Source of the DNA: Paratrimastix pyriformis
Lineage: Eukaryota > Preaxostyla > Paratrimastigidae
Assembly: GCA_027972325.1 (NCBI GenBank)
Contig: JAPMOS010000018.1
Span: 1 to 64,000, forward strand
DNA length: 64,000 nt
Direction of reading: 5' to 3'
This document shows, piece after piece, positions 1-64,000 of the stretch. Below the pieces are notes generated by a model. It saw only the letters and a program-made list of their open reading frames with translations. It was not told the DNA's origin and ran no database searches. How positions within the stretch are numbered: position 1 is the first letter of the stretch; each line of letters begins with the position of its first letter. The position numbers were made by a program, and so were the translations under genes.

Positions 1-79
1 CCTAACCTAACCCTAACCCTAACCCCTAACCTAACCCTAACCTAACCCTAACCCTAACCCTAACCCTAACCCTAACCCT
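1..79. repeat. Telomere repeat array
   Basis: Tandem CCCTAA units with occasional CCTAA or CCCCTAA variants run from the first base to about position 79, where the first CCATAC-containing unit begins. Read outward this is the TTAGGG-type telomere. The position at the extreme left of the window and the C-rich strand reading 5'->3' inward show that this is a left chromosome end. The array is short, which may reflect assembly trimming. Confidence 0.97.
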
Positions 80-481
80 ACCATACCTAACCTAACGTAC
101 CATACCTAACCCTAACGTACCATACCTAACCCTAACGTACCATACCTAACCCTAACGTACCATACCTAACCCTAACGTACCATACCTAACCCTAACGTAC
201 CATACCTAACCCTAACGTACCATACCTAACCCTAACGTACCATACCTAACCCTAACGTACCATACCTAACCCTAACGTACCATACCTAACCCTAACGTAC
301 CATACCTAACCCTAACGTACCATACCTAACCCTAACGTACCATACCTAACCCTAACGTACCATACCTAACCCTAACGTACCATACCTAACCCTAACGTAC
401 CATACCTAACCCTAACGTACCATACCTAACCCTAACGTACCATACCTAACCCTAACGTACCATACCTAACCCTAACGTACC
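80..481. repeat. Subtelomeric 20-bp satellite
   Basis: About 20 nearly perfect copies of a 20-bp unit, CCATACCTAACCCTAACGTA. Each unit carries a telomere-like CCTAACCCTAA core joined to CGTACCATA. It directly abuts the telomere, so it looks like a telomere-associated repeat that arose from variant telomere sequence. The first unit is slightly degenerate. Confidence 0.95.
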
Positions 482-706
482 ATACATCCCGCTCACCATA
501 CATCCCGCTCACCATACATCCCGCTCACCATACATCCCGCTCACCATACATCCCGCTCACCATACATCCCGCTCACCATACATCCCGCTCACCATACATC
601 CCGCTCACCATACATCCCGCTCACCATACATCCCGCTCACCATACATCCCGCTCACCATACATCCCGCTCACCATACATCCCGCTCACCATACATCCCGC
701 TCACCA
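478..706. repeat. Subtelomeric 16-bp satellite
   Basis: About 14 perfect tandem copies of the 16-bp unit CCATACATCCCGCTCA. It shares its first six bases (CCATAC) with the preceding 20-bp satellite, which suggests the two arrays are related by unequal exchange. The array ends sharply in unique sequence. Confidence 0.95.
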
Positions 707-1460
707 ACCCCCTCTTTCTCCCCCATTGGCCGCGCCACCTGGAATCGATCTCGCGACTTCTCCCGTCCCAAAAGGCTGCCTTCCGCCTGATCTACTGGGA
801 TGTTTGTCCAATCGGTGCGAATTCAGTCCTATCTTTTGATGTCATGGACTGCTTCTCAGCCGAGTCTGTCCTCGCGCCTAAGCCCGCGGGTACATTGACC
901 CCCCCGGTCCGCCCTTCCCGAGACACCCATGGGTCGGCGACCGTCCCTCAGTTGCGGCGGTCACCACCGATCCTGGTTTCCCACTGGTGCTGCCTTGACC
1001 ATCCACCAAGAACGCCGTCTGGCAACATCAAGCCGGCGAGCAATTGGCCACCTTAAGTCTGATGACAGGTCGAAGATCAAGCGACCCGATAAACCATGAG
1101 GGCGGGGCGCTCAGCGAGCGCCTGAAGGGAAGGGGCTCTCGCCGGTGCAAACACGGGCTTTTGAACGGAGGTGTGGAGGACGTCTTATTTTCGCGGGCTC
1201 GGCGAAAAATGTGGCGATAGGCAAGGGGTAGAGTTAGGGGTTATGAGCGATGGGGAGACGCGGTCCGGATTTCGACAGAGAAATGAACATGACTGCAGCT
1301 GGGAAAATCATCGCTTGACGGCCGTGCACTTGGTGGACATCGTCGCCAGCTCTTCAAGGGGCAATTGGCTCAGCTTCACCCGCGCCGGAGCAGAGGGCTT
1401 CGAACCGGGAGGGCTGAACTGCAGTGCAGACTTGCTCGTAAAGGCCGCTCGATCTTCGCC
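707..1460. other. Unique subtelomeric spacer, no gene seen
   Basis: About 750 bases of moderately GC-rich sequence between the satellites and the first gene. Reading frames here are short (at most about 97 codons) and resemble no protein I know. A stretch near 725-790 on the minus strand has weak tRNA-like features but does not fold as a proper tRNA. I see no rRNA and no mobile element. Confidence 0.5.
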
Positions 1461-3947
1461 CTAATTCATGCCGGAGGGATTAAAAGATGAAATGGGATTG
1501 TGCAGACCGGCGTGGCCGAAGTGGGCAGTGTCGTGACTGGAACATACTTGCGCGGTTGGCGAAGCTGTGAAATGGCCGTCCGGGGGAAGGTGCCGCCCAC
1601 CGGTCGAGACTAGAGTGCGAACATGAGCACCGGTGAGTCGAGGGCGAAAGAATTCGCAAACCGTCGTGGCGGCACGCAGGGGGCTGCCCTCGCGCATCAT
1701 CTCCGCTAATCCAGGTCGATTGTGTGTGGCGTGTCGGGTGGATTGCGAGTGAGTCGGCTGTCTCGGAGCAACCGCAGGCACCTCCGGTGCCGCTGGTGAT
1801 GGTGATCTGGGAGAAGGTTCCGATGGCCCGTCCGTGAAATCGTCGTCATGGGGCACGGGAGGCAGTACCGCCGGGATGGGCGGCGGAGCAATCTGTGTGA
1901 CGGGAGGAGGCCGGGCAGCCCTGGGCGGCGGGCGGATGCCGGGGCCTCGGCTCGCACCTGCGGCGCCACGAGAAGTTGTTGCCACGGTGGCAGAGCCTGC
2001 GGGCCGTGTGCCAAGAGCGACCCCTTTGCTCGGCGCCCCCGCCCGAGGTTTGCTGGCCGACCCCTTAACAGCAGGGGCACCTGCGGGCACTTTGCTGTTC
2101 TTCAGGGTGGCGTTCGAGGCGGCGGCGGCAGAGGTCTGTGCCGCCGACGAAGGAGGAGTCGAGGCAGCCTCGGCGCTGGCCGGTGCGGAAGCTTTCGAAA
2201 TCGAGGGGTGTTGATGAGAGGATGGAGGCAGCGTGGGCGAGGTCGACAAGAGGGCACTGGCAAGATAGTTGGTCGGGTGAGCGGTCGCGCTGGCCGCGCT
2301 GGCGGTGGCAGCGGTGCCGTGGAGGGAGCGCACCCCTGCGCTCTTCGGAACCGCAGGGCCGTCTGCCGAAGCTGGGGTCGCCAGGCCAAAGGGAGCAGCG
2401 GCCGAACTCAAAGGGGGTACAAACGTGTCGGGCCGCAGAGCAGGCCGAGCCTTTTTGGACGAGGCCATTGCAGCCTCACGGGGCGTGGCCAGAGAGCCCG
2501 AGAGCGGGTCCAGAGGCGCATCGGGTTCTGAGTCGCCAGAGGCAATCAGCGCTCCCAGCCCGACCAGGCCATGCCGGCCCCCAAAGGTCTGGCTGAGCAT
2601 GCTGGCCGCTTGTTTGGTGGGGCCGCGCGCGTGCCCCGCAGAGGGTTCGTCCTTGTCAGATTGCATCAGCTCCTTGAGGTTGCCCCGGAGGGTGCAGTTG
2701 AGCAAGGCCCCCGCGCGGGTCGACGTGCTCGCGACGGGCCGGTGGAAGGGCTCCATCCCATGCGGCTTGGACAACTTGGACGGTGTCCGGGTCTCACCAG
2801 CCGTCGCGGGTGTAACGCAGTGCCTCGTTGAAGGCGTCCCGGACCTGCTGGGCGTCCCCACCCTGGAAGGCAGGCCGCTCTGGTTCCGGGGCGTGCTGGG
2901 CGTGCTTGACGCACTGGGCCCGGCACGCGAATGTGGGGTGGTACGGGTCGAAGAAATGCCAAGGTGGGTGTGATGGCCCGCCGATCGCCCAGTCTCAGGC
3001 AGGGCCGCAGGGAGAGGCGTCTCTGCTGCAACTGCGATGTCAGCGCACGCGGGTTCAGCAGCTGGTGCGGGCTGGGGAATCGGCGAGTGGAGCAATTCCG
3101 GAGGGATGGCGGCCCCAGATGGAGAATGCGTCAGAAGGGGGGGCGAGAGCAATGCTGGGCTCGTGGCCTTGGAAGGTGCGAGGGTCGGCTGTGGGGGGTT
3201 CCTCGTGGTCGGTGCGGGACTGGCGGGCCGTGCGGGACTGGCGGGCCGTGCGGGACTGGCGGGCGGCACGGGACTGGCGGGCGGCACGGGACTGGCGGGT
3301 GGCACGGGACTGGCGGGCGGCACGGGACTGGCGGGCGGCGCGGGACTGGCGGGCGGCGCGGGCGGCGCGGGACTGGCGGGCCGTGCGGGACTGGCGGGGC
3401 TCACCGGCATGGCGTGGTTCGCGGGTGGCGGAGAGCGTGCGGGGAATGTGGTTGTGGGGTGGATTGGCCCCGGAGATGCCACAGGGTCCAAACTTGCTGC
3501 CGGGACGTCTTCCCGAGCCTGCAAATCAGCCAACGGTGGGACGGACGCCAGGGCTGTCCCCGCGGTGGTCGCATTGGAGATGGCCGGTTGAAAAGAGGTC
3601 TTTCGGGGCAGGGGAGAGTCTCGAACGGGAGACGGGGAGTAGGATGTCAATCGAGAAAGAGGGTCCATCGCCGCAAGCATCATCGGTCGAGGGGGAGTGG
3701 CACACAGGCCGCCGGCCAGGCAGCGAGAAGAAGCCGAAGGAGACTTCAAGTTCGAAAAAATGGCCAAGTTTGGGTCCTCCTCTTCGTCGAGGCAGGAGAT
3801 GGTCGAAAAGAAATCGTCTGTATCGTTCTCGGCGAAGGAGGGGCGAGCGCGCTTCAGAAGGGGAGTGAGATCAAGCTTCCTTTTGGGACGTCGATTTGTT
3901 GAGGGCGATTGGACTGGTCTGGCGGACGGGGAGGAGTAGGCCCACAT
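1461..3947 (-). CDS. Pro/Ala/Ser-rich disordered protein, probably nuclear
   Basis: One long frame of 828 codons opens with ATG at 3947, only 73 bp from the divergent start of the chaperonin-like gene. I do not recognise the family. Residues 19-35 are rich in basic pairs (RRPKRKL, KRAR), a plausible nuclear localisation signal, followed by an acidic patch (DEEEDPNL). Most of the rest is low complexity, including a PASP/PAPPASPV repeat at about residues 183-255 encoded by the GC-rich minisatellite near 3220-3410, then many S/T-P sites and A/P-rich tracts. It is probably intrinsically disordered. The C-terminal part may be altered by an unrecognised intron near 1660. Composition alone gives no function. 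The uninterrupted length and codon pattern make it likely to be real, but homology support is lacking. Confidence 0.55.
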   Translation of the reverse strand: MWAYSSPSARPVQSPSTNRRPKRKLDLTPLLKRARPSFAENDTDDFFSTISCLDEEEDPNLAIFSNLKSPSASSRCLAGGLCATPPRPMMLAAMDPLSRLTSYSPSPVRDSPLPRKTSFQPAISNATTAGTALASVPPLADLQAREDVPAASLDPVASPGPIHPTTTFPARSPPPANHAMPVSPASPARPASPAPPAPPASPAPPASPVPPASPVPPASPVPPASPVPPASPARPASPARPASPAPTTRNPPQPTLAPSKATSPALLSPPLLTHSPSGAAIPPELLHSPIPQPAPAAEPACADIAVAAETPLPAALPETGRSAGHHTHLGISSTRTTPHSRAGPSASSTPSTPRNQSGLPSRVGTPSRSGTPSTRHCVTPATAGETRTPSKLSKPHGMEPFHRPVASTSTRAGALLNCTLRGNLKELMQSDKDEPSAGHARGPTKQAASMLSQTFGGRHGLVGLGALIASGDSEPDAPLDPLSGSLATPREAAMASSKKARPALRPDTFVPPLSSAAAPFGLATPASADGPAVPKSAGVRSLHGTAATASAASATAHPTNYLASALLSTSPTLPPSSHQHPSISKASAPASAEAASTPPSSAAQTSAAAASNATLKNSKVPAGAPAVKGSASKPRAGAPSKGVALGTRPAGSATVATTSRGAAGASRGPGIRPPPRAARPPPVTQIAPPPIPAVLPPVPHDDDFTDGPSEPSPRSPSPAAPEVPAVAPRQPTHSQSTRHATHNRPGLAEMMREGSPLRAATTVCEFFRPRLTGAHVRTLVSTGGRHLPPDGHFTASPTAQVCSSHDTAHFGHAGLHNPISSFNPSGMN
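3220..3410. repeat. Coding GC-rich minisatellite
   Basis: Tandem copies of a 15-bp GCGGGACTGGCGGGC-like unit with small variants (CCGTGC, GGCACG, GGCGCG). In the minus-strand gene it encodes repeated proline-alanine-serine pentads. The unit is a multiple of three, so changes in copy number keep the frame open. Confidence 0.85.
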
Positions 3948-4020
3948 CGTGGGCGATCGCCGGAATTTGAACGAAGAAGAACGAGCGCACCTTCCCCAAG
4001 GCGTGTCGGACTAAGCACCC

Positions 4021-6743
4021 ATGGAGCAGGCGAACTGTGGTGCCTTCTTCCGGGAGCTCCTCCATGCTGTGGGTCCCCTCTTGGGTCCTCAAAAGGTACA
4101 CAAAGCGATTCAAGAAGGGCGCCGCTTTCTCTTGACCTCAAACCCCCTCACCATCTTTGATGCCCTTCTCGCTCGTAACTCATCCTCGGCCGGAGAGGCT
4201 CTCCTCGAAGAATGCCGTGGGTTCGCACGCGGATCTGGAGTGACCACGTTTTCTGTCCTGACCTCTCTCTTTTACGACACGGCCATGAGGCTTCTTGAGG
4301 CTGGTTTTGATCGGTCACTCTTTCTTGGGGTTATGTCCTTCATTCTCTTGTCATAGCTTCGATATCATCGATGAATGGGATGAATGTCTTGCCTTGGCCG
4401 AAGAGCACCTCGCCCAGTTGACCTTTATCCCCCCAAGTCCGGCGGTGTTCGACAGCCCTCACCTCCAGCGGCTGATGCTCCAGGCCCCGCACATTTCTGG
4501 GGATGTCGTCGAGGGACTTTCCATGAACCCAGGAGGTTCTTCAATGTCAAAACCCCTCGTTCCGGCACGAGAAATTTTGGGTGCCCTGGTGGATGCACTG
4601 TCACACGGAAGTGACCCATTGGCCGCGGAGGCTGTCAAGCAAGCGGTGGCTCATCTCCTATTGAAGGTCTGCCACGCTCTCGCTTTCTTCGCCACTCGGA
4701 ATGGCCCCCACGAGTGTCCTCCCGCACACGCCTGTTGTGGTCATGCACTCCCCACTCATCCGCCATGTACTCTCAATCCAGCCATTGCCCTGGGATCTTC
4801 GTTTGGTTTCAGTACACTGTATCAGCACGGGGAACAACGCCCGGATCGGTGGCTCTCCTTCGAACTCGGTGCCCCTGGGCGGCGTGGTGGCAATCGTGGG
4901 TGCCGTTGTTCCGATTCACCCGGGGCAAGGCCCCGCGCTGCGTGACCTCCTCGGCCACGCACCCGCCTGCGTCCGGGTCGTTCTGGTGGAAGGTGACCTG
5001 GTGCGTGTCGGCAACTCCGCGGGAATGGGGCTGCTCTCGGTCCGCCAGTCGCGCCTTGACGGTGCTGATATGCAGACGATCGTCGATGCTTCCATGGAAC
5101 GGTCTGCCGATCCTCTGCCCGGCCATCCACTGACTAGCGTCTATTCGCGCCCAGCTGGGCTGCCTCAATCATGGAACTACTAGCGGACTTGTCGACTTCG
5201 CTGGCCACCTGCACGGGTGAGGGGCAGCACTGTGAATCTGGCGGGGTCGCCGGTGGTGGAGCGCTCGTCGTCACCACTGGCCGTGTGGACCCCTTCCTGG
5301 CTCGTCGGGCCGCGTCACCCCGAATGCCCGACGGGCCGTCTCTCTGTATCCTCGAGGGATGTGGCCCTCGGATTGTGGCCCAATTGGGGGCTGCCCTGCA
5401 TCTTCGTATCCACAGTGCCGCCCGGCTCTGTTCGACGCTCGTTTCTGCGGTGCCTGCTCCTGCCCCAGGTTCGGTGGGCATCCCGGTTATCCCTGCAAGT
5501 GCGACTATCGGCAGGGATCTGGGTGCCCCACATTCTGTTGGGTGGGCATCGGCAACCTCGGCTGCGGCAGCTCTTGCGGTCTGTGTGGCTCCGAGTTGGG
5601 ATGCTGTTTTTTGTTCTCATCTTCCGGCAGTCCGCCGAGCTGCTCGACGGTGGTTGGATGCCAGCTGATATGAGGTCATTCATGAATCCGGCCACTGATC
5701 TGGTCTGTTCTCATGGCCACTGATCTGGTCTCTTCTCATGTCTACGGCCCGGCCGGCTCTGATCATAGGAGACTGGGCAGCTGTTTCTTTGCCTGACTCC
5801 TCACCCCCACGTGGATGCCGCCGGTTCGATGACGACTCCAGGTCCGTCCCCGTTTGTGGTCTTCTCCATTCACAGACATGTGATGTGTGTCGAGTGTCTG
5901 TTTTACTGCGCCATCCGGTGCTCACGCATGCCGCCGACACGGTGCAGCCACAGTTTGAGACCCTTCTCCAGCGGACCCTCTCGAGCCTCACGGTCTGTCA
6001 TGCCGATGGGGCACCTGCCCAAGCCGCCGCGTCGCGTGGTATGGGTTAGCCTCATTGTGGATTCTGCTCTCCCGCCCAAAGGATGGGATGCTTCCCGGAG
6101 CGGGCGCTTGGCAAATGTCGCTTGCGAAGGACCTCCGGGCCGCTCCGAAGGTTCCCCAACAACGGGATGTGGACCGAGCGGGCGGCGATGCTGAGGATGT
6201 TGGAGATGGGGCCGGCGGCGAGTCGCATGGGTGTCTCCAGCCAATCCGCCAGTGCATAAGGGCTCACTTTGCCAACGTGTTGGAGAACTGCTTGGCGCTC
6301 GTGCTGGAGGTCAGCCTGCCTCTTTGTCATGGGCCTTATCGTCGTTCTCCTTCCTCTCTGCGCAGAACTGCGGTCTTTCCGCGTCCGAGATTGCAGCCCG
6401 GCTCACCGAGACGTGCGCAGATGGATTGGCGGAGCCCGCACCAACCACACTGCCCGCACCGCCCCAGCGGCCCCTCTCGCTCGTGTGGTGGCCTGTCCGG
6501 GGGTCGCTCCCACCGCCTGGCCAGGCTACCCCCGCCCTCGCTCTGGTTGCGCGCGAGTTGGCCTGCCCGCTCCAGGACTGTAGCCCTCCTTCTGTCCATG
6601 ACGTCATCCGAGCCGTGGTGGTGGATGAAGCACGGGCCACGCGGGAAGCTCTCCGACGGGCCGTGGGCTTTGTGACGACCCTGCTGCGCCTGGACCGGGC
6701 AGTCGCCCCGAAGGCGTTCGCGCCATCATCCGCACCGGCATGA
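4021..6743 (+). CDS. CCT/BBS-type chaperonin-like protein
   Basis: Multi-exon gene related to group II chaperonins, most like the divergent MKKS/BBS10/BBS12 branch that helps assemble the BBSome. Exon 1 carries the N-terminal chaperonin pattern: a GPLLGPQK start, then GSGVTTFSVLTSLFYDT at the place of the usual GDGTT ATP-site motif. A 43-nt intron (4314-4356, GTCACT...TAG) joins this to DIIDEWDECLALAEEHL. The sequence around 6080-6110 gives LPGAGAWQMSLAKDLR, matching the conserved VPGGGAxE segment. The last exon (to 6743) has the CCT C-terminal pattern ending TLLRLDRAV, like the usual ILRIDD. The catalytic GDGTT is degenerate (GSGVT), so ATP hydrolysis is doubtful, as in BBS chaperonins. The middle exons (about 4700-6230) are poorly resolved. 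Confidence 0.7.
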
Positions 6744-7031
6744 GCCCACGATTCAAGCAGCAGCCGCTCGTCTTCCCTTCTCTCATTGGAATGGGGAAAG
6801 ATGGAAAGAGGGAGCCAAAACATCAGGCAGAGACGCGTCGTCGTTCGGACAGCGAGTGGGCTGCCCACTGCCAAGAGTTGTTGCGCCGTGAGTGGCCGTC
6901 CGTCAGCTCATCCGAATTGCGACGAGGGGTCCGGCCGAGAGGTAGAGATCGTCGGGACGGGGGAAAGCAAGATGGCTTTGCCAGCATCGTATTTCAGACT
7001 GCTGGGAACGGAACCCGCCCCCATTGAGGCA

Positions 7032-7727
7032 TCATAGAGAGGCTGGAAGGAAGGGACGGAGCGGAAGATGCGAGAAAATCGTGAGGGAAGAGCCCTTCAG
7101 AAGGGGCGCTGTCCAGACCAAGACACGGGCCTGGACGGCCCCGTCATACGGGACCACCTTCGGGGGGCGGCAGCAGCACATGCCGCAACAGCAGCAAATG
7201 ATGCCAGTCCCAGCAGCGACCAGACTGCCCATGCCCACCAGACCCACGATGAGGAACACCCACCAGTAGTTGTAGACAAAGTCCTCCGTCATACAAAGCG
7301 GGGCAGGCACCTCCACACCGGGGAGCCGCAACAAGATCGAAAGCCCTCGCCTGGCGACAAGTGTGAATCGGGAGGTGAAGCCTGTGTTGATGTAGGCTTG
7401 GACCTCGAATGAGAAGACTGCAAAGTTCATGGTACATTCTCCAGAACAGCTCCCCGCGGCTGCCCCCCCGCGACCCTCGATGCTGAAGTTGAATGTAGCG
7501 GTGGAACAGAGTTTCTGGTTCAGTGGCCAGATCAAAGTTAAGCACGTATCCCCAATGGTGTAATTAGTCGTTCCGTTGGGGATGCAGCAAAAATATTGTG
7601 CATCTCCGACAAGGCACTTGGGCCCCTCGGTGGCGTTGCAGGGGGGGAAATGGGCAGGATCGCAACTCCCAAAGGCGCAGGTCAGCATGCCCAAAAGGTA
7701 GAAGAAAACTGAGAGGCTGATTCGCAT
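7032..7727 (-). CDS. Small cysteine-rich single-pass membrane protein
   Basis: The ATG at 7727 gives a clear signal peptide (MRISLSVFFYLLGMLTCAFG). A lumenal or extracellular domain of about 140 residues follows, with many cysteines and N-glycosylation sequons (NAT, NGT, NYT, NFS). Next comes a transmembrane helix (WWVFLIVGLVGMGSLVAAG) and a striking cytoplasmic CCCCGMCCC cluster that could be palmitoylated. I do not recognise the family. The tail after PPKVVPYDGAVQA may contain an intron, so the last residues are uncertain. The neighbour on the other strand starts 101 bp away. Confidence 0.6.
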   Translation of the reverse strand: MRISLSVFFYLLGMLTCAFGSCDPAHFPPCNATEGPKCLVGDAQYFCCIPNGTTNYTIGDTCLTLIWPLNQKLCSTATFNFSIEGRGGAAAGSCSGECTMNFAVFSFEVQAYINTGFTSRFTLVARRGLSILLRLPGVEVPAPLCMTEDFVYNYWWVFLIVGLVGMGSLVAAGTGIICCCCGMCCCRPPKVVPYDGAVQARVLVWTAPLLKGSSLTIFSHLPLRPFLPASL

Positions 7728-7828
7728 GTCATGCACAACAGGAGGACTCGGTGAAGGAGAAACCGCCGGCTCGACTTTGGGACGTGCTCCTGTGGGTGAT
7801 TTTGCCTGATTCGGGTGAGGCAGGCAAC

Positions 7829-8583
7829 ATGGAGAATCTTTCGCCGCAGAACACGATGGCATCGGCCTCGGCTGCTCCCGCTCCGACCATAAATCTGAGT
7901 CCCCGCCTCATAGCCGACTTTCGGAAGGCCCGCGAGTTTGCCGAGAGAACCCACCGAGGGGATGTGGAATGGATTCAATCCAGGACCACTCTGGTGGAAC
8001 TCTTTGACGACTTTTTCGAAGTCTATTCTAACTATTTTTATTCGTAAGTTCACTCGACGTGCGATTTTCAGGAATATGTCTACGTCGTCGTAGCATCGGG
8101 GTTCCGAGCCATCCACGCAGCTCGTCTCTGTCCCCAATTAATTGCTTGCCGGGGCAATGTCCCAAAGATGCTCAAAGTCTTCGGCAACCAAAAAAAGGTG
8201 GAGGCAATCGGGGCTGTTTGGCGCATGCGTTCGAAATGGCCCGCACTGCGAAAGGTCTTTTCCCCCACATTCTTGGCGGCGGACACAGCGGTTTCTAGTC
8301 GTTTACTTCTGTGGATTCGCTCACTCAACTTCCTCGAATCGGGCCCATTGTCAAGTTCCATTTGGCCCGAAATATCGGGATCCGGTCGGTGGGGAAGCCC
8401 GACCTGCATCTGGTCCGGTATGCAAGCGCCTTGGGGTACCCGAACTGCCAGGAGATGGTCGAGGCTCTGGCCCAACACGAAGGGCTGGCGCCAGGAAGCA
8501 CCGACTTCATCCTTTGGATCTGGCTTTCCCACAACCGGGGCAAGGAGAACACCTGCTGTCATGACGGTTATAAGCTGCGCTGA
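7829..8583 (+). CDS. Helix-hairpin-helix DNA-glycosylase-like protein
   Basis: Exon 1 starts at ATG 7829. The following parts read EYVYVVVASGFRAIHAA and, further on, VFGNQKKVEAIGAVW. The final exon carries LPRIGPIVKFHLARNIGI and KPDLHLVRYASALGY and stops at 8583. The LPxIGPxxxxHLAxNIG...KPDxHLVR pattern is typical of an HhH-GPD-related group of predicted DNA glycosylases best known from bacteria and phages. The protein should bind DNA in base repair. The first intron appears to run from a GTCTAT donor after DDFFE to the AG just before GAATATG. The change of frame near 8295 needs either an unrecognised junction or a small sequence error, because only an impossible 8-nt intron fits. The exact family is inferred from motif memory. 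Confidence 0.6.
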
Positions 8584-8655
8584 CGTGGGGTTTCCATCAC
8601 GGGCTCAGTTTTCCAGAAGATCAGAGAAGGCGACGATTAGTGGTGGTCTCATTGG

Positions 8656-10703
8656 TCATCTCATGAACCATGCGCAGCTGGTGTGCAAGTCGCCGAGGCG
8701 GTGGGGGGGCCGCGTCGGGCTGAAAATGGAGCTCGTGGGGAGGAGGGTGATGGCATGGGGGCGAGGCGGTGTGAGGGAGAGGGCACTCGAGGTGTGGCCA
8801 CTGTCGTCCGAGGACTCGGGGACCGTGACCCGGGCGTACTGGTCGAGCACCGAAGGGGCGGTGGAGCCGTCCTTGGCGAGAAGGAGGGCGCCCTTGGAAA
8901 GTCGAAGAGCCGGTCGGGAGACACGGATCGCGGGGTTTGCATCTGGACCGTGAGAAAGTCCGTGCCGCTGCGGAGAGAGATCCGCCAGAAGAGGAATGGG
9001 CAAAATGGTTTTCAGACCAGCAACAAAAACAGACCGTTTGCTGCCTGTGCAGTGGGGCCGAATGGGCGAGATTCTCTCTGGGAGCTTCCGATGAGACCGA
9101 AGAAGGGGATCATCGACCCAACCGCAGACCGCGTGTGGTGGGCCGAGGAGATGACCACTCGAGAGCGTGCGCATGCGACATATCGATACTGTACGCGAAA
9201 CGGGTCTTTGACAGCCTGTGACCAAGGAGCGGTGGTGAGCGACCCAAAGTGGGCCAAGACGACCAGACGTTTCGGCCTGTTGTTCCTGCTTTTGCGCTAA
9301 AATGGAGATGGCCGATGCTGCACGCTGCTCGAATGAGTCCATCTCGACTTTCTGGCGGGCCTGTGCCACCACCGCAGCGCCGAACAGCGAGAGAGGGAAA
9401 TCGGACTCAAAGAGGGAAAGTGGAGCAGCAGAGCGGGCGGGTGCGGAGGCAGAGGCTAGGTGTCACCAAGTCAGATGGTGCATGACAACCGAGGAGGTGC
9501 CAAGGGCGCGGGGAGCACACTCGCCTTGCTTTCCCCACAACTCAAGGCTTCGTCGTGACAATATTTCGGGCGCACCGACCGTGAGTGTTTCACGCTGCCT
9601 TTCGATGCGCTGCTCGTACTGGGCCTGCAGGGCGGCCCGCTCCTCGCGTTCCTGAACGGCAACGGCGGGTGCGTGAACCGGGGCGCAAAAGGAGTGGAGA
9701 GCGGACCAAATAATCAGCCTGAACGGCAACCTCTTTGCTCTCGCGGTACCGCTGCTGCTTGGCCAAACGTTGCTCGAGGGCGCGCATCTCGAAAACAGTT
9801 CGACTGAACTTTGTGAGGAACCGGTCTTCCGGCTTCGATCCAACGGGGGGGATGGCCGCTTGCTCCTAAAACACCATCACCACCAGCAACACCACCAGCA
9901 ACACCACCAGCAACACCACCAGCAACACCACCAGCAACACCAACAGCAACACCAACAGCAACACCAACAGCAACACCAACAAAAAAAAAATGATCAAACA
10001 CGATGTCTCGACCGTGTCAAAAAAAAAGGGGGGGGGGGGGGGGGGGGGGGGGGGTGGGTGTGGGATTTTGGGTGTATCATCGGTTTTTTCTGATTCCGTT
10101 CATGTTCTTTTTTCCCCATCCAATTTCCTCCTTTTCTTCTGAGTGCGTTTGATCAAACATGAGGTCCCACCCGTGTCAAAAAAAAAAAAAAAAACACGAG
10201 GCAAATGGGACGCGGGAACACGACATGCGACAGGAGTTCTCCTGCAAAGCGGACAATATTTCCGCGTGCAGGCGTGCGGGGGGACGGTGCGCAAAAAGCA
10301 GGGCAGACGGAGGCAAATTTCTCTTGAAGTTCGCGGCGTTTCCGTTCGATGTTGGCCAAAAGAGTTTGTTTTTCGGTATCCTGCTGCTCGCGGAGGGATT
10401 TTTGACGAAGTCGAAATGCTGCAGTCACACAGTGATTCTGTTGGATCATGATGAAATGACGGACCCTCCTCCATTGCTTCGGCTTCTTTGGCCTGCCGTT
10501 CCAACTCGTCTTTCTCTCGTCGTTCCTGCTGACTCCTTTTGAGTTGGTCAATTTTATTCCGAAGGTCGAGCGCCTCGTCGTAGCGGCGCTCGTCCTCGAG
10601 TCGTTTTCGCTCGTGCTCCATCCGAGTAATCTCCTCCTGAATTTCAATCAGCTCGGCAGGGGCAAAACGGAGGGTTGAGTTTGTTGTTGACGCTGATCGC
10701 ATG
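8656..10703 (-). CDS. Conserved coiled-coil protein
   Basis: ATG at 10703, 77 bp from the divergent hydrolase gene. The N-terminal exon is strongly charged and helical, with a UVR-like segment (LEDERRYDEALDLRNKID) inside a long coiled coil. Later exons read RQKSLREQQDTEKQ, RALEQRLAKQQRYRESKE, QEREERAALQAQYEQRIERQ and EMDSFEQRAASAISILAQKQ, so the coiled coil continues through most of the protein. The last exon is serine/proline-rich, and its frame is uncertain. Introns hold a CACCACCAGCAA repeat (about 9865-9980) and a poly-G run (about 10027-10055). The function is unknown. Many coiled-coil proteins of this kind are cytoskeletal or ciliary, but nothing in the sequence proves it. Confidence 0.6.
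9865..10056. repeat. Intronic CAC/CAGCAA repeat and poly-G tract
   Basis: A 15-bp CACCACCAGCAACAC-type repeat runs from about 9870 to 9980, then a short A run, then a G homopolymer near 10027-10055. Both lie between exons of the minus-strand coiled-coil gene. The G run reads as poly-C on the sense strand. Confidence 0.85.
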
Positions 10704-10780
10704 ATGGCCCGGGGAACGAGAACGTCCCCAACCGGCGTGAAGGAGTATATTGCTCTGAGGTGTTTGATTCTCTTCCTCTG

Positions 10781-12370
10781 ATGTTTTCGGTCAAGGTTGT
10801 TGACTGTCACTACGAGGGCAAGCCAGAACTTGCCGCATCTTATATTATTTCTACCCCTGTTACCACCGCAATCGTGGAGACAGGGACAGCAGTCAACACT
10901 GACATCATTTTGGCTGCCCTCGACGAAGCCGGCATTCAAAAGGACGCTGTTTCTCTCATCGCGGTGACCCACGTCCATCTTGATCATGCTGGCGCCGCTG
11001 GTGCGCTGGCTAGGCAATTACCCAATGTCCGGAGTTTTTACCGTATCTCACCAATCCCTTGTGGGACCTTTCAGGCGAAGGTTCTCTGCCACCCCCATGG
11101 CACCCGTCACCTTGCTGACCCAACGGCTCTCATCAAAGGAGCCACAGCAGTCCATGGGGAGGAGCGGATGCGGCTCTTTTATGGGACCACACTGCCTGTT
11201 CCCAAGGAGCAGCTCGTCGCAACCGAGAATGGTCGGTCGGCACCCACTCCGGACCTATTCCCCACCTCCCCCCCCTCCCCCTGCAGGTCACTGCTATCCG
11301 TTGGGCCCTTCGGTTTCTTTGCAAGTTCACCACAGCCCCGGGCATGCCCCTCACCACCAGTTTCTCTCGCTTCACGCCCCTCTGCCGGGAGGTGACACCC
11401 CGGTATGCGTTGGCGTCTTTACCGGTTTGTGGCGACCTCTCCGTGCTGCTGCGGGGGATCACTATTTGTTTTTTGTTTTCAACCCAGGTGACGGTTTCGC
11501 TGCCTCATACTCGTTCATGCGTCGGCCCGAGTCGGCCAGATGCCCCTGGCCCAACGTGCCTGCTGGCCGTCCCACAGCCGTCCGTGATCTTCCCACAGAT
11601 TTCTGGCCCGGGTTCTTCTGAGTTCCCTTACCTCATGAAAACCCTTTCTGCACTGCCCTCTCCACTTCTCTGTCACAGTCCTTGATGGTGCATGCCATCC
11701 CGCCCCAGTTTGATCCTGTCGCCTGGCACGGAAGCCTCGATCTCCTGGCAGGCCTTCAGCCCCACCTGATCTTCTTCACTCACTACGGCCCGGCTCCCTT
11801 CACCCACGAGATGATCCAGGCTGCCCATCGGATGGTGGTCTGTGCTCTGTGGACCCGCTGGCCCCTGCCCCCGCCCCCCTCTTTGTGATCCGGACGGGAC
11901 ATTCAAGCGCACTCATGTGTTCCGTTGTCCGATTGCTTTCATCCTCTTGCGCGCGCGCGCGCAGGATGACTATGTGGCCCTGGTCGCCGCTCCATCTGCT
12001 GCGGAACTCCCGAGCATGTCTGTGAGCCAAGCAATGGGACTGATCGCTATGCGCGCGCCTTTCTCATATGTGTCGATCCGTCCGGCCACTACAATTTCTC
12101 TCTGGGAATCAAAAGAGACACAGCGCCCCGACCTGTTATGCTTGGAATTCATGTGCCCTGATTCTGCTGCCTCTTCATTTTGTTCGTCACTTCTGCCGCC
12201 GCAGTGCGTCGCTGACAACGGAGGTCACCGCTCTTGTCCGGGCCCAACAGCAAATTGCAGCCACCGTCCCGGACGATTTTTCCGATCGACTGCAAGTGGA
12301 CGCCAACCTCTGTGCCCATGGAATCACGATGTGGCGCCAGAAGCAGTTATCCCCTCCCAAGAAGCAGTAG
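10781..12370 (+). CDS. Metallo-beta-lactamase-fold hydrolase
   Basis: The MBL fold is clear. Exon 1 (ATG 10781) ends after the metal-binding motif THVHLDHAGA. A 49-nt intron (11026-11074, GTCCGG...CAG) leads to AKVLCHPHGTRHLADP. A later exon carries the next metal ligand in VHHSPGHAPHH, and the exon near 11690 has IPPQFDPVAWHGSLD followed by LIFFTHYGPA, the usual C-terminal histidine. The final exon stops at 12370. Family members are zinc- or iron-dependent hydrolases of thioesters, lactones or phosphoesters; the substrate here cannot be told. A possible alternative ATG lies at 10760. Exon borders between 11230 and 12190 are not fully resolved. Confidence 0.8.
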
Positions 12371-12496
12371 GGCTTCATTGAGTCGAAAAAGTCTCCGAAC
12401 GGCGAACCGCAGTAAAGGGTTAGAGGATAGTTCCCCGGGTCAAAGAGATTCTTCTCTATTCTTTGATTTTTCTTCAACTGTCATCGTGACAATAAG

Positions 12497-14058
12497 ATGG
12501 GGCAATCTCCCAGCAGTGAGAAACGGAAGAAAGCTCTCGATGACGCGGACTATCGGCTCTTCAGGTCCACAGTCGCGCAGCAAAAGGTTTCCAAACTCCC
12601 TCCTGATGGGCGGTGGTTCCCGAATTTTCTGCTTCTTCTTTAGGCTTGCTTCGGAATGGATGAAACGAAGATTTGGAAATATTTTGATTTCGGCCCCCAC
12701 GAAGCCACCCCATTGGTGTGCCTGCACTCCACTGCCGGCACGGCAGACTGCTTCTATCGGCAGTTCAACGAGCTTGTTGGTCGAGGTGTGCGCCTTGTGG
12801 CGGTGCAGTTTCCTGCCTACTCGACTCATGACGAATGGATCCAGGGTTTTGATGAACTCCTGGATCATTTGCACATTACTAAGGTCGGCTCTTCCCTGAT
12901 TCGCCCTCCCATGATGGTTGGTAGTGCCACCTTCTCGGAGCCTCTCTGGGAGGTTTCCTTGCCATGTTGTATGCGCGGTTCCACGGTTCTCGGCTGGGGT
13001 CGCTCTTCCTCGTCAATTCTTTCTATGACAACGCCACCCTCCGCGCTCCCTTGGATCAGTTCGACTTCAGGTCTGATCCCTCGGACACCTTCCTTTGGGT
13101 GGTTTGGTCCAACAAGGATCGACAGAACGTGGGGACCCAAAAAGAAAAGAAAGATTCGCACGCACACACTCATCCGCACTACTCGATCCTCCTCGTTTCC
13201 CCAGTGCAAGCTTCTTGCTGAAGCGGAGCATTCTGAAGAACTTCGCTACGGGCAACTTGGAGGAACGTATTGCGGACTCGGTGGACTTCATGGTGGACAT
13301 GATCGACAGCCTCTCCCGCGAGGAGGTGGCGTCTCGTCTCAAGCTCAACTGCGGCGAGGCCTACGTGGGCACTCCCCAGGTTCCCGAGGAGAACATCACG
13401 ATTCTCGAGGTCTGCCGGGTTCGGGGCCTGTCTCAGACTCCTAGCCTGGGCCATTCGGGATGGGAGGGCGGCGTTCATCCCGACAATTCACCATTATATG
13501 CCCACCTTTTTTCCGGCTCCGCCACAGACCCTCGACTACAACGCGGTTCCCGAAGGGCTCCGCGCGCAATTACGAGAGCGCTTCCCGGGGGCCAAAGTTG
13601 TCTATATGAAAACTGGTGGCGACTTCCCGTATCTGGCTCGGCCCGACGAGGTCAACATGAATATCATGGTCCGTCAATGGCCACTTCCTCGTCCGCAGCG
13701 CCTCATTTCCCATTCAAAGGTGCACCTGAGGCGCGTCGACGAATACTACCGTGGCCGCACCGTCGCGGCATCTTCCGTCGCGGCATCTTCAGCGGCTTCT
13801 GTTCCTTCCACGATAGCACCCGCACCCGCACCCGCAACCGCTCCCGCACCGGCGGCTCCTGTCTTCGTCCCAGCCGCGGCGGTTGCCGAGACTGCTGCTC
13901 CCGCCCCCGGATCGCCCACGAGCCCTCCGCCCATCCCCAGTACTGCCGTGGGGGATGTGGAATCCTCGGCGGAGCTCCCGCCTGCTGCCCCCGCCGCCCA
14001 CGTGGAGGAGCCATCTGCCCCTTCCCCCACCGCCGAACCCTCCGCCGGTGCCGATTAG
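12497..14058 (+). CDS. SPG21: Maspardin (SPG21/ACP33), alpha/beta-hydrolase family
   Basis: Exon by exon this matches maspardin: DETKIWKYFDFGP, a GTADCFYRQ segment, FDELLDHLHITK, HLLGASLGGFLAMLYARF, FLLKRSILKNF, ADSVDFMVDMIDSL and KTGGDFPYLARPDEVN. Maspardin is a pseudo-hydrolase on endosomal/trans-Golgi membranes. The nucleophile elbow reads GASLGG, as in the human protein. Introns begin GTTTCC, GTCGGC (12884-12924, 41 nt), GTCTGA, GTCTGC and GTCCGT. The C-terminus is unusual: after VDEYYRGR comes an Ala/Pro/Ser-rich tail of about 100 residues, absent from animal maspardin, ending at the stop at 14058. It follows the hydrolase gene in tandem. Confidence 0.92.
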
Positions 14059-14171
14059 CCGTGGGACCATCTGCTGAATAACATTGGTGTCTGGTGGGCC
14101 CCGCACCACCTTGTTTGCGTGTTTTCCTCGAAGAGTGGTCGGGACGAGGCCGAAACCCTTCTTCTTATTCT

Positions 14172-16159
14172 TTACTTGTGGGCCAGGGCTGGGGCAGCGG
14201 CCGCCGTGCCGATCCAGAGGTCCCCGTTGGGCCCGTCCACCCAGATGGCCCGGTTGGCGGGCAGCAAAACCACACTGCCCGCCCCCAGCTGCAGCAGGTC
14301 GCACCCGGCCGCGTTGTTCTCCCGCTCGATGCTGGTGGGGAGCGACGGTGAGGCGAGAGGAATCGCCAAGTGGATGAGGCCCCAGGATGCCGGCAAGGCA
14401 AGGGAAGGCGAGGCGAGGACCCTCCGACGGACCGCTCGAAGGCGGGCGGGAGTGGTCGCCCCAGGGAAACCCAGCAGGGTTGGGTGGCGATGGCGATGGC
14501 TGCCGAGGTTGGGTGGCCGCACCAGGAGACTCCCCCTTGGGGGCAGTCCGCGGGCACGCGCAGCCTCACCAGCTGGAACTCAGGCACCGGAGGTGCATAG
14601 ACCGAAAGGTGCGGGGCGGGGCAGCTCGGATCGCAGTGGAAACTCTGGCGGCGGATTGGGATGGGGTGGGGTGGGGGTGGTGAGCCGAGACCGAGTACCG
14701 CCAGGGGAAGGCCAGCAGACCCGAGCCGCAGGGTCGACGGGCGAGGCGGCGACATGTTCGGCCAGCATCTCGCAGAGGACAGCCACATCCTTGAACTTGG
14801 GCGTCAGCCTAGGTGGGGGTCCGGAGAGCCCGGCGCCTACCATCAGACCAGGGGGCGTGGCGGCTCGGAGGGACGGACCCTGCCCGGACGACGTTATCGG
14901 AGGTGGCCATGATCTCCACGCAGTCACCCGCCAGGTAGGCGTGAGGCACATTGGGCCCCAGGAAGAGGGCCTCCCCGGGCGCCAGTCGGTGGTACCGCAG
15001 CAAGAAGGCGCCCACCAAGACCCCACAGTCGAACGGGAACTGGCCTTGCAGGCGGCCCGCCAGACGCAGGGCAGCGTCCATCTGAGTAATGAGGGGAAGG
15101 AAGGAGGCGCACGGGCAGCAGCGAGGGAGCTGAGCACCGTTTCTGGTTTAGGGACGGTCGGAGCCGCCCGGGACCCACTTGACCATCACGCTTGGGCCGT
15201 GCGGGTAACAGAAAAGCAGAGGGTGTGCATCGGACGGACCGAGGGCTCACGGGCAGCCAGGGCCGCCAGTCGTGCGGGGGCCATGAGGCGCTCCAGTGCA
15301 TCCTTGATGGTTGCAGGGCGACACCGCAGGGTCGCTTCGATGGCCCGCACGACCAGCATCGGGTCGCCGCCCTCTCGAAGAGCATCAATATCCGGGCGGG
15401 GCATCCCACCCGCAAGCAGCACATCCTGCGGGATGGCCGGGGAGGAAGCGCAGGGGTGAGGCGCACGGGGGGCTGCGGCACCGGGGCGGGGCGACTCGGG
15501 CGGACCCTGAGCTCGTCCACTTGGGCCACGAAGGTGGCCACCTCTGCTACGGAACGCAGTCCGCAGAGGCACTCCAGCTCACTCAGGGCGCAGCACAGCT
15601 CGGGTTTGTGATTGGGGTCAGGATAGTGCTTCGGGTCGGTGCTTGAAAGGGTGGATTGGAGAGCCGGACATGAGAGGCAGAAGGATTTTGGAGGCGATGA
15701 CCCGCTTCGCAAGGTACATGCGCATCGGGGCGGTGTAACGGTCAGGCAGCACAGGAAAACAGAGACTGTCCCGATGGAGGCGGGAGGGAACTGACCTATG
15801 GAGAGCACGGGCCCGCGTGAGATCAGGGTGGGACTGTATCGAAAGGGCCATTCCAATGCTGAGAACCTTGAAGAGAAACGGGAGCTCTGGAGACGAAGCC
15901 TGGAAGTCGGGGTGGGCCCGCAGAAACTCGGGGAGCTTGACTTTCTCGTTAGAACGTACCACCACTTCCGAGGGACCCGATGGATGGGTTCCCATCCACA
16001 ACTCGGCAAATGGTTCTTCGCGGATTGATCTATGAAATCGAAGAACTCGAAGGAGCGTGGGGACTCAAATTCCGACCCTCCGGAAAATTTGGCAACTATG
16101 CTTGCCTGCCCTACCTTTCCCCAAGCGTACTGCTTCGCCTCGCAACTCAATCGGAACAT
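14172..16159 (-). CDS. MPI: Mannose-6-phosphate isomerase, type I
   Basis: Interconverts fructose-6-phosphate and mannose-6-phosphate in the cytosol, feeding GDP-mannose and glycan synthesis. It begins MFRLSCEAKQYAWGKVG at 16159, the usual N-terminus. The zinc ligands are visible in order: LSIQSHPD (Gln and His), PNHKPEL (Glu) and NVPHAYLAGDCVE (His). SDNVVRAGLTPKFKDV and a jelly-roll C-terminus ending ALAHK (stop at 14172) follow. Donor sites read GTCAGT, GTCCGC, GTCCGT (twice) and GTCTGC. The length agrees with the eukaryotic enzyme. The start lies 71 bp from the divergent secreted-protein gene, which suggests a shared promoter. Confidence 0.95.
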
Positions 16160-16230
16160 TGAAACTGGTCCCCTTGGGCTCTTCAGTCGGACACGCGAAC
16201 AGCTTGGCGAACTCCTTCAACATTCTTCGA

Positions 16231-16921
16231 ATGAAGGCACTTCTCCTCTTTTTAGCGTTGTTTGGGGCTTCCCTTGCTGCAATCGAAGACTTAGCCTGGG
16301 ATTTAGCCGATAGGGGGTTCCGAGTTTGTTTGAATGTCGGCATTAGGTCGGTTTTTTCACCTTGTTCCGTTATACACCGCAATCAACCTTGTTCTGTACA
16401 AGGCGCGACGTCTGCGAAACCTTCCGCGAAGCTGTTGAGGATGTTACCGACAAACGAGCCAACGACTATATCAGCCAGCTTGGCCAGAAATTGTCGACCG
16501 TTCTGAAAACTGTCAACCAGCCCGCCCAGCTCGCTCGGTGTGATCAAATCCTGCGGGAGACAGCTGAGTGGTTTGCTTCCTTTGTTTTTTTGACACGGGT
16601 GAGACTCGGGGTTTTTTTTTTTCTTCTTCTTCTCTCTCTCTCTCTCTTTCTTTTAGGCTCCAAACAGAAATTCTTCCGAAACGACAACCCCGCCATGAGA
16701 TTTTCTTGAAGACGGTGGCCGATCACTACCAAGAGGCATCCAACCAGTGGTTCCTCGAGGTGATCACCACCAATATGCCCGAACGCAAGAAGGAAGCGGC
16801 CAACAGCAAGAAGGACGGCGACCAGTCCCCCCTTCCGCCTGCTGATGCCCCTGTTTCTGCTCCTGGCTCTTTCGAGAAGACCGGAGCGGAAGAGCCTCAA
16901 AACCCTGGGGAGGATCTTTAA
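16231..16921 (+). CDS. Secreted protein of unknown function
   Basis: The ATG at 16231 gives a strong signal peptide (MKALLLFLALFGASLA). After an intron come CETFREAVEDVTDKRAND and a predicted helical region (SQLGQKLSTVLKTVNQ). A second intron contains a T-rich GACACGGG element at about 16585-16620. The last exon reads FLKTVADHYQEASNQWF and ends in a charged, proline-rich acidic tail with the stop at 16921. I do not recognise the family. The mature protein should enter the secretory pathway. It is mostly helical, and there is no obvious retention signal. Confidence 0.65.
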
Positions 16922-16990
16922 GGAGTTGTGCTGTACAAAAATGACGTGGCTCTCCGCATCTCGTCCTGGGCGTCCGAACTGTGCTGTGCC

Positions 16991-19682
16991 CTACTTGCGG
17001 GCCCGAGAGAAGTCGTAGATGCGGAGGGTCTTCCCCCACACGACGCCAAGAAGCCAGGTGCCGTCAGCCTGCAGGGGGAGGGTTCGGGTGAGCCGCCCGA
17101 GCGCACCAAAAAAGAGTGGGCGGCCGGCAGGAGGGTGCGGACCGTGAGGGACCCGGGGCGGGGCTTGACCGGGTCGGCGCGCTGCAGGCTGCCGCCAGGC
17201 AGGGCCCACCTGGGACAGATCAACCCATACAAACCACCCCTGAGCGAGGGGACTGGGGCGAGGGGCAGGCAACGGACGCACGCCTGGGCTGCAAGTTGAA
17301 CATGTGCATGTGGTAGTCCTCCCCCAGGCACACCACCCGGCCCGCGTCGACGTGCACGTTGCAAACGGATCGGTCCGAGACGGCCGCCTCGCCCGGGGAA
17401 TGAGGGTTAGGGGCCGCGAGCTGGCTCACCTGTCCGGGGGATCGGCGATGAGCAATCGGCATCATCGGGCGGGGGCGGACCTTGAGCTGCCCGTCGGATG
17501 TGACGCATGCGAGACTCTTCCCGTCGCAGTGGAAGGCGGTGAGGACCCCGCGGCCTGAAGGGAGGTGGGGGCGAAATGTGAGGACCCGGGATCGGCGGGG
17601 GAGGAGACACTCCCCACGTACGGCAGACCGGGCCGGCCCATGAGGGTGGTGGGCTCCTTGAGGTGGGGCAGCCGCAGCCGGTCGATGCCCGACCGGAGGC
17701 CCACGAAGAGCGCGTCCCCTCGCCGCTGCAGCGAGACAATCGGTTCCTGGACACGGCCGTCAGGTGAATCGGTGAGGTGCGCGGTTTGGGGGGAGTGCGC
17801 AGACCGCGAACCGGTGGCTGGCCACGAGATCGCCGGTCTCGAGATCCCGGACGGCCACATCGGTGCCGCAGCCAACCAAGGCGAAGGCGTGCGTCTTGGC
17901 GGGGCCCGGGAGCCGGGGGCCGGGGCGGGCACCACGGGAGGCGCATGCCATCAAGGCGGGGCGCTGCAGGTACTTCTGGCGTTGGGCGAGCGGGTCAAGG
18001 GCGAGGTCGTCCTCTCCGAAGACGTCCAGGCCCCCCCGCACCACATCGGCCACATCATAGGGCGCAACTGCCCCCACCACAGCCATCGTGCCCCGATCGA
18101 GAGCATGATCACCCGGACAATACGGGGAGGAGGCAGGCAAGCAACACGGCAGGCCAACCGCCACTGTCGGGAGGACAGACCACCAGGATGGGGGGCATCG
18201 ACAGCGGCCGGAGCAGGACCACCGAGCCCGAAGATGGGCGGGGGCGGGGGGGCGGCGGGCCCGTCCTGGAAGGCGTCGACTTCACGGAGGAGCAGACCCC
18301 GCACAATGTCGTACACCTACAAGATGTGGTGGGGCAAAGGAACCGATCCGATCGGCACCAGTCAACCATCCCATCTACGTGAGCGGGTGTTGAGATGGGA
18401 CGTTTTCCTGTTTCTTGTCTTTGATCTTTCTTTCCTTTTTCAGAACTCTCTTCGGTTTCTTTTCTGGCTGCCTGTGCGTGCGCCTCTGCGGCCCGGTGTG
18501 TCGGGCCTGCGGACCTTCAGCTTTTTGTGCTGCCGATCGAGGGCCACCAGGCACCGAGATTCGCCTTGCATGTCCTCTGGGATCACGTGGATGAGTGAGG
18601 AAGGCGACGGGCGCAAGACACGGCAGGAGAAGCGGCATGAAACAACAGGTCTAACCGGGAGGTGAAGCGAACGAACCGGCGAGGGGTGTCTGTGCAGCAG
18701 CGTCCCAGGCCGAAGGCGACGCCCAGGTGACAGGCTCCGTGGGATCTGCTGGCGGGGCCACCAGGGCGGTGACCAGATTTGGCGACTCGGCCAGGGCGGC
18801 GTTGGGGAGATAACTGATCTCGCAGCAAAACCCATTCTCGCAGACTATCCAAGAAATGGAGGACGTGACGTGAATGCTACTCTTACCCGGGTGACGGAGC
18901 AGACCGGCAAGATCGACCACGGGCGGGTTGGGGATCGGGTTGTCAGTCGGCAGGTTCCGCCACACCCGCACGTGCCCGTCAGGGCTTGACGATGCGACTG
19001 TGACCAGGGCCGACTCGAGGCCCAGCATACCTGTGGCCGCCACTAGCGAGAAAATCGGTGTAAACAGCACAGGTAACGAGAAGCCGGCAAACCATAGCCC
19101 ACCAAGTCGGAGTGGCCATCCAGTTCGTAGAGGAGCCGCTCGCGGACGGTGTCATAGATCCGCACCTGCGCCCGCCCGACAAAAGGCAGCAGGGCGGTAC
19201 AAAGGCCGGCTCCAGCGAACCCCAGACCTTGTGGTCGTCGGAGCCGGTGATTGCGAGCCCATTGTGAAAAGCAAGAGCGGTGAAGTTGCTCCCCGTGCGG
19301 AATGTGCTCATCACAAACCGCCTCGCCAAACAATTTTGGACACTCTCTTTACGAGCCCGAAAGAGAGCGTGGTACGATCCGGCAAACCGGTCCGGGTTGG
19401 GACAGCCATATTGAGATTTGGCCAAGATGAACCAGAGAAATTCATCTCTCACAACATCGCGAAGCGCCCGACATGTGCACGCCAGATTGCCGATCACGGG
19501 TAGATCTTTGACGGGATCAAGCTGGGTCATCACAACCACTGGGCGGGGAAAGAAGAAAAAGAGTTTGGGGAAAAAATGATCCAACGAAACAAACGCAGGC
19601 AATCCGCTGGCAGGTCCGCAAGACTGGGCCCAGACAGCCCAATCTCATGCTGAGCAGGAAGCTGAGGTTTCAAGAAGCCCAT
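16991..19682 (-). CDS. F-box / WD40-repeat protein
   Basis: Probably the substrate receptor of an SCF ubiquitin ligase. ATG 19682 gives SLADLPADCL. After an intron starting GTTTGT comes MTQLDPVKDLPVIGNLACTC then RALRDVVRDEFLW, together a full F-box. Downstream exons show degenerate WD repeats: FTALAFHNGLAITGSDDHKV, VRIYDTVRERLLYELDGHSD, SSPDGHVRVWRNLP, GCGTDVAVRDLETGDLVASH, VDAGRVVCLGEDYHMHMF and, last, LLGVVWGKTLRIYDF, with the stop at 16991. The number of blades is probably seven, but exon borders are not all fixed. Its F-box region is partly duplicated within 33.45-33.68 kb. Confidence 0.8.
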
Positions 19683-19723
19683 CCACACAAAAAGCGAGCG
19701 GTATCTTGCACCTTGGAGAGTAG

Positions 19724-20368
19724 ATGCGTTGCAGGCAGGGTTCAAAATTTCACAGGCTCCCCGCAGAAGAACGGAGGGACTTTTCCAGAGTTTGGAGGAT
19801 TTGCACCGAGAGTATGATTCGATCATGAGAGATGTCTGCGGGTTTTTGAACTGTGTCTCCCGTGAGACTGTCTCCCAGATCTCGGAGAGGAAAAAACGGC
19901 TCGCGGACTTGAATGGTGCCACGAAAACGGTTCTTTCGGACACGAAAACATTGATCGCGCGAGCTCTTGTGGCCAGGAGGAGAACTGTACGACTGCATCC
20001 GGCAATTCAGAGATCATGGCATCTCCACGAGATACTCTCGGTGGAGAACACTGGTTTGCGAGAGATGGAGGAAAAGTGCATCAAGGAAATCGGTCTGTCT
20101 CCTGTTACCTGCACCATTTGTGAATCCGAAAAATCCAGAAGAGACCCAAAGGGAAGAAACGGGACGCCTCCGCGAAGCCCGACGCGTGCTCCTCGAGGGA
20201 GGACCTCAACAAACACTTGTCCACTTGCAGCAATGTGAGGCGGGCGCTATTTCATCAATGGAGGGCACAAGATTGCAGATACTCCAGCAAGAGAAACACA
20301 TATTATCCGAACGGCGGCTTCTCCTGGCGGAACGAGAAGCAATCATACGGGGGAGCTCAGGAATATAA
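19724..20368 (+). CDS. Small coiled-coil protein, start uncertain
   Basis: Two exons encode a helical protein: LEDLHREYDSIMRDVCGFL, ETVSQISERKKRLADLNG, then an intron beginning GTCTGT after EEKCIKEI, and EETQREETGRLREARRVLL and LQILQQEKHILSERRLLLAE up to the stop at 20368. I do not recognise the family; the heptad pattern suggests a coiled coil. No in-frame ATG is seen before codon 30 or so. The ATG at 19724 is out of frame unless another intron is present, so the true start is unresolved. It is wedged between the F-box gene (46 bp away) and EEF1AKMT1. Confidence 0.5.
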
Positions 20369-20431
20369 GAGGAGTATGGGGGTTTGCGCCTTGGGGCACA
20401 CTGGTCCTCGCGAACCACCACGTACCCCACC

Positions 20432-21179
20432 TTACTGTTTCGAGGGGGGACATCTCTCGTGGCGGAGCGGGTAGTCAGGATAGAAGGGATCAAAAGGCAT
20501 GGCCGGGCTCTCGTAGGAGAGATAGAGAGTCATTGGGTTGGCCAATTGCTTGTGCTTAACCGGGAAGATACTGGGACGTCCACCCATGGTCCGGCAAACG
20601 AAGTCGCTGAGGGTGGTACTCGTGATCATCGCTATGGGGGTCTCTGGGGTTCGGGCGAGCAATTCGCACGCCTGAAGGAAGGAGCCCGCAGTTTCGGTGT
20701 TCAAATGCGGGGGATCGCCAAAAACAAAATCGAAAGTATGGTGGAGGGACTCGGGGATGTTCAAGGGATTATTGCAATCTGGCGAGGTAAAATGGTGAAA
20801 AGGGCAGTTGGAATATATGTCAAAAGACCCCAATGTGTAAAGTCGTCGCCATAGCATGCGAATCGGTCGTCAAATTCAAAAAGATGGACAGTATTGGGAA
20901 CAAGCCGCTTCTGCGCAAGGAAATAGAGGGACGGGGCACTGAGAAAAGCGATGCGTCCGCCATTTGATGCCCGAATAGCCTCTGTCAACAGAGCTTCCGT
21001 CGTTTCCTGGGAGAGGCATGAATCATGGGACCACGGAGGAGGGTGGCACGGACTTCTGTGTACCAGAACTGGTTCAATGACCAATCTTCGGCTTCCGAGT
21101 TTTTTTCTTTGTTCAACCCAGCCAAAACTTCGTTCAAGGCAGCCAGGGTCGCATCGGAAAGGCGCAAATCGCTCTCCAT
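20432..21179 (-). CDS. EEF1AKMT1: EEF1A lysine methyltransferase 1-like (N6AMT2 family)
   Basis: SAM-dependent methyltransferase of the N6-adenine-MTase-like fold that in animals and fungi methylates elongation factor 1A. It starts MESDLRLSDATLAALNEV at 21179 and continues WSLNQFWYTE. A 47-nt intron (21053 down to 21007, GTCCGT donor) follows, then ETTEALLTEAIRASNGGRIA, FLSAPSLYF, HLFEFDDRFACYGDDF, FDFVFGDPPHLN and IFPVKHKQLANP. The catalytic motif reads DPPH where the family usually has DPPY. The end carries an extra tail (DPFYPDYPLRHE...). Part of its 3' half is duplicated near 33.68-33.89 kb. Confidence 0.9.
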
Positions 21180-21601
21180 AGTTCTTCTCAAGCCCCCCGG
21201 GAGACAGCCCAACATATGCCGGTCGAGCTCTCCGAATTTCCGCTCCTCCCAATTTGAAGTGTCTGGTGAACCACACGAAATATCCGTCACATGGTGGCTC
21301 CAGGTTCATCTGCGCAATAAAAAACAAAACGGGTGTATGATGGGTTTTTTCTGATTCCGTTCATGTTCTTTTTTTCCCCACCAAATTTCCTCGGCTCATT
21401 CCATTCAGTCGTCGGCCTCAAGCCGCGATTCGGAGCCCAAAGAGAAGGCCAAACACGTCCGTCAGTTTGTCCGTCATGTTTGACAAAATATCACCGGGGA
21501 ACCGGAGCCACGGAAGGGCGGTGATACCCAAAGGGGCAGGAAATTCACAGGGAGAATATGTATACAAAGCGAGTGGAGCAGCGGGCACACACAAAGCGAG
21601 T
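21180..21601. other. Intergenic region with dispersed repeat
   Basis: About 420 bases between two minus-strand genes. It includes the presumed upstream region of EEF1AKMT1 and a copy of a dispersed repeat at about 21331-21391 that also occurs near 10072-10132. No coding sequence is convincing here. Confidence 0.5.
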
Positions 21602-23152
21602 CTAATAGGTGCGGGTCATGAAAGGGTGCTCAAGAAGGGCGTGAGCCGTGGCACGCTTGAGCGGGTCCCGGACGAAACAGCAGTGGAGGAAGTCGCGCAG
21701 CTGGGGAGAGATATTGTCGGGGATGGGGGGTAGCTCGTTGGTGGAGGCGATCTTGTAGATGCAGGCCGTGGCATTCTTAATGTCGGCGTACGGGGGACTC
21801 CCTGGAGCAACACAGGAGGCACAGGACGAGCCCGATGAAAACGTGAGTCTGTGAGCGGGGAAGTCCCACCACGGCAGACCGGTGACCATCTCGACGACGG
21901 TGCAACCCAGTGACCAAATATCGGAACGACGCCCGACGTTGCGCTGTTGGCGGACAACCTCGGGTGCCATGTAGCTGAGAAAGAAGGCCGCACGAGGGTT
22001 GTCAAAAGAAGTGGCGAGACGACAGACTGGGGGGTCCCACAGAGGGTGGCGCAGCCCTGGCTGTATGACATGACCGTCTCGATCGTGCGGCTGCAGCCAA
22101 AGTCGGCCCTGGGTAGGAAAAAGAAAGAACGAAAGAGGAGGGAAAGGGTTGCACATGGTTCAAAGAACCCCATCAATACTTTGCCAGCGAGCGGTACAGA
22201 CAATTTCACAACACCCTCGCCGGTCACGAGGCAGTTCGCCGACTTGATGTCACGGTGCACGATCTTGTTGGAATGAAGATACTCAAGGCCAGCCAGAATC
22301 TAGACGCAAAATCGGAACCGGTGGAAGGTTCGTGAGGATGCAGACCTGGCGGGTATAGCATTGGACAAGCTCTTCGGGGAAGGGACCAAATTGGGAAAGG
22401 AGCTTCGAAATTGGGCCGCCTGTCAGAGACGTGGACCATTAGAGGGGGAGGGATCGCCGGGAACACGCAGACAGACCAGCAATAAACTCTTGGAAGACAT
22501 CGAGAACCATATCGTTCCGTTCACATCCGACATAGCGAACAATGTTGGGGTGGGACAGCTGCTCCATGATGCGGATCTCACGCTCGGCATTTTGAATCTG
22601 AGGAAGGCGCTAAGTGGCGAGAAAATGAAGAGAGCCGACCTGTTCCTCGATATGCTCCCCCACGAAAACGAATTCCCTGGGAAACGATGGAATGTGGTGA
22701 CGAAGAAAACATGACAAACTTGTCGGCGACAAAGCGGCCCGTCTTCAAATCAAGGCACCGATAAACGGAACCGAAAGAACCGCGGCCAATCAAATCACCA
22801 CGCTTCAGAAAAAGGCTGCAGAAAGGATCCGCGTAAGCAAAAAAAGTAATCCATCAAAACAAATGTCCGACGTTTCGGAGGTGTGAGCCGTGGCAGGGCG
22901 ATCAAGAGTCGCGGGTGGGGTCACAGGGTGCGGTTGGGAAATCACCACATTGCCCATGTTTGAGCCGAGGTCAGATTCAGCCTGACTTTCCTCAGAATCT
23001 GGAGGAGGCCGAGACGCGGTCGGCGGACGGGAACGATCCGTGATCATGACGGAGGTGCTCTTTGTGAGATCGCCGATTTGGGTGGCGAGAGCAGAAGGAG
23101 TGGAGAAAAAAGCTGCCATGAGGCTCTGCTCGTCCTGGCGTTTTTGTGCCAT
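21602..23152 (-). CDS. STE11/MAPKKK-like serine/threonine protein kinase
   Basis: A serine-rich N-terminal region starts at MAQKRQDEQSLMAAFF (23152). The kinase domain follows: the glycine loop DLIGRGSFGSVYRCLDLKTG, then IVHRDIKSANCLV (catalytic HRD and Asn), ADFGCSRT (the DFG), CGTP and YMAPEVV (activation segment), SDIWSLGCTVVEMVTGLPWW and the final RATAHALLEHPFM before the stop at 21602. The usual VAxK in the second strand reads VADKFV, so the ATP-anchoring lysine is present. The pattern of the APE region and helix F is most like MEKK/STE11 kinases. Several introns interrupt the domain. Confidence 0.85.
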
Positions 23153-24826
23153 CGGGTGAGGGGCTTGAGTTTGCACGGTGCCTGAATTCCCCGCCACTCT
23201 TCGCCAGTGGAAGGACGAAGGCCTCGCTGATTTCTCCACCGCCACCATTCTCGCCCATGCGAAAAGTCACGGCCAGGTCTGCTTTCGTGCCCTGCATTCT
23301 CTCACTTCTCAACCACCAGGAGTTGGTCGAGCCCATGGCTCGTTTCTTGGGCGAGATTGCCACAGCCGAAGGAATATCTGCTTGATCCCGTGGTTCGGCA
23401 ATAATACATTGTAAAATCACTCGGGTTCGAGACAAGAAATGACCGACCAGGCGTACTTTGAGGTGCTCCAAGAAGACATGCGATTTTCGGGGAGCAGGGG
23501 CGCCACAAGTCGTGTGCCTTGACGTGTCCCATGTCGCTTTTGAGTTTCACCACATTTTGGCTGTGCGCGTGCCTGCGCCTGTGCTCGCCTCGGCTTGGGT
23601 CGCTCACCTCACGTCGCGGCACGTCGATGACCACACCGACCCTCGCTCGGCCTCGCTCGCAGGAACCAACGGGCCCATTTCTCTCCTCAGGGATAGCAGA
23701 GGGCGGAAAACCATCGAGAGTCAACCAGTGGAGCCCCCGAAACGTCCAACGTGCGCTCTCAGCTGCTTCGAGAGACACCCGTCGCTGTTTTTGGAAAGCG
23801 TGAACAGGGAACGAAGGGAACGAACAAATGCGACTACCCCCCTGGTCAACCACGAACCGGTTTTCGTGTGCGTGCGTGCGTACGTGCAAGGGGGGAGGCT
23901 CACTGGAAGGAAACGAGACACGCTCGTTCCGAGCCTCCCCTGTTCCCCTGGGTGTGCCAAAGGTGTTTGGGAAATTGAATGGTACCGCTGCCGCTCCCAT
24001 CTGAGCACTCCTCAATAGGACTCCCTTCTGGCGCCCAGTTGCAGAAATGGGACGCCTCCACAAGGCGTCAGATGAATCGAGTCCGAACGACCTCAGATCC
24101 TGCGCCTCCACCCACCTCCTGGCCCATCTCCTCGAATGATGCCGATCTCCGTTGAACGGGCGACCAGAAGTGCGTTAAATGTGTTTTTTATTCAACCTTA
24201 GGCACATTAAGGTGTTTGGTGCGGGCAGAAGTATTGCCTGATGCCAACCATGACGAGGCGGAAAAAAAGGTGCCAGAATGAGGTGATTTTTGCTTGATGG
24301 AGTCTAAAAACACTCGAAAAGAAGAGAACGCAGGTGCTGTGCGGTCAGGTCGCGAGGTGTTGACGAGGTGTGATGGGGTCGCAATTCCAGCCCATCACGA
24401 TGTGTGATAAATCTGTGCGCGTGAATCCGGAGACGCGACCGCCGTCGCGATGCCATTCAGCATCATGCAGACCCCAAGCCGGGCCGCCGAGTGCACAAAG
24501 ATGGGTGGGGACGGTTTGCCTGGGTCAGAGCGCCCATTGTTGGTTCCCTTCGTTCCCTGTTCACGCATTATTCAAACAGCGGCGGAAACCCAAGTAATTT
24601 CCGCACTTTTTTTGAATCTTTTCAACTTTTCAAACATTTCGTAGCTTGACCCTTTCCCGGCAAAACTTCACCTGCCGGCCCCGCACCAACCGCACATCGC
24701 TCCCTCGTCAAAAAGCCGCCCTAGCTGCCCCAGCTCCTGCTGTAGATCCCCGTGCAGTTTCTGTTCGGTTTGGAGGGATGGTTCGCGGGATCGAGAGCCC
24801 CCAAAAAATGGCAGATTTCGTGAAAA
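23153..24826. other. Long intergenic region, no confident gene
   Basis: About 1.7 kb with frames up to 269 codons but no recognisable domain, consistent exon set or signal peptide. Two segments around 23790-23830 and 24540-24590 share about 20 bases (GTTCCCTTCGTTCCCTGTTC) as an imperfect inverted repeat. The stretch 24560-24860 is relatively AT-rich and looks like untranslated or spacer DNA. Confidence 0.4.
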
Positions 24827-25206
24827 TCAAAAAAGTTGTAATAAGTTTGAAATTTCAAAAAAAGTGAGAAACTGTCTGGATTTTCCGGGTGTCTGAGATT
24901 CAATCTCGCGCGACGTCAGACACTTGGTGACAATTCGGTGGAGTCCCTTGATGGCCTCTGTCCCGGCGCTGGCGGCCACCGCTGCCGCTTGCTGGCGGGA
25001 GAGAGGGATCAGTTTGGAGCAAATGTGAAAGCTGGTGGCCAGGTGGGCAGATTGCTGTCGGGATGTGGCACGAGCTCAGATCCCTCGTCAAACCGGGTCC
25101 TGAATTTGGGATGGTGTTCTTCCGGTTTTGCCTACTGCTGGTCGGAGTGTCCAAACAGGTGAATTGTGGATACGCCTCGTGTCTCCATGTCAGAGTTCAA
25201 AGCGGG

Positions 25207-25290
<84 letters not shown>

Positions 25291-26854
25291 GGGGAGGAGG
25301 AGGATGGATGCCGACCTCGGGGAGTGCTTGTTTGACCTGTTGAGCGGCCTGCAAAAGGACCTTGGCAGCCTCCCTGTGGAGGGGGCACTGGGAGATTCCA
25401 TCGAATGCTCCCTGAATCCCGTCGGCGAGGACGATGGTGTGGGTCTCCAGGTCGACCATAACCTCCCAAAGTCCCTGCGGATTGTCGCCTTCTCCTCGCA
25501 TGAGGGCCTTTGCGATCGGGCTGCAGGTGCCCGCCACGAGGCCCCGCTGAGGCCTCCCCAGGGCTGTCGGGCCTGCCAGAACACCGCCAGGGCCCAACAC
25601 GACGGGAGTGTTGGCCGCGCCTGCTTCACCGTGGGCGCATGGCAGTAGATCCGTCGTCTGTTCAGTCGGGCTGCACAGGGTCCACGTGGAGGTGGAGGTG
25701 GAGGTGGAGGTAATTCGCAGGAGCGCACGGCATACGGGCGCAATGCACACAGCAGAAAGCAGGCTAGACAGCAAAGCTGAAATACCTCAACTCGGGCAGA
25801 ATGCAGGCGACGAATAATGCCCAAAACAGCAAGTAAGAAACTGCCTCAAAAGGAGCGCATCTTCCGAAGCGAAAAAAAAGCACGGGAAGGTCCCAGGCAC
25901 GCATGTGTGGACGCACGGGTGGGTGGTACGCACGGGTGGGTGGTACGCACGGGTGGGTGGTACGCACGGGTGGGTGGTGACGCACAGACCTCAAGGTCAC
26001 GTAAGGACGCAGCAGCTCCCAGTTCTGCCGATGGAATGCCAACAAAGGGAAGGCGCTAAAGAAGGAGGCGACCCATCGTTGAGAAGGGGCGGAGAGGCAC
26101 GGAAGCCGACCGGAGAAGGGAGAGCAGCTGGGGAATGGACGGCGCATAGATCAGAACACTCCTGCAGGTGAGAGCCGCATGCCACAGGAGCACCGCCTCT
26201 CCGCCAAAGGGCCCAGTCAAGTCTGTTGGACACGAGACGCGCGGATGAGGGTCAGCACCCACAGGATCCACCTCGAAACAGACCCACCAAAGGTGTCCTG
26301 ATGAGCGATTTGCGCTGGTCGGTGGCAGGGGGAGGAGCGAAGGGTTCCCCCCGAAAGCGGCATGATTCGGTAGCCATGAGACGCAAATACCTGGTGTGCC
26401 AGGAATATAAGTTGATACCCACCGCAACCACAGACGAGGCCAGAACCTCGGGGGGGCGACCTCCCTCAAGATATACCGTGCTCAGCATCTTGACCACGCA
26501 CCCGTACCGTTCCGGGTTAAAAATCTGTTCATTTCATTGAAAAGTGGGGGGATTCCCGAACGAGGAACTCGGGACCTTCGTCAAGAGGGAAACTGAAACG
26601 ATATCAACCGCAGGGAGCGGATCGGGGGTTTCAGAAGAGAACCCCTGGTGAGGAACGGAAACGGTGACCGTGTAGTGGTACCATTGCTTCCACTTTGAAA
26701 AGAGGAAAGGGGTTTCGATGTTGTCTGCATTGATTTGGGAGCGCTCACGGAGAATTTGTTCAAAAGCAGAGGGAACGTTCGGAAAAGCCCACACAAGATG
26801 GGTCGCGCCCCCAGTGTCCTTCTCGAAAATGGCAAGGCCCTCAAGTTCCTCCAT
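24827..26854 (-). CDS. DENND10: DENND10 (FAM45) DENN-domain protein
   Basis: Late-endosomal DENN protein. The ATG at 26854 gives MEELEGLAIFEKDTGG, then HLVWAFPN, PFLFSKWKQWYHYTVTV, and IVSVSLLTK joined across a 51-nt intron (GTCCCG donor at 26575) to IFNPERYGCVVKML. Later exons give PFGGEAVLLWHAALTCRSVL, FHRQNWELLRPYVTL (the conserved WHRQDW position), GLWEVMVDLETHTIVL and REAAKVLLQAAQQVKQAL. The last exon reads LATSFHICSKLIPLSRQQAA and stops at 24827. The exon order matches animal DENND10 throughout. One intron holds the GGGACA repeat at 25207-25290 (CCCTGT on the sense strand) and another a 17-bp repeat at 25915-25980. Confidence 0.85.
25207..25292. repeat. Intronic (GGGACA)n repeat
   Basis: About 14 perfect GGGACA hexamers inside a DENND10 intron; the sense strand reads CCCTGT. 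Confidence 0.92.
25915..25981. repeat. Intronic 17-bp tandem repeat
   Basis: Four copies of a GTGGGTGGTACGCACGG unit within a DENND10 intron. Confidence 0.9.
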
Positions 26855-27623
26855 AGAGTGGCTCCAAAGCCGGATTGATCCACACGCCGCCGGAAAGACG
26901 CGCCACGTCGGCACGTCGGCGCAAAACGGCCGTTCGTTGCCGATTCGGAGACCCCCGTGGGCTCTTGAAAAAATTTTAAAATTACCCCCGAAATGCTCTC
27001 TTCGGGGATTATTATAGGTGCATGTCTCATGGGTTTTCCTCCTCCCGGGGATTGCGACACTTTAGCCGATGTGAGTTTCACACTGGTTGATTTCAGGTGT
27101 TTTTATTCCATTCGGCTGCGTCGTTTCTTGCAGTCCCCTTCTCCTCGCCCTTTGCTCGCCCCGGACCACTTGGGCCCCATTTCCGACTGTGGTACGTCAG
27201 CACGGTACTCCGGGCTTATCGGAACCCACCACCCACTTTCTTGGCATGCTGTTTGGGTTGGGCACGGGAACCTAGACCCATTAAGAAAAAAGTGTCACAG
27301 AATTTTAAATTCGGACGTCCTTTAATAACTGCATTTTTGCTGTTTTGGTGCCCCATATGCACCCCTTCGATGGCCCTGTCCCCTTCGTGGCCGCAGCTTA
27401 GAGACTCGGTGCCGCACCAAACTCGGATTTTCCAAGACAGAAACAGTGAGCCCCCATGGGTTCCTGTCCGGGGGTCAGGGCCAGGCCCGAGCCCACCGAG
27501 CGAGGCGGTTGAATTCCGGCGGGGGTCGTTTTGCCCATAGACGTGGCGCCGCATCGTATCATTACATCCACAAAAACAAAAGCGCAGTGGTGTCTATCGT
27601 TACAAATGAGCGTCATCACGGCC
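26855..27623. other. Intergenic region, no confident gene
   Basis: About 770 bases between DENND10 and the transporter gene. Frames up to 147 codons exist on both strands, but none has a recognisable domain or consistent splice structure. It probably contains the DENND10 promoter and the 3' untranslated region of the transporter. Confidence 0.4.
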
Positions 27624-29235
27624 TCAAGCGAAGTTGAAATCAGCCGGCTCAAGGATATCTTGGGCTGCACCATCTCCGTACCGAATGGCCCGGAACTTGG
27701 CGCCGAGCGATGCACCCAGTGGAATCGGGGTGGTCGGCGCTAAGGGAGATGCCCACTCGCGGCCCCCGTACGAACGCGGTACGATGGGACTGCCGGGGCA
27801 CCCCGGCTGCTGGGTCGCTGGGTCGGCGGCATTCGGGGAAGGACCGCCCAGGCCAAGGAAGATGTCGGGCGGTCGAATGGTGCGGATGACTTCGTCCTCC
27901 TCTGTGGTCCGGTAGAGGTCACCCGATGGAAAACCCTCTGCCACATCACCAGGCAGAGGCAAGGGTGGATCCCCGTTGATTGACGTGAAGTCCTGTCTAA
28001 CTTCCCTGGGTTCGACCGCAGGGGGTGGCGTCGACGGCAAGAGTTGGGCTGTTTCCTCAACAGTGCCCCCAAGGGCGGTCGGGTTGCTGTTGTGGAAACA
28101 TCTAAGGCGCACCATCTGCATGATGGGAGGGTGTGTGAAGGCGTGCATACAGCACTGCGGGAGCCAGTTCGGGCAGACCTCGTTGTACACCGCCATGCCG
28201 GCACAAAGGAACATGAAGCCGGCCAGCTCGAGCCAGCCCCAGATCGTCCAGGGCTCCCCATAGTTGGGCGAGATGACATAATGGACGAAAAGATTGACCA
28301 GCCAGATGGCCAGGGTGCAGAGGGGGTCCAGAATGTTCCGAGTGAGCGCGCTCGCAACGGTGGTGATGTACATCCCCGCCAGGTTGACCCCCAGGATGCA
28401 CAAGGTGAATGCGGCCAGCAATCCCACCAAGAGGACGCTGCGCGCCAGCATAACCAAGCTGTCCAGGGTGTCTTCGTGGAGGCCCTGGCCCTCAACACCG
28501 GGGAGAAAGTAGGCCACCACCATGCAGAGCAACGTCCCCAGCATACCCCAGGCACCTTGCATGCCAACCAGCAGAGCCGGTGGGGCATCCAAATCATGGA
28601 GAAGCTTTTCCTCGATGACGGCCTGCAAGGACTGGGTGAATTGCGCGAAAACGACCACGCCAATGCCCACCGCGGCCTGCCATGGGGCTGGGCCGCCTGT
28701 GGGGCTGCCCGTCGTGCCCAAAATGCAGGCGACCCCCACGATGACTTCCCCCCCGAAAACCACAAGCACTCCAACCCACTCGAACCGCTTCAAGTGGCGC
28801 TTTCGATAGGTAATCGTCAACAGGGCCGTGAAAATCACGATCGATGATCTGGTTGCCAGACACTGGGGGGTGAGGTCCAGACACGGAAAAATTGGCGGAC
28901 CGGAGCATCTGCAACTCCGAGGCCACAATCCAGAGAAGCCCCACGTTGATGAAAAAGGTCGAAAAAAGGTCCAAGGCAGCAGGCACAGCGGCAACCCAAT
29001 ACACCTTAGCATTTCGAAAGGTGGTCTTTTTTTTGCATTGTGCCACGAGATGGATCATGAGACAATATGCCTCGCCGAAAAACATGGCGAAGCAGACAAA
29101 CCATGGCTTTTGAAATTGTTTGAAGGTCCCGTCAAGGCCTGAAGATGTCACTTTCAACATCTGGGCCAGCAGAATCATGGAAAATGTTGCTGTGCCCACA
29201 AAAAGCACGAGCAATAATGGCAGCAATTTTGCCAT
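27624..29235 (-). CDS. SLC35F6-like transporter (drug/metabolite transporter superfamily)
   Basis: Multi-pass membrane protein starting MAKLLPLLLVLFVGTATFS at 29235. Segments in order: FVCFAMFFGEAYCLMIHLV, ALDLFSTFFINVGLLWIVAS with ELQMLRSANF, SSIVIFTALLTIT, WVGVLVVFGGEVIVGVACIL, IGVVVFAQFTQSLQAVIEEK, a MQGAWGMLGTLLCM helix, LLAAFTLCILGVNLAGM and GWLELAGFMFLCAGMAVYNE. About ten helices and the conserved QMLRG-like and EEK motifs match SLC35F6/TANGO9 and related nucleotide-sugar-type transporters. A hydrophilic C-terminal tail of about 140 residues, longer than in animals, ends at 27624. The substrate is unknown. Confidence 0.82.
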
Positions 29236-29817
29236 CCCAAATTGAGAGATGCCACCCCGAACGAGAGCAGCGGCAGCGGAGAGATAGCGTGTTACACCTT
29301 CAGCGACGACGCGTGCAGGGTGAATTCAAACTCAAAATATTTCCGAGGGCCCATTCCCTGAGTCCTCGTATGCCGCACAGGTCCTCCAGGCCTCCCTCCG
29401 AGGGCCTAGCTGGACCCGCTCCGTGTCCTCTCCTCCGACGCAGAAGGGCAGTTCTTTACGGGCGACCCGCTCGCTCTCCGGACCCATCGGTGTCCCGCCT
29501 ACCTACAGGGCCCGTGGTGGACGTCCGGTTTAGGGAAGCGGGGCGGCATGGATGGCTTCATCCCAGCCCCCTCTGCCGCTGCCTTGGCTTGCCGGTCGAT
29601 CAACTGCCAAGAGACCTCAGGTTCATGATTGCCGGAACCCCATTTCCGATTATCATGGGTCGCGCGGGGTGAAACATGGCAAGCGAGGGCCACGTGGTTG
29701 AGTGGTTGTTTAACACGACAGGAACGGATAAACCTCCATCCACAGAGGAACGCCGCTGCAAAACAAAACCTCCGGCTCTTGGGTGTGTTGCCCTTGGGCC
29801 AGGAACTTGAAAAACTG
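29236..29817. other. Divergent intergenic region
   Basis: About 580 bases between divergent starts (29235 minus, 29818 plus). No convincing coding sequence. It should contain the promoters of the transporter and of the beta-helix surface protein. Confidence 0.45.
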
Positions 29818-32800
29818 ATGGCCCTGAGACTCGTGGCTTTTTTCACCTGCGCTCTTGTCGCAGCCAACGCCCAAATTGTGTATGTGAATTCTGTCAATGG
29901 TACCGATGTCACTGAATGCGGCGCCTCTGATCGTCCTTGTCTCAGCATTTCATTTGCCCTCGACCGTTCGGTCGATCACCCCACCCTGATCCTCGATGGC
30001 TCTTTCTCTGGTCAAGGGAATTTCAATATTTCCTTCCGAGGAACCGAGAATGTGAGGATTCACACGCTCGAAAATGTGACGGCCACCATTGTGTGCGATT
30101 CTTCCGAATACGGGGCTTTTATCGCTAACAATGGCGAGAAAAGAATTTATCTTTCTGGCTTGAATTTCCAGAACTGTTCCAGGGCTCTCTTGCTGGATGG
30201 GATCACCGATGTCCAAGTTGTTGGCTGCTCCTTCCGTGGGGGCCGGTCTGGCCAAGGGGGAGGGGCCATTTCAGCCACCAATGTCTCGGGGCTTCTCTTG
30301 GATGGGTGTATCTTCGATGAGAACACCGCCCCGGCAGGATCGGCCATCGCCCTCGATGGATGCCAAGGTGTCACCATCCGGTCCAGCAACTTCACCTCCA
30401 ATAATGTGGCCCGTCCGTATGCGCGCTGCCCTTGCCCCCGCTCGCCAATCTCTTTTCTCATACGTGATATGCGGCCTCCCCGCCCATCCACCTGACACGT
30501 GGCGGTACAGCCGGTCAGGCTGATGCCACCCGGGCGGCTGTGGTTTCTCTGGCTGGCTCCCCCACGCGGGACCTGGTGGCGCGGGATTGCCGCTTCTCGG
30601 GCAACCGGGGTCAGACCCAGGTCCTCATCGAGGACGGCTCGTGGAACGTCACCCTGGATTCGCTCACCTTTTCCCACAACCTTGCGCCCCTCAGCCCCGG
30701 TCCGCCTCCCACCCCCGCCCGCCTGCCCGGACCCCGTCGTCGGTGAGGGGTGGGGGGTCGCCGGAATCCGAGGAGTCGCCGGTCCCACTTGAGGCCCGCT
30801 CACCCACACACACCCACACACCGCCTTGTATGCGCCCTGCCAAGACGCGATCGCGACCGGGCTGACCATCCGCAATGCGAGCCGAGTGACGGTGCTTACC
30901 CTGAACACCCTCACCAACCGGGCCCTCGCCAACGGCACGGGCTCGATCTACATCTCCCAGGCTTCCCGCATCGCCATCGCTGGTCCGTCGTGCAGTCCTT
31001 CCCTCCTTCTCCTTATCATCTCATCACCACCATCACCATCATCGCCATCATCGCCATCACCATCAATGAACCACAGCCCAATCACTCTTGTCTTGCCGTT
31101 GTTATTGCTGGCCCGCCCACCCGCCCAGGGGCAATTCTGGATGCCGATGACGGGGCCCTAGGCGTGGTCGTGGGCGACAGCCAGGACGTGCGCTTCAACC
31201 ACCTGGCCGTGACGAGCCACTGGGGGCGAGCCATGCTGGTCTACCAGTCGGCCGGGGTGCAGCTGACCAACTCGGCCTTCGCCGATTGCTACGGCAGCCC
31301 CCACGGAGCCGCCCTGGCCGTCGCCTCCTTCAGCACGGTGAACCTGTCCCGGGTGACCTTCGCCCGCGGCGAGCAGGCCATCTCCGTCGGCGCGATGTGC
31401 ACTGTCCGCCCCCGCCTGGAATCCGTGGACCCCCCCCCCCCCCCCCCCCCACACACACACACGCACACTTTGCTCCACACGCACACACACCACCACCACC
31501 ACCACCACCACCACCACCACCACCACCACCACCACCACCACCACCACCACCACCACCACCACCACCACCACCACCACCACCACCACCACCACCACCACCA
31601 CCACCACCACCACCACCACCACCACCACCACCACCACCACCACCACCACCACCACCACCACCACCACCACCACCACCACCACCACCACCACCACCACCAC
31701 CACCACCCACCACCACCACCACCACCACCACCACCACCACCACCACCACCACCACCACCACCACCACCACCACCACCACCACCACCACCACCACCACCAC
31801 CACCACCACCACCACCACCACCACCACCACCACCACCACCACCACCACCACCACCACCACCACCACCACCACCACCACCACCACCACCACCACCACCACC
31901 ACCACCACCACCACCACCACCACCACCACCACCACCACCACCACCACCACCACCACCACCACCACCACCACCACCACCACCACCACCACCACCACCACCA
32001 CCACCACCACCACCACCACCACCACCACCACCACCACCCACCACCACCACCACCACCCACCAACGCACACACCTCCCGCGCTCACGCGCTCACACATCTT
32101 GTTCTCTGTTGGCCTGATCGCCCCCCAGCTGGGCATGGAGGACGTCAACATCTTCGAGTTCACGGCTCCCCGTGGGGCGGGGCTCTCGCTGAGCTTCTCC
32201 ACGGCCAATCTGACCAACTGCCGCTTCAGCAGCCTCTGGGCCCACGCCGGCCTGGGCGGCGCCGTCTACGCAGAGTCCTCCCAGGTCCTGCCCTGCCGGC
32301 CCCCCATGCCTCCCGATTGGCAACGCCCCTTCTGGCTCGGAGCCGCCGCCGAGCTCGTGGTGCGGCCGAGACGCGGGCTGGAGGGGGGGCGTGGGGGCAT
32401 GGTTGACTTGGGCTTCACGTCTCACGCTCCTCACCTCCCGACGGCACAGGTTGCCATGCAGCAGTCGACCTTCATCAGCTGCGCGGCCGACGAGGGTGGC
32501 GCCGTCTACCTGCGGTCGAGCGACCTGACCGATCAGGGGTCGACCTTCTCCGGGAATCGGGCCCTCGTCGGCGGTGCCATCCGCATGTTCGGTCCGCCCC
32601 GGCCCTGCCCCCGCCTCCGCCCGGTGCGCTCCCTGCCCGGGACCGCCCCCGCCCCCCGTCGGCTCACCGCTGGCCCTGACTGGCCAAGTTTCCTGAGTTT
32701 CATCATCTCTCGTCTTCGCCCGCCCTTCGCCGACCGCCCCGCCCAGGGCGCCACACGACGGCTGCCTTGGTGGGCACCAAGGCTCTGTCCAACACGGCCA

Positions 32801-35656
32801 AGCAGGGCGGTGCCATCGCCATGGACCCGACGGCATCGGCCATCAGCCTCTCCGGGGCGACCCTGGACCAGAACACGTCCGTCGGGGGCCCCGGCCAGCG
32901 GCCCAACCGCCATCGCCACCCGCCACTTCCGAATGCTCATGGGCGGGTCCTCTCGGGGGGTCGCATAGGGCGAGCGTCTCGGGGGGCGCCTTGTACATGT
33001 TCGAGGAGGCCCACCTTGCGGATGAGGCCCACCGGGAAGTGGAGGCCGCCGGCCCGCTCGCCCCGCTGCCCACCAATGAGGCCGGGGGCGCCGCCTCCCT
33101 GAGCGCTGCGGGGGCACCCGACCCGCCCCAGTACCCCACGGTGACCATCCTGGCCACCACTTTCATGGGTCTGCCCTCCCTGCCTTGCCCCCCTGGTCCC
33201 CTTCGGGCGCACTGAGCATCACCCGCCTGGTCGCCCCGACCGGACCCCACTCAGCCAACACCGCCGAGACGGGCCTCGGGGGCGCCCTCTGCCTGCGGGG
33301 ACCCTACACGGCCACCATCCGCCAGTCGCTCTTCATCAACAACCAGGCCCCGCGCGGTGCCGGCGTCCGCTTGCCCCACATGCCGCCCACCATCCGCTTG
33401 CCCCGCATGCCGCCCACCATCCGCTTGTTGCCCCGCATGCCGCCCCTACAAAAGAGAGCATGGTACAGAGTTGGCCAAGATGAACCAGAGAAATTCATCT
33501 CTCACAACATCACAGCCATATAGAGATTTGGCCAAGATGAACCAGAGAAATTCATCTCTCACAACATCGCGAAGCGCCGACATGGGCGCCAGATTGCCGA
33601 CCACGGGTTGTTCTTTGTCGGGATCATGCTGGGTCGTCACAACCACTGGACGGGGAAAGAAGATAAGGACTTGGGGGCATCTCGTGGCGGAGCGGGTAGT
33701 CAGGATAGAAGGGATCAAAAGGCATGGCCGGGCTCTCGTAGGAGAGATAGAGAGTCATTGGGTTGGCCAATTGCTTGTGCTTAACCGGGAAGATACTGGG
33801 ACGTCCACCCATGGTCCGGCAAACGAAGTCGCTGAGGGTGGTACTCGTGATCATCGCTACGAGGGTCTCTGGGGTTCGGGCGAGCAATTTGGACATGTGT
33901 TCGGAGACTTTGATTCGTTCAGCGGAAGCAATGTGCGTGGCACAGACTCGGCTCGCACCCAAATCGAACGAGCCACTTTCCAGGGCTGCCGACGCAGGAC
34001 TTCCCTGAAATGCCCGGAAGATGATCTTCGGGCGGCCCTGCTATGCCGCCCATGCGCATGCCCCACGTGCACGTGCCACCCATACGCATCATCCCAGCAC
34101 CGCTCCGCCTGTGGCTCACGGAGCGCTTTGGTCCTTTGGGGCAGATTGCGGCGCTGGGCGTGCCTGAGCTCTGGGTCCTGGGCAGCACCCTGCAGGCCAA
34201 CCAGGCCTCCCTGTACCCGGCCGGGGCGGCCATCGACTTCCGCGGCATGGGGGCGGACTCGTCCCGGGTCGACCTGATCGAGACCACCATCTCCCGCAAC
34301 CATGGCGAGGGCCTCTTCCTCTCGGGCAGCGGCAGGACGGGTCCGCTCCCCGCCCCGCTCTCACACCGCTCCCACCCCACCACTTGCTGGCGTTTGTCTC
34401 AGTCCCAGCCCACCCCGCCCACCCCTGGATGGGCAACGGGATGGGCAACTGCAGGCACGTCGGCCTGGCTGTGGGGCAGCCAGATGCAGATGAACTTCCT
34501 CGACCTCAACCGGACCCTGGCCGCGGCCAACGTGGACTGCGGCGACCTGGCCGCCCTGAACATCGACAATGCCACGGCCTTCGAGCCGAGCGGCATGTCG
34601 GGGCCCGCCCAGTGGGTTCTCTGCCGCTCGACCTGCCTGCCCGCCCAGCCGGGCCGGTGCAGTCCGTCGCCCCCACCCCACCCCATCCAGCCACCACCCA
34701 TCCAGCCACCACCCATCCAGCCACCAGCCATCCAGCCACCAGCTCACTCTCTCACTCCCGCTCCTCGGCTGTGGCTGGTATCGCCAATGGCGGCTGTCGC
34801 CAGACATCCGGAAGCCCGAGCCGTGGGCCGTGACCTCGAGCGGCATCGCCCCCGACGAGCAGCGGCAGAATCTGCTCATCCGCAACGTCCGCCGGCTGCC
34901 CTCGGTGCCGCCGCCTGGCCTCCTTCCCTTCCCGCTTCCCTGCCCTTCCGGCCCGGTCTCCCGTGGCCTCACCCTCGCGGTGCACCGGGGCTGGGGTTGG
35001 GGCGCAGGTGACGGTCGATGTGCTGTATCTGCTCCCCGTCGAGGAGGGCTTCCTGCCCAGGTGCCGGTGGACCGCGGCCCCGCTGGTCCCCGTGGTCGAG
35101 ACATCGGCCCTCGTGGTGGGCCCCACACGCATCGCCTGCGAACCCACATCATACCCCCGCTTTACGGGTCCGTGCGGGATGGGCATCTGGATCGGCACGA
35201 TGATGGAGCAGGGGTTGGGGCTGGGGGCATGGCTGGGGGCATGGCTGGGGGCATGGCTGGAGCATGGGCTGGGGGCATGGGCTGGGGGCATGGGCTGGGC
35301 ATGGCTGCGCGTGCATGTTCGCGTATGGATTGCGAGTGGTGGTCCCAACTGATCCTGTTCCTCGCAGATCATTTGACCCTGGAGGTGTCCAGCGAGGGCT
35401 ACACCTGGAGCGAGCCTGTCAATTTCCTCTTCGACTGGCCCAACCCAACGATGGGCATGCTCCCCTTGATCTTGGGGATCAGTATCCCTGTGGGCCTGTT
35501 CTTCCTCGGGATGATCGTCTTCGTTTGGTGGTTCCGTGTCCGCCGCGCCAAACGGACGGTCTGCTGGTTATTTCAACTGGTGCGACATATCATCATCTTT
35601 CCACCTTGCAGGAATACACGGCGCTTCCGGCAGAGCCGAAGACAGCCACTGTTTAA
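29818..35656 (+). CDS. Large beta-helix (pectin-lyase-like) type I membrane protein
   Basis: Signal peptide MALRLVAFFTCALVAANAQ at 29818, then IVYVNSVNGTDVTECGA and many right-handed parallel beta-helix turns of the type GLNFQNCSRALLLDG, VQVVGCSFRGG, GLLLDGCIFDENTAPAGSA and VTIRSSNFTSNN. Similar turns recur through the exons to about 34.6 kb, many with N-glycosylation sites. Near the end a transmembrane helix (MLPLILGISIPVGLFFLGM) precedes a short basic tail, and after a GTCTGC intron EYTALPAEPKTATV stops at 35656. Such proteins are cell-surface molecules in protists; the ligand is unknown. Most introns begin GTCCGT or GTCCGC. One holds the (CAC)n tract and another (from 33365) the duplicated F-box/EEF1AKMT1 segment. 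Exact exons are incomplete. Confidence 0.75.
31430..32065. repeat. Intronic poly-C and (CAC)n tract
   Basis: A C run (31431-31450) and CA repeats lead into about 570 bp of nearly perfect CAC trinucleotides, broken once near 31707 by an extra C. It lies between exons of the beta-helix gene, right after a GTCCGC donor near 31407. It would read as poly-His, poly-Pro or poly-Thr in the three frames, so apparent long frames here are artefacts. Confidence 0.97.
33455..33890 (-). pseudogene. Chimeric partial copy of F-box gene and EEF1AKMT1
   Basis: The first half repeats the F-box exon region of the gene at 19.36-19.56 kb, including TTGGCCAAGATGAACCAGAG (present twice in tandem here) and the following intron. 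The second half repeats 20.45-20.68 kb of EEF1AKMT1, encoding MITSTTLSDFVCRTMGG and IFPVKHKQLANP. The two halves join near 33676 and lack the roughly 890 bp that separate them at the source. Both halves keep the source orientation. The piece lies within a beta-helix-gene intron (donor GTCCGC at 33365) and has no complete frame. It is a duplication remnant; small base differences show that some time has passed. Confidence 0.88.
34683..34745. repeat. Intronic CATCCAGCCACCAC repeat
   Basis: Four or more copies of a 15-bp CATCCAGCCACCACC unit after a GTCCGT donor in the beta-helix gene. Confidence 0.85.
35212..35308. repeat. Intronic GGGCATGGCTGG repeat
   Basis: Imperfect tandem GGGGGCATGGCTGG units between the last exons of the beta-helix gene, after a GTCCGT site at about 35169. 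Confidence 0.8.
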
Positions 35657-36173
35657 CTGCAGCCCCCCGCCACATGGGATCACCCGCAACCGATGAATAT
35701 GTATCCTGTTCGAGGTATTTTGCTTGCCCCTTGCCCCTGATGCGGTGGATGGGGGGGAGGAGGCAGAGGGGGAGAAATGTGCCACCGGTTGGCCCCCGCG
35801 CAGCCAACGGAAGGGGCCAGAGAAGGGCCCACAGCAGAGGGGAAAAGATGGCTCGACCCGTCCCTTCGACCGGCGCCGGCTCTGCCGGGCCTTCAGGGAG
35901 CAGACTGACCACCTTCCCCTCCTGTCCAGCCACCAGATACAGCCATCGCCACCTCTGGTTCTTCAGCTCCCCCAGAGAGAGAGAGCTTTGTTCCCCTTTT
36001 ACGGGCCCTGGTGGCTCGGTTTTCCGGAATACCATGAGAGAGAGAGGGGGGAAAATGAAAAGGAACCAAGATTATCGTCCAATCCAATCCCGCCTCTTTC
36101 GTTCCGAAACCTCCACCACCACCCCAAATAGAACCCTCCCATCAGAAGAAAGAATGGCCACGAGCGGGTTACC
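35657..36173. other. Intergenic region with dispersed 45-bp repeat
   Basis: About 510 bases without a supported gene. It contains a 45-bp element (35987-36031) that recurs at 44147-44191, flanked in both places by GA-rich simple sequence. Confidence 0.5.
35987..36031. repeat. Dispersed 45-bp repeat, copy 1
   Basis: TTTGTTCCCCTTTTACGGGC followed by CCTGGTGGCTCGGTTTTCCG and GAATA. It is identical to 44147-44191 over the whole length, with GAGAGA runs at both sides. Confidence 0.9.
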
Positions 36174-36622
36174 ATGCCGGCGGGATGGGCGAGCCTCTGT
36201 GTGACGCAGGCTATGCAACAACGGTCTCCTCGCCGCGAAGAGCCCCCTTCTGGGCGGAGCGACGATGAATCTGACCCAACAGACTCAAGTGCTGATTGGG
36301 ATGACTGGGATACATACGCCCAAGTCTGTCCTGTGGTGGTCCACTTCATCTCACACTTTTGAAGCCCCTCCATCCTCCAAAATTCGACGACCAGCCTGAC
36401 ACCAAAATGGATCGTCAAACCAAGGTCTTTTCATCAAGAAGAACTGAAGTTGTCATTCATTCCCGCAGGAACATGACGAGAACTCAAAATCCCAGGCCCC
36501 CCTTTCCACTTCGACCTCGGGGCAGGCTGCAACACAGAGACGTACCACATACATCACGCAGGATGCTCCACAGGGATCTGAGCAGGCTCCTGCGTCGGCT
36601 CCTGCATCGGCTCTCTCATAAA
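36174..36622 (+). CDS. Small disordered acidic/polar protein
   Basis: Three exons can be joined. The first starts MPAGWASLCVTQAMQQRSPR (or at the internal ATG 36213) and ends DDWDTYAQ. After a GTCTGT intron the second reads PLHPPKFDDQPDTKMDRQTK. After a GTCTTT intron the third reads EHDENSKSQAPLSTSTSG and ends in a Ser/Ala/Pro-rich tail with TAA at 36620-36622. The first exon is acidic (DDESDPTDSSADWDDWD). No domain is recognised; it could instead be the first part of a longer gene, but the in-frame stop argues against that. Confidence 0.45.
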
Positions 36623-36778
36623 CATGCGGTAACTGAATGGAACCGCCGCTTCAGAATCGATCCTGTATGAATGTGAGCCCAGTGTGTTGGGGTTGTGGTC
36701 CTCACGGCAGCAGGATGTCCGCAGCGCGAACACTCGGGTTGAAGTGGCTCTCCCGGAACCGTTTTTGGCCTTTCTTGG

Positions 36779-39235
36779 ATGGAACCGCTTCTCTTGGAGG
36801 TCCCCGAGGGACCTCCTCCGCACTCAGTTCCTCCATTATTTATGACACTCGAGGCCAAACGCCAAGAGATCCGAAACAAACAAGAAAAACAACGAAGAGA
36901 ATGGCGGCAAAAAAACGAGGTCAACGGAGAGCTGACACTGGTTCGAGAAAAAGAACTGCGGAGGCGGTTGGAGGTCCTCTCTCGGCAGGTCTGAGCCATT
37001 CATTTGTTTCCCATTTCATTGTCCCCCCAAAAGGAGGAGAGCCTTGAGAAACAGTACAGTCTCTTTACTCTCGATGTGACACGCTCTGTCGCTGAAAGAG
37101 CGCAGCGCGATTCTAGGCTTCAGGAAATATTCGTCCGATTCACGGAGGCAAGAGTCCGTCCTCGCTCATCAGCCCCCTCAGCACTTCTCCTGGGCAGGAT
37201 GCTTACCGAGCACGCACTCAAATGTATGCCAGTTGGTTCGAACAGCAACAGGCCACCAGCAAACAGGAGGAGTTGCGGCAACTAGATGCGGAATTACATG
37301 TCTGCTTGCCTAATCTGCAACCCCTCATCTCGGTGGGGGCAACCCTCGACAGGCCGTGGCTGCACGGCGGGAGCAAGCAGGCCGCGACTTTGAGCGAAGT
37401 CTCGAGCTGCAGCGGCAGATCGCCGAGAAGGTCCGCAGCCATCCGCACTCCTCCTCTCCTCCTCCTCCTCCTCCTCCTCGCCCTCGCCCTCATCCTCACC
37501 CTCATCTTGACCGGCTGGACCTCCTCTCCTCATCCTGCCTTGCAGCGGGCCCGGCTGGAGCAATATCGGGCTCTCGAGGGACAGGAATCGATCCAGCGAC
37601 TCAACGTCCAAAGCCTCCTCGCCGGTCCGCACCCCCCCCCCCCCCCCCCCCCCGATGATGATCCCTCCCATCCCGGGTTTCCCCGGCGGCTCACCCATGC
37701 CTCACCAGACCCTCGGCCGGCAACGGAGACGGGTTCCCAGCCGCTGGCCGCGTTTGCTGGGGGTTCTCTCCTGCGCCCGTCTCCTTCCCCCACCACCGCT
37801 GCCGCTGTCGCCCCCTCTCCGGCCGCCGCTCGCACCCTGGCAATGACGGCTCCCTCGCTCGCCGCCCTCAGCCCTGCCACGGCCGCCCATCCGAGAATCG
37901 CCGCACCGTCCCAGCACACTCCCACGGCATTGCCCCCCGCGCCACCGCGTGGACCCGCCCAGCCCCAGCCCCAGCCCCAGCCCCAGCCCCAGCCCCAGCC
38001 CCGGACGACCACCGAGCAGCCTCTCGAACAGGGGTCCCCGGGGCAGGGGGCGGACTCGGCCTCGCTTCCTCTCGCATCCGATGGGTGGGAGCCTGCTGCT
38101 CCGGCCCCCTCCGAGCTGGCAGGACAGGCCTCGGGCTTCGTCCAATCACCATCCTTCCAGCTCTCTCCTTATCAATCCCACCCGACCCCCCAACCTCAAA
38201 TGCAGCCACAGCCACAGCCACAGCCACAGCCACAGCCACAGCCACAGCCACAGCCACAGCCACAGATGCAACCGCTGCAACCGCTGCAACCGCTGCAACC
38301 GTATGGGGGATCAACGGCCACTGCTGTTGCCCCAGGAGGACCCGCCAAAACAGGGACGCCGCGCATCCCCCCGATTCCGCTCATTGCGGGCCTGCGGGGG
38401 GGTCCCTCGACGACCCCGGACGGCCCGACCGCATCCCAGCCCAGCGGTCCGCAGCCGAGCCCCCTGCAGGCACTGAGCGTCTCGTCTGGGGTGCCCATGG
38501 GCGGGCCGACGGCTGGAGGCGCACAGCCGCTCGACGGGCCCGACGAAGACTGGGGCTCCGAGTACCAGCCCACATCGGCCCGCCCCAGCCGCCTCTCGGG
38601 CTCGCTCAAGGCCACGGGCCCCGCACCCTTCGCCTCCCCACCCGCCGGGGCTGCCACATCAGGCGGGAGCGGGGGTCCTGCTGGCAGCCTCTTTGGGACG
38701 GGGGGCGTCCTGCTGCCCTCAGCACTGGCCCGTCGCCGCCGCCTCCAAACGCCCCGGGGCTCCACCCCTCCAGCCGGCCCGGGGGCCCGTGGCGGGGGCG
38801 GCGGACCGGGGGCAAGCTCGCCCGACTCGGCCCGGTCCGAGACGGACATCCCGCTGTCGGCTGGGGCCACACCCGTGGCCGCTGGGGCCAGTGTCCTCCG
38901 CAGCAGTGCGCCCCTGCCCACCCCGCGCAGTGAGGGTCTGCTCGGCCGCCCTGCCCTGACACCATCTTGTGGCTCACCTGGCGGTTTGCTGACCTGGGCC
39001 GGGGCCGCGCGGCGGGGCTGGCGGGTGTGCGGGTGGGGCGGACCAGGAGCGGTCAAGCACCGAGGACCCACCCTCAGCAAGGTCTGTCGCCAGTGTCCTG
39101 CCCGTTGACTAAAGATCCTCATTCGTGCGGATTGGGAGTCAGCTGCTGGCGGGCCCGATGGATGACGACATGGGCGAGGCGCCGGCCCTGAGCCGCGGCC
39201 CCCGGGGCTCGGATCCCGACGAGTTCCCCTTCTGA
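36779..39235 (+). CDS. Coiled-coil protein with long disordered C-terminus
   Basis: ATG 36779 is the best supported start (MEPLLLEVPEGPPP). Helical exons follow: LEAKRQEIRNKQEKQRREW, LEKQYSLFTLDVTRSVAERA, DAYRARTQMYASWFEQQQA, REQAGRDFERSLELQRQIAE and RARLEQYRALEGQESIQRL. The introns between them begin GTCCGT, GTCTGC and GTCCGC; the last is followed by poly-C (37631-37650). The rest is disordered: Q/P repeats (CCCCAG and CAGCCA arrays), then Gly/Pro/Ser-rich sequence. The final exon reads DDDMGEAPALSRGPRG and ends DEFPF at 39235. I do not recognise the family. The layout resembles centrosomal or ciliary coiled-coil proteins, but that is only resemblance. Confidence 0.6.
37963..38300. repeat. 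Coding Q/P microsatellites
   Basis: CCCCAG hexamers near 37965-38003 and CAGCCA hexamers near 38205-38268, then CAACCGCTG repeats to about 38300. All keep the coding frame, giving QP-rich stretches. Confidence 0.85.
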
Positions 39236-39462
39236 TGGCGGCCTCCTCCCTCACCACGCCGCCACCACCACCTCTGCCACCCCGGCCCGCACTCTCTGTC
39301 TGTCATCCCCGACCAAAAACTCGGCCTCGCAGGGGAGTCCTCGTGCCGATTGCGTGCCGAGCTCCCCCTTCCACCCTGGTGGATGCGCCGACTGCAAATT
39401 GGATCCGCTTTCGTATTGGGAATTCCTCGACTTAATTTAGCAAGACGCCGTCCTGACAGCGC

Positions 39463-40110
39463 TCATCGCGGAGGGGAGGGGCTCCGCTGGCGGGTCCGCT
39501 TGCGGGTGGGATCATCGTCTGCCGGACCAGCCCGCGGGTGGGGCGTGGCGGTGGATGGGGCGGTGGAAGTGGGGGTGGATGTGAAGGTGGCGGTGGATGC
39601 GGACGCAACTGGACCCGGGCTCGCCACCCCGCAGGCGGAGGGAGCTCCAGAGGGAGAGGGAGACGGCGGCGAGGGGGAGGGAGAGGGAGACTGTGAAGAG
39701 GGGGTAAATGGCGACGCCGAAGGTGTGTCAAACTGGCGTAGCATCGAAGCTGCTGCTGCCATGGGGCGCTGTTCCTTCTGAATGGGAGCGCATTTTGGCT
39801 GGGAAGAAAGGAGGCCGAAATGATCGAAAGAGAGAGAAAAACAACAGACCAGGAGCTGGGTTTTCAGCACTTCTAGTTTAGATTTCATCGCCTCAAGGTC
39901 GGCATCAAGCCTCCCGACGCACGGACGGCTCATTAGATCGTCCCATTCCTTTTTTTTCTCGACATCTCCACGAATGTCAGCCAGAATATCATCTAATTCA
40001 GGGTCGCTTGGGAGATTCTCATCGTCTGGACCCAGAACAACCACAACCTGGGGCTCTGGCTCTCCTGCCAAAGCAGCCTGATGTGGGCTGGCGGCGTTCT
40101 GTGGCTGCAT
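39463..40110 (-). CDS. Small acidic protein with coiled coil and S/P tail
   Basis: ATG 40110, 73 bp from the divergent POLR1C start. It begins MQPQNAASPHQAALAGEPEP, followed by an acidic patch with DPELDDILADIRGD, VEKKKEWDDLMSRP and a short coiled coil (RLDADLEAMKSKLEVLKTQL). An intron beginning GTCTGT and ending CCCAG separates this from a last exon starting near PKCAPIQKEQRPMAAA. The tail is Ser/Pro-rich and ends with a basic cluster (TRKRTRQRSPSPPR), a plausible nuclear signal. The family is unknown. Confidence 0.6.
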   Translation of the reverse strand: MQPQNAASPHQAALAGEPEPQVVVVLGPDDENLPSDPELDDILADIRGDVEKKKEWDDLMSRPCVGRLDADLEAMKSKLEVLKTQLLVCCFSLSFDHFGLLSSQPKCAPIQKEQRPMAAAASMLRQFDTPSASPFTPSSQSPSPSPSPPSPSPSGAPSACGVASPGPVASASTATFTSTPTSTAPSTATPHPRAGPADDDPTRKRTRQRSPSPPR

Positions 40111-40183
40111 GCGCGCAACAACCGATTCGGACCCTGCGTAATTGGCTGGACCTCCCCGGTTCTACTCAACCGTTCTCTCCCTG

Positions 40184-41820
40184 ATGGAAAAGAAGCTCCC
40201 GGCCCATTTGGAGGAACAGCGTCGCTTTGTCCATGTTGGAGAAGAGTTCCCTTCCGATGTCCGTGCATGGGACGCGATTATTCCGAATTAACTCTTCCTC
40301 TGTCAGGCAACCACCCTTTCTGGCGCAGACACTTTTCAAACACTGGGGGTCACCCAACACTGGGATTTAAAGGAGTTTCAAGAACATTTTAAGTTCGAGA
40401 TTCTTCGCCTGACCCCCGATGAGATCCAATTCGATTTAATCGGTATTGATCCCGCGATCGCCAACGCTTTTCGGAGAATATTGATCGCCGAGGTCCGTTT
40501 CTCTTGCGCTGCCGTTCGCCGCATACATCTTTTTCCAGATTCCCACAGTTGCAATCGAAACCGTCTACGTGGAGAATAACACCTCTGTGGTTCAGGACGA
40601 GGTCCTCGCCAACCGTCTCGGCTTGATTCCCATTCTTGTGAACCCTGCTCTTCTCCAAGATCGGAAACGTCTGCATTTGCCGATCCCTCCCCTTCGCCTT
40701 TGTGTTCTGTTGGGCCTGGGGGAGTGGCCAGGCAAGTGAGTGCCGACCACTGCCTCACGATTCCTTCTGCCACAGCGGGAGACGCGCCCACAGACCAGGA
40801 CACGATCGTCTTCAAACTGAACGTCAAGTGCACGCGGAGGCCGGGGATCCCCGAAGACAGCGCCAACGAAGAGAAGTTCGTCAACTCCTCGGGTCCGCTC
40901 TGGTTCCTCCACTCCTCCGCTCCTCTCCCATCCTCTTCACTCCTCTCCCATCCCTTCCTCTCCCATCCATCCCTTCCTCTCACAACCCATCTCATCCCTC
41001 CTCTCCTCTCCTCTCCCATCCCATCCCCTCTTCTCCCTCCTCGCTCCCTCCTCGCTCCCTCCTCGCTCCCTCCTCGCTCCCTCCTCACCGCCCGTTCACC
41101 TTGCTTGCTTGCTGTTCGCAGTCTACAGCGGGCAGCTACAGTGGATCCCGTTTGGGGACCAGCAAGCCCGCTTTGGGGAGTGCCCTCCGCGGCCCGTCCA
41201 CCACGACATCCTCATCGCCAAGATGCGCCCTCCCCAGGCGATGGAGCTGCAGTGCTTCGCCATCCGGGGCATCGGCAAGGACCACGCCAAGTTTAGCCCC
41301 GTCGCGACGGCCTCGTACCGGCTGATGCCCCGGGTCCGCCTGGCCAAGCCCGTCGAAGGCCCCGCGGCCGAGTCGCTCAAGGAGGCCTGCCCGCTGGGGG
41401 TCTTCGACATCGAGGACGGTCCGTCGGCCTGGCGCCCCGTCGGCACGTCGCGCTTCTTGTCTGCTCTGCTCTGCTCTGCTCTAGGGCACGCCTTTGTCAA
41501 GAACGAGCGCAACTGCAGCATGTGCCGCGAATGCATTCGCAGTGTGTGGCGCGACCGCCTCGGGGCCGAGGAGAGCGCCAAGCTGAAGGATGCCGTCTCG
41601 CTGGGCCGCATCAAGGACCACTTCATCTGTCCGGCCCGGCCTCGGCCCCAACTCCATCCCCCAACCCCCGGCGGCTTTCTTGATCTCACTTTTATTTCGT
41701 GCTCGCGTAGTTACGGTCGAGAGCTCCGGGATTCTGTCGCCGGAGACCCTTTTCAAGCAGGCCCTCGAGATTCTGATGGCCAAGCTGGAACGGATCGAAG
41801 GGGACCTCCTGCAATTGTAA
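40184..41820 (+). CDS. POLR1C: RNA polymerase I and III subunit AC40
   Basis: Alpha-like subunit shared by RNA polymerases I and III. It starts MEKKLPAHLEEQRRFVHVGE at 40184. Intron 1 is 40259-40306 (GTCCGT...CAG, 48 nt), intron 2 is 40493-40538 (GTCCGT...CAG, 46 nt), and later donors read GTCCGC, GTCCGT and GTCCGG. Conserved blocks: IGIDPAIANAFRRILIAEIP, VYVENNTSVVQDEVLANRLG, FKLNVKCTR, HHDILIAKMRPPQAMELQC, GIGKDHAKFSPVATASYRL and [21 protein letters not shown] cysteine-rich insert (CSMCRECIRS) lies near residue 270. The stop is at 41820. It aligns with human POLR1C end to end, which makes its exon edges a good reference for splice sites. Confidence 0.97.
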
Positions 41821-43093
41821 GGAGGAGAGGCGTCCGGTCGAGGATGGGTTCTTGGGATGGTGGGTTTGCCGCGTTTTCCAGACGAGGGTCCCCCGGTGCT
41901 GCTTGCTCGGCTGGCTGCTGGGGGTGTCGTTCAGGTGTTGGCTCGCGGTAAACGGGGATGACCGCACCGGGGGCGATGCGGAGGCCTCTGCTGTGCAGCC
42001 GCTTCCATGCGTGCGTTTCTCTTCGCCAACGATATACCGTCGTGATGCCGATGGACAGCAAATACAATCTGTGGGGTGGCAAGCAAAAAGCGCGGGAGTG
42101 CCCCTCTGGTTCGTCCCCCCGCAGACGCGTACAGGGTCATGTTCAAGCACACCAGGAAATCGAACTCGGCCCGCTTGCTCTTGGCCGTTGGCAGGACCCA
42201 CCCACTGAGGACCAGCCTGGGAGAATGACCGAAGAGTGACGGACAACTGTCACCAGTCATTCCCCACAGACAGGACAGGCGGCATGTCAAAGTAGCAAAT
42301 TCCATCCACCAACAGGTCCAGCTGTGGCGAAAAGAGGATCGCCCACCGGGTGCGCTTGGTCACCTGGCGGATCATGGCGCCCATCTGGATCCCTGTGAGG
42401 AACCACCAGCCCAGGCAGCCCAGGATCAGGGAGGCGCTGAATCTGGGCGGGAGCGACCAGGCTCGGGGACAACCCACTGCCAAAAGGAAGAGAACGGTGC
42501 CGATCCCGTTTGCCCGGAGACGCATCAAAGAGCATGTCGACCACCACGTGAAAAACTGGATGCCAACAAATGATGTTTCAATCCCTGGGTGAGAGGGCAC
42601 GGACCATCACAATGAGTGGCTTGGTGACCATCTGGATTTCCATCGGAGCGCGACAAATTTCACACTGTTGAGGGGGAAGTTTTGGCCCGGGGACAATTGT
42701 CAGAAGAACGAAGAGGGGGAGGGGAGGAGGAGGAGGAGGGATCCAAAAGACTGTCGAATAAAAGTGGAAGGCGCATGACAAAACCTGGAATCCATTGAGA
42801 GCATGCCCTTGTCCGGTATTCGCCTCGTTGGAGCTACTTTGGATCCATTGGAGGAGACAGGCCTGATGAACAAACTTCAACGACCCCCGACAGCGGCAGG
42901 GAGCGATCAGAGGAGAGGCCACAGAACCAGGCCCCGAGCGGCAAATTCTACACTGGACGGAAGAATCCTCTGGACCCACAGATTCCGATAATCCACTTCG
43001 GCCGTCAACCGGAATTGACTGGGAAATCGCATCTGGATCCCGGAGGTCTGTCGAGAGACCACTGGGTGGAGGGACGAGTAAGGGCTCGTTCAT
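41753..43093 (-). CDS. MARCH-type RING-CH E3 ubiquitin ligase, membrane bound
   Basis: ATG 43093 ([12 protein letters not shown]). The RING-CH domain reads [10 protein letters not shown], then [19 protein letters not shown], and after an intron [12 protein letters not shown], giving the C4HC3 pattern. Later exons have several hydrophobic segments ([29 protein letters not shown]), as in MARCH proteins that sit in membranes and ubiquitinate membrane cargo. The last exon probably reads [15 protein letters not shown] and ends at 41753, which would overlap the POLR1C 3' end by about 68 bp on the other strand. The C-terminal exons are less certain. Confidence 0.75.
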
Positions 43094-43214
43094 GTTTGAG
43101 TTCTGTTCGATCGCTGATGATGATGAGAAGGAGGGCAAATACGAGGGGATATGCGAAGAGAGCCCTGTAGGGTCTAGAACCTAAAAGGGAACCTCCCCTC
43201 GCCTCCCCCGCCCG

Positions 43215-43715
43215 ATGAATGTGTTTGTGATCGTGGGGAAGGACGACAACCCTATTTATCAGGCTGCTTTCATCTCACAACCCAAAGGAGTCTGCTTTTT
43301 GCCCTTTTGCCACTGACACTTCATTATGCCGCGCGTTAGTCCACAGAGTTGTGTCATCTCCACCAATTTTTGATCCATGCAGCGCTCGATTGCACAGACG
43401 AGCAAGTTTGGACAACAAACAGTCTCTTTTTGAGAGCGGTGGATTTTTTCCATGAGATGCACACATCAGCCTACGTGACGCCGGGTCACTGCCGTTTTAT
43501 GATGCTTCATGACCAACCGAAAATCGAAGACAATCTGAAAAACTTCTTCTTGGAGGCACACGAGCTCTACTTGAAGGTCTCCCCCGCCGCCTGATGGCAA
43601 TGGCCCACTTTCCACATAGGTGATCCTGAACCCCTTCTACGAGCCTAACACCCCCATCACATCGCCGGCCTTTGACGCCAAAATCCGGGCGCTTGGCAAG
43701 AAATACCTCTCCTAA
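43215..43715 (+). CDS. TRAPPC2: TRAPPC2 (sedlin), TRAPP complex subunit
   Basis: Three exons reconstruct a complete sedlin, a small longin-fold subunit of the TRAPP tethering complexes acting in ER-Golgi traffic. Exon 1: [19 protein letters not shown]. Intron 43290-43341 begins GTCTGC (52 nt). Exon 2: [40 protein letters not shown] and [19 protein letters not shown]. Intron 43577-43619 begins GTCTCC (43 nt). Exon 3: [19 protein letters not shown] and ALGKKYLS, with the stop at 43715. The length is typical. It starts 121 bp from the divergent MARCH-type gene. Confidence 0.95.
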
Positions 43716-44217
43716 CACACACACACACACACACACTTCGCCTACCTAACCCCCAATAAGTCCGCCACTGCCGCCCAACCCGAGCAGAAGGCAATGACTG
43801 CGTGTCCGGCGGTGGGGGTGGGTGCGCTCACTTTGGTTCTCGAATTCCCTTTGCTTTGGAATCTTTTGGCTTTGGTATCTTGTCTTTTTGGCGTCTTTTC
43901 TTTTACAATGGGCTTGGGCTTTGACATTGGGAGGGCGCGAGCGGGTTGGAGCAACGCGAAACCGATCTTTGATGATTGTGGCGGGGTGGTGGAAATGAAT
44001 GAATGAAGGAGGGAGAGAAGGAGGGAGAGAAGGAGAGAAGGAGAGAAGGAGAGAGAAGGAGGGGGGAGAGAGAGACGAGCTCCGGGGCTGAGGACTTATT
44101 GGGACGGAGCCAACCAGTCGGTATTTTAAGTGATTTCTTTTCTCTCTTTGTTCCCCTTTTACGGGCCCTGGTGGCTCGGTTTTCCGGAATAGAGAAAGAG
44201 AGAGAGAGAGAGAGTAC
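43716..44217. other. Convergent intergenic region with (CA)n and 45-bp repeat
   Basis: A CA repeat (about 43714-43735) follows the TRAPPC2 stop. GGGAGAGAAGGA-type purine repeats occupy about 44005-44080. The second copy of the 45-bp dispersed element is at 44147-44191, followed by GA repeats. No gene is supported. Confidence 0.55.
44147..44191. repeat. Dispersed 45-bp repeat, copy 2
   Basis: Identical to 35987-36031 and flanked by GA-rich sequence on the right. Confidence 0.9.
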
Positions 44218-46782
44218 CTAGCGGGAGGCTCCCAGGGGGGGAGCGACAACAACGGAGGGCACCGCGGCTGGGGGCAAGGGGCCCACTGGGGAGGCCGGGG
44301 GGGCGCTGCCGGAGGGGGCGGGGCCCGAGCCGGGCAGGGCGACCGGCTTGAAGTAGGGGTTGTTCTTGAACTCGCTGTACAGGGTGAAGAGGAAGTGCAG
44401 GGACTCCTTCAGGGCCCCCGGGTGGACGGGCACCTCGAGCAGGCTCAGCACCAACCGGGCGTACTGTTCCAGCGACAGGTCCAGCTCGGGCGAGGGCGGC
44501 GCCAGCTGCACAGACCCCAGCCGCAAAGGGGAAGGGGCAGCCGCAAAGGGGAAGAGGAGCAACCGAGGGTCAAGGAGGGACCGGACAGGGGTGGGATCGA
44601 CGGGGATGCAGTGGAGGGGGGGGAAGAGAGAGCGAGCGAGATGGGCATGGGCATGGGCATGGGCATGGACACGGGGTGGGTGCCGGGCCGGGGGGGGTCT
44701 GGCGGGGGGACGGACGGAGCCCAGGGCGGCCTCGAAGGGCTGGGGCCACTCCTGCATGAGGGCCTCCAGGTCGGGCATCGGGTGCCGGTACTGCACCGTG
44801 GGGCTGGGCTTGCTGCGGATGATCTCTTGGGTGCTCTGGATCCACGAGGTCAGCGCCTGAACGTGAACGGGGGAGGGGATAACGGGGGGAGGGATGAACG
44901 ATGGACAGGGGGTGAGGGGCCTTGGTGCGGCGGGAAGGAGGCGGGGAAGGAGGCGGGGAGGGCGGGGGAAGAAGGGCGGGGGAAGAAGGGCGGGGCAGGG
45001 CAGAACCTTGGTGTTCTTGGGGTCGTACTCGATGCTGCGCACGGTGGCCGGCTGGATGGCCACCACCTTGGACATGTTCCGCAGCGTCATGTCCAGCACT
45101 GTGGGAGGCCGGGGACAGCACGACAGCACCACCAATGAGCCGGGCTGGGGGGGGGGGGGGGGGCTGTCTGGGGCGGGGCGGCAGGCAGCGGACCGGTGGG
45201 GTTGGACTGGTCGGGGGCCGGCTCGTCCAGCACGAAGAGCCCCAGCGGCTCGGGCTTCTCGTCGGGCCGGGGCACCTGTGGGCCCAACAGCGGGGGAGAC
45301 GGGCGGTGAGGGTCGAACCGCCACCAAACGGGCAAGGAAGGCATGGAGGGCATGGAAGGCATGGAGGGCATGGAGGGCATGGAGGGCATCATGGAGGGCA
45401 TGGAGGGCATGGAGGGCATGGAGGGCATGGAGGGCATGGAGGGCGAGGGGCGAACCTTGGCGAAGCAGTCCAGGTCGCCCGTGGCGGGGATAAAGTCGGG
45501 GATGAAGGGCCGCAGCTGGGTGGGCAGCTCGACATGGTGCGGCTTGTAGGCGCTCACCGCCTGGAAGAGGTCCTTCAGCTCGGGCGGGAAGGCGTCGTCT
45601 GGCCGCGGAGCAGTGGGGATCAAAAGGAGAGGGAAGGGGGTTGTGGCGTGTGGCGTGTGGCGGGTGGCGGGTGGCGAGGAGGGAGCGCAGGACGGGACTG
45701 CCGCTGGCCCGGGCCGGGCCGGCTGGCAGGCTGGCAGGCAGGCTGGCCGGACCGGGGAGGGCCTGCTGGCCGGTCGGGGGGCTGGCCGGGCCGCCCATGG
45801 ACATGGACATGGACAGCGACGAGGGCAGCGGCATCGTGGGCAGGGAGCTGCAACGACGGGGTCCGTGAAGGGGCGGGCTGTGCAAGGGGGCGCTTGGGGG
45901 CGGGGCAGCGGCGGGGGCAAAGGGCAGCCTAGGGAAGGAGGGCGAGGCGGCACGGACCCGCTCTTGTCCTCATCCTGCCCGGCCGCCTGGCGGGGCTGCA
46001 AAAGGGCAGGCGGTGAGGGAGGAAGGAGGGAGGAGGAGCGGATGAAGGGATGTGTGGAGACGAAGGCCCCGGGCAGGAGCAGGCTGGATGGGCGGGGCAA
46101 CGGCACAAGGGCCCCGACGGGCAGCAGAGCCGCTCCGAGCGACCGCATGATGCGGCCTGCCGGGGGGGGGGGGGGGGGGGGTCGGCTGGGGTGGGCAGGC
46201 ACGGGGCAGCCGGCGGCCTTGGCGCTGGTCAGGGGGGCCGGTCTCCTTCTGGGAGGATCCCGCCCGGACGCCGCCCGCCCGGGCCTGGTCCTTGCTGCCC
46301 GCCCGGGCCCCTGGGCAGGCAGGCGCACGAAGCCCCGAAATGAGCGCCATGCGCCGTGGGGTGACGCCCCCCCCCCCCCCCCCACCCCAGCCCCACTCCC
46401 AGCCCCATCCGATCCAGGGGCACGGGGCGGACCCATGGGGGGCGGCATGGGGGGCTCCGGCTGCCGCTCGGGGGAAGACGGCTCGCCCTCGCCCTCGCCC
46501 TCGCCCTCGCCCTCGCCCTCGCCCTCGCCCTCGCCCTCAGGCTGCATCCCCGAGGCGTTGGGCGAGCCGCCCTGTGGCGATGCGGGCGCGTCCTGCTCGC
46601 TGGCCGTGCTGGCGCGCAGGTCGGCCTGTCCGGCCCGACGGGGCTCAGGATGCTGTGGACGGGTGGACGGGCGGTGGGTGGACAGGGGCGCGACAGACGA
46701 ATAGTCACACAACAGCATGGAGCGATGAGCGATAGGCAGCCCCAACCGGTCGGCAGCCCCGTGTTGGGCATGGGCATGAGCG

Positions 46783-46832
<50 letters not shown>

Positions 46833-47239
46833 GGGGTGGGCATGGGCATGGGCATGGGCATCGGGGGCGAGCCACCCGGGCGGACCTCCTCCGGCTCTGC
46901 CTCACCCTCCTCGGCATCATCTTGGAAGAAGCGGCCCTGCTGGCGCTGCTGCTGCTGCTGGCGCCCCTGTCGCATGCGTTGCTGCTGAGGGGATTCTTCG
47001 ATGCCCTCCTGGTCCTGGTCCTGGTCCTGTTCCTGTTCCTGTTCCTGTTCCTGATCCTGGTCCTGATCCTGGTCGTCCTCCCCGCGGGGCTGCATGCGCC
47101 GCCGATCCGCCGGGCGCCGTTGTTCGATCTCACCGTCCCCGGGGGATCCCATCTCGTCCCCTTCACCCTCAGCTCCATCCAGGGCGTCAGGCCGCCCGCG
47201 ACCCGCGGGCCCTGCGCCGCCGTCCTCTGGTGCGGGCAT
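44218..47239 (-). CDS. IFT46: Intraflagellar transport protein 46
   Basis: Core IFT-B subunit needed to build cilia. The conserved C-terminal two thirds matches IFT46: FPPELKDLFQAVSAYKPHHV, LRPFIPDFIPATGDLDCFAK, VPRPDEKPEPLGLFVLDEPA, QSNPT, KVVAIQPATVRSIEYDPKNT, SWIQSTQEIIRSKPSPTVQY, MPDLEALMQEWPQPFEAAL, LDLSLEQYARLVLSLLEVP and ESLHFLFTLYSEFKNNPYF. Donors read GTTCGC, GTCCGC, GTTCTG and GTCCGT. The N-terminal part (ATG 47239, MPAPEDGGAGPAGRG) is acidic and repetitive (DQDQ, EQEQ, EGEG), like the acidic N-terminus of other IFT46 proteins but longer. Introns are filled with GGGCAT and GGAGGGCAT repeats and G runs. The stop is at 44218. Confidence 0.93.
45335..45452. repeat. Intronic GGAGGGCAT repeat
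   Basis: About 13 copies of a 9-bp GGAGGGCAT unit, interrupted once, inside an IFT46 intron. Confidence 0.9.
46485..46545. repeat. Coding GCCCTC repeat (EGEG tract)
   Basis: About nine CGCCCT hexamers that in the IFT46 frame (minus strand) give alternating Glu and Gly. Confidence 0.85.
46765..46862. repeat. Intronic GGGCAT repeat
   Basis: About 15 GGGCAT hexamers with two GGGTGG/GAGCGTG variants, between IFT46 exons; CCCATG on the sense strand. Confidence 0.9.
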
Positions 47240-47706
47240 GGCAGGAGGGAGAGGTGAGAGATGGATCAATAGGGAAGCCGCCACCATTGTGAAGATGTGC
47301 GGAAATGCAGACCGTGCCGTGGAGATTCTTCGCAGTCGACGGCTTCATCGAAATACTGGTTCGCAACGGGCTGGGCCTGAAGGCGGTCCAAATGGAAATA
47401 GATGGGTGGAGGTAAGACAGACGTTGTCGCGTTTCCCAGGAGAATACTCAAAATCATCGTCAGCCGCGGTTCCCGCAGGGGGGTTGCGTTCGTTCAGCCC
47501 ATCCATGTGTGAATGTGTCGGAAAGCGGGGTTGCTGATCGAAAGAAACAAGAGTAATTCCAGTGTCAAGAATCTGCGTGATCGTTTCCAGAGATGAACCA
47601 AACCTGACCGTGGCCTGAACTGTTCAAAAAAGAGGGGGTTTGCTTTCGAAACCGAGGTCTTAGCGGTTATTCCTTTCCCGTTCGGTCAGAGCACCCCCGC
47701 GAGCGG
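47240..47706. other. Divergent intergenic region
   Basis: About 470 bases between IFT46 (minus) and the TPR gene (plus). No gene is supported; it should hold both promoters. Confidence 0.45.
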
Positions 47707-50477
47707 ATGAAAAGCGGAGGCGTCACCATCCGTGTTCGTTCGGGTCCGAAAACAATGACCTGCGCCGGTGTCGAAGATGAGACTCCATTTCTTTAGGACC
47801 AAAAACTCCAGTAAATCCCCAACCTCGTTCTTCGGTTTCGAGTTCCCCCTTGTATTCTCGGTCAACTCACTCCCCTGCTCCCAGCCAGACGCCAGCTGTT
47901 CAAACGCCCAGCGAAGTGATGGCGACATTTCGGCAACATCTTTTTCAGTCTCGTACCGAAATGGAGCGCGAGACTGCCAGAGTTTCCCGATGGCGTGTGT
48001 CGAACACTGCTGCCTCATCTCCTCTGCCAACAAAGAGCAACGAGCCCACAACCCCTCGTCTGTGAACATGTGACTGATCTTTCCCGTCCCTAACAGATGC
48101 TGCTGCAGTGCCCCTGCCCCTCGCCACGAAGCCCTCGCTTTCCTCGACCGCGACCGCTTCACTCGGTGCTGCCGCGGGAGGGCTGGGGGCGAGCGGGCGT
48201 CCCTTCAGCGCCTCGAGCCGCGGCCTGGGCTTGGGCGGCCCGGGCAGCCCCGCGCCCCTGCCGGCCTCGTCGCCCTCGGCGGGGGGGCGCCCCGCGTACC
48301 CCCCGTCCCCATCCCCGGCCCTCTCGGGGACTGCCCGCGCTTTCGGTGTCACTGGAGGCTCTGCCGTCACTGGGGCGAGCTCCGGGCCGGCCTCCTGGGG
48401 GGCGCCCCTGGCCCATCCCCCGTCGGCCGCCACCTACCGGCCGGGCTCATCCTCGCGGACGCTGCGCTCGCTGGGCGCCACCGGGCAGGCTGATGGGGGG
48501 CTTTTGGCGCCCCTGGTGGGGGGTGGGGGCGGGGCCAGCGGATCGAGCGGCCTGCCCACGGCGCCCCTGGTGGGGCCCTCGAAAGGCCTCACCCGGGCCA
48601 AGGCCGTCGCGGCCAGCTCGAGGCCCCTCTACGTGGCCCTGCCCCGGCACCTGGCCCTCGGCTCGACGGCCATGCCGCCCCCCGCACGCACGGAGGACGG
48701 CGACGAACCCGAGCAAAGCGGGGAGCCCACCTCGCCCGGCCCGGCCCCCTTGGGCAGCCCCTCCCCCACGGGTCTGCGCCGCCCCCCTCGGGTCAGAGTG
48801 GTCCACGGGCCTCCACGGCCCCTCCCGGCGCTCAGCCCTGGGGATGGTGCCACTCTGAGCACCCCCTTGTCGGTTTCTCCGTGGGGTCATTGGGCCAGTG
48901 AGCTCGCCCCCCGGCCGGCGGGGCGAGGCCCAGGGGCGGGTCTACATGGGCGGCGAGAAGGGCACCGAGAGGGACTTCCTCTTCATGGCCAAGGCCGCCC
49001 GGCGGGCGGGCCACTCGCGCCACGAGGGCGCGGCCATGTTCGCCTTGGGTCCGCTGCCGCCCCACCCGCCCCAGCCGAGCATGACCCCTCCGCGCCCTCC
49101 ATCTCCTCTCCGCTCCTCCCTCCTCTCCGCGCCCTCCATCTCCTCTCCGCTCCTCCCTCCATCTCCTCTCCGCGCCCTCCCTCCATCTCCTCTCCGCGCC
49201 CTCCATCTCCTCTCCGCTCCTCCCTCCTCTCGCCGCCATCACCACCATGATCCTCTTCCACTTCTTTCTCCTCTTCCTGGTTGGTGCGGCCAGGCGTCCT
49301 CGCCGACAACCGCGGGGCCCACCGGCGCGCTGTCGCCTGCTACGAGCGCTTCCTGGCTGCCTGTCGGCGGCTTGGCGACACCGAGGGGGAGGTCTGTGGG
49401 GACGGGCGGGCAGGCCCCGGGCTGGCGGCTTTTGGGATGGGCGCCACCTCCACCTGACATGCCTTGCGCCACCTCGCTCTGCCCGCCGCCCGCCGCCAGA
49501 CGGTGGCCCTGAACGCACTGGGGAACGCCCACTACCTGGTGGGCACGGCCGACGCCATTGGCCACTGCACCAGGCCGCTGCCGAGCGCACCCTCGCCTCG
49601 CCACGCTTCGCCTCGCCTCGCCTCGCCACGCCACGCCACGCCACGCCACGCCTCGCCACGCCACGCCACGCCCACTTCGGCCCTCGGCATCACGGCCCGA
49701 CATCGGCTACTCCTCCTCCTCCTCCTCCTCCTCCTCCCAGCTACGCGGCCCTGTGCAACCTAGGGCTCTGCCTGACGGCCCTGGGGGACTTCCCCGGGGC
49801 GGCCGAGCACTGGCAGGCCCTGCGGGAGCTGCCCCAGGACCGGAGCCCCGGGGCGCCCCCCAACCCGGCCGAGCTGAAGGCCGTCGGGGCCCTGGCCCGC
49901 CTCGAAGAAACCGACGGTCGGCCCACCCGCCCGCCCCCACCACTCCCCACCACTGCCGCGCCCATCGCCACTCATCCCCTGTCACCACCACCGCGCCCGA
50001 CACCCGGTGTCCCGCCCGGCCCGGCCCGGCCCGGTACCAAACGTCGCCTTGACCCGGTGATGCGTGGTGGGCGGGGTGCGTCCGTCAGGGTCCAAGCCCG
50101 CCCTGGAGCGGCAGCCTGGGGCCCTCGCTGGCGCTGCACATGGGGTCCGCCCAGGAGCCGCCCCAGCCGCCCCCAGCCGCCCCCAGCCGCCCCCAGCCGC
50201 CCCCAGCCGCCCCCAGCCGCCCCCAGCCGCCCCCAGCCGCCCCCAGCCGCCCCCCAGCCGCCCCCCAGCCGCCCCCCAGCCGCCCCCCAGCCGCCCCCCA
50301 GCCGCCCCCAGCCGCCCCCAGCCGCCCACCGCTCTCCGCTCACCATCCCTCCATCGGCCATCCATCGGCCCCCGTCATGGGCGCCCAGGCCAACAACCGC
50401 TACGACGTGGCCCGCCGGGTGGCCCTCAAGTCGGGGACGTCGCCTCCGCCAACGCCGCCAAGGCCTGCCCCTGGCAG

Positions 50478-50510
<33 letters not shown>

Positions 50511-51643
50511 TGCCGCTTCGCCCTGGCCCGGACTTTGCCTGACCGCCGCTCTGGGGGCCATTGGGGTGGACTGGTGGACTGGTGGACTGGTGGGCTGGTG
50601 GGCTGATGGGCTGATGGGCGGGCGCAGGTGGGCATGGGCCTGGCCAACGCGCACCTGCTCATGTCGCGCTTCCAGGCCCTCGTCCAAGCCTCGACCACCC
50701 CGGGGGCCGTGGCGGCCGGCCAGGCGGCTCCCCTGGCCGACCTGGTGGCGGCCGCCACTCAGAGCCCCGTGGGCCGCCCATCCTCGGCCCGCCCCGCATC
50801 GGCCGGGTGGCCGCCCAGGGCGCCGGCGTCGCGGAGGATGCCCTGAGGGCCGGGCGGCAGCCCCTGGGGGCCCAGTACCAGTCGCTGGGGGCCATCTTCT
50901 CGGCCGCCCTCGGCAGCAGCATGGTCGTCATCCCCCCGTCCCGCCTCCCCGTCCCGTCCCGCCCTGGCCTGTCCCGCCCTGGGCCCCGGCCACCCCCTGT
51001 CCCGCCCCGGCCTCCTCCTGCCCGCCCCCATGCAATGTGACCGAACCTCATGCCGCCGCGCTTCCTCTACACTGCCGGTGACGTGGCCTCCCGCGTTGGC
51101 CTCCGTGTGGCTGCCCCTGGGCTCGGGGTGGGCGCCCCCCAGGATGCGAGCGGGGGCGATGGGGGCGACGAGGCAGCGGCGACCCGACCCTCGCCCAGGT
51201 CCCACGACGGCGAGGCCCTCCCCGCCCGGGCCGCTCGGCCCGGCCCCGGGCCCCGGGGGGAGGCCGACGCGGATGCCGCCCAGGCGCAGGAAGAGGACGA
51301 CGATGGCGGGGACGAGGATGGCGGGGAGGAAGAAGACGGCCCGGCCGAATCGCTGGAGGGCGACCTGCCCCCGGGCGACGAGGGCGCCGATGACGGTGAT
51401 GCCGAGGGCGCCGGGGCCGGGGCCGGGGCCCTCATCGACGACCCGAACGACTACCCGCTCGGCCGGGCCGAGGACGCCGACCAGCCCCTGGGGGACCCCG
51501 AGGGGGACCCCGCCGACGAGGGGGCCGGGGCCCCTGTGGAGGAAGACGAGGCCGCAGACCCGGCCCAGCAACTGGAGGCCGAGATCGAGGCCCTGCCCGG
51601 CCTGCCCGCCTCGCCGGACCCGCGCCACCAGCCGCCGAGGTGA
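47707..51643 (+). CDS. TPR-repeat protein with disordered N- and C-terminal regions
   Basis: ATG 47707 gives MKSGGVTIRVRSG. A GTCCGA intron joins this to PKTPVNPQPRSSVSSSP and SEVMATFRQHLFQSRTEMER. The next exons (about 48100-48790) are Gly/Ser/Pro-rich. Tetratricopeptide repeats follow: GEKGTERDFLFMAKAARRAG with HEGAAMFALG, then VLADNRGAHRRAVACYERFL, TVALNALGNAHYLVGTADAI, YAALCNLGLCLTALGDFPGA and GMGLANAHLLMSRF. The repeats resemble those of ciliary TPR proteins such as TTC29, but I cannot fix the orthologue. The C-terminus is strongly acidic (EEDDDGGDEDGGEEEDG) and stops at 51643. Large minisatellites lie in the introns between TPR exons. Confidence 0.65.
49075..49235. repeat. Intronic CTCCTCTCCGC minisatellite
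   Basis: Imperfect repeats of a CGCCCTCCATCTCCTCTC unit between TPR exons, pyrimidine-rich on the sense strand. Confidence 0.85.
49595..49740. repeat. Intronic CGCCACGC and (CTC)n repeats
   Basis: CGCCTCGCCACGC-type units followed by a CTC run that ends at an acceptor (CCCAG at 49736-49740) just before the TPR exon YAALCNLGLC. Confidence 0.85.
50150..50330. repeat. Intronic CCCCCAGCCG repeat
   Basis: About 18 copies of a 10- to 11-bp CGCCCCCCAGC unit. Every unit contains CAG, so many potential 3' splice sites lie in a row. Confidence 0.9.
50479..50510. repeat. Poly-C tract
   Basis: A C homopolymer of about 30 bases in an intron of the TPR gene, followed by CGTGCCG. Confidence 0.9.
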
Positions 51644-51817
51644 CGCCCCCCCTTCTCTCGCACCTCCCTCCCTCTCCCCCCTTCCCCAGCCTGGCCCGCT
51701 TTGGGTTTCTGGGGTTCCGTTTTTCCGCCGCGCTTGGCACTGGGTGTTCGTTTGTTTTGGGAATGAGGGCATCTTCACCTGCCCGCGGTCATCACCCGCC
51801 CCCCGAATAACTCCGCC

Positions 51818-52590
51818 TTAGATGTCGCTGTCGTCCTGGATGGCCTCATTGTGGCCCTCCCGCAACCGGGCAACCTCCACCGCGTAGAACTGGGCTCGTG
51901 GCGCTGCGGGGGGGGGGGGAGGGGGGAGGAGGAGGGGGAGGAGGGGAGGCACGTGACAACCCAGCGTTGAGCCTGCACGGTCCTGGAGCCCGTGGCCATT
52001 GCAGCTCCGAGGGCACAGACCGATGACGGTGTTGGTCTGACTGTAGCCCCGGCGGGAGTCCACCCGAAGGAGCGTGCCCATGTTAAAGTCCTTCACCTTG
52101 TGTTCCCATGTCAGAAGGAATGGGCGCCATTGATCCTTGGCTGCAGGGCTTTTCATGTCCGCGTCCGAGAGGGCCTGGACGTTCATCGTGGGGAAGATGG
52201 CTCGAAACTGCTGATATATTTCATCATCATGGCTGAAAGTGTCCCTGTAATGACGGTTTAATGTGTCCCGCTGACAGACGGAGTCAGGCGCAGCCCGCGG
52301 CGATCCGGGATGGACATAACGAGCTTGAGATAAGTCTGAGCAAACTTGGCGGCACGCTCGGCCCAGGCAGCCTCGAGACGAGCATCATTGGCAACCGAGG
52401 CAGAATCCAATCGAGCACGATCAGCCGCGGACATGGTGCGTGGATCGGCTGCCTGGACAACGACGCGTTGTTGCTGGGCCATAAAGAAGGGCGGTAGAAC
52501 CGGGGGAGCGGTTCGATCTGACGGAATTGCACAGATTTCCTCCAATTGCACAGCGCTGAGGTGGAGAAAGAGGATCTGTTCCAAGCTCAT
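51818..52590 (-). CDS. PBDC1: PBDC1 (polysaccharide biosynthesis domain-containing protein 1)
   Basis: ATG 52590 (MSLEQILFLHLSAVQLEEIC), or possibly a later Met. The conserved core reads DARLEAAWAERAAKFAQTYL and RRGLRLTP. A GTCTGT intron then joins to DTFSHDDEIYQQFRAIFPTM, AKDQWRPFLLTWEHKVKDFN, MGTLLRVDSRRGYSQTNTVI and, after a second GTCTGT intron, AQFYAVEVARLREGHNEAI, with the stop at 51818. This matches PBDC1 throughout its conserved domain. The family name is historical: the protein is small and cytosolic, and yeast and human work links it to chaperone/ribosome functions rather than sugar synthesis. The acidic C-terminal tail of animal PBDC1 is missing. Confidence 0.92.
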
Positions 52591-52670
52591 TTAAAGACAA
52601 AATTACAATAACACAACTTGGTCCCGCGACCATCCTGCGTCACGCCAACGAGATTGCCTGCCCTTCACAC

Positions 52671-54978
52671 TTAATGGATGCAGCCTGCAAATAACGAGGC
52701 GTTTGATGAACCTAAGGTCCGAGCAAAGAAGGTTCGTGTCCAGTCGTCATGCCTGCCAATCCAGACCTGAGCACAGTATGTCAATTTCCACAGCCCCGTA
52801 TCGAGGGAGGCCAATTCCGGAGGGGGAACCCACGGGTCATTCCCCTCATTGGGGACCGAAGCTGCTGGGGCATTAGGGAGTGGGCTGCTCACAGGACTAC
52901 CGGAGGCTGGGGTGCACTGCACCACCGCAGAGGTTTCCTCAAACCCGGGGGCAGGCCCCACCGCCCATCGGCGCGCATCCACCGAAGCATCTCCGGCGGA
53001 GCCGCCGGCGCCGGCAGCTTCCAGGTCGGCCCCGACTACAGGGCGGTGGGCCGGAACTTTGGCCGCTCGGGCAGCGCTGGCCGTGCAGTAGGCCTGCAAG
53101 GGCCGGGCATGGTCCAGGACCACCCGGAAGGTGTCCTCGACGCACTGCGGGCACAGTTCTCCCGTGCTGCGGCCGAGAGGGGCGATGATGAGGCGAGGGC
53201 AAAGGGCGAGAAAGGGCGGCAAAGGGCGGCAAAGGGCGGCAAAGGGCGGACATTGGGGTACTGTGTTCGAGGCAAGGTGATGCGTTCACCTGCAGTTGGA
53301 GACCCCCGGGAGCAGCGAGAACAGGAAAAGGGATGAGATTGACGTACGCAAGGTCCCACAGACGTGGTGGCATGGGAGCCGCTATCAGGGGGGGGCGTGG
53401 GGTGGGGGGCGACCTCGATGAGCCAGGGGCGCAGGTCCTGGTCGAGCATAAAGTCGTACCCGTACACCTCGAATGAGTTCTGTCCCCGCAACGCCCCCAG
53501 AGCCACCGCGCCCCGGATGCGGTGAGTCGACCTCTACTGCTGCGCTGGGCGGGCGCCGGGGCCGGGGCCCAAACGGCCGGGCCGGGCCGGGCCGGGCCGG
53601 GGCCGGGGCCGGGAAGGACCTTGCGGTAGTTGACGGTGTCCTGGACGGCCAGCAGCGTGCGGACGGCGATCCGCTCGAGGGCCGGCTGGATGCGCTCCCC
53701 GAAGGGATCCCCACCGATGCGCTCCCTGCTCCGCCCCAGCCCAGCCCCGGCCAGCCATCATCAGAGCCGGGTGTGCCTTGCGGTGCACGTCCAGATCTGT
53801 CGTGCCGTGTCGTGTCGTGCTGTGCCGTGCCGTGTCGTGCTGTGCCGTGCCGTGCCGTGTCGTGCCGTGCCGTGCCGTGCCGTGCCGTGCCGTGCCGTGC
53901 CGTGCCGTGCCGTGCCGTGCCGTGCCGTGCCGTGCCGTGCCGTGCCGTGCCGTGCCGTGCCGTGCCGTGCCGTGCCGTGCCGTGCCGTGCCGTGCCGTGC
54001 CGTGCCAGCGGGCGGGACCTGAGGTACTGGGCGAAGCGGTCGCAGGACCACATATTTCCCTGGGCGGCCTCGATCCGGTCGAAGGTGGGGCAGTCCTTCT
54101 GGATGCTGTTGTTGGACAGGTGCACGTACCTACGGCCCGTGCCGCCCGGGAAGGGGCCAGTGGGCCCGAGCGGTGAGGGCAGGGGGGCAGGGGGGCAGGG
54201 GGCAGGAGGGCAGGAGGGCAGGAGGGATGGGTGGGCGGAGGGAGGGAGTTGGAGCGGACCCGTCGAGGGACCCCAGGGAGAAGGGCTCCGAGCAGAAGCG
54301 CAGGTAGCACTTGCGGTAGACCCAGATCATGAGCGGGTTCCACGAGGTCACCATCACCCACTGCACGGCCGGGCCCGTGCGGGGTGGTGTGGGGTGGGCA
54401 ACGCGGTGAGCCCGGTCACCCCGGAGCCCATGGCAGCGACAGGGCTCCCCACGACTCCCGGCCCCGAGCCGGCCCCATTGCGGGCATCTCCGGGCCCATC
54501 GTCGGCCGTGCTGGCCGATCGTCCCGCCGATTGCCATGACCATTGCCATCCTCACCCCGGGGCCCCATGCACCCGGCCGGACGGGCTGCGGACCTGCCGG
54601 ATGTCGAACTTGCGCCGCTCAGAATGAGGCAGCAGCCGCTCGATGATGAAGCCTTGGGAGCCCGTCCAAGAAGGTCACCGAATGGGGATGAAGAAGAAGA
54701 AGAAGAAGAAGAAGAAGAAGAAGAAGAAGAAGAAGAAGAAGAAGAAGAAGAAGAAGAAGAAGAAGAAGAAGAAGAAGAAGAAGAAGAAGAAGAAGAAGAA
54801 GAAGAAGAAGAAGAAGAAGAAGAAGAAGAAGAAGAAGAAGAAGAAGAAGAAGAAGAAGAAGAAGAAGAAGAAGAAGAAGAAGAAGAAGAAGAAGAAGAAG
54901 AAGAAGAAGAAGAAGAAGAAGAAGAAGAAGAAGAAGAAGAAGAAGAAGAAGAAGAAGAAGAAGAAGAAGAAGAAGAAG

Positions 54979-55009
<31 letters not shown>

Positions 55010-56440
55010 GTTGCCCAAGCGCGGCCTTCCCGGGGCAAGTCGGGTGCGCCGCCGGGAATCTGAGTGAGTGGGCCTTCCATTTCGGCGGGTGGAGCCTGAG
55101 CGAATGTGGAGCGCGATGTTGGGCGGGCGCGCGGGTGCAGGTGGGTGGCCGGGGCAGACCGCGGCCCCTGGACATGCATGCCGGCTTGGCGATCCAGACG
55201 TTCCGGTGGCCCCGCATTCCGAACTGGGGCCGGGACGAGGCCAGGGCCCCCAGGGTCGCCCGGACCTGCTCGACAAATGCCGCTTCGTCGACGGGCTGCG
55301 GCTGAAGAGACATAGGGAGGGCCGGAGGGTCGGAGGGCAGGAGGGCAGGAGGGTGAGCGACAACAGGAACAACGGGCGAGGACGGATGGAAGCTAGGACA
55401 GACTGCAAGCAGTGCTGGCTGCACGACCCCCCGACGTGTGGCCGCCGCGCCCGGGCAGAGGAACTCCCACTGGGGGTCGGTCAGCTGGAGCGGGGCGGGC
55501 GGGTCGCTGTCCAGGTCGGCCCCGGCCAGGCCCAGCCACTGCTGGCAGATGGCCAGCGCCACCTGGGCCCGGGCCAGCTCGACCGCCTCCCGGGTCGCCC
55601 CCTCGGCACCGGGTGGCATGGGTCGCAACCTGAAGGGCCCGAATGCAAGTTCGGGGACAGTGGCAGTGGCGGTTGCGGTTGCGGTTGCGGTTGCGGTTGC
55701 GGTGGTGGTGGTGGTGGTGGTGGTGGTGGTGGCGGCGGCGGCGGCGGCGGCGGTGGTGGTGGTGGTGGTGGTGGTGGTGGTGGTGGTGGTGGTGGTGGTG
55801 GTGGTGGTGGTGCCGATGGGTCTGTCAGCAGGGCGGAGCTGGGGGCACGCCAGGGCACAGCCCGGGGTCTCGGTCTCATCATCGTCGGGACCGTCCCAGC
55901 CCACGAAGCCCCGCAGGAGGCTCTCGGCGGCCACCATGCGATACTCCTCGATGAAGGCGGTCCGCTCATCAGCAGAGGAGAGGTCGAAGCAAAGCGGGAA
56001 AAAGTCGTTCGGATCAGAGTCGTCATAGTCGCGGAGCAGACGCAGTTGCCTGTGAAGACCCGCCTAAAGTAGTAGGGATGATTTTTGGATTCGGTGTGAT
56101 GAGAGGGCGGCACATTCAATCAAACCTTGGTTGTAATGGGATTCATCATATGTGGAAAGTGATTGACAATTTGGTCCTTTCTGAGGGACTTATGGTCAAT
56201 GTCAGCCGTTTTGATCACCCATCGCAGATCCCAAGCATCGTTTGAAGGGTCCGGATTTTCCACCCACCCTCGCCGGATGAGCGCCTGACGAACATCACGG
56301 GAATTATCAGAGCTGGTGGTCAGGGCGAACACCCGGGGCATCCCAAGTTCAAATATGGAACTTCGGGCTCTTTCCCCCTGATTGACCCTCCAGGCGCAGG
56401 CGGCGGCTGAGATATTCCGAATATTCCCGGAGTGCAACAA
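52671..56440 (-). CDS. Tubulin glycylase, TTLL3/TTLL8 type
   Basis: ATP-grasp ligase that adds glycine to tubulin in cilia. The early exon has [34 protein letters not shown] and TTK. Next come [54 protein letters not shown] (the KPxxxSRGRG motif), [52 protein letters not shown] and [20 protein letters not shown] with EV (the metal-binding ExN region). The end has [13 protein letters not shown], and the stop is near 52671. The order and spacing follow TTLL3/TTLL8. The start could be 56341 or 56440. Introns hold the CCGTG, GAA and GGT arrays. Confidence 0.87.
53793..54008. repeat. (CCGTG)n pentanucleotide repeat
   Basis: Roughly 40 copies of a CCGTG unit with TCGTG variants at the left end, inside a TTLL intron. 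The unit length is not a multiple of three, which fits a non-coding position. Confidence 0.95.
54690..55008. repeat. (GAA)n / (TTC)n tract
   Basis: About 106 perfect GAA triplets. The TTLL gene runs on the minus strand, so the sense strand reads TTC, a very long polypyrimidine run inside an intron. Confidence 0.97.
55668..55812. repeat. GCGGTT, GGT and GGC repeats
   Basis: GGTTGC hexamers change into GGT, then GGC, then GGT triplets. On the TTLL sense strand this is ACC/GCC/ACC. Confidence 0.95.
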
Positions 56441-56591
56441 ACAAAAGGAAAAGAAAGACGTTCACACATTTCCCACAACACGTCAAAAGAACCGAGGGGA
56501 TCGACAGAGAGACAGGAGCGAAGAAGCTCCCGTTGACTTGGCTTGGCAACGCAAAGTCAAAGTACAGAGAGACGGGGAGAAAACAGTTTTT

Positions 56592-59500
56592 TTACAGCCG
56601 ACGGAGGACAGCCGGGGCGGGGGTCTGGGGCATGGCTTGCTGGGCGCCGCAGAGCTGCGCAGCAGGAAGAGAAACCGGGACAGGAGGAGCAGGTGGCGGT
56701 GGTGAGGAAGGGTGGTGAGGAAGGGTGGTGAGGAAGGGTGGTGGTGGTGGGGGCCGACCTTGATGAAGGAGCACACCTGCTCGGGCTTCATCTCCTGGGC
56801 CAGCAGGGAGATCAGGGCGGGCCCGTAGGTGGCCACGAAGTCGTCGCAGACGGTGGTCAGGGTCTTGGGCAGCAGGGCGCACACCTTGTCCAGGGCCGCC
56901 TCGATGGCCGCCTCGGAGCGGTTGGTCTGGACGAGCTGGTCGAGCTCAGTGACGACCCACTCGCAGACGGCGCACTGGATGCTATTCACGGCGGTGGTCT
57001 TGGGGCACACCTTGATCAGGCTGCCCGGGCGGGGGGGGGGGGGGGCAGGTCAGCGTGACAGCTCACAGGGAAAGGCCGGGGAGGAGGGAGGGGGCTGCAG
57101 ACGGACGCGCAGATGGCGGCGGGCTCGAGCTTCTGGACCAGGGCGTCGATCAGGACGGGGGCGTACTGGCGGACGAGGGACTTGCACAGGCCCTGGGCGG
57201 GGGCGGGCACGCGGGCGCACACCTTGTCGAGGGCCGCCTCGACGGTCTCCTTGGAGCGCTCCGAGCCGAGCATCTCGTCGAGCTTGCCCACCACGAAGTG
57301 GCACAGGGGGCACTCAACGTCCACGTCAACCGCGGCCGCGGACTTGCCGCAGAGGCCGATGATCTGGCACACCTTGGCAGGGTCGACCTTCTTCACGAGC
57401 AGCTCGATCAGGACGGGGCTGAAGGGACCAAGGCCAGTCAGGACGGGGAAAGGGGCGACGCGGCGGGGGCAGACGTGTACTCCTCGACAAAGGCGTCGCA
57501 CATCGAGTGGACCGAAGAGGGCAGCCTGGGGGGCGGGGCCAGAGGGGCCGAGAGAAAAGGAGGACGAGAGGGGAAATCAGGTCAGATGCCCACCGCGCGG
57601 CGCACTCGACAGGGCGGGGCCGATGACGGACCGGTCGCAGACGGCGTCGAGGGCCTTCTCGATCTCGGCCTCGGTGGAGTTCTTCTCAACGAGGTACTCG
57701 AGCTCGGTCATGACCCACTCGCAGACGGCGCACTGGATGCTGTTCACGGGGGCCTCCTCGACGGCCGGGGCGCACAGGCCCAGGTGACTGCAGACATGTT
57801 CGAACAAATCCCAGAAGGCGGGTCAGGCCCCGAACCACCAGCCAGCCAGCAAGCGGAGGTGGAGCGACAACCGGGGGAAGCGGACAGACGTGCAGACAGC
57901 CTCGATGGGGATCTTCTTGAGGAGGAGGTCAATCACTGCGAGGACCGGGGAGGGGAGAGATAGTCAGCCCACAGTCGAGCGGGGGGGGGGGGGCACGGAC
58001 CGAGGGGGGTGTACTGGTCGACGAGCTGCTCACACATGCCGGAGACGGTCTTGGGCAGCTTGGTGCAGACGGCGTCGAGGGCGTGCTCGATCTCGGACTC
58101 GGTGCTGTTCTCCGAGACCAGCTTCTCCAGCTCGGTCATGACCCACTCGCACAGGGTGCACTCGAACTTGCTGGCAGCGACCTTCTGCGACTTGCCGCAC
58201 AGGCCGATCTGCGGAGGCACAGGGCATGGATGAGATGAGACTCCGGCCGGGACCAACCGAGTCCGACAGACGAGGGTGCAAATCTTGGCGGGGTCAGTCT
58301 CCTTGACGAGAAGCTCGATCACCACGGGAGCATACTCCTCGACGAAGGCTGCGCGAGGGGGGTCGGAGGTCAGGGACGGAAACACGAAACGGGCAGACCG
58401 TCGCACATGGAGCGGACAGAGGCCGGCAGGCGGGTGCACACCTTCTCGACGATCTTCTCGATCTCAGCCTCGGTGGCGTTCTCCTGGATGAGCGTGTCCA
58501 GCTCGGTCAGGACCCACTCGCAGACGGCGCTGACGGGAGGGGCGGGTGAGGCGCACCACGAAGGGGAAGAGCAGACCATTGGATGGTATTCTCGGCGGGG
58601 GCAGGGACAACAGGAGTGGGAGGAAGCACGTTCTCAGTGCAGAGGCCGAGCTTGTGGCAAATAATGTTGGGGTCGGCCTCCTGGATGAGCATGTCAATGA
58701 TCAGGGCGCCGTACTCCTCAACTAAAAAAATAATCCGCCAACATGAGGACCAGCGGGGGGTAAAAAGAAACGAATGCCCGGACCAAGAGCGTCGCACTGG
58801 GCGGAAATCCCCTTGGGCAGGTGGGTGCAAACGTTCTCGACCATCTTCTCAATCTCAGCCTCAGTAGTGTTGGAAGAAATCCAAGACTCGAGGGTGACCA
58901 GGATCCAGCGGCAAACGGCGCACTCAGCAGTGATCTCGACCTGAGGGACCGACTTGTTGCAGAGCTTAATCTGGGTGCAAATGGTCTGGGGGTTCTCCTT
59001 GTCGACCAGGAGTTGGATAATCTCAGGGCCATACTGCTCAATGAGATCGTGGCACTAAACATTGAAAAAGGAAGGGCAAGATCGAGTTTGGCTCATCACA
59101 TGCAACAGACCGGGCCCTGAATGAAGCCAGGAAGGCGGGAGCACACCTGCTCAACGGCCTTAACAATCTCCTCCTCGGTCTTGGCCTGGGTCAGGAAAGA
59201 CTCGAGCTCACTCATGATGAACTGAGGCGAAAAAAGCATAAAAAAGAACCTCCAAAAAAAAGGCGAACCTGGCAAACAGTGCACTCGAGAGAAGGGGTAT
59301 GGACGGGCGCGGGCTTCGAGGTACCACAGAGGCGCATGGTCTTGCAAATCTTATCGGCAGGAACATCCTTCACGAAGAGATCAATGAGTTGAGGGGTATA
59401 CTCCTAGAAACAGTCACCCCAAAAAAAAGTCATCAAAGGATGAGAGACGAAAAAAAGTCGACCCGAACAGACATCGATAAAGCTCTTGCAAATGGGCTGC

Positions 59501-59700
59501 AGAGCCTTCGGAACATACATGCAGATTTTCCCAACGATCTGCTCGATTTCTGTTTCAGTGGCGTTCTCCTCAATCCACTTATCAAGCTCCTGGACCACAA
59601 ATTCGCAAACACTGCATTCTACCTTTCCGTTCTGAGGCGCAGGAACGGCGGCAGCGAAGATTGCGGGGAGCAACAGAGCAAGCAAGAAAAGGGAACGCAT
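56592..59700 (-). CDS. Prosaposin-like precursor with eight saposin B domains
   Basis: Signal peptide MRSLFLLALLLPAIFAAA at 59700, then eight saposin B modules, each with the CxxC...C...C...C...C spacing. The first halves begin ECSVCEFVVQELDKWI, ECTVCQFIMSELESFL, ECAVCRWILVTLESWI, CEWVLTELDTLI, CTLCEWVMTELEKLV, CAVCEWVMTELEYLV, CPLCHFVVGKLDEML and CAVCEWVVTELDQLV. Second halves follow the pattern VEEYAPVVIELLVKETDPAKIC. The protein ends in a short proline-rich tail, stop at 56592. Saposins bind and disturb membranes or present lipids in lysosomes; in phagotrophic protists they can act as pore-formers or digestion aids. Introns split most modules after the same residue, with donors GTCTGT, GTCTGT, GTCCGG and GTCTGC. 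Confidence 0.9.
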
Positions 59701-60037
59701 TTCGATGATGGTTCCGCCCTGGTGAATAACCCAATACCCGTTTGCCGGCCTTGCCGCAAGTCTTGACATGACTTCCCAACCGAGCGGCTCACATTGTCGT
59801 CTGGCCAAGGGAGTGGTCCTTGAAATAGCCACTGAGGCGGCCAGGGTGTCCGTGGCGCCGGGTTATCCCGAATCACGAATCAAAGCGCGTGGTAGGAGCA
59901 ACCGGCGCTCGAAGAGAAATTGGGTATTGTTGCTCTTCTTCGAAATTCACAAGCGGGCAAGGAAGCTGAGGTGATGATGGAAAAAGAGGGAGAGGAAAGA
60001 GAAAATTCAAAAACAGGCTCGAACACTCGCCGAACGT
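59701..60037. other. Intergenic region between two minus-strand genes
   Basis: About 340 bases without a supported gene. It should contain the promoter of the saposin gene and the 3' end of the SSR1 transcript. Confidence 0.45.
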
Positions 60038-61035
60038 TTATTCGGAGCGAGGAGAGCGAGAGCGAGACGGGGAGCGGCTCTTCGAGGCCTGACGCTGCCT
60101 GGGCTCGGCGGCGGTGCCCTTCAGCCACTGGTCGGTTTCAGTCGCGGGTTCGTCGCCGGTCTTCGGGGCACTCTTCGTCCTCTTTGACGACATCATCTCC
60201 ATGACAGGCTTGTACCCGAAGATGCCGAGCATGACCACAGCGGCCAGCCCGCCAAGATAGCCGAAGAAGGTCTTGGTATCGATTTTGTCGGGGAAATCAG
60301 AAAACTCGAAAGTACCATTGTAGGCAATGTTGCTGAAGTTCTTCCCGGCCTGATGATTGGGCGAAATCGGAACCAGATCGACATGAGGTGGTGTCATTGT
60401 GAAAACAGCAGACCTCGTCATGGTAAAAAACAGCAATAATCATGCCCATGGTGCGGGGTTCAATACGAGGATCGGCCTGGAACTTGTAATGAACAGTCCA
60501 CTCCTCCTCAGGGCGGACGGTGATGTTGTAGTCGAAGTCGGTGAACTAAAGGTCAAGGTCAAACAATGATTCAGGATTCCGTTGCGCGCCCAGAGGAGAT
60601 GAAGAGAACAGATGGCCGTGTCGTGCAGACGTTCTGGTAGTACATGTTGAAATCGTAGGGAGAAGTCAAGGCACCAGCGACATTGGTCACAATCATCCCA
60701 CTGGAGGCATCGTTGGCCACAGTAACAAGAGCGTCGACAATATCGCCAGGGTGGAACTCTGAAAACACAGCAGCAAAAGAGCATGATGACAATGACAAGG
60801 AGGATGGGAAAAAATACCAGACTCTTGTCGGCACTGATGGGAGGGAAATGGCAAGCGGCCAAAACATCAGGATGGGCCGAAGGCATATTGGTCAGGATGT
60901 GGGGGGGGATGACCTGATCGGCAAAGGCAGCTGTGAAAAATAGGGGGTAAAAAAAAGTGTCAACCCTCAGAAACGCAACCAAAAGCGGGGAGATCTACCT
61001 GTCAGGAGGAGGAGGAAGGCGCAGAGGAGCCGCAT
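60038..61035 (-). CDS. SSR1: Translocon-associated protein alpha (TRAP-alpha)
   Basis: ER membrane protein of the TRAP complex beside the Sec61 channel. Signal peptide MRLLCAFLLLLT at 61035. An intron with donor GTAGAT (one of the few GTA donors) leads to AAFADQVIPPHILTNMP. The lumenal domain reads FHPGDIVDALVTVANDASSG, NVAGALTSPYDFNMYYQN, FTDFDYNITVRPEEEWTVHY, KFQADPRIEPRTMGMIIAVF, then a sequon-containing NGTFEF. A transmembrane helix (FFGYLGGLAAVVMLGIFGY) and a cytosolic tail ending SKSRSPSRSRSPRSE follow, stop at 60038. Two other introns begin GTCTGG and GTCTGC. The RS-like tail is unusual for the family, though cytosolic basic tails are common. Confidence 0.88.
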
Positions 61036-61220
61036 CACTGCAACAGATCGAAAATGACGGGGTGAAGCGGACACCGAGGCGACATGACACGAATTCCTGG
61101 CGATTGTTGGTTTCGCTCGATTTTTTTGTCTTCTTTCGCGAACAAAAACGTTACGTAATTTTTGACACAAAGGAAAGCCCAGGAATTATTCACTCTCGGA
61201 TAAAAATCGGAATGCCTCGC

Positions 61221-62974
61221 CTAAACCGCGGTGGATTGAGATTGACAAGGACGATTAGAAGGAGCCGTAGTTATCACAGGAGGAAGATCGGGTTCGGCCA
61301 GAATTCCATCGAGAATGGCAAGCAGTGTCCGGATACCAGAAAGATAATCCTAAAAAGTGGTGGTGTAGGACTTCGTTGGGGGCAAATCAGACCTCGTCGG
61401 GGACTCGTGTTCGAGAATCCATCGCTGGAAGCCGGGTTGCGTGCGCAAAATCGACTATCCGGACGTCCGTCGAGCAAACTAAATCATCGGCAGGTCTGGG
61501 CATTCCAGAACCACGGGTCAGAAAAGAATAAAACGAATGCGACTTCAGGTGCGTGTGAGTCGTTGTGTGCGTGTGAGTCGTTGTGTGCGTGTGAGTCGTT
61601 GTGTGCGTGCGTGCGGGGAGGAATCAGAAATACTGTGTCTGTGACCGACCGTTCCTCAGGGCCGGCGACCATCACTCCATCATAGACGAGCAGCAGGGAG
61701 GAACTGTAGAGGCGATGTGACCGCTGGCGGGTGAAGAGGGCCTCGATGCGAGAGATCTGGGCGCGGACGATCCGGACAACCTCGCGGCATAGACGGTGCC
61801 CGTTATGGAAAAACTGTCGCACTGTGCCGGGGAAAGCCTCCTTCGAAAGGGCCCGTCCACAATGACGATCCAGGCACATGTAGCAAAGCGTTGTGGATTG
61901 GTAGACCTACGCGGCACACCACAAAGAGCTCGGATGATGACGAGGGGCGGACGGGCGCTTGATGGCGCAGGTCTTCCTCCTCCCTTCTGCGCCCACTCGC
62001 CATCAGCTCGCCCTCAGCTCACTGGCTCCGTTCCTTCAAGGCAACCCATTCGACACGATGTGAATCTCGGACTGCGGGCTGATGGCGTGCGGGTGGCGTG
62101 CGGGTGGCGTGCGGGTGGCCGTGCGGGGTGGCCGTGCGGGTGGCCGTGCGGGTGGCCGTGCGGGTGGCCGTGCGGGTGGCGTGCGGGTGGCGTACGGGTG
62201 GGTAGGGCAGTGCGAAATGTGCTCCGAATGTAAGCCGCTCGAGACAGAAGCCCCACAGCACAGACCTGCATCCCGCATATTCTCAGGCCCAGCGACCCGG
62301 AGGTGGTGGTCTGCGAGCGGAGGGTGTGCGATCTGTCCGAACGAGGGATTGAAAGGGTTAATATCGTAATGGAAGAGAAAGCACGCGGGCAGGGCACCTT
62401 GGCCTCCCAGACCGTATTTTGTGGGGTGGCGCATCATCATCATATTGCCGTGTCCCCACCTTGATATCCAAAACGCAAGGCCGCTGAAATCCCGCGGTGA
62501 TATCTTGAATCATCACATAATCTCCGACCAATGATTGAGGATGGGAGGGCCGATCCGAGGCAGAAAAGGAAGAGAGGGAACATCGTGTCACACCGTAATA
62601 CACACATGTAAACGAAAGAAACTCGGGAAAGAATCGAAGAGACTCGTAAAAATCGTACTCCTTTTGGTCAAATGGCTTGAGGATGATTCCTCTTTTGCTT
62701 GATTTCAGGAGGATCTTGTGACCCCCAACTTGGTGCGGGTAGAGACAAATCGTCGCCATAATTTCATTAATTTTCCTGGCCTGGGCGACTGGTTTCGGAT
62801 CGACAGTCCTCCTGAAAAGTTCAAACGAGTGCCGCGACCAGAGAACCGTGCTCGCCCAAGGACAAGAAACACAACTGCCGGAATTGGACCCCACTCGACT
62901 CTGACGGGTGTGGGCCTCTCATCTTTTCCAATGGCCCCGAAGTCCCTCCCCTTGGCTCCACCAACGCTGCCCAT
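61221..62974 (-). CDS. Inositol polyphosphate kinase (IPK/IP6K family)
   Basis: Phosphorylates inositol phosphates using ATP. The N-terminal exon probably starts MGSVGGAKGRDFGAIGKDER near 62974. Conserved parts: YPHQVGGHKILLK, GIILKPFDQKEYDFYESL and FPEFLSFTCVYYG. Then comes the signature PCVLDIKVGTRQYDDD (PxxxDxKxG), GLRICGMQV, a helix RLCREVVRIVRAQISRIEAL, SSLLLVYDG and TDVRIVDFAHA (the second metal motif, DFA). After a GTCTGA intron DYLSGIRTLLAILDG leads to the stop at 61221. The arrangement fits IP6K or an IPMK relative; which one cannot be decided. One intron contains the 62085-62205 minisatellite. Confidence 0.87.
61553..61612. repeat. Intronic GTGTGCGTGTGAGTCGTT repeat
   Basis: Three copies of an 18-bp unit between exons of the inositol polyphosphate kinase gene. 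Confidence 0.85.
62085..62205. repeat. Intronic GTGCGGGTGGC minisatellite
   Basis: About ten copies of an 11- to 12-bp GTGCGGGTGGC(C) unit inside the inositol polyphosphate kinase gene; the sense strand is C-rich. Confidence 0.9.
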
Positions 62975-63117
62975 GCCCACTCAGAGTTCCCAGAAAAATG
63001 ATGCGAAATAATTGTCGTGTTTGGACTCTGGCGAGAGTCTCGGGGTCAGTTCACCGAGAAGCTTCCACCTTTTGAAAGACGGATGCCGATGAGGGCAGTC
63101 TTTATAATAGATAATAG

Positions 63118-63118
<1 letters not shown>

Positions 63119-63152
<34 letters not shown>

Positions 63153-63153
63153 A
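63119..63153. repeat. Poly-C tract
   Basis: A C homopolymer of about 33 bases just beyond the 3' end of the last gene, in the short spacer before the kinase start. Confidence 0.93.
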
Positions 63154-63178
63154 GAACCCACGAACGCCTGGGAGGGTA

Positions 63179-64000
63179 TCAGCCTGCCGATTCCATGGCC
63201 GGTTGTGGCTGTTGCTGGGGCTGTGATTGATGTTCTTCGGGCCTTGCCTTTTTGAAGTCTTCATTCTGTGGCACCGCGTGCTCCTCCTCGAAATTGGAGG
63301 AGGCCAACAGTGTGCGGGCGTGCTTGCCCAGCAACGAGCTGCCTTCTGCCAATTGGCTCAGAGTATTGCCGAGGGTCTGCTCACGCGCAACCACGGCTTC
63401 TTCTAGAGCCGTGATGGAAGCCTGACAACAAGGAGTCCAGGGGAAGGGTTGCGCGGAGAGCAGACCTCGAATTGCCGATAGCGCTCGTCATCCGAGGCAA
63501 CTTCTACGTCAAACGGGCGGAGAGAAACTACCCGTCACTGTCAGCGGACATCAGGGGCATGCGCCAAGGCTGACCTGGGTCGATGCCAGCCTGCTGGAGT
63601 TTCCGTTCGTATGTGGCTGACCTCAGATTGCTGGCTTTGAGGTCAGCGGCAAGGGTCTCGCATCGTTGGCAAAGTTCTTTCACCTGCATCTCAAGGGCTG
63701 TAATCTTCTCCTTCTGCTGGGTGATCGTATCGGTTGCCTTGGCCAGATCATCTTCCTTGCTGTGACACCTCTGTTGCCAGTCTTGTAGGAGGGTTGCTTG
63801 GCTTTCCTCAAATTCTTTGCGGAGCCGCTCCACCTCCGAGAGGGGGACGACCTCTGCGGGCTTTTCCTCGGTCCGCGGGGCGGGGCTCTGGAGGGGCGCA
63901 GTTGTTGGGCGAGCGAGCCGACTGGCAGGCGTTCTGGAAGCAACAAAGCTCAGAAAGTCCCTGTTACGCTGCAAACAGACGAGGGCGGACGCATCCTTGT
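63179..64000 (-). CDS. Coiled-coil protein, cut by the window edge
   Basis: The 5' end lies beyond the window. Visible exons read NRDFLSFVASRTPASRLARP, EVERLRKEFEESQATLLQDW, DTITQQKEKITALEMQVKEL and RCETLAADLKASNLRSATY, then after a GTCCGC intron DDERYRQFE, and after a GTCTGC intron ASITALEEAVVAREQTLGNT. It ends in a Q/P-rich tail with the stop at 63179. The middle is a strong coiled coil of about 90 residues. The family is unknown; a cytoskeletal or centrosomal role would be only a guess. Confidence 0.65.

Follow-up and report, generated by a model that had tools for sequence, protein, structure and literature searches.

The U2-type spliceosome of Paratrimastix pyriformis, a free-living protist (Preaxostyla, Metamonada) with a genome of 61% GC, very probably uses a changed donor code together with a matching change in the 5' end of its U1 snRNA. 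According to this proposal the introns would still run from GT to AG with a donor of the form G|GUC(C/U)G(U/C), in which +3 has become C, and U1 would have been altered alongside the introns, its nucleotides 5-6 changing from UU to AG so that G6 restores the pair at +3. Both changes were presumably driven by selection to keep this pairing.

Donor sites of the introns

In most eukaryotes position +3 of the donor is a purine. Based on the letters of the window (the whole stretch of 64,000 nucleotides of contig C90 that was analysed), a preliminary description had proposed a rewritten 5' splice site with C as the third base and YGY at +4 to +6. All eight donors for which it gave coordinates read as described (4314, 12884, 40259, 40493, 43290 and 43577 on the plus strand, 21053 and 26575 on the minus strand), and the boundaries of the four in POLR1C and TRAPPC2 are supported by mapping or homology. 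The respective features are:

40184..41820, plus strand: POLR1C / RPAC1 gene, 7 exons, to which the public protein P0001 maps
40259..40306, plus strand: POLR1C intron 1, GTCCGT...CAG, motif-blind mapping
40493..40538, plus strand: POLR1C intron 2, GTCCGT...CAG, motif-blind mapping
40669..40775, plus strand: POLR1C intron 3, GTCTGC...CAG, motif-blind mapping
40893..41121, plus strand: POLR1C intron 4, GTCCGC...CAG, motif-blind mapping
41419..41484, plus strand: POLR1C intron 5, GTCCGT...TAG, motif-blind mapping
41629..41710, plus strand: POLR1C intron 6, GTCCGG...TAG, motif-blind mapping
43215..43715, plus strand: TRAPPC2 (sedlin) gene, 3 exons, homology
43290..43339, plus strand: TRAPPC2 intron 1, GTCTGC...TAG, reading frame and homology
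43577..43619, plus strand: TRAPPC2 intron 2, GTCTCC...TAG, reading frame and homology
12884..12889, plus strand: putative maspardin donor GTCGGC, letters only
21048..21053, minus strand: putative EEF1AKMT1 donor GTCCGT, letters only
26570..26575, minus strand: putative DENND10 donor GTCCCG, letters only
4314..4319, plus strand: putative donor GTCACT of a chaperonin-like gene, letters only

Introns were located by mapping two public P. pyriformis proteins, RPAC1 (P0001) and WASHC4, to the genome with no splice motif assumed. The 32 introns obtained in this way, which stem from two genes only and from public models trained partly on donors of the organism itself, each have exactly one possible GT-AG boundary, and all 32 begin with GTC: the six of POLR1C (40184-41817 of the window) and the 26 of WASHC4 (contig C112). 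GTC also begins the four introns placed by homology, two in TRAPPC2 and two in SNRNP27K (contig C9, outside the window). The TRAPPC2 boundaries were set by eye from reading frame and homology; spliced at both GTC donors the frame is open and the product matches human sedlin with E=8e-43, the alignment having a two-residue gap two residues past junction 1 and no gap at junction 2. A further protein, c33, which we read as DNAJC13-like, was tried as an additional source of introns and gave no match among 8000 scored candidates.

Among the 32 motif-blind introns +3 is always C and never a purine (A in 0/32). Position +5 is G in 29 and -1 is G in 23 of them, so that +3C and +5G are the strong donor positions. 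At +6 T is enriched (14/32, p=8e-4), whereas C predominates at +4 (21/32) and T does not exceed background there (6/32 vs 5.9 expected). These counts confirm the proposed C at the third base and refine the YGY of the preliminary description. Compared with U2-type introns in general, the set has GT-AG ends throughout (32/32) and favours G at +5 and -1, but lacks the purine at +3. Its acceptors read CAG in 26/32 cases and no clear branch point consensus was detected across the 32 introns.

An unsupervised gene finder run on 264 kb from a flat GT..AG start converged on GTCYGY; in its first pass, before donor training, +3 was already C in 49% and A in 6%, with GTCCGT and GTCCGC as the top hexamers. 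Starting from canonical GTRAGT it also arrived at GTCYGY (461 introns; +3 C 0.75, A 0.01), and GTRAGT-like donors at other positions were seen neither in this run nor among the motif-blind introns. The control on the reversed 264 kb did not converge on GTCYGY. Noise and training bias affect the trained gene finder: of the 28 introns it calls in the WASHC4 span, 16 start at a verified donor, and the remaining 12 are wrong but begin with GTC as well. Within its noisy intron set -1G and +5G co-occur (p=4e-8), and no clear dependence of +4 C or T on other positions emerged. Hexamer enrichment near ORF ends gave no useful signal: the top lists contained none of the four hexamers covered by GTCYGY, presumably owing to shadow ORFs in the GC-rich sequence. 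An MPI protein predicted by the gene finder matches mannose-6-phosphate isomerase in the PDB (E=4.9e-27); it was left out of the donor counts.

The spliceosomal RNAs and their pairing with the donors

Nucleotides 5-6 of U1 are two U's, which are pseudouridines in humans and yeast. A covariance-model search of P. pyriformis, in which 41 of 992 candidates were scored, revealed eight U1 loci on eight contigs, all matching RF00003 over its full length (1-166) with E 3.7e-13 to 2.0e-10 and 50.8-60.2 bits, below the gathering score of 69.5. Instead of the canonical AUACUUACCUG, the 5' end is AUACAGACCUUG in 8/8 loci, and ATACAGACCTTG is likewise present in 8/8. The 5' end reads 5'-AUACAGACCU, with A and G as nucleotides 5-6. 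A U1 end similar to ACGGAC had been predicted from the donors; the eight genes read ACAGAC, which agrees with the expected U-to-G change at nucleotide 6 but has A and not G at nucleotide 5. All loci share nucleotides 1-58, the SL1 loop GATCAC (GCGAUCACACAGGC) and the element CCCATAA 59-60 nt upstream, and an Sm-type site is present as AUAAUGUUUGG in seven loci and as AGAAUGUUUGG in one.

An unchanged U1 5' end was not found: the canonical ATACTTACCTG..GATCA is absent according to a pattern search of 56 Mb, and no canonical end was detected under the shared upstream element at the 15 sites with CCCATAA upstream of ATACNNACC. These sites comprise the eight known U1 genes and seven others at six places, with the 5' ends ATACGGACC, ATACATACC, ATACCAACC, ATACGAACC and ATACAGACC (three sites, two places). 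ATACGGACC is exactly the U1 end predicted in the preliminary description. None of the seven has a U1 match in Rfam, and GATCA never occurs at the U1 position (in one it lies at nt 116). Base composition predicts about 6 sites with the pattern by chance, although a control with the backward pattern gave 0; the seven are probably chance matches. A search for U1C (zf-U1) gave a WBP4-like protein as the sole match; since introns recur every 45-59 codons, one of them may interrupt the finger.

Judging from the complementary letters, U1 would pair with the donors in the standard register, in which C8, A7, G6, C4 and A3 are complementary to +1G, +2U, +3C, +5G and +6U. At +3C the canonical U cannot pair. 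A5 is complementary to +4U, not to the commoner +4C, and donors with T at +3, such as the four putative GTT.. exceptions that the preliminary description names besides one GTA.., could pair with G6 by G-U wobble. The mean predicted duplex energy for the 32 donors is -7.25 kcal/mol with the actual U1 vs -3.95 kcal/mol with the canonical one, the actual U1 being better for 31 donors and worse for one. By predicted energy AG ranks second and UU 15th among the 16 variants of nucleotides 5-6, and the pair count over nucleotides 3-6 places the actual U1 10th and the canonical one 86th among 256 variants. GG at nucleotides 5-6 would outpair AG (mean predicted energy -11.0). Since CG and UG nearly match AG (-7.02 and -6.79), the predicted pairing gain comes from nucleotide 6 alone, and since +4T is not above background, compensation does not explain the change of nucleotide 5. 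Predicted compensation between U1 and donor is thus clear at +3 only.

A compensatory change in U6, as suggested earlier, is lacking, the ACAGAGA box being unchanged in the four copies found. As U1 and the donors are altered and U6 is not, the rewrite appears to have taken place in U1 and the introns. After the hand-over the donor would meet this unchanged U6, in which G44 can face +3C, C42 +5G and A41 +6U; even without alteration, its ACAG is able to pair with CUGU in a GUCUGU donor. The usual C at +4 faces an A in both U1 and U6. GUAGUA is kept in all eight U2 copies looked at, and GCCUUUUAC in the one U5 copy read of seven found. In these copies the pairing sites of U6, U2 and U5 look ordinary.

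Nucleotides 1-7 of U1 (AUACAGA) are identical to the U6 box, so that both RNAs can recognise one set of donor bases by identical letters. Genes for a METTL16-like protein and SNRNP27K are both present in P. pyriformis. Because the METTL16 target UACAGAGAA begins with UACAGA, six bases common to U1, the METTL16-like enzyme might methylate A5 of U1 besides A43 of U6. In the available source text m6A is described as disfavouring pairing with U, and m6A at these two positions would thus explain why +4U was not selected. That U1 converged on U6 in this manner seems doubtful; if it did, the donor code would have changed genome-wide through matched changes of U1 and most introns.

Alternative explanations

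Alternatively, high GC content and pairing with U6 may have shifted the donors to GUCYGY, pairing with U1 being of little importance and the change in U1 representing relaxed drift and not co-evolution. Such a scenario would be consistent with the mismatch of A5 to the common +4C, with the lack of +4T enrichment and with a U6 that pairs without any change, as well as with the dispensability of U1 pairing elsewhere, since the available texts describe splicing without U1 RNA in Entamoeba and Cyanidioschyzon merolae. However, U1 was kept in at least eight copies with identical nucleotides 1-58, and a random change of nucleotides 5-6 would rarely improve pairing for 31 of 32 donors or rank second of 16. 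Drift led by U6 therefore seems improbable.

It is far less probable still that the organism has a canonical U1 which the assembly lacks or which fell below detection, the eight copies being variants for a few introns. The genome sequence is at draft stage (94% by Merqury in the available part of PMC10703272) and only the best candidates of the U1 search were scored; on the other hand, no canonical 5' end was found by pattern, the copies on eight contigs agree, and none of the 36 checked donors would match a canonical U1 at +3.

The GTC motif could also be an artefact of gene prediction or GC composition that places exon edges on frequent GTC triplets, given that the introns are C-rich and that in the 264-kb sample GT is followed by C in 32% of cases (G 42%, T 19%, A 7.5%). 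However, C in 32/32 donors has a chance of p = 1.4e-16 against this background and of p = 1.2e-11 against the C-rich positions +9 to +30 of the same introns. When all frame-keeping alternative GT-AG splices within 60 nt were scored against a distant relative, the GTC donor was top or joint top at 29 of 32 junctions and sole top at 28, being outscored at the other three by GTCCTC, GTGAAC and GTGGGC. Taking furthermore into account that no alternative GT-AG boundary yields the public proteins and that the U1 change needs no gene model, an artefact is hardly credible.

An assignment of the GTC introns to the U12-type (minor) or another separate class has a next to negligible probability despite a U12-like snRNA gene on contig C432 (44.9 bits, below the Rfam cut-off of 53), as the U12-type donor, RTATCC, occurs in 0/32 introns, so that the donor letters exclude this assignment, 26/32 acceptors are CAG and GTC starts every one of the 32 introns in two otherwise ordinary genes.

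Comparison with described spliceosomes

The proposed donor code with its matching U1 remains close to the canonical system (ACUUACCU with AG|GURAGU) in the end-to-end alignment to RF00003, albeit below the gathering score, the SL1 loop, the Sm-type site and the predicted register, as well as in GT-AG introns favouring -1G and +5G. P. pyriformis differs from it in U1 nucleotides 5-6 (AG, not UU) and 11 (U, not G) and in donor +3, which is C and not a purine. Pseudouridines are impossible at nucleotides 5-6 if these are AG, which suggests that splicing can dispense with two conserved U1 pseudouridines. The U1 5' end is among the most conserved stretches of eukaryotic RNA and is rarely altered at the site changed here. 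In the available portion of PMC10581693, ACUUACC is invariant in all 236 species that yielded a U1, of 240 Saccharomycotina and outgroup species, and a change from pseudouridine to A at nucleotide 5 is named as a possible compensation but not as an observed one.

Altered-donor species in the literature texts available to us retain the U1 end, carry a variant alongside a normal copy, or have no U1. The divergent U1 RNAs of the metamonad Giardia lamblia (PMC3510501) and of nucleomorphs (PMC6461891, 'fully conserved' in Bigelowiella) retain ACUUAC in the passages available, even with differing or degenerate donors. Fritillaria similarly departs from the usual donor genome-wide, in non-GT/AG introns, but according to the accessible text (PMC13326754) its U1 5' end is strictly conserved and U2AF duplication and m6A are implicated, whereas in P. 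pyriformis U1 itself changed. The diplonemid S. specki likewise has a second U1 with a changed 5' end, described in the excerpt of PMC12621601 as a C-stretch variant beside a normal U1, while all eight P. pyriformis copies found are changed and none is normal. The GUUUGU donors of Entamoeba are also lineage-specific with a non-purine at +3; there U1 RNA is reported absent in the portions available (PMC6085484, PMC13292270), and with eight U1 genes P. pyriformis does not fit the U1-less spliceosome of Entamoeba and C. merolae. Among the literature matches listed, as far as their texts were available, neither a GTC donor nor a rewritten U1 is described; a description may exist elsewhere.

The phylogenetically nearest described donor found is that of the oxymonad Streblomastix, with AUG at +3 to +5 in the available text of PMC1501061. 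Like the GUAUGU donors of yeast it shares +5G and GT-AG ends with P. pyriformis but has A at +3 and U at +4, where P. pyriformis has C and mostly C. The rewrite probably postdates the split from the oxymonads, one species of which has a GUAUG donor. None of the features of the yeast-like +4U class (+3A, enriched +4U, loss of METTL16 and SNRNP27K) is present in P. pyriformis, which also departs from the link reported from yeast between the presence of METTL16 and SNRNP27K and +4A, and in which the roles of U1 and U6 at +3 and +4 can be told apart. The probable joint change of U1 and introns represents a natural compensatory-mutation experiment and suggests that a genome can switch its donor code throughout. 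Gene finders that assume GTRAGT would mis-annotate the P. pyriformis genome.

Donor sites of introns mapped without a splice motif

The searched assembly comprises 56.06 Mb in 495 contigs, and the window (C90:1-64000 in our contig numbering) has a GC content of 61.6%; the published P. pyriformis genome is described with 56.6 Mb, 633 scaffolds and 60.9% GC (PMC10703272). Exact translated segments of two public P. pyriformis proteins were located in the DNA, and all boundaries reproducing the protein were listed without applying a GT-AG rule. The RPAC1 (POLR1C) protein joined from exons of the window shared 99% identity with its public counterpart and yielded 6 introns, and WASHC4, located on contig C112, yielded 26. 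According to the consulted parts of PMC10703272 the public gene models were generated by Augustus, retrained on curated genes, with intron hints from RNA-seq, so that they are RNA-informed, yet not proof of each junction. That paper uses the word “intron” twice (in these methods and in a reference title), and no statement on donor sites was seen.

Exactly one GT-AG solution was obtained for each intron (32/32), and all 32 donors begin with GTC, in agreement with the C at the third donor base claimed in the preliminary description.

Donor hexamers of the mapped introns (n=32)
GTCCGT: 11
GTCCGC: 7
GTCTGC: 4
GTCCGG: 2
GTCAGG: 2
GTCTGT: 2
GTCGTC, GTCCCC, GTCACC, GTCGGT: once each

Provided that RPAC1 and WASHC4 are typical, donors with a base other than C at +3 are bounded below about 9% (95%). 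Position +4 is mostly C and shows no preference for T (6/32 versus 5.9 expected), and T is preferred at +6 (14/32, p=8e-4). The acceptors read CAG in 26 of the 32 introns, in which no clear branch-point consensus was seen.

Homology and gene-finder tests

Compared with RPAC1 of Monocercomonoides and an MMETSP WASHC4 (450 identities over 1177 residues, global alignment), 30/32 junctions fall within aligned blocks free of gaps. When each GTC donor was ranked against every in-frame GT-AG alternative up to 60 nt away, it came out best or tied best in 29/32 cases and uniquely best in 28/32. Two further genes, whose four intron boundaries were set by reading frame and homology with the hypothesis known, contain two introns each: TRAPPC2 in the window (donors GTCTGC, GTCTCC), the product of which shows a 2-residue gap two residues past the first junction, and SNRNP27K on contig C9 (GTCTGC, GTCGGG), the product of which has no alignment gap at either junction. 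G at +3 occurs in 0/36 checked donors.

A purpose-written gene-finding HMM with GT..AG as its only prior was applied to the window and 200 kb of C112 (5 kb masked). Its first pass predicted 233 introns with C at +3 in 49% and A in 6%, GTCCGT and GTCCGC being the top hexamers; after training it predicted 468 introns (+3 C 75%, A 1%; +5 G 65%) and retained 14-16% G at +3. Begun with a canonical CAG|GTRAGT matrix, it reached the same end result (461 introns). The reversed-sequence control initially gave 77 introns and then drifted to a GTAGTA repeat. The HMM recovered 17/32 verified donors, and in the WASHC4 span 16/28 predicted introns were right; since the 12 wrong ones likewise start with GTC, the trained frequencies are biased, and the informative results are those of the first pass and of the run that converged after a canonical start. 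Long introns rich in simple repeats, readable as open frames (H, P, S and I runs), occur in C112:400001-600000 and confuse gene finders.

U1 genes and their predicted pairing with the donors

The Rfam U1 model detected at least eight loci on eight contigs (L001-L008), the number being a minimum because the scoring covered 41 of 992 candidates. Their scores of 50.8-60.2 bits lie under the curated Rfam threshold of 69.5. The loci are near-identical across 156-157 nt (nt 1-58 identical); stem-loop 1 still has its GATCAC loop, and an Sm-type site is present, with one change in one copy. The 5' end reads ATACAGACCTTG in all eight, and nowhere in the genome does the loop motif follow a canonical U1 5' end. 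The altered 5' end predicted in the preliminary description was thus borne out, including G at nt 6, but not as exactly ACGGAC, nt 5-6 being AG instead of GG. U1 nt 1-7 are the same letters as the U6 stretch AUACAGA. In the predicted fold stem-loop 2 is capped by a small loop of the GAAA type; a U1A site of the usual kind is not apparent.

The heptamer CCCATAA (upstream of L001-L012; L049-L053) is shared by the U1 and U6 genes: it lies 59-60 nt upstream of U1 in 8/8 loci and precedes the matched start of U6 by 66-67 nt in 4/4 genes. Since these letters turn up at other places as well, within palindrome-like TTATGGGAC..GTCCCATAA stretches and T-runs, the heptamer may be a promoter or repeat element of a general kind. 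When CCCATAA followed by ATACNNACC was searched for freely, 15 sites were obtained, the eight U1 genes and seven others at six places, which were rejected as further U1 genes because they do not resemble U1.

In the standard register +3 lies opposite U1 nt 6 and +4 opposite nt 5. C at +3 can pair with the G found here, not with the canonical U, and for the 32 donors the mean predicted duplex energy changes from -3.95 with canonical U1 to -7.25 kcal/mol with the actual U1 (improved for 31/32). Among the 16 choices of nt 5-6 the actual AG ranks second. GG is better (-11.0), so that the predicted ACGGAC would outpair the genomic U1; CG and UG follow closely behind AG, which attributes the gain to nt 6. 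The partners of U1 A5 and A3 are +4T and +6T, respectively. Since +4T is not preferred and the gain comes from nt 6, the case for co-evolution, as judged from sequence, rests on +3; +5 and +6 follow the pattern of other eukaryotes, and co-evolution does not account for nt 5.

The oxymonad Streblomastix has been described with the donor GUAUG (partial view of PMC1501061). In a move of P. pyriformis to 61% GC, +3 could have changed from A to C and +4 from U to C, and the change of U1 nt 6 would then have followed the donor shift. Possibly U1 A5 is older, matching GUAUGU. According to the consulted parts of the respective sources ACUUAC is retained in U1 of Giardia, nucleomorphs, Fritillaria and all 236 species with detected U1 among Saccharomycotina and outgroups (PMC10581693), unlike in P. 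pyriformis; in a diplonemid a second, C-rich U1 exists alongside a normal one, and U1 was reported absent from Entamoeba, versus at least eight genes here. P. pyriformis very probably has the same splicing machinery with a rewritten recognition code. An earlier report of this U1 change was not found in the literature searched, which included few subscription papers and no bioRxiv collection, so we do not call it never described.

Other spliceosomal components

A compensatory change in U6, raised in the preliminary description, was not found: the four U6 genes are identical and keep GAUACAGAGAAG. U2 keeps GUAGUA in 8/8 copies examined (10 matches found). Seven U5 copies were found, and the single one read has an unaltered loop, GCCUUUUAC.

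In yeasts the loss of METTL16 and SNRNP27K accompanies +4U rather than +4A, and the SNRNP27K residue at position 141 is discussed in the same source (PMC10581693, consulted in part). In contrast, P. pyriformis keeps both, yet +4 is mostly C and +4A is not preferred. Part of the open frame of its METTL16-like gene (L041, contig C332) matches the U6 A43 methyltransferase best (E=1e-11), with a weaker match to a related psilocybin enzyme; SNRNP27K (L055) retains the methionine aligned with human position 141.

Further loci observed
C432:103343-103517, minus strand: single U12-like snRNA gene (L047), 44.9 bits (under the Rfam cut-off), carrying ATGAGTAAGGAAAATA
C86:24809-24943: WBP4-like protein (L046), the only zf-U1 finger found

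The U12-like gene suggests, from its sequence, that the minor spliceosome was kept. U1C was not detected with Pfam or a human U1C query, its finger perhaps being split by introns. LUC7-family matches are located at two places (L042-L045; contigs C474 and C46).
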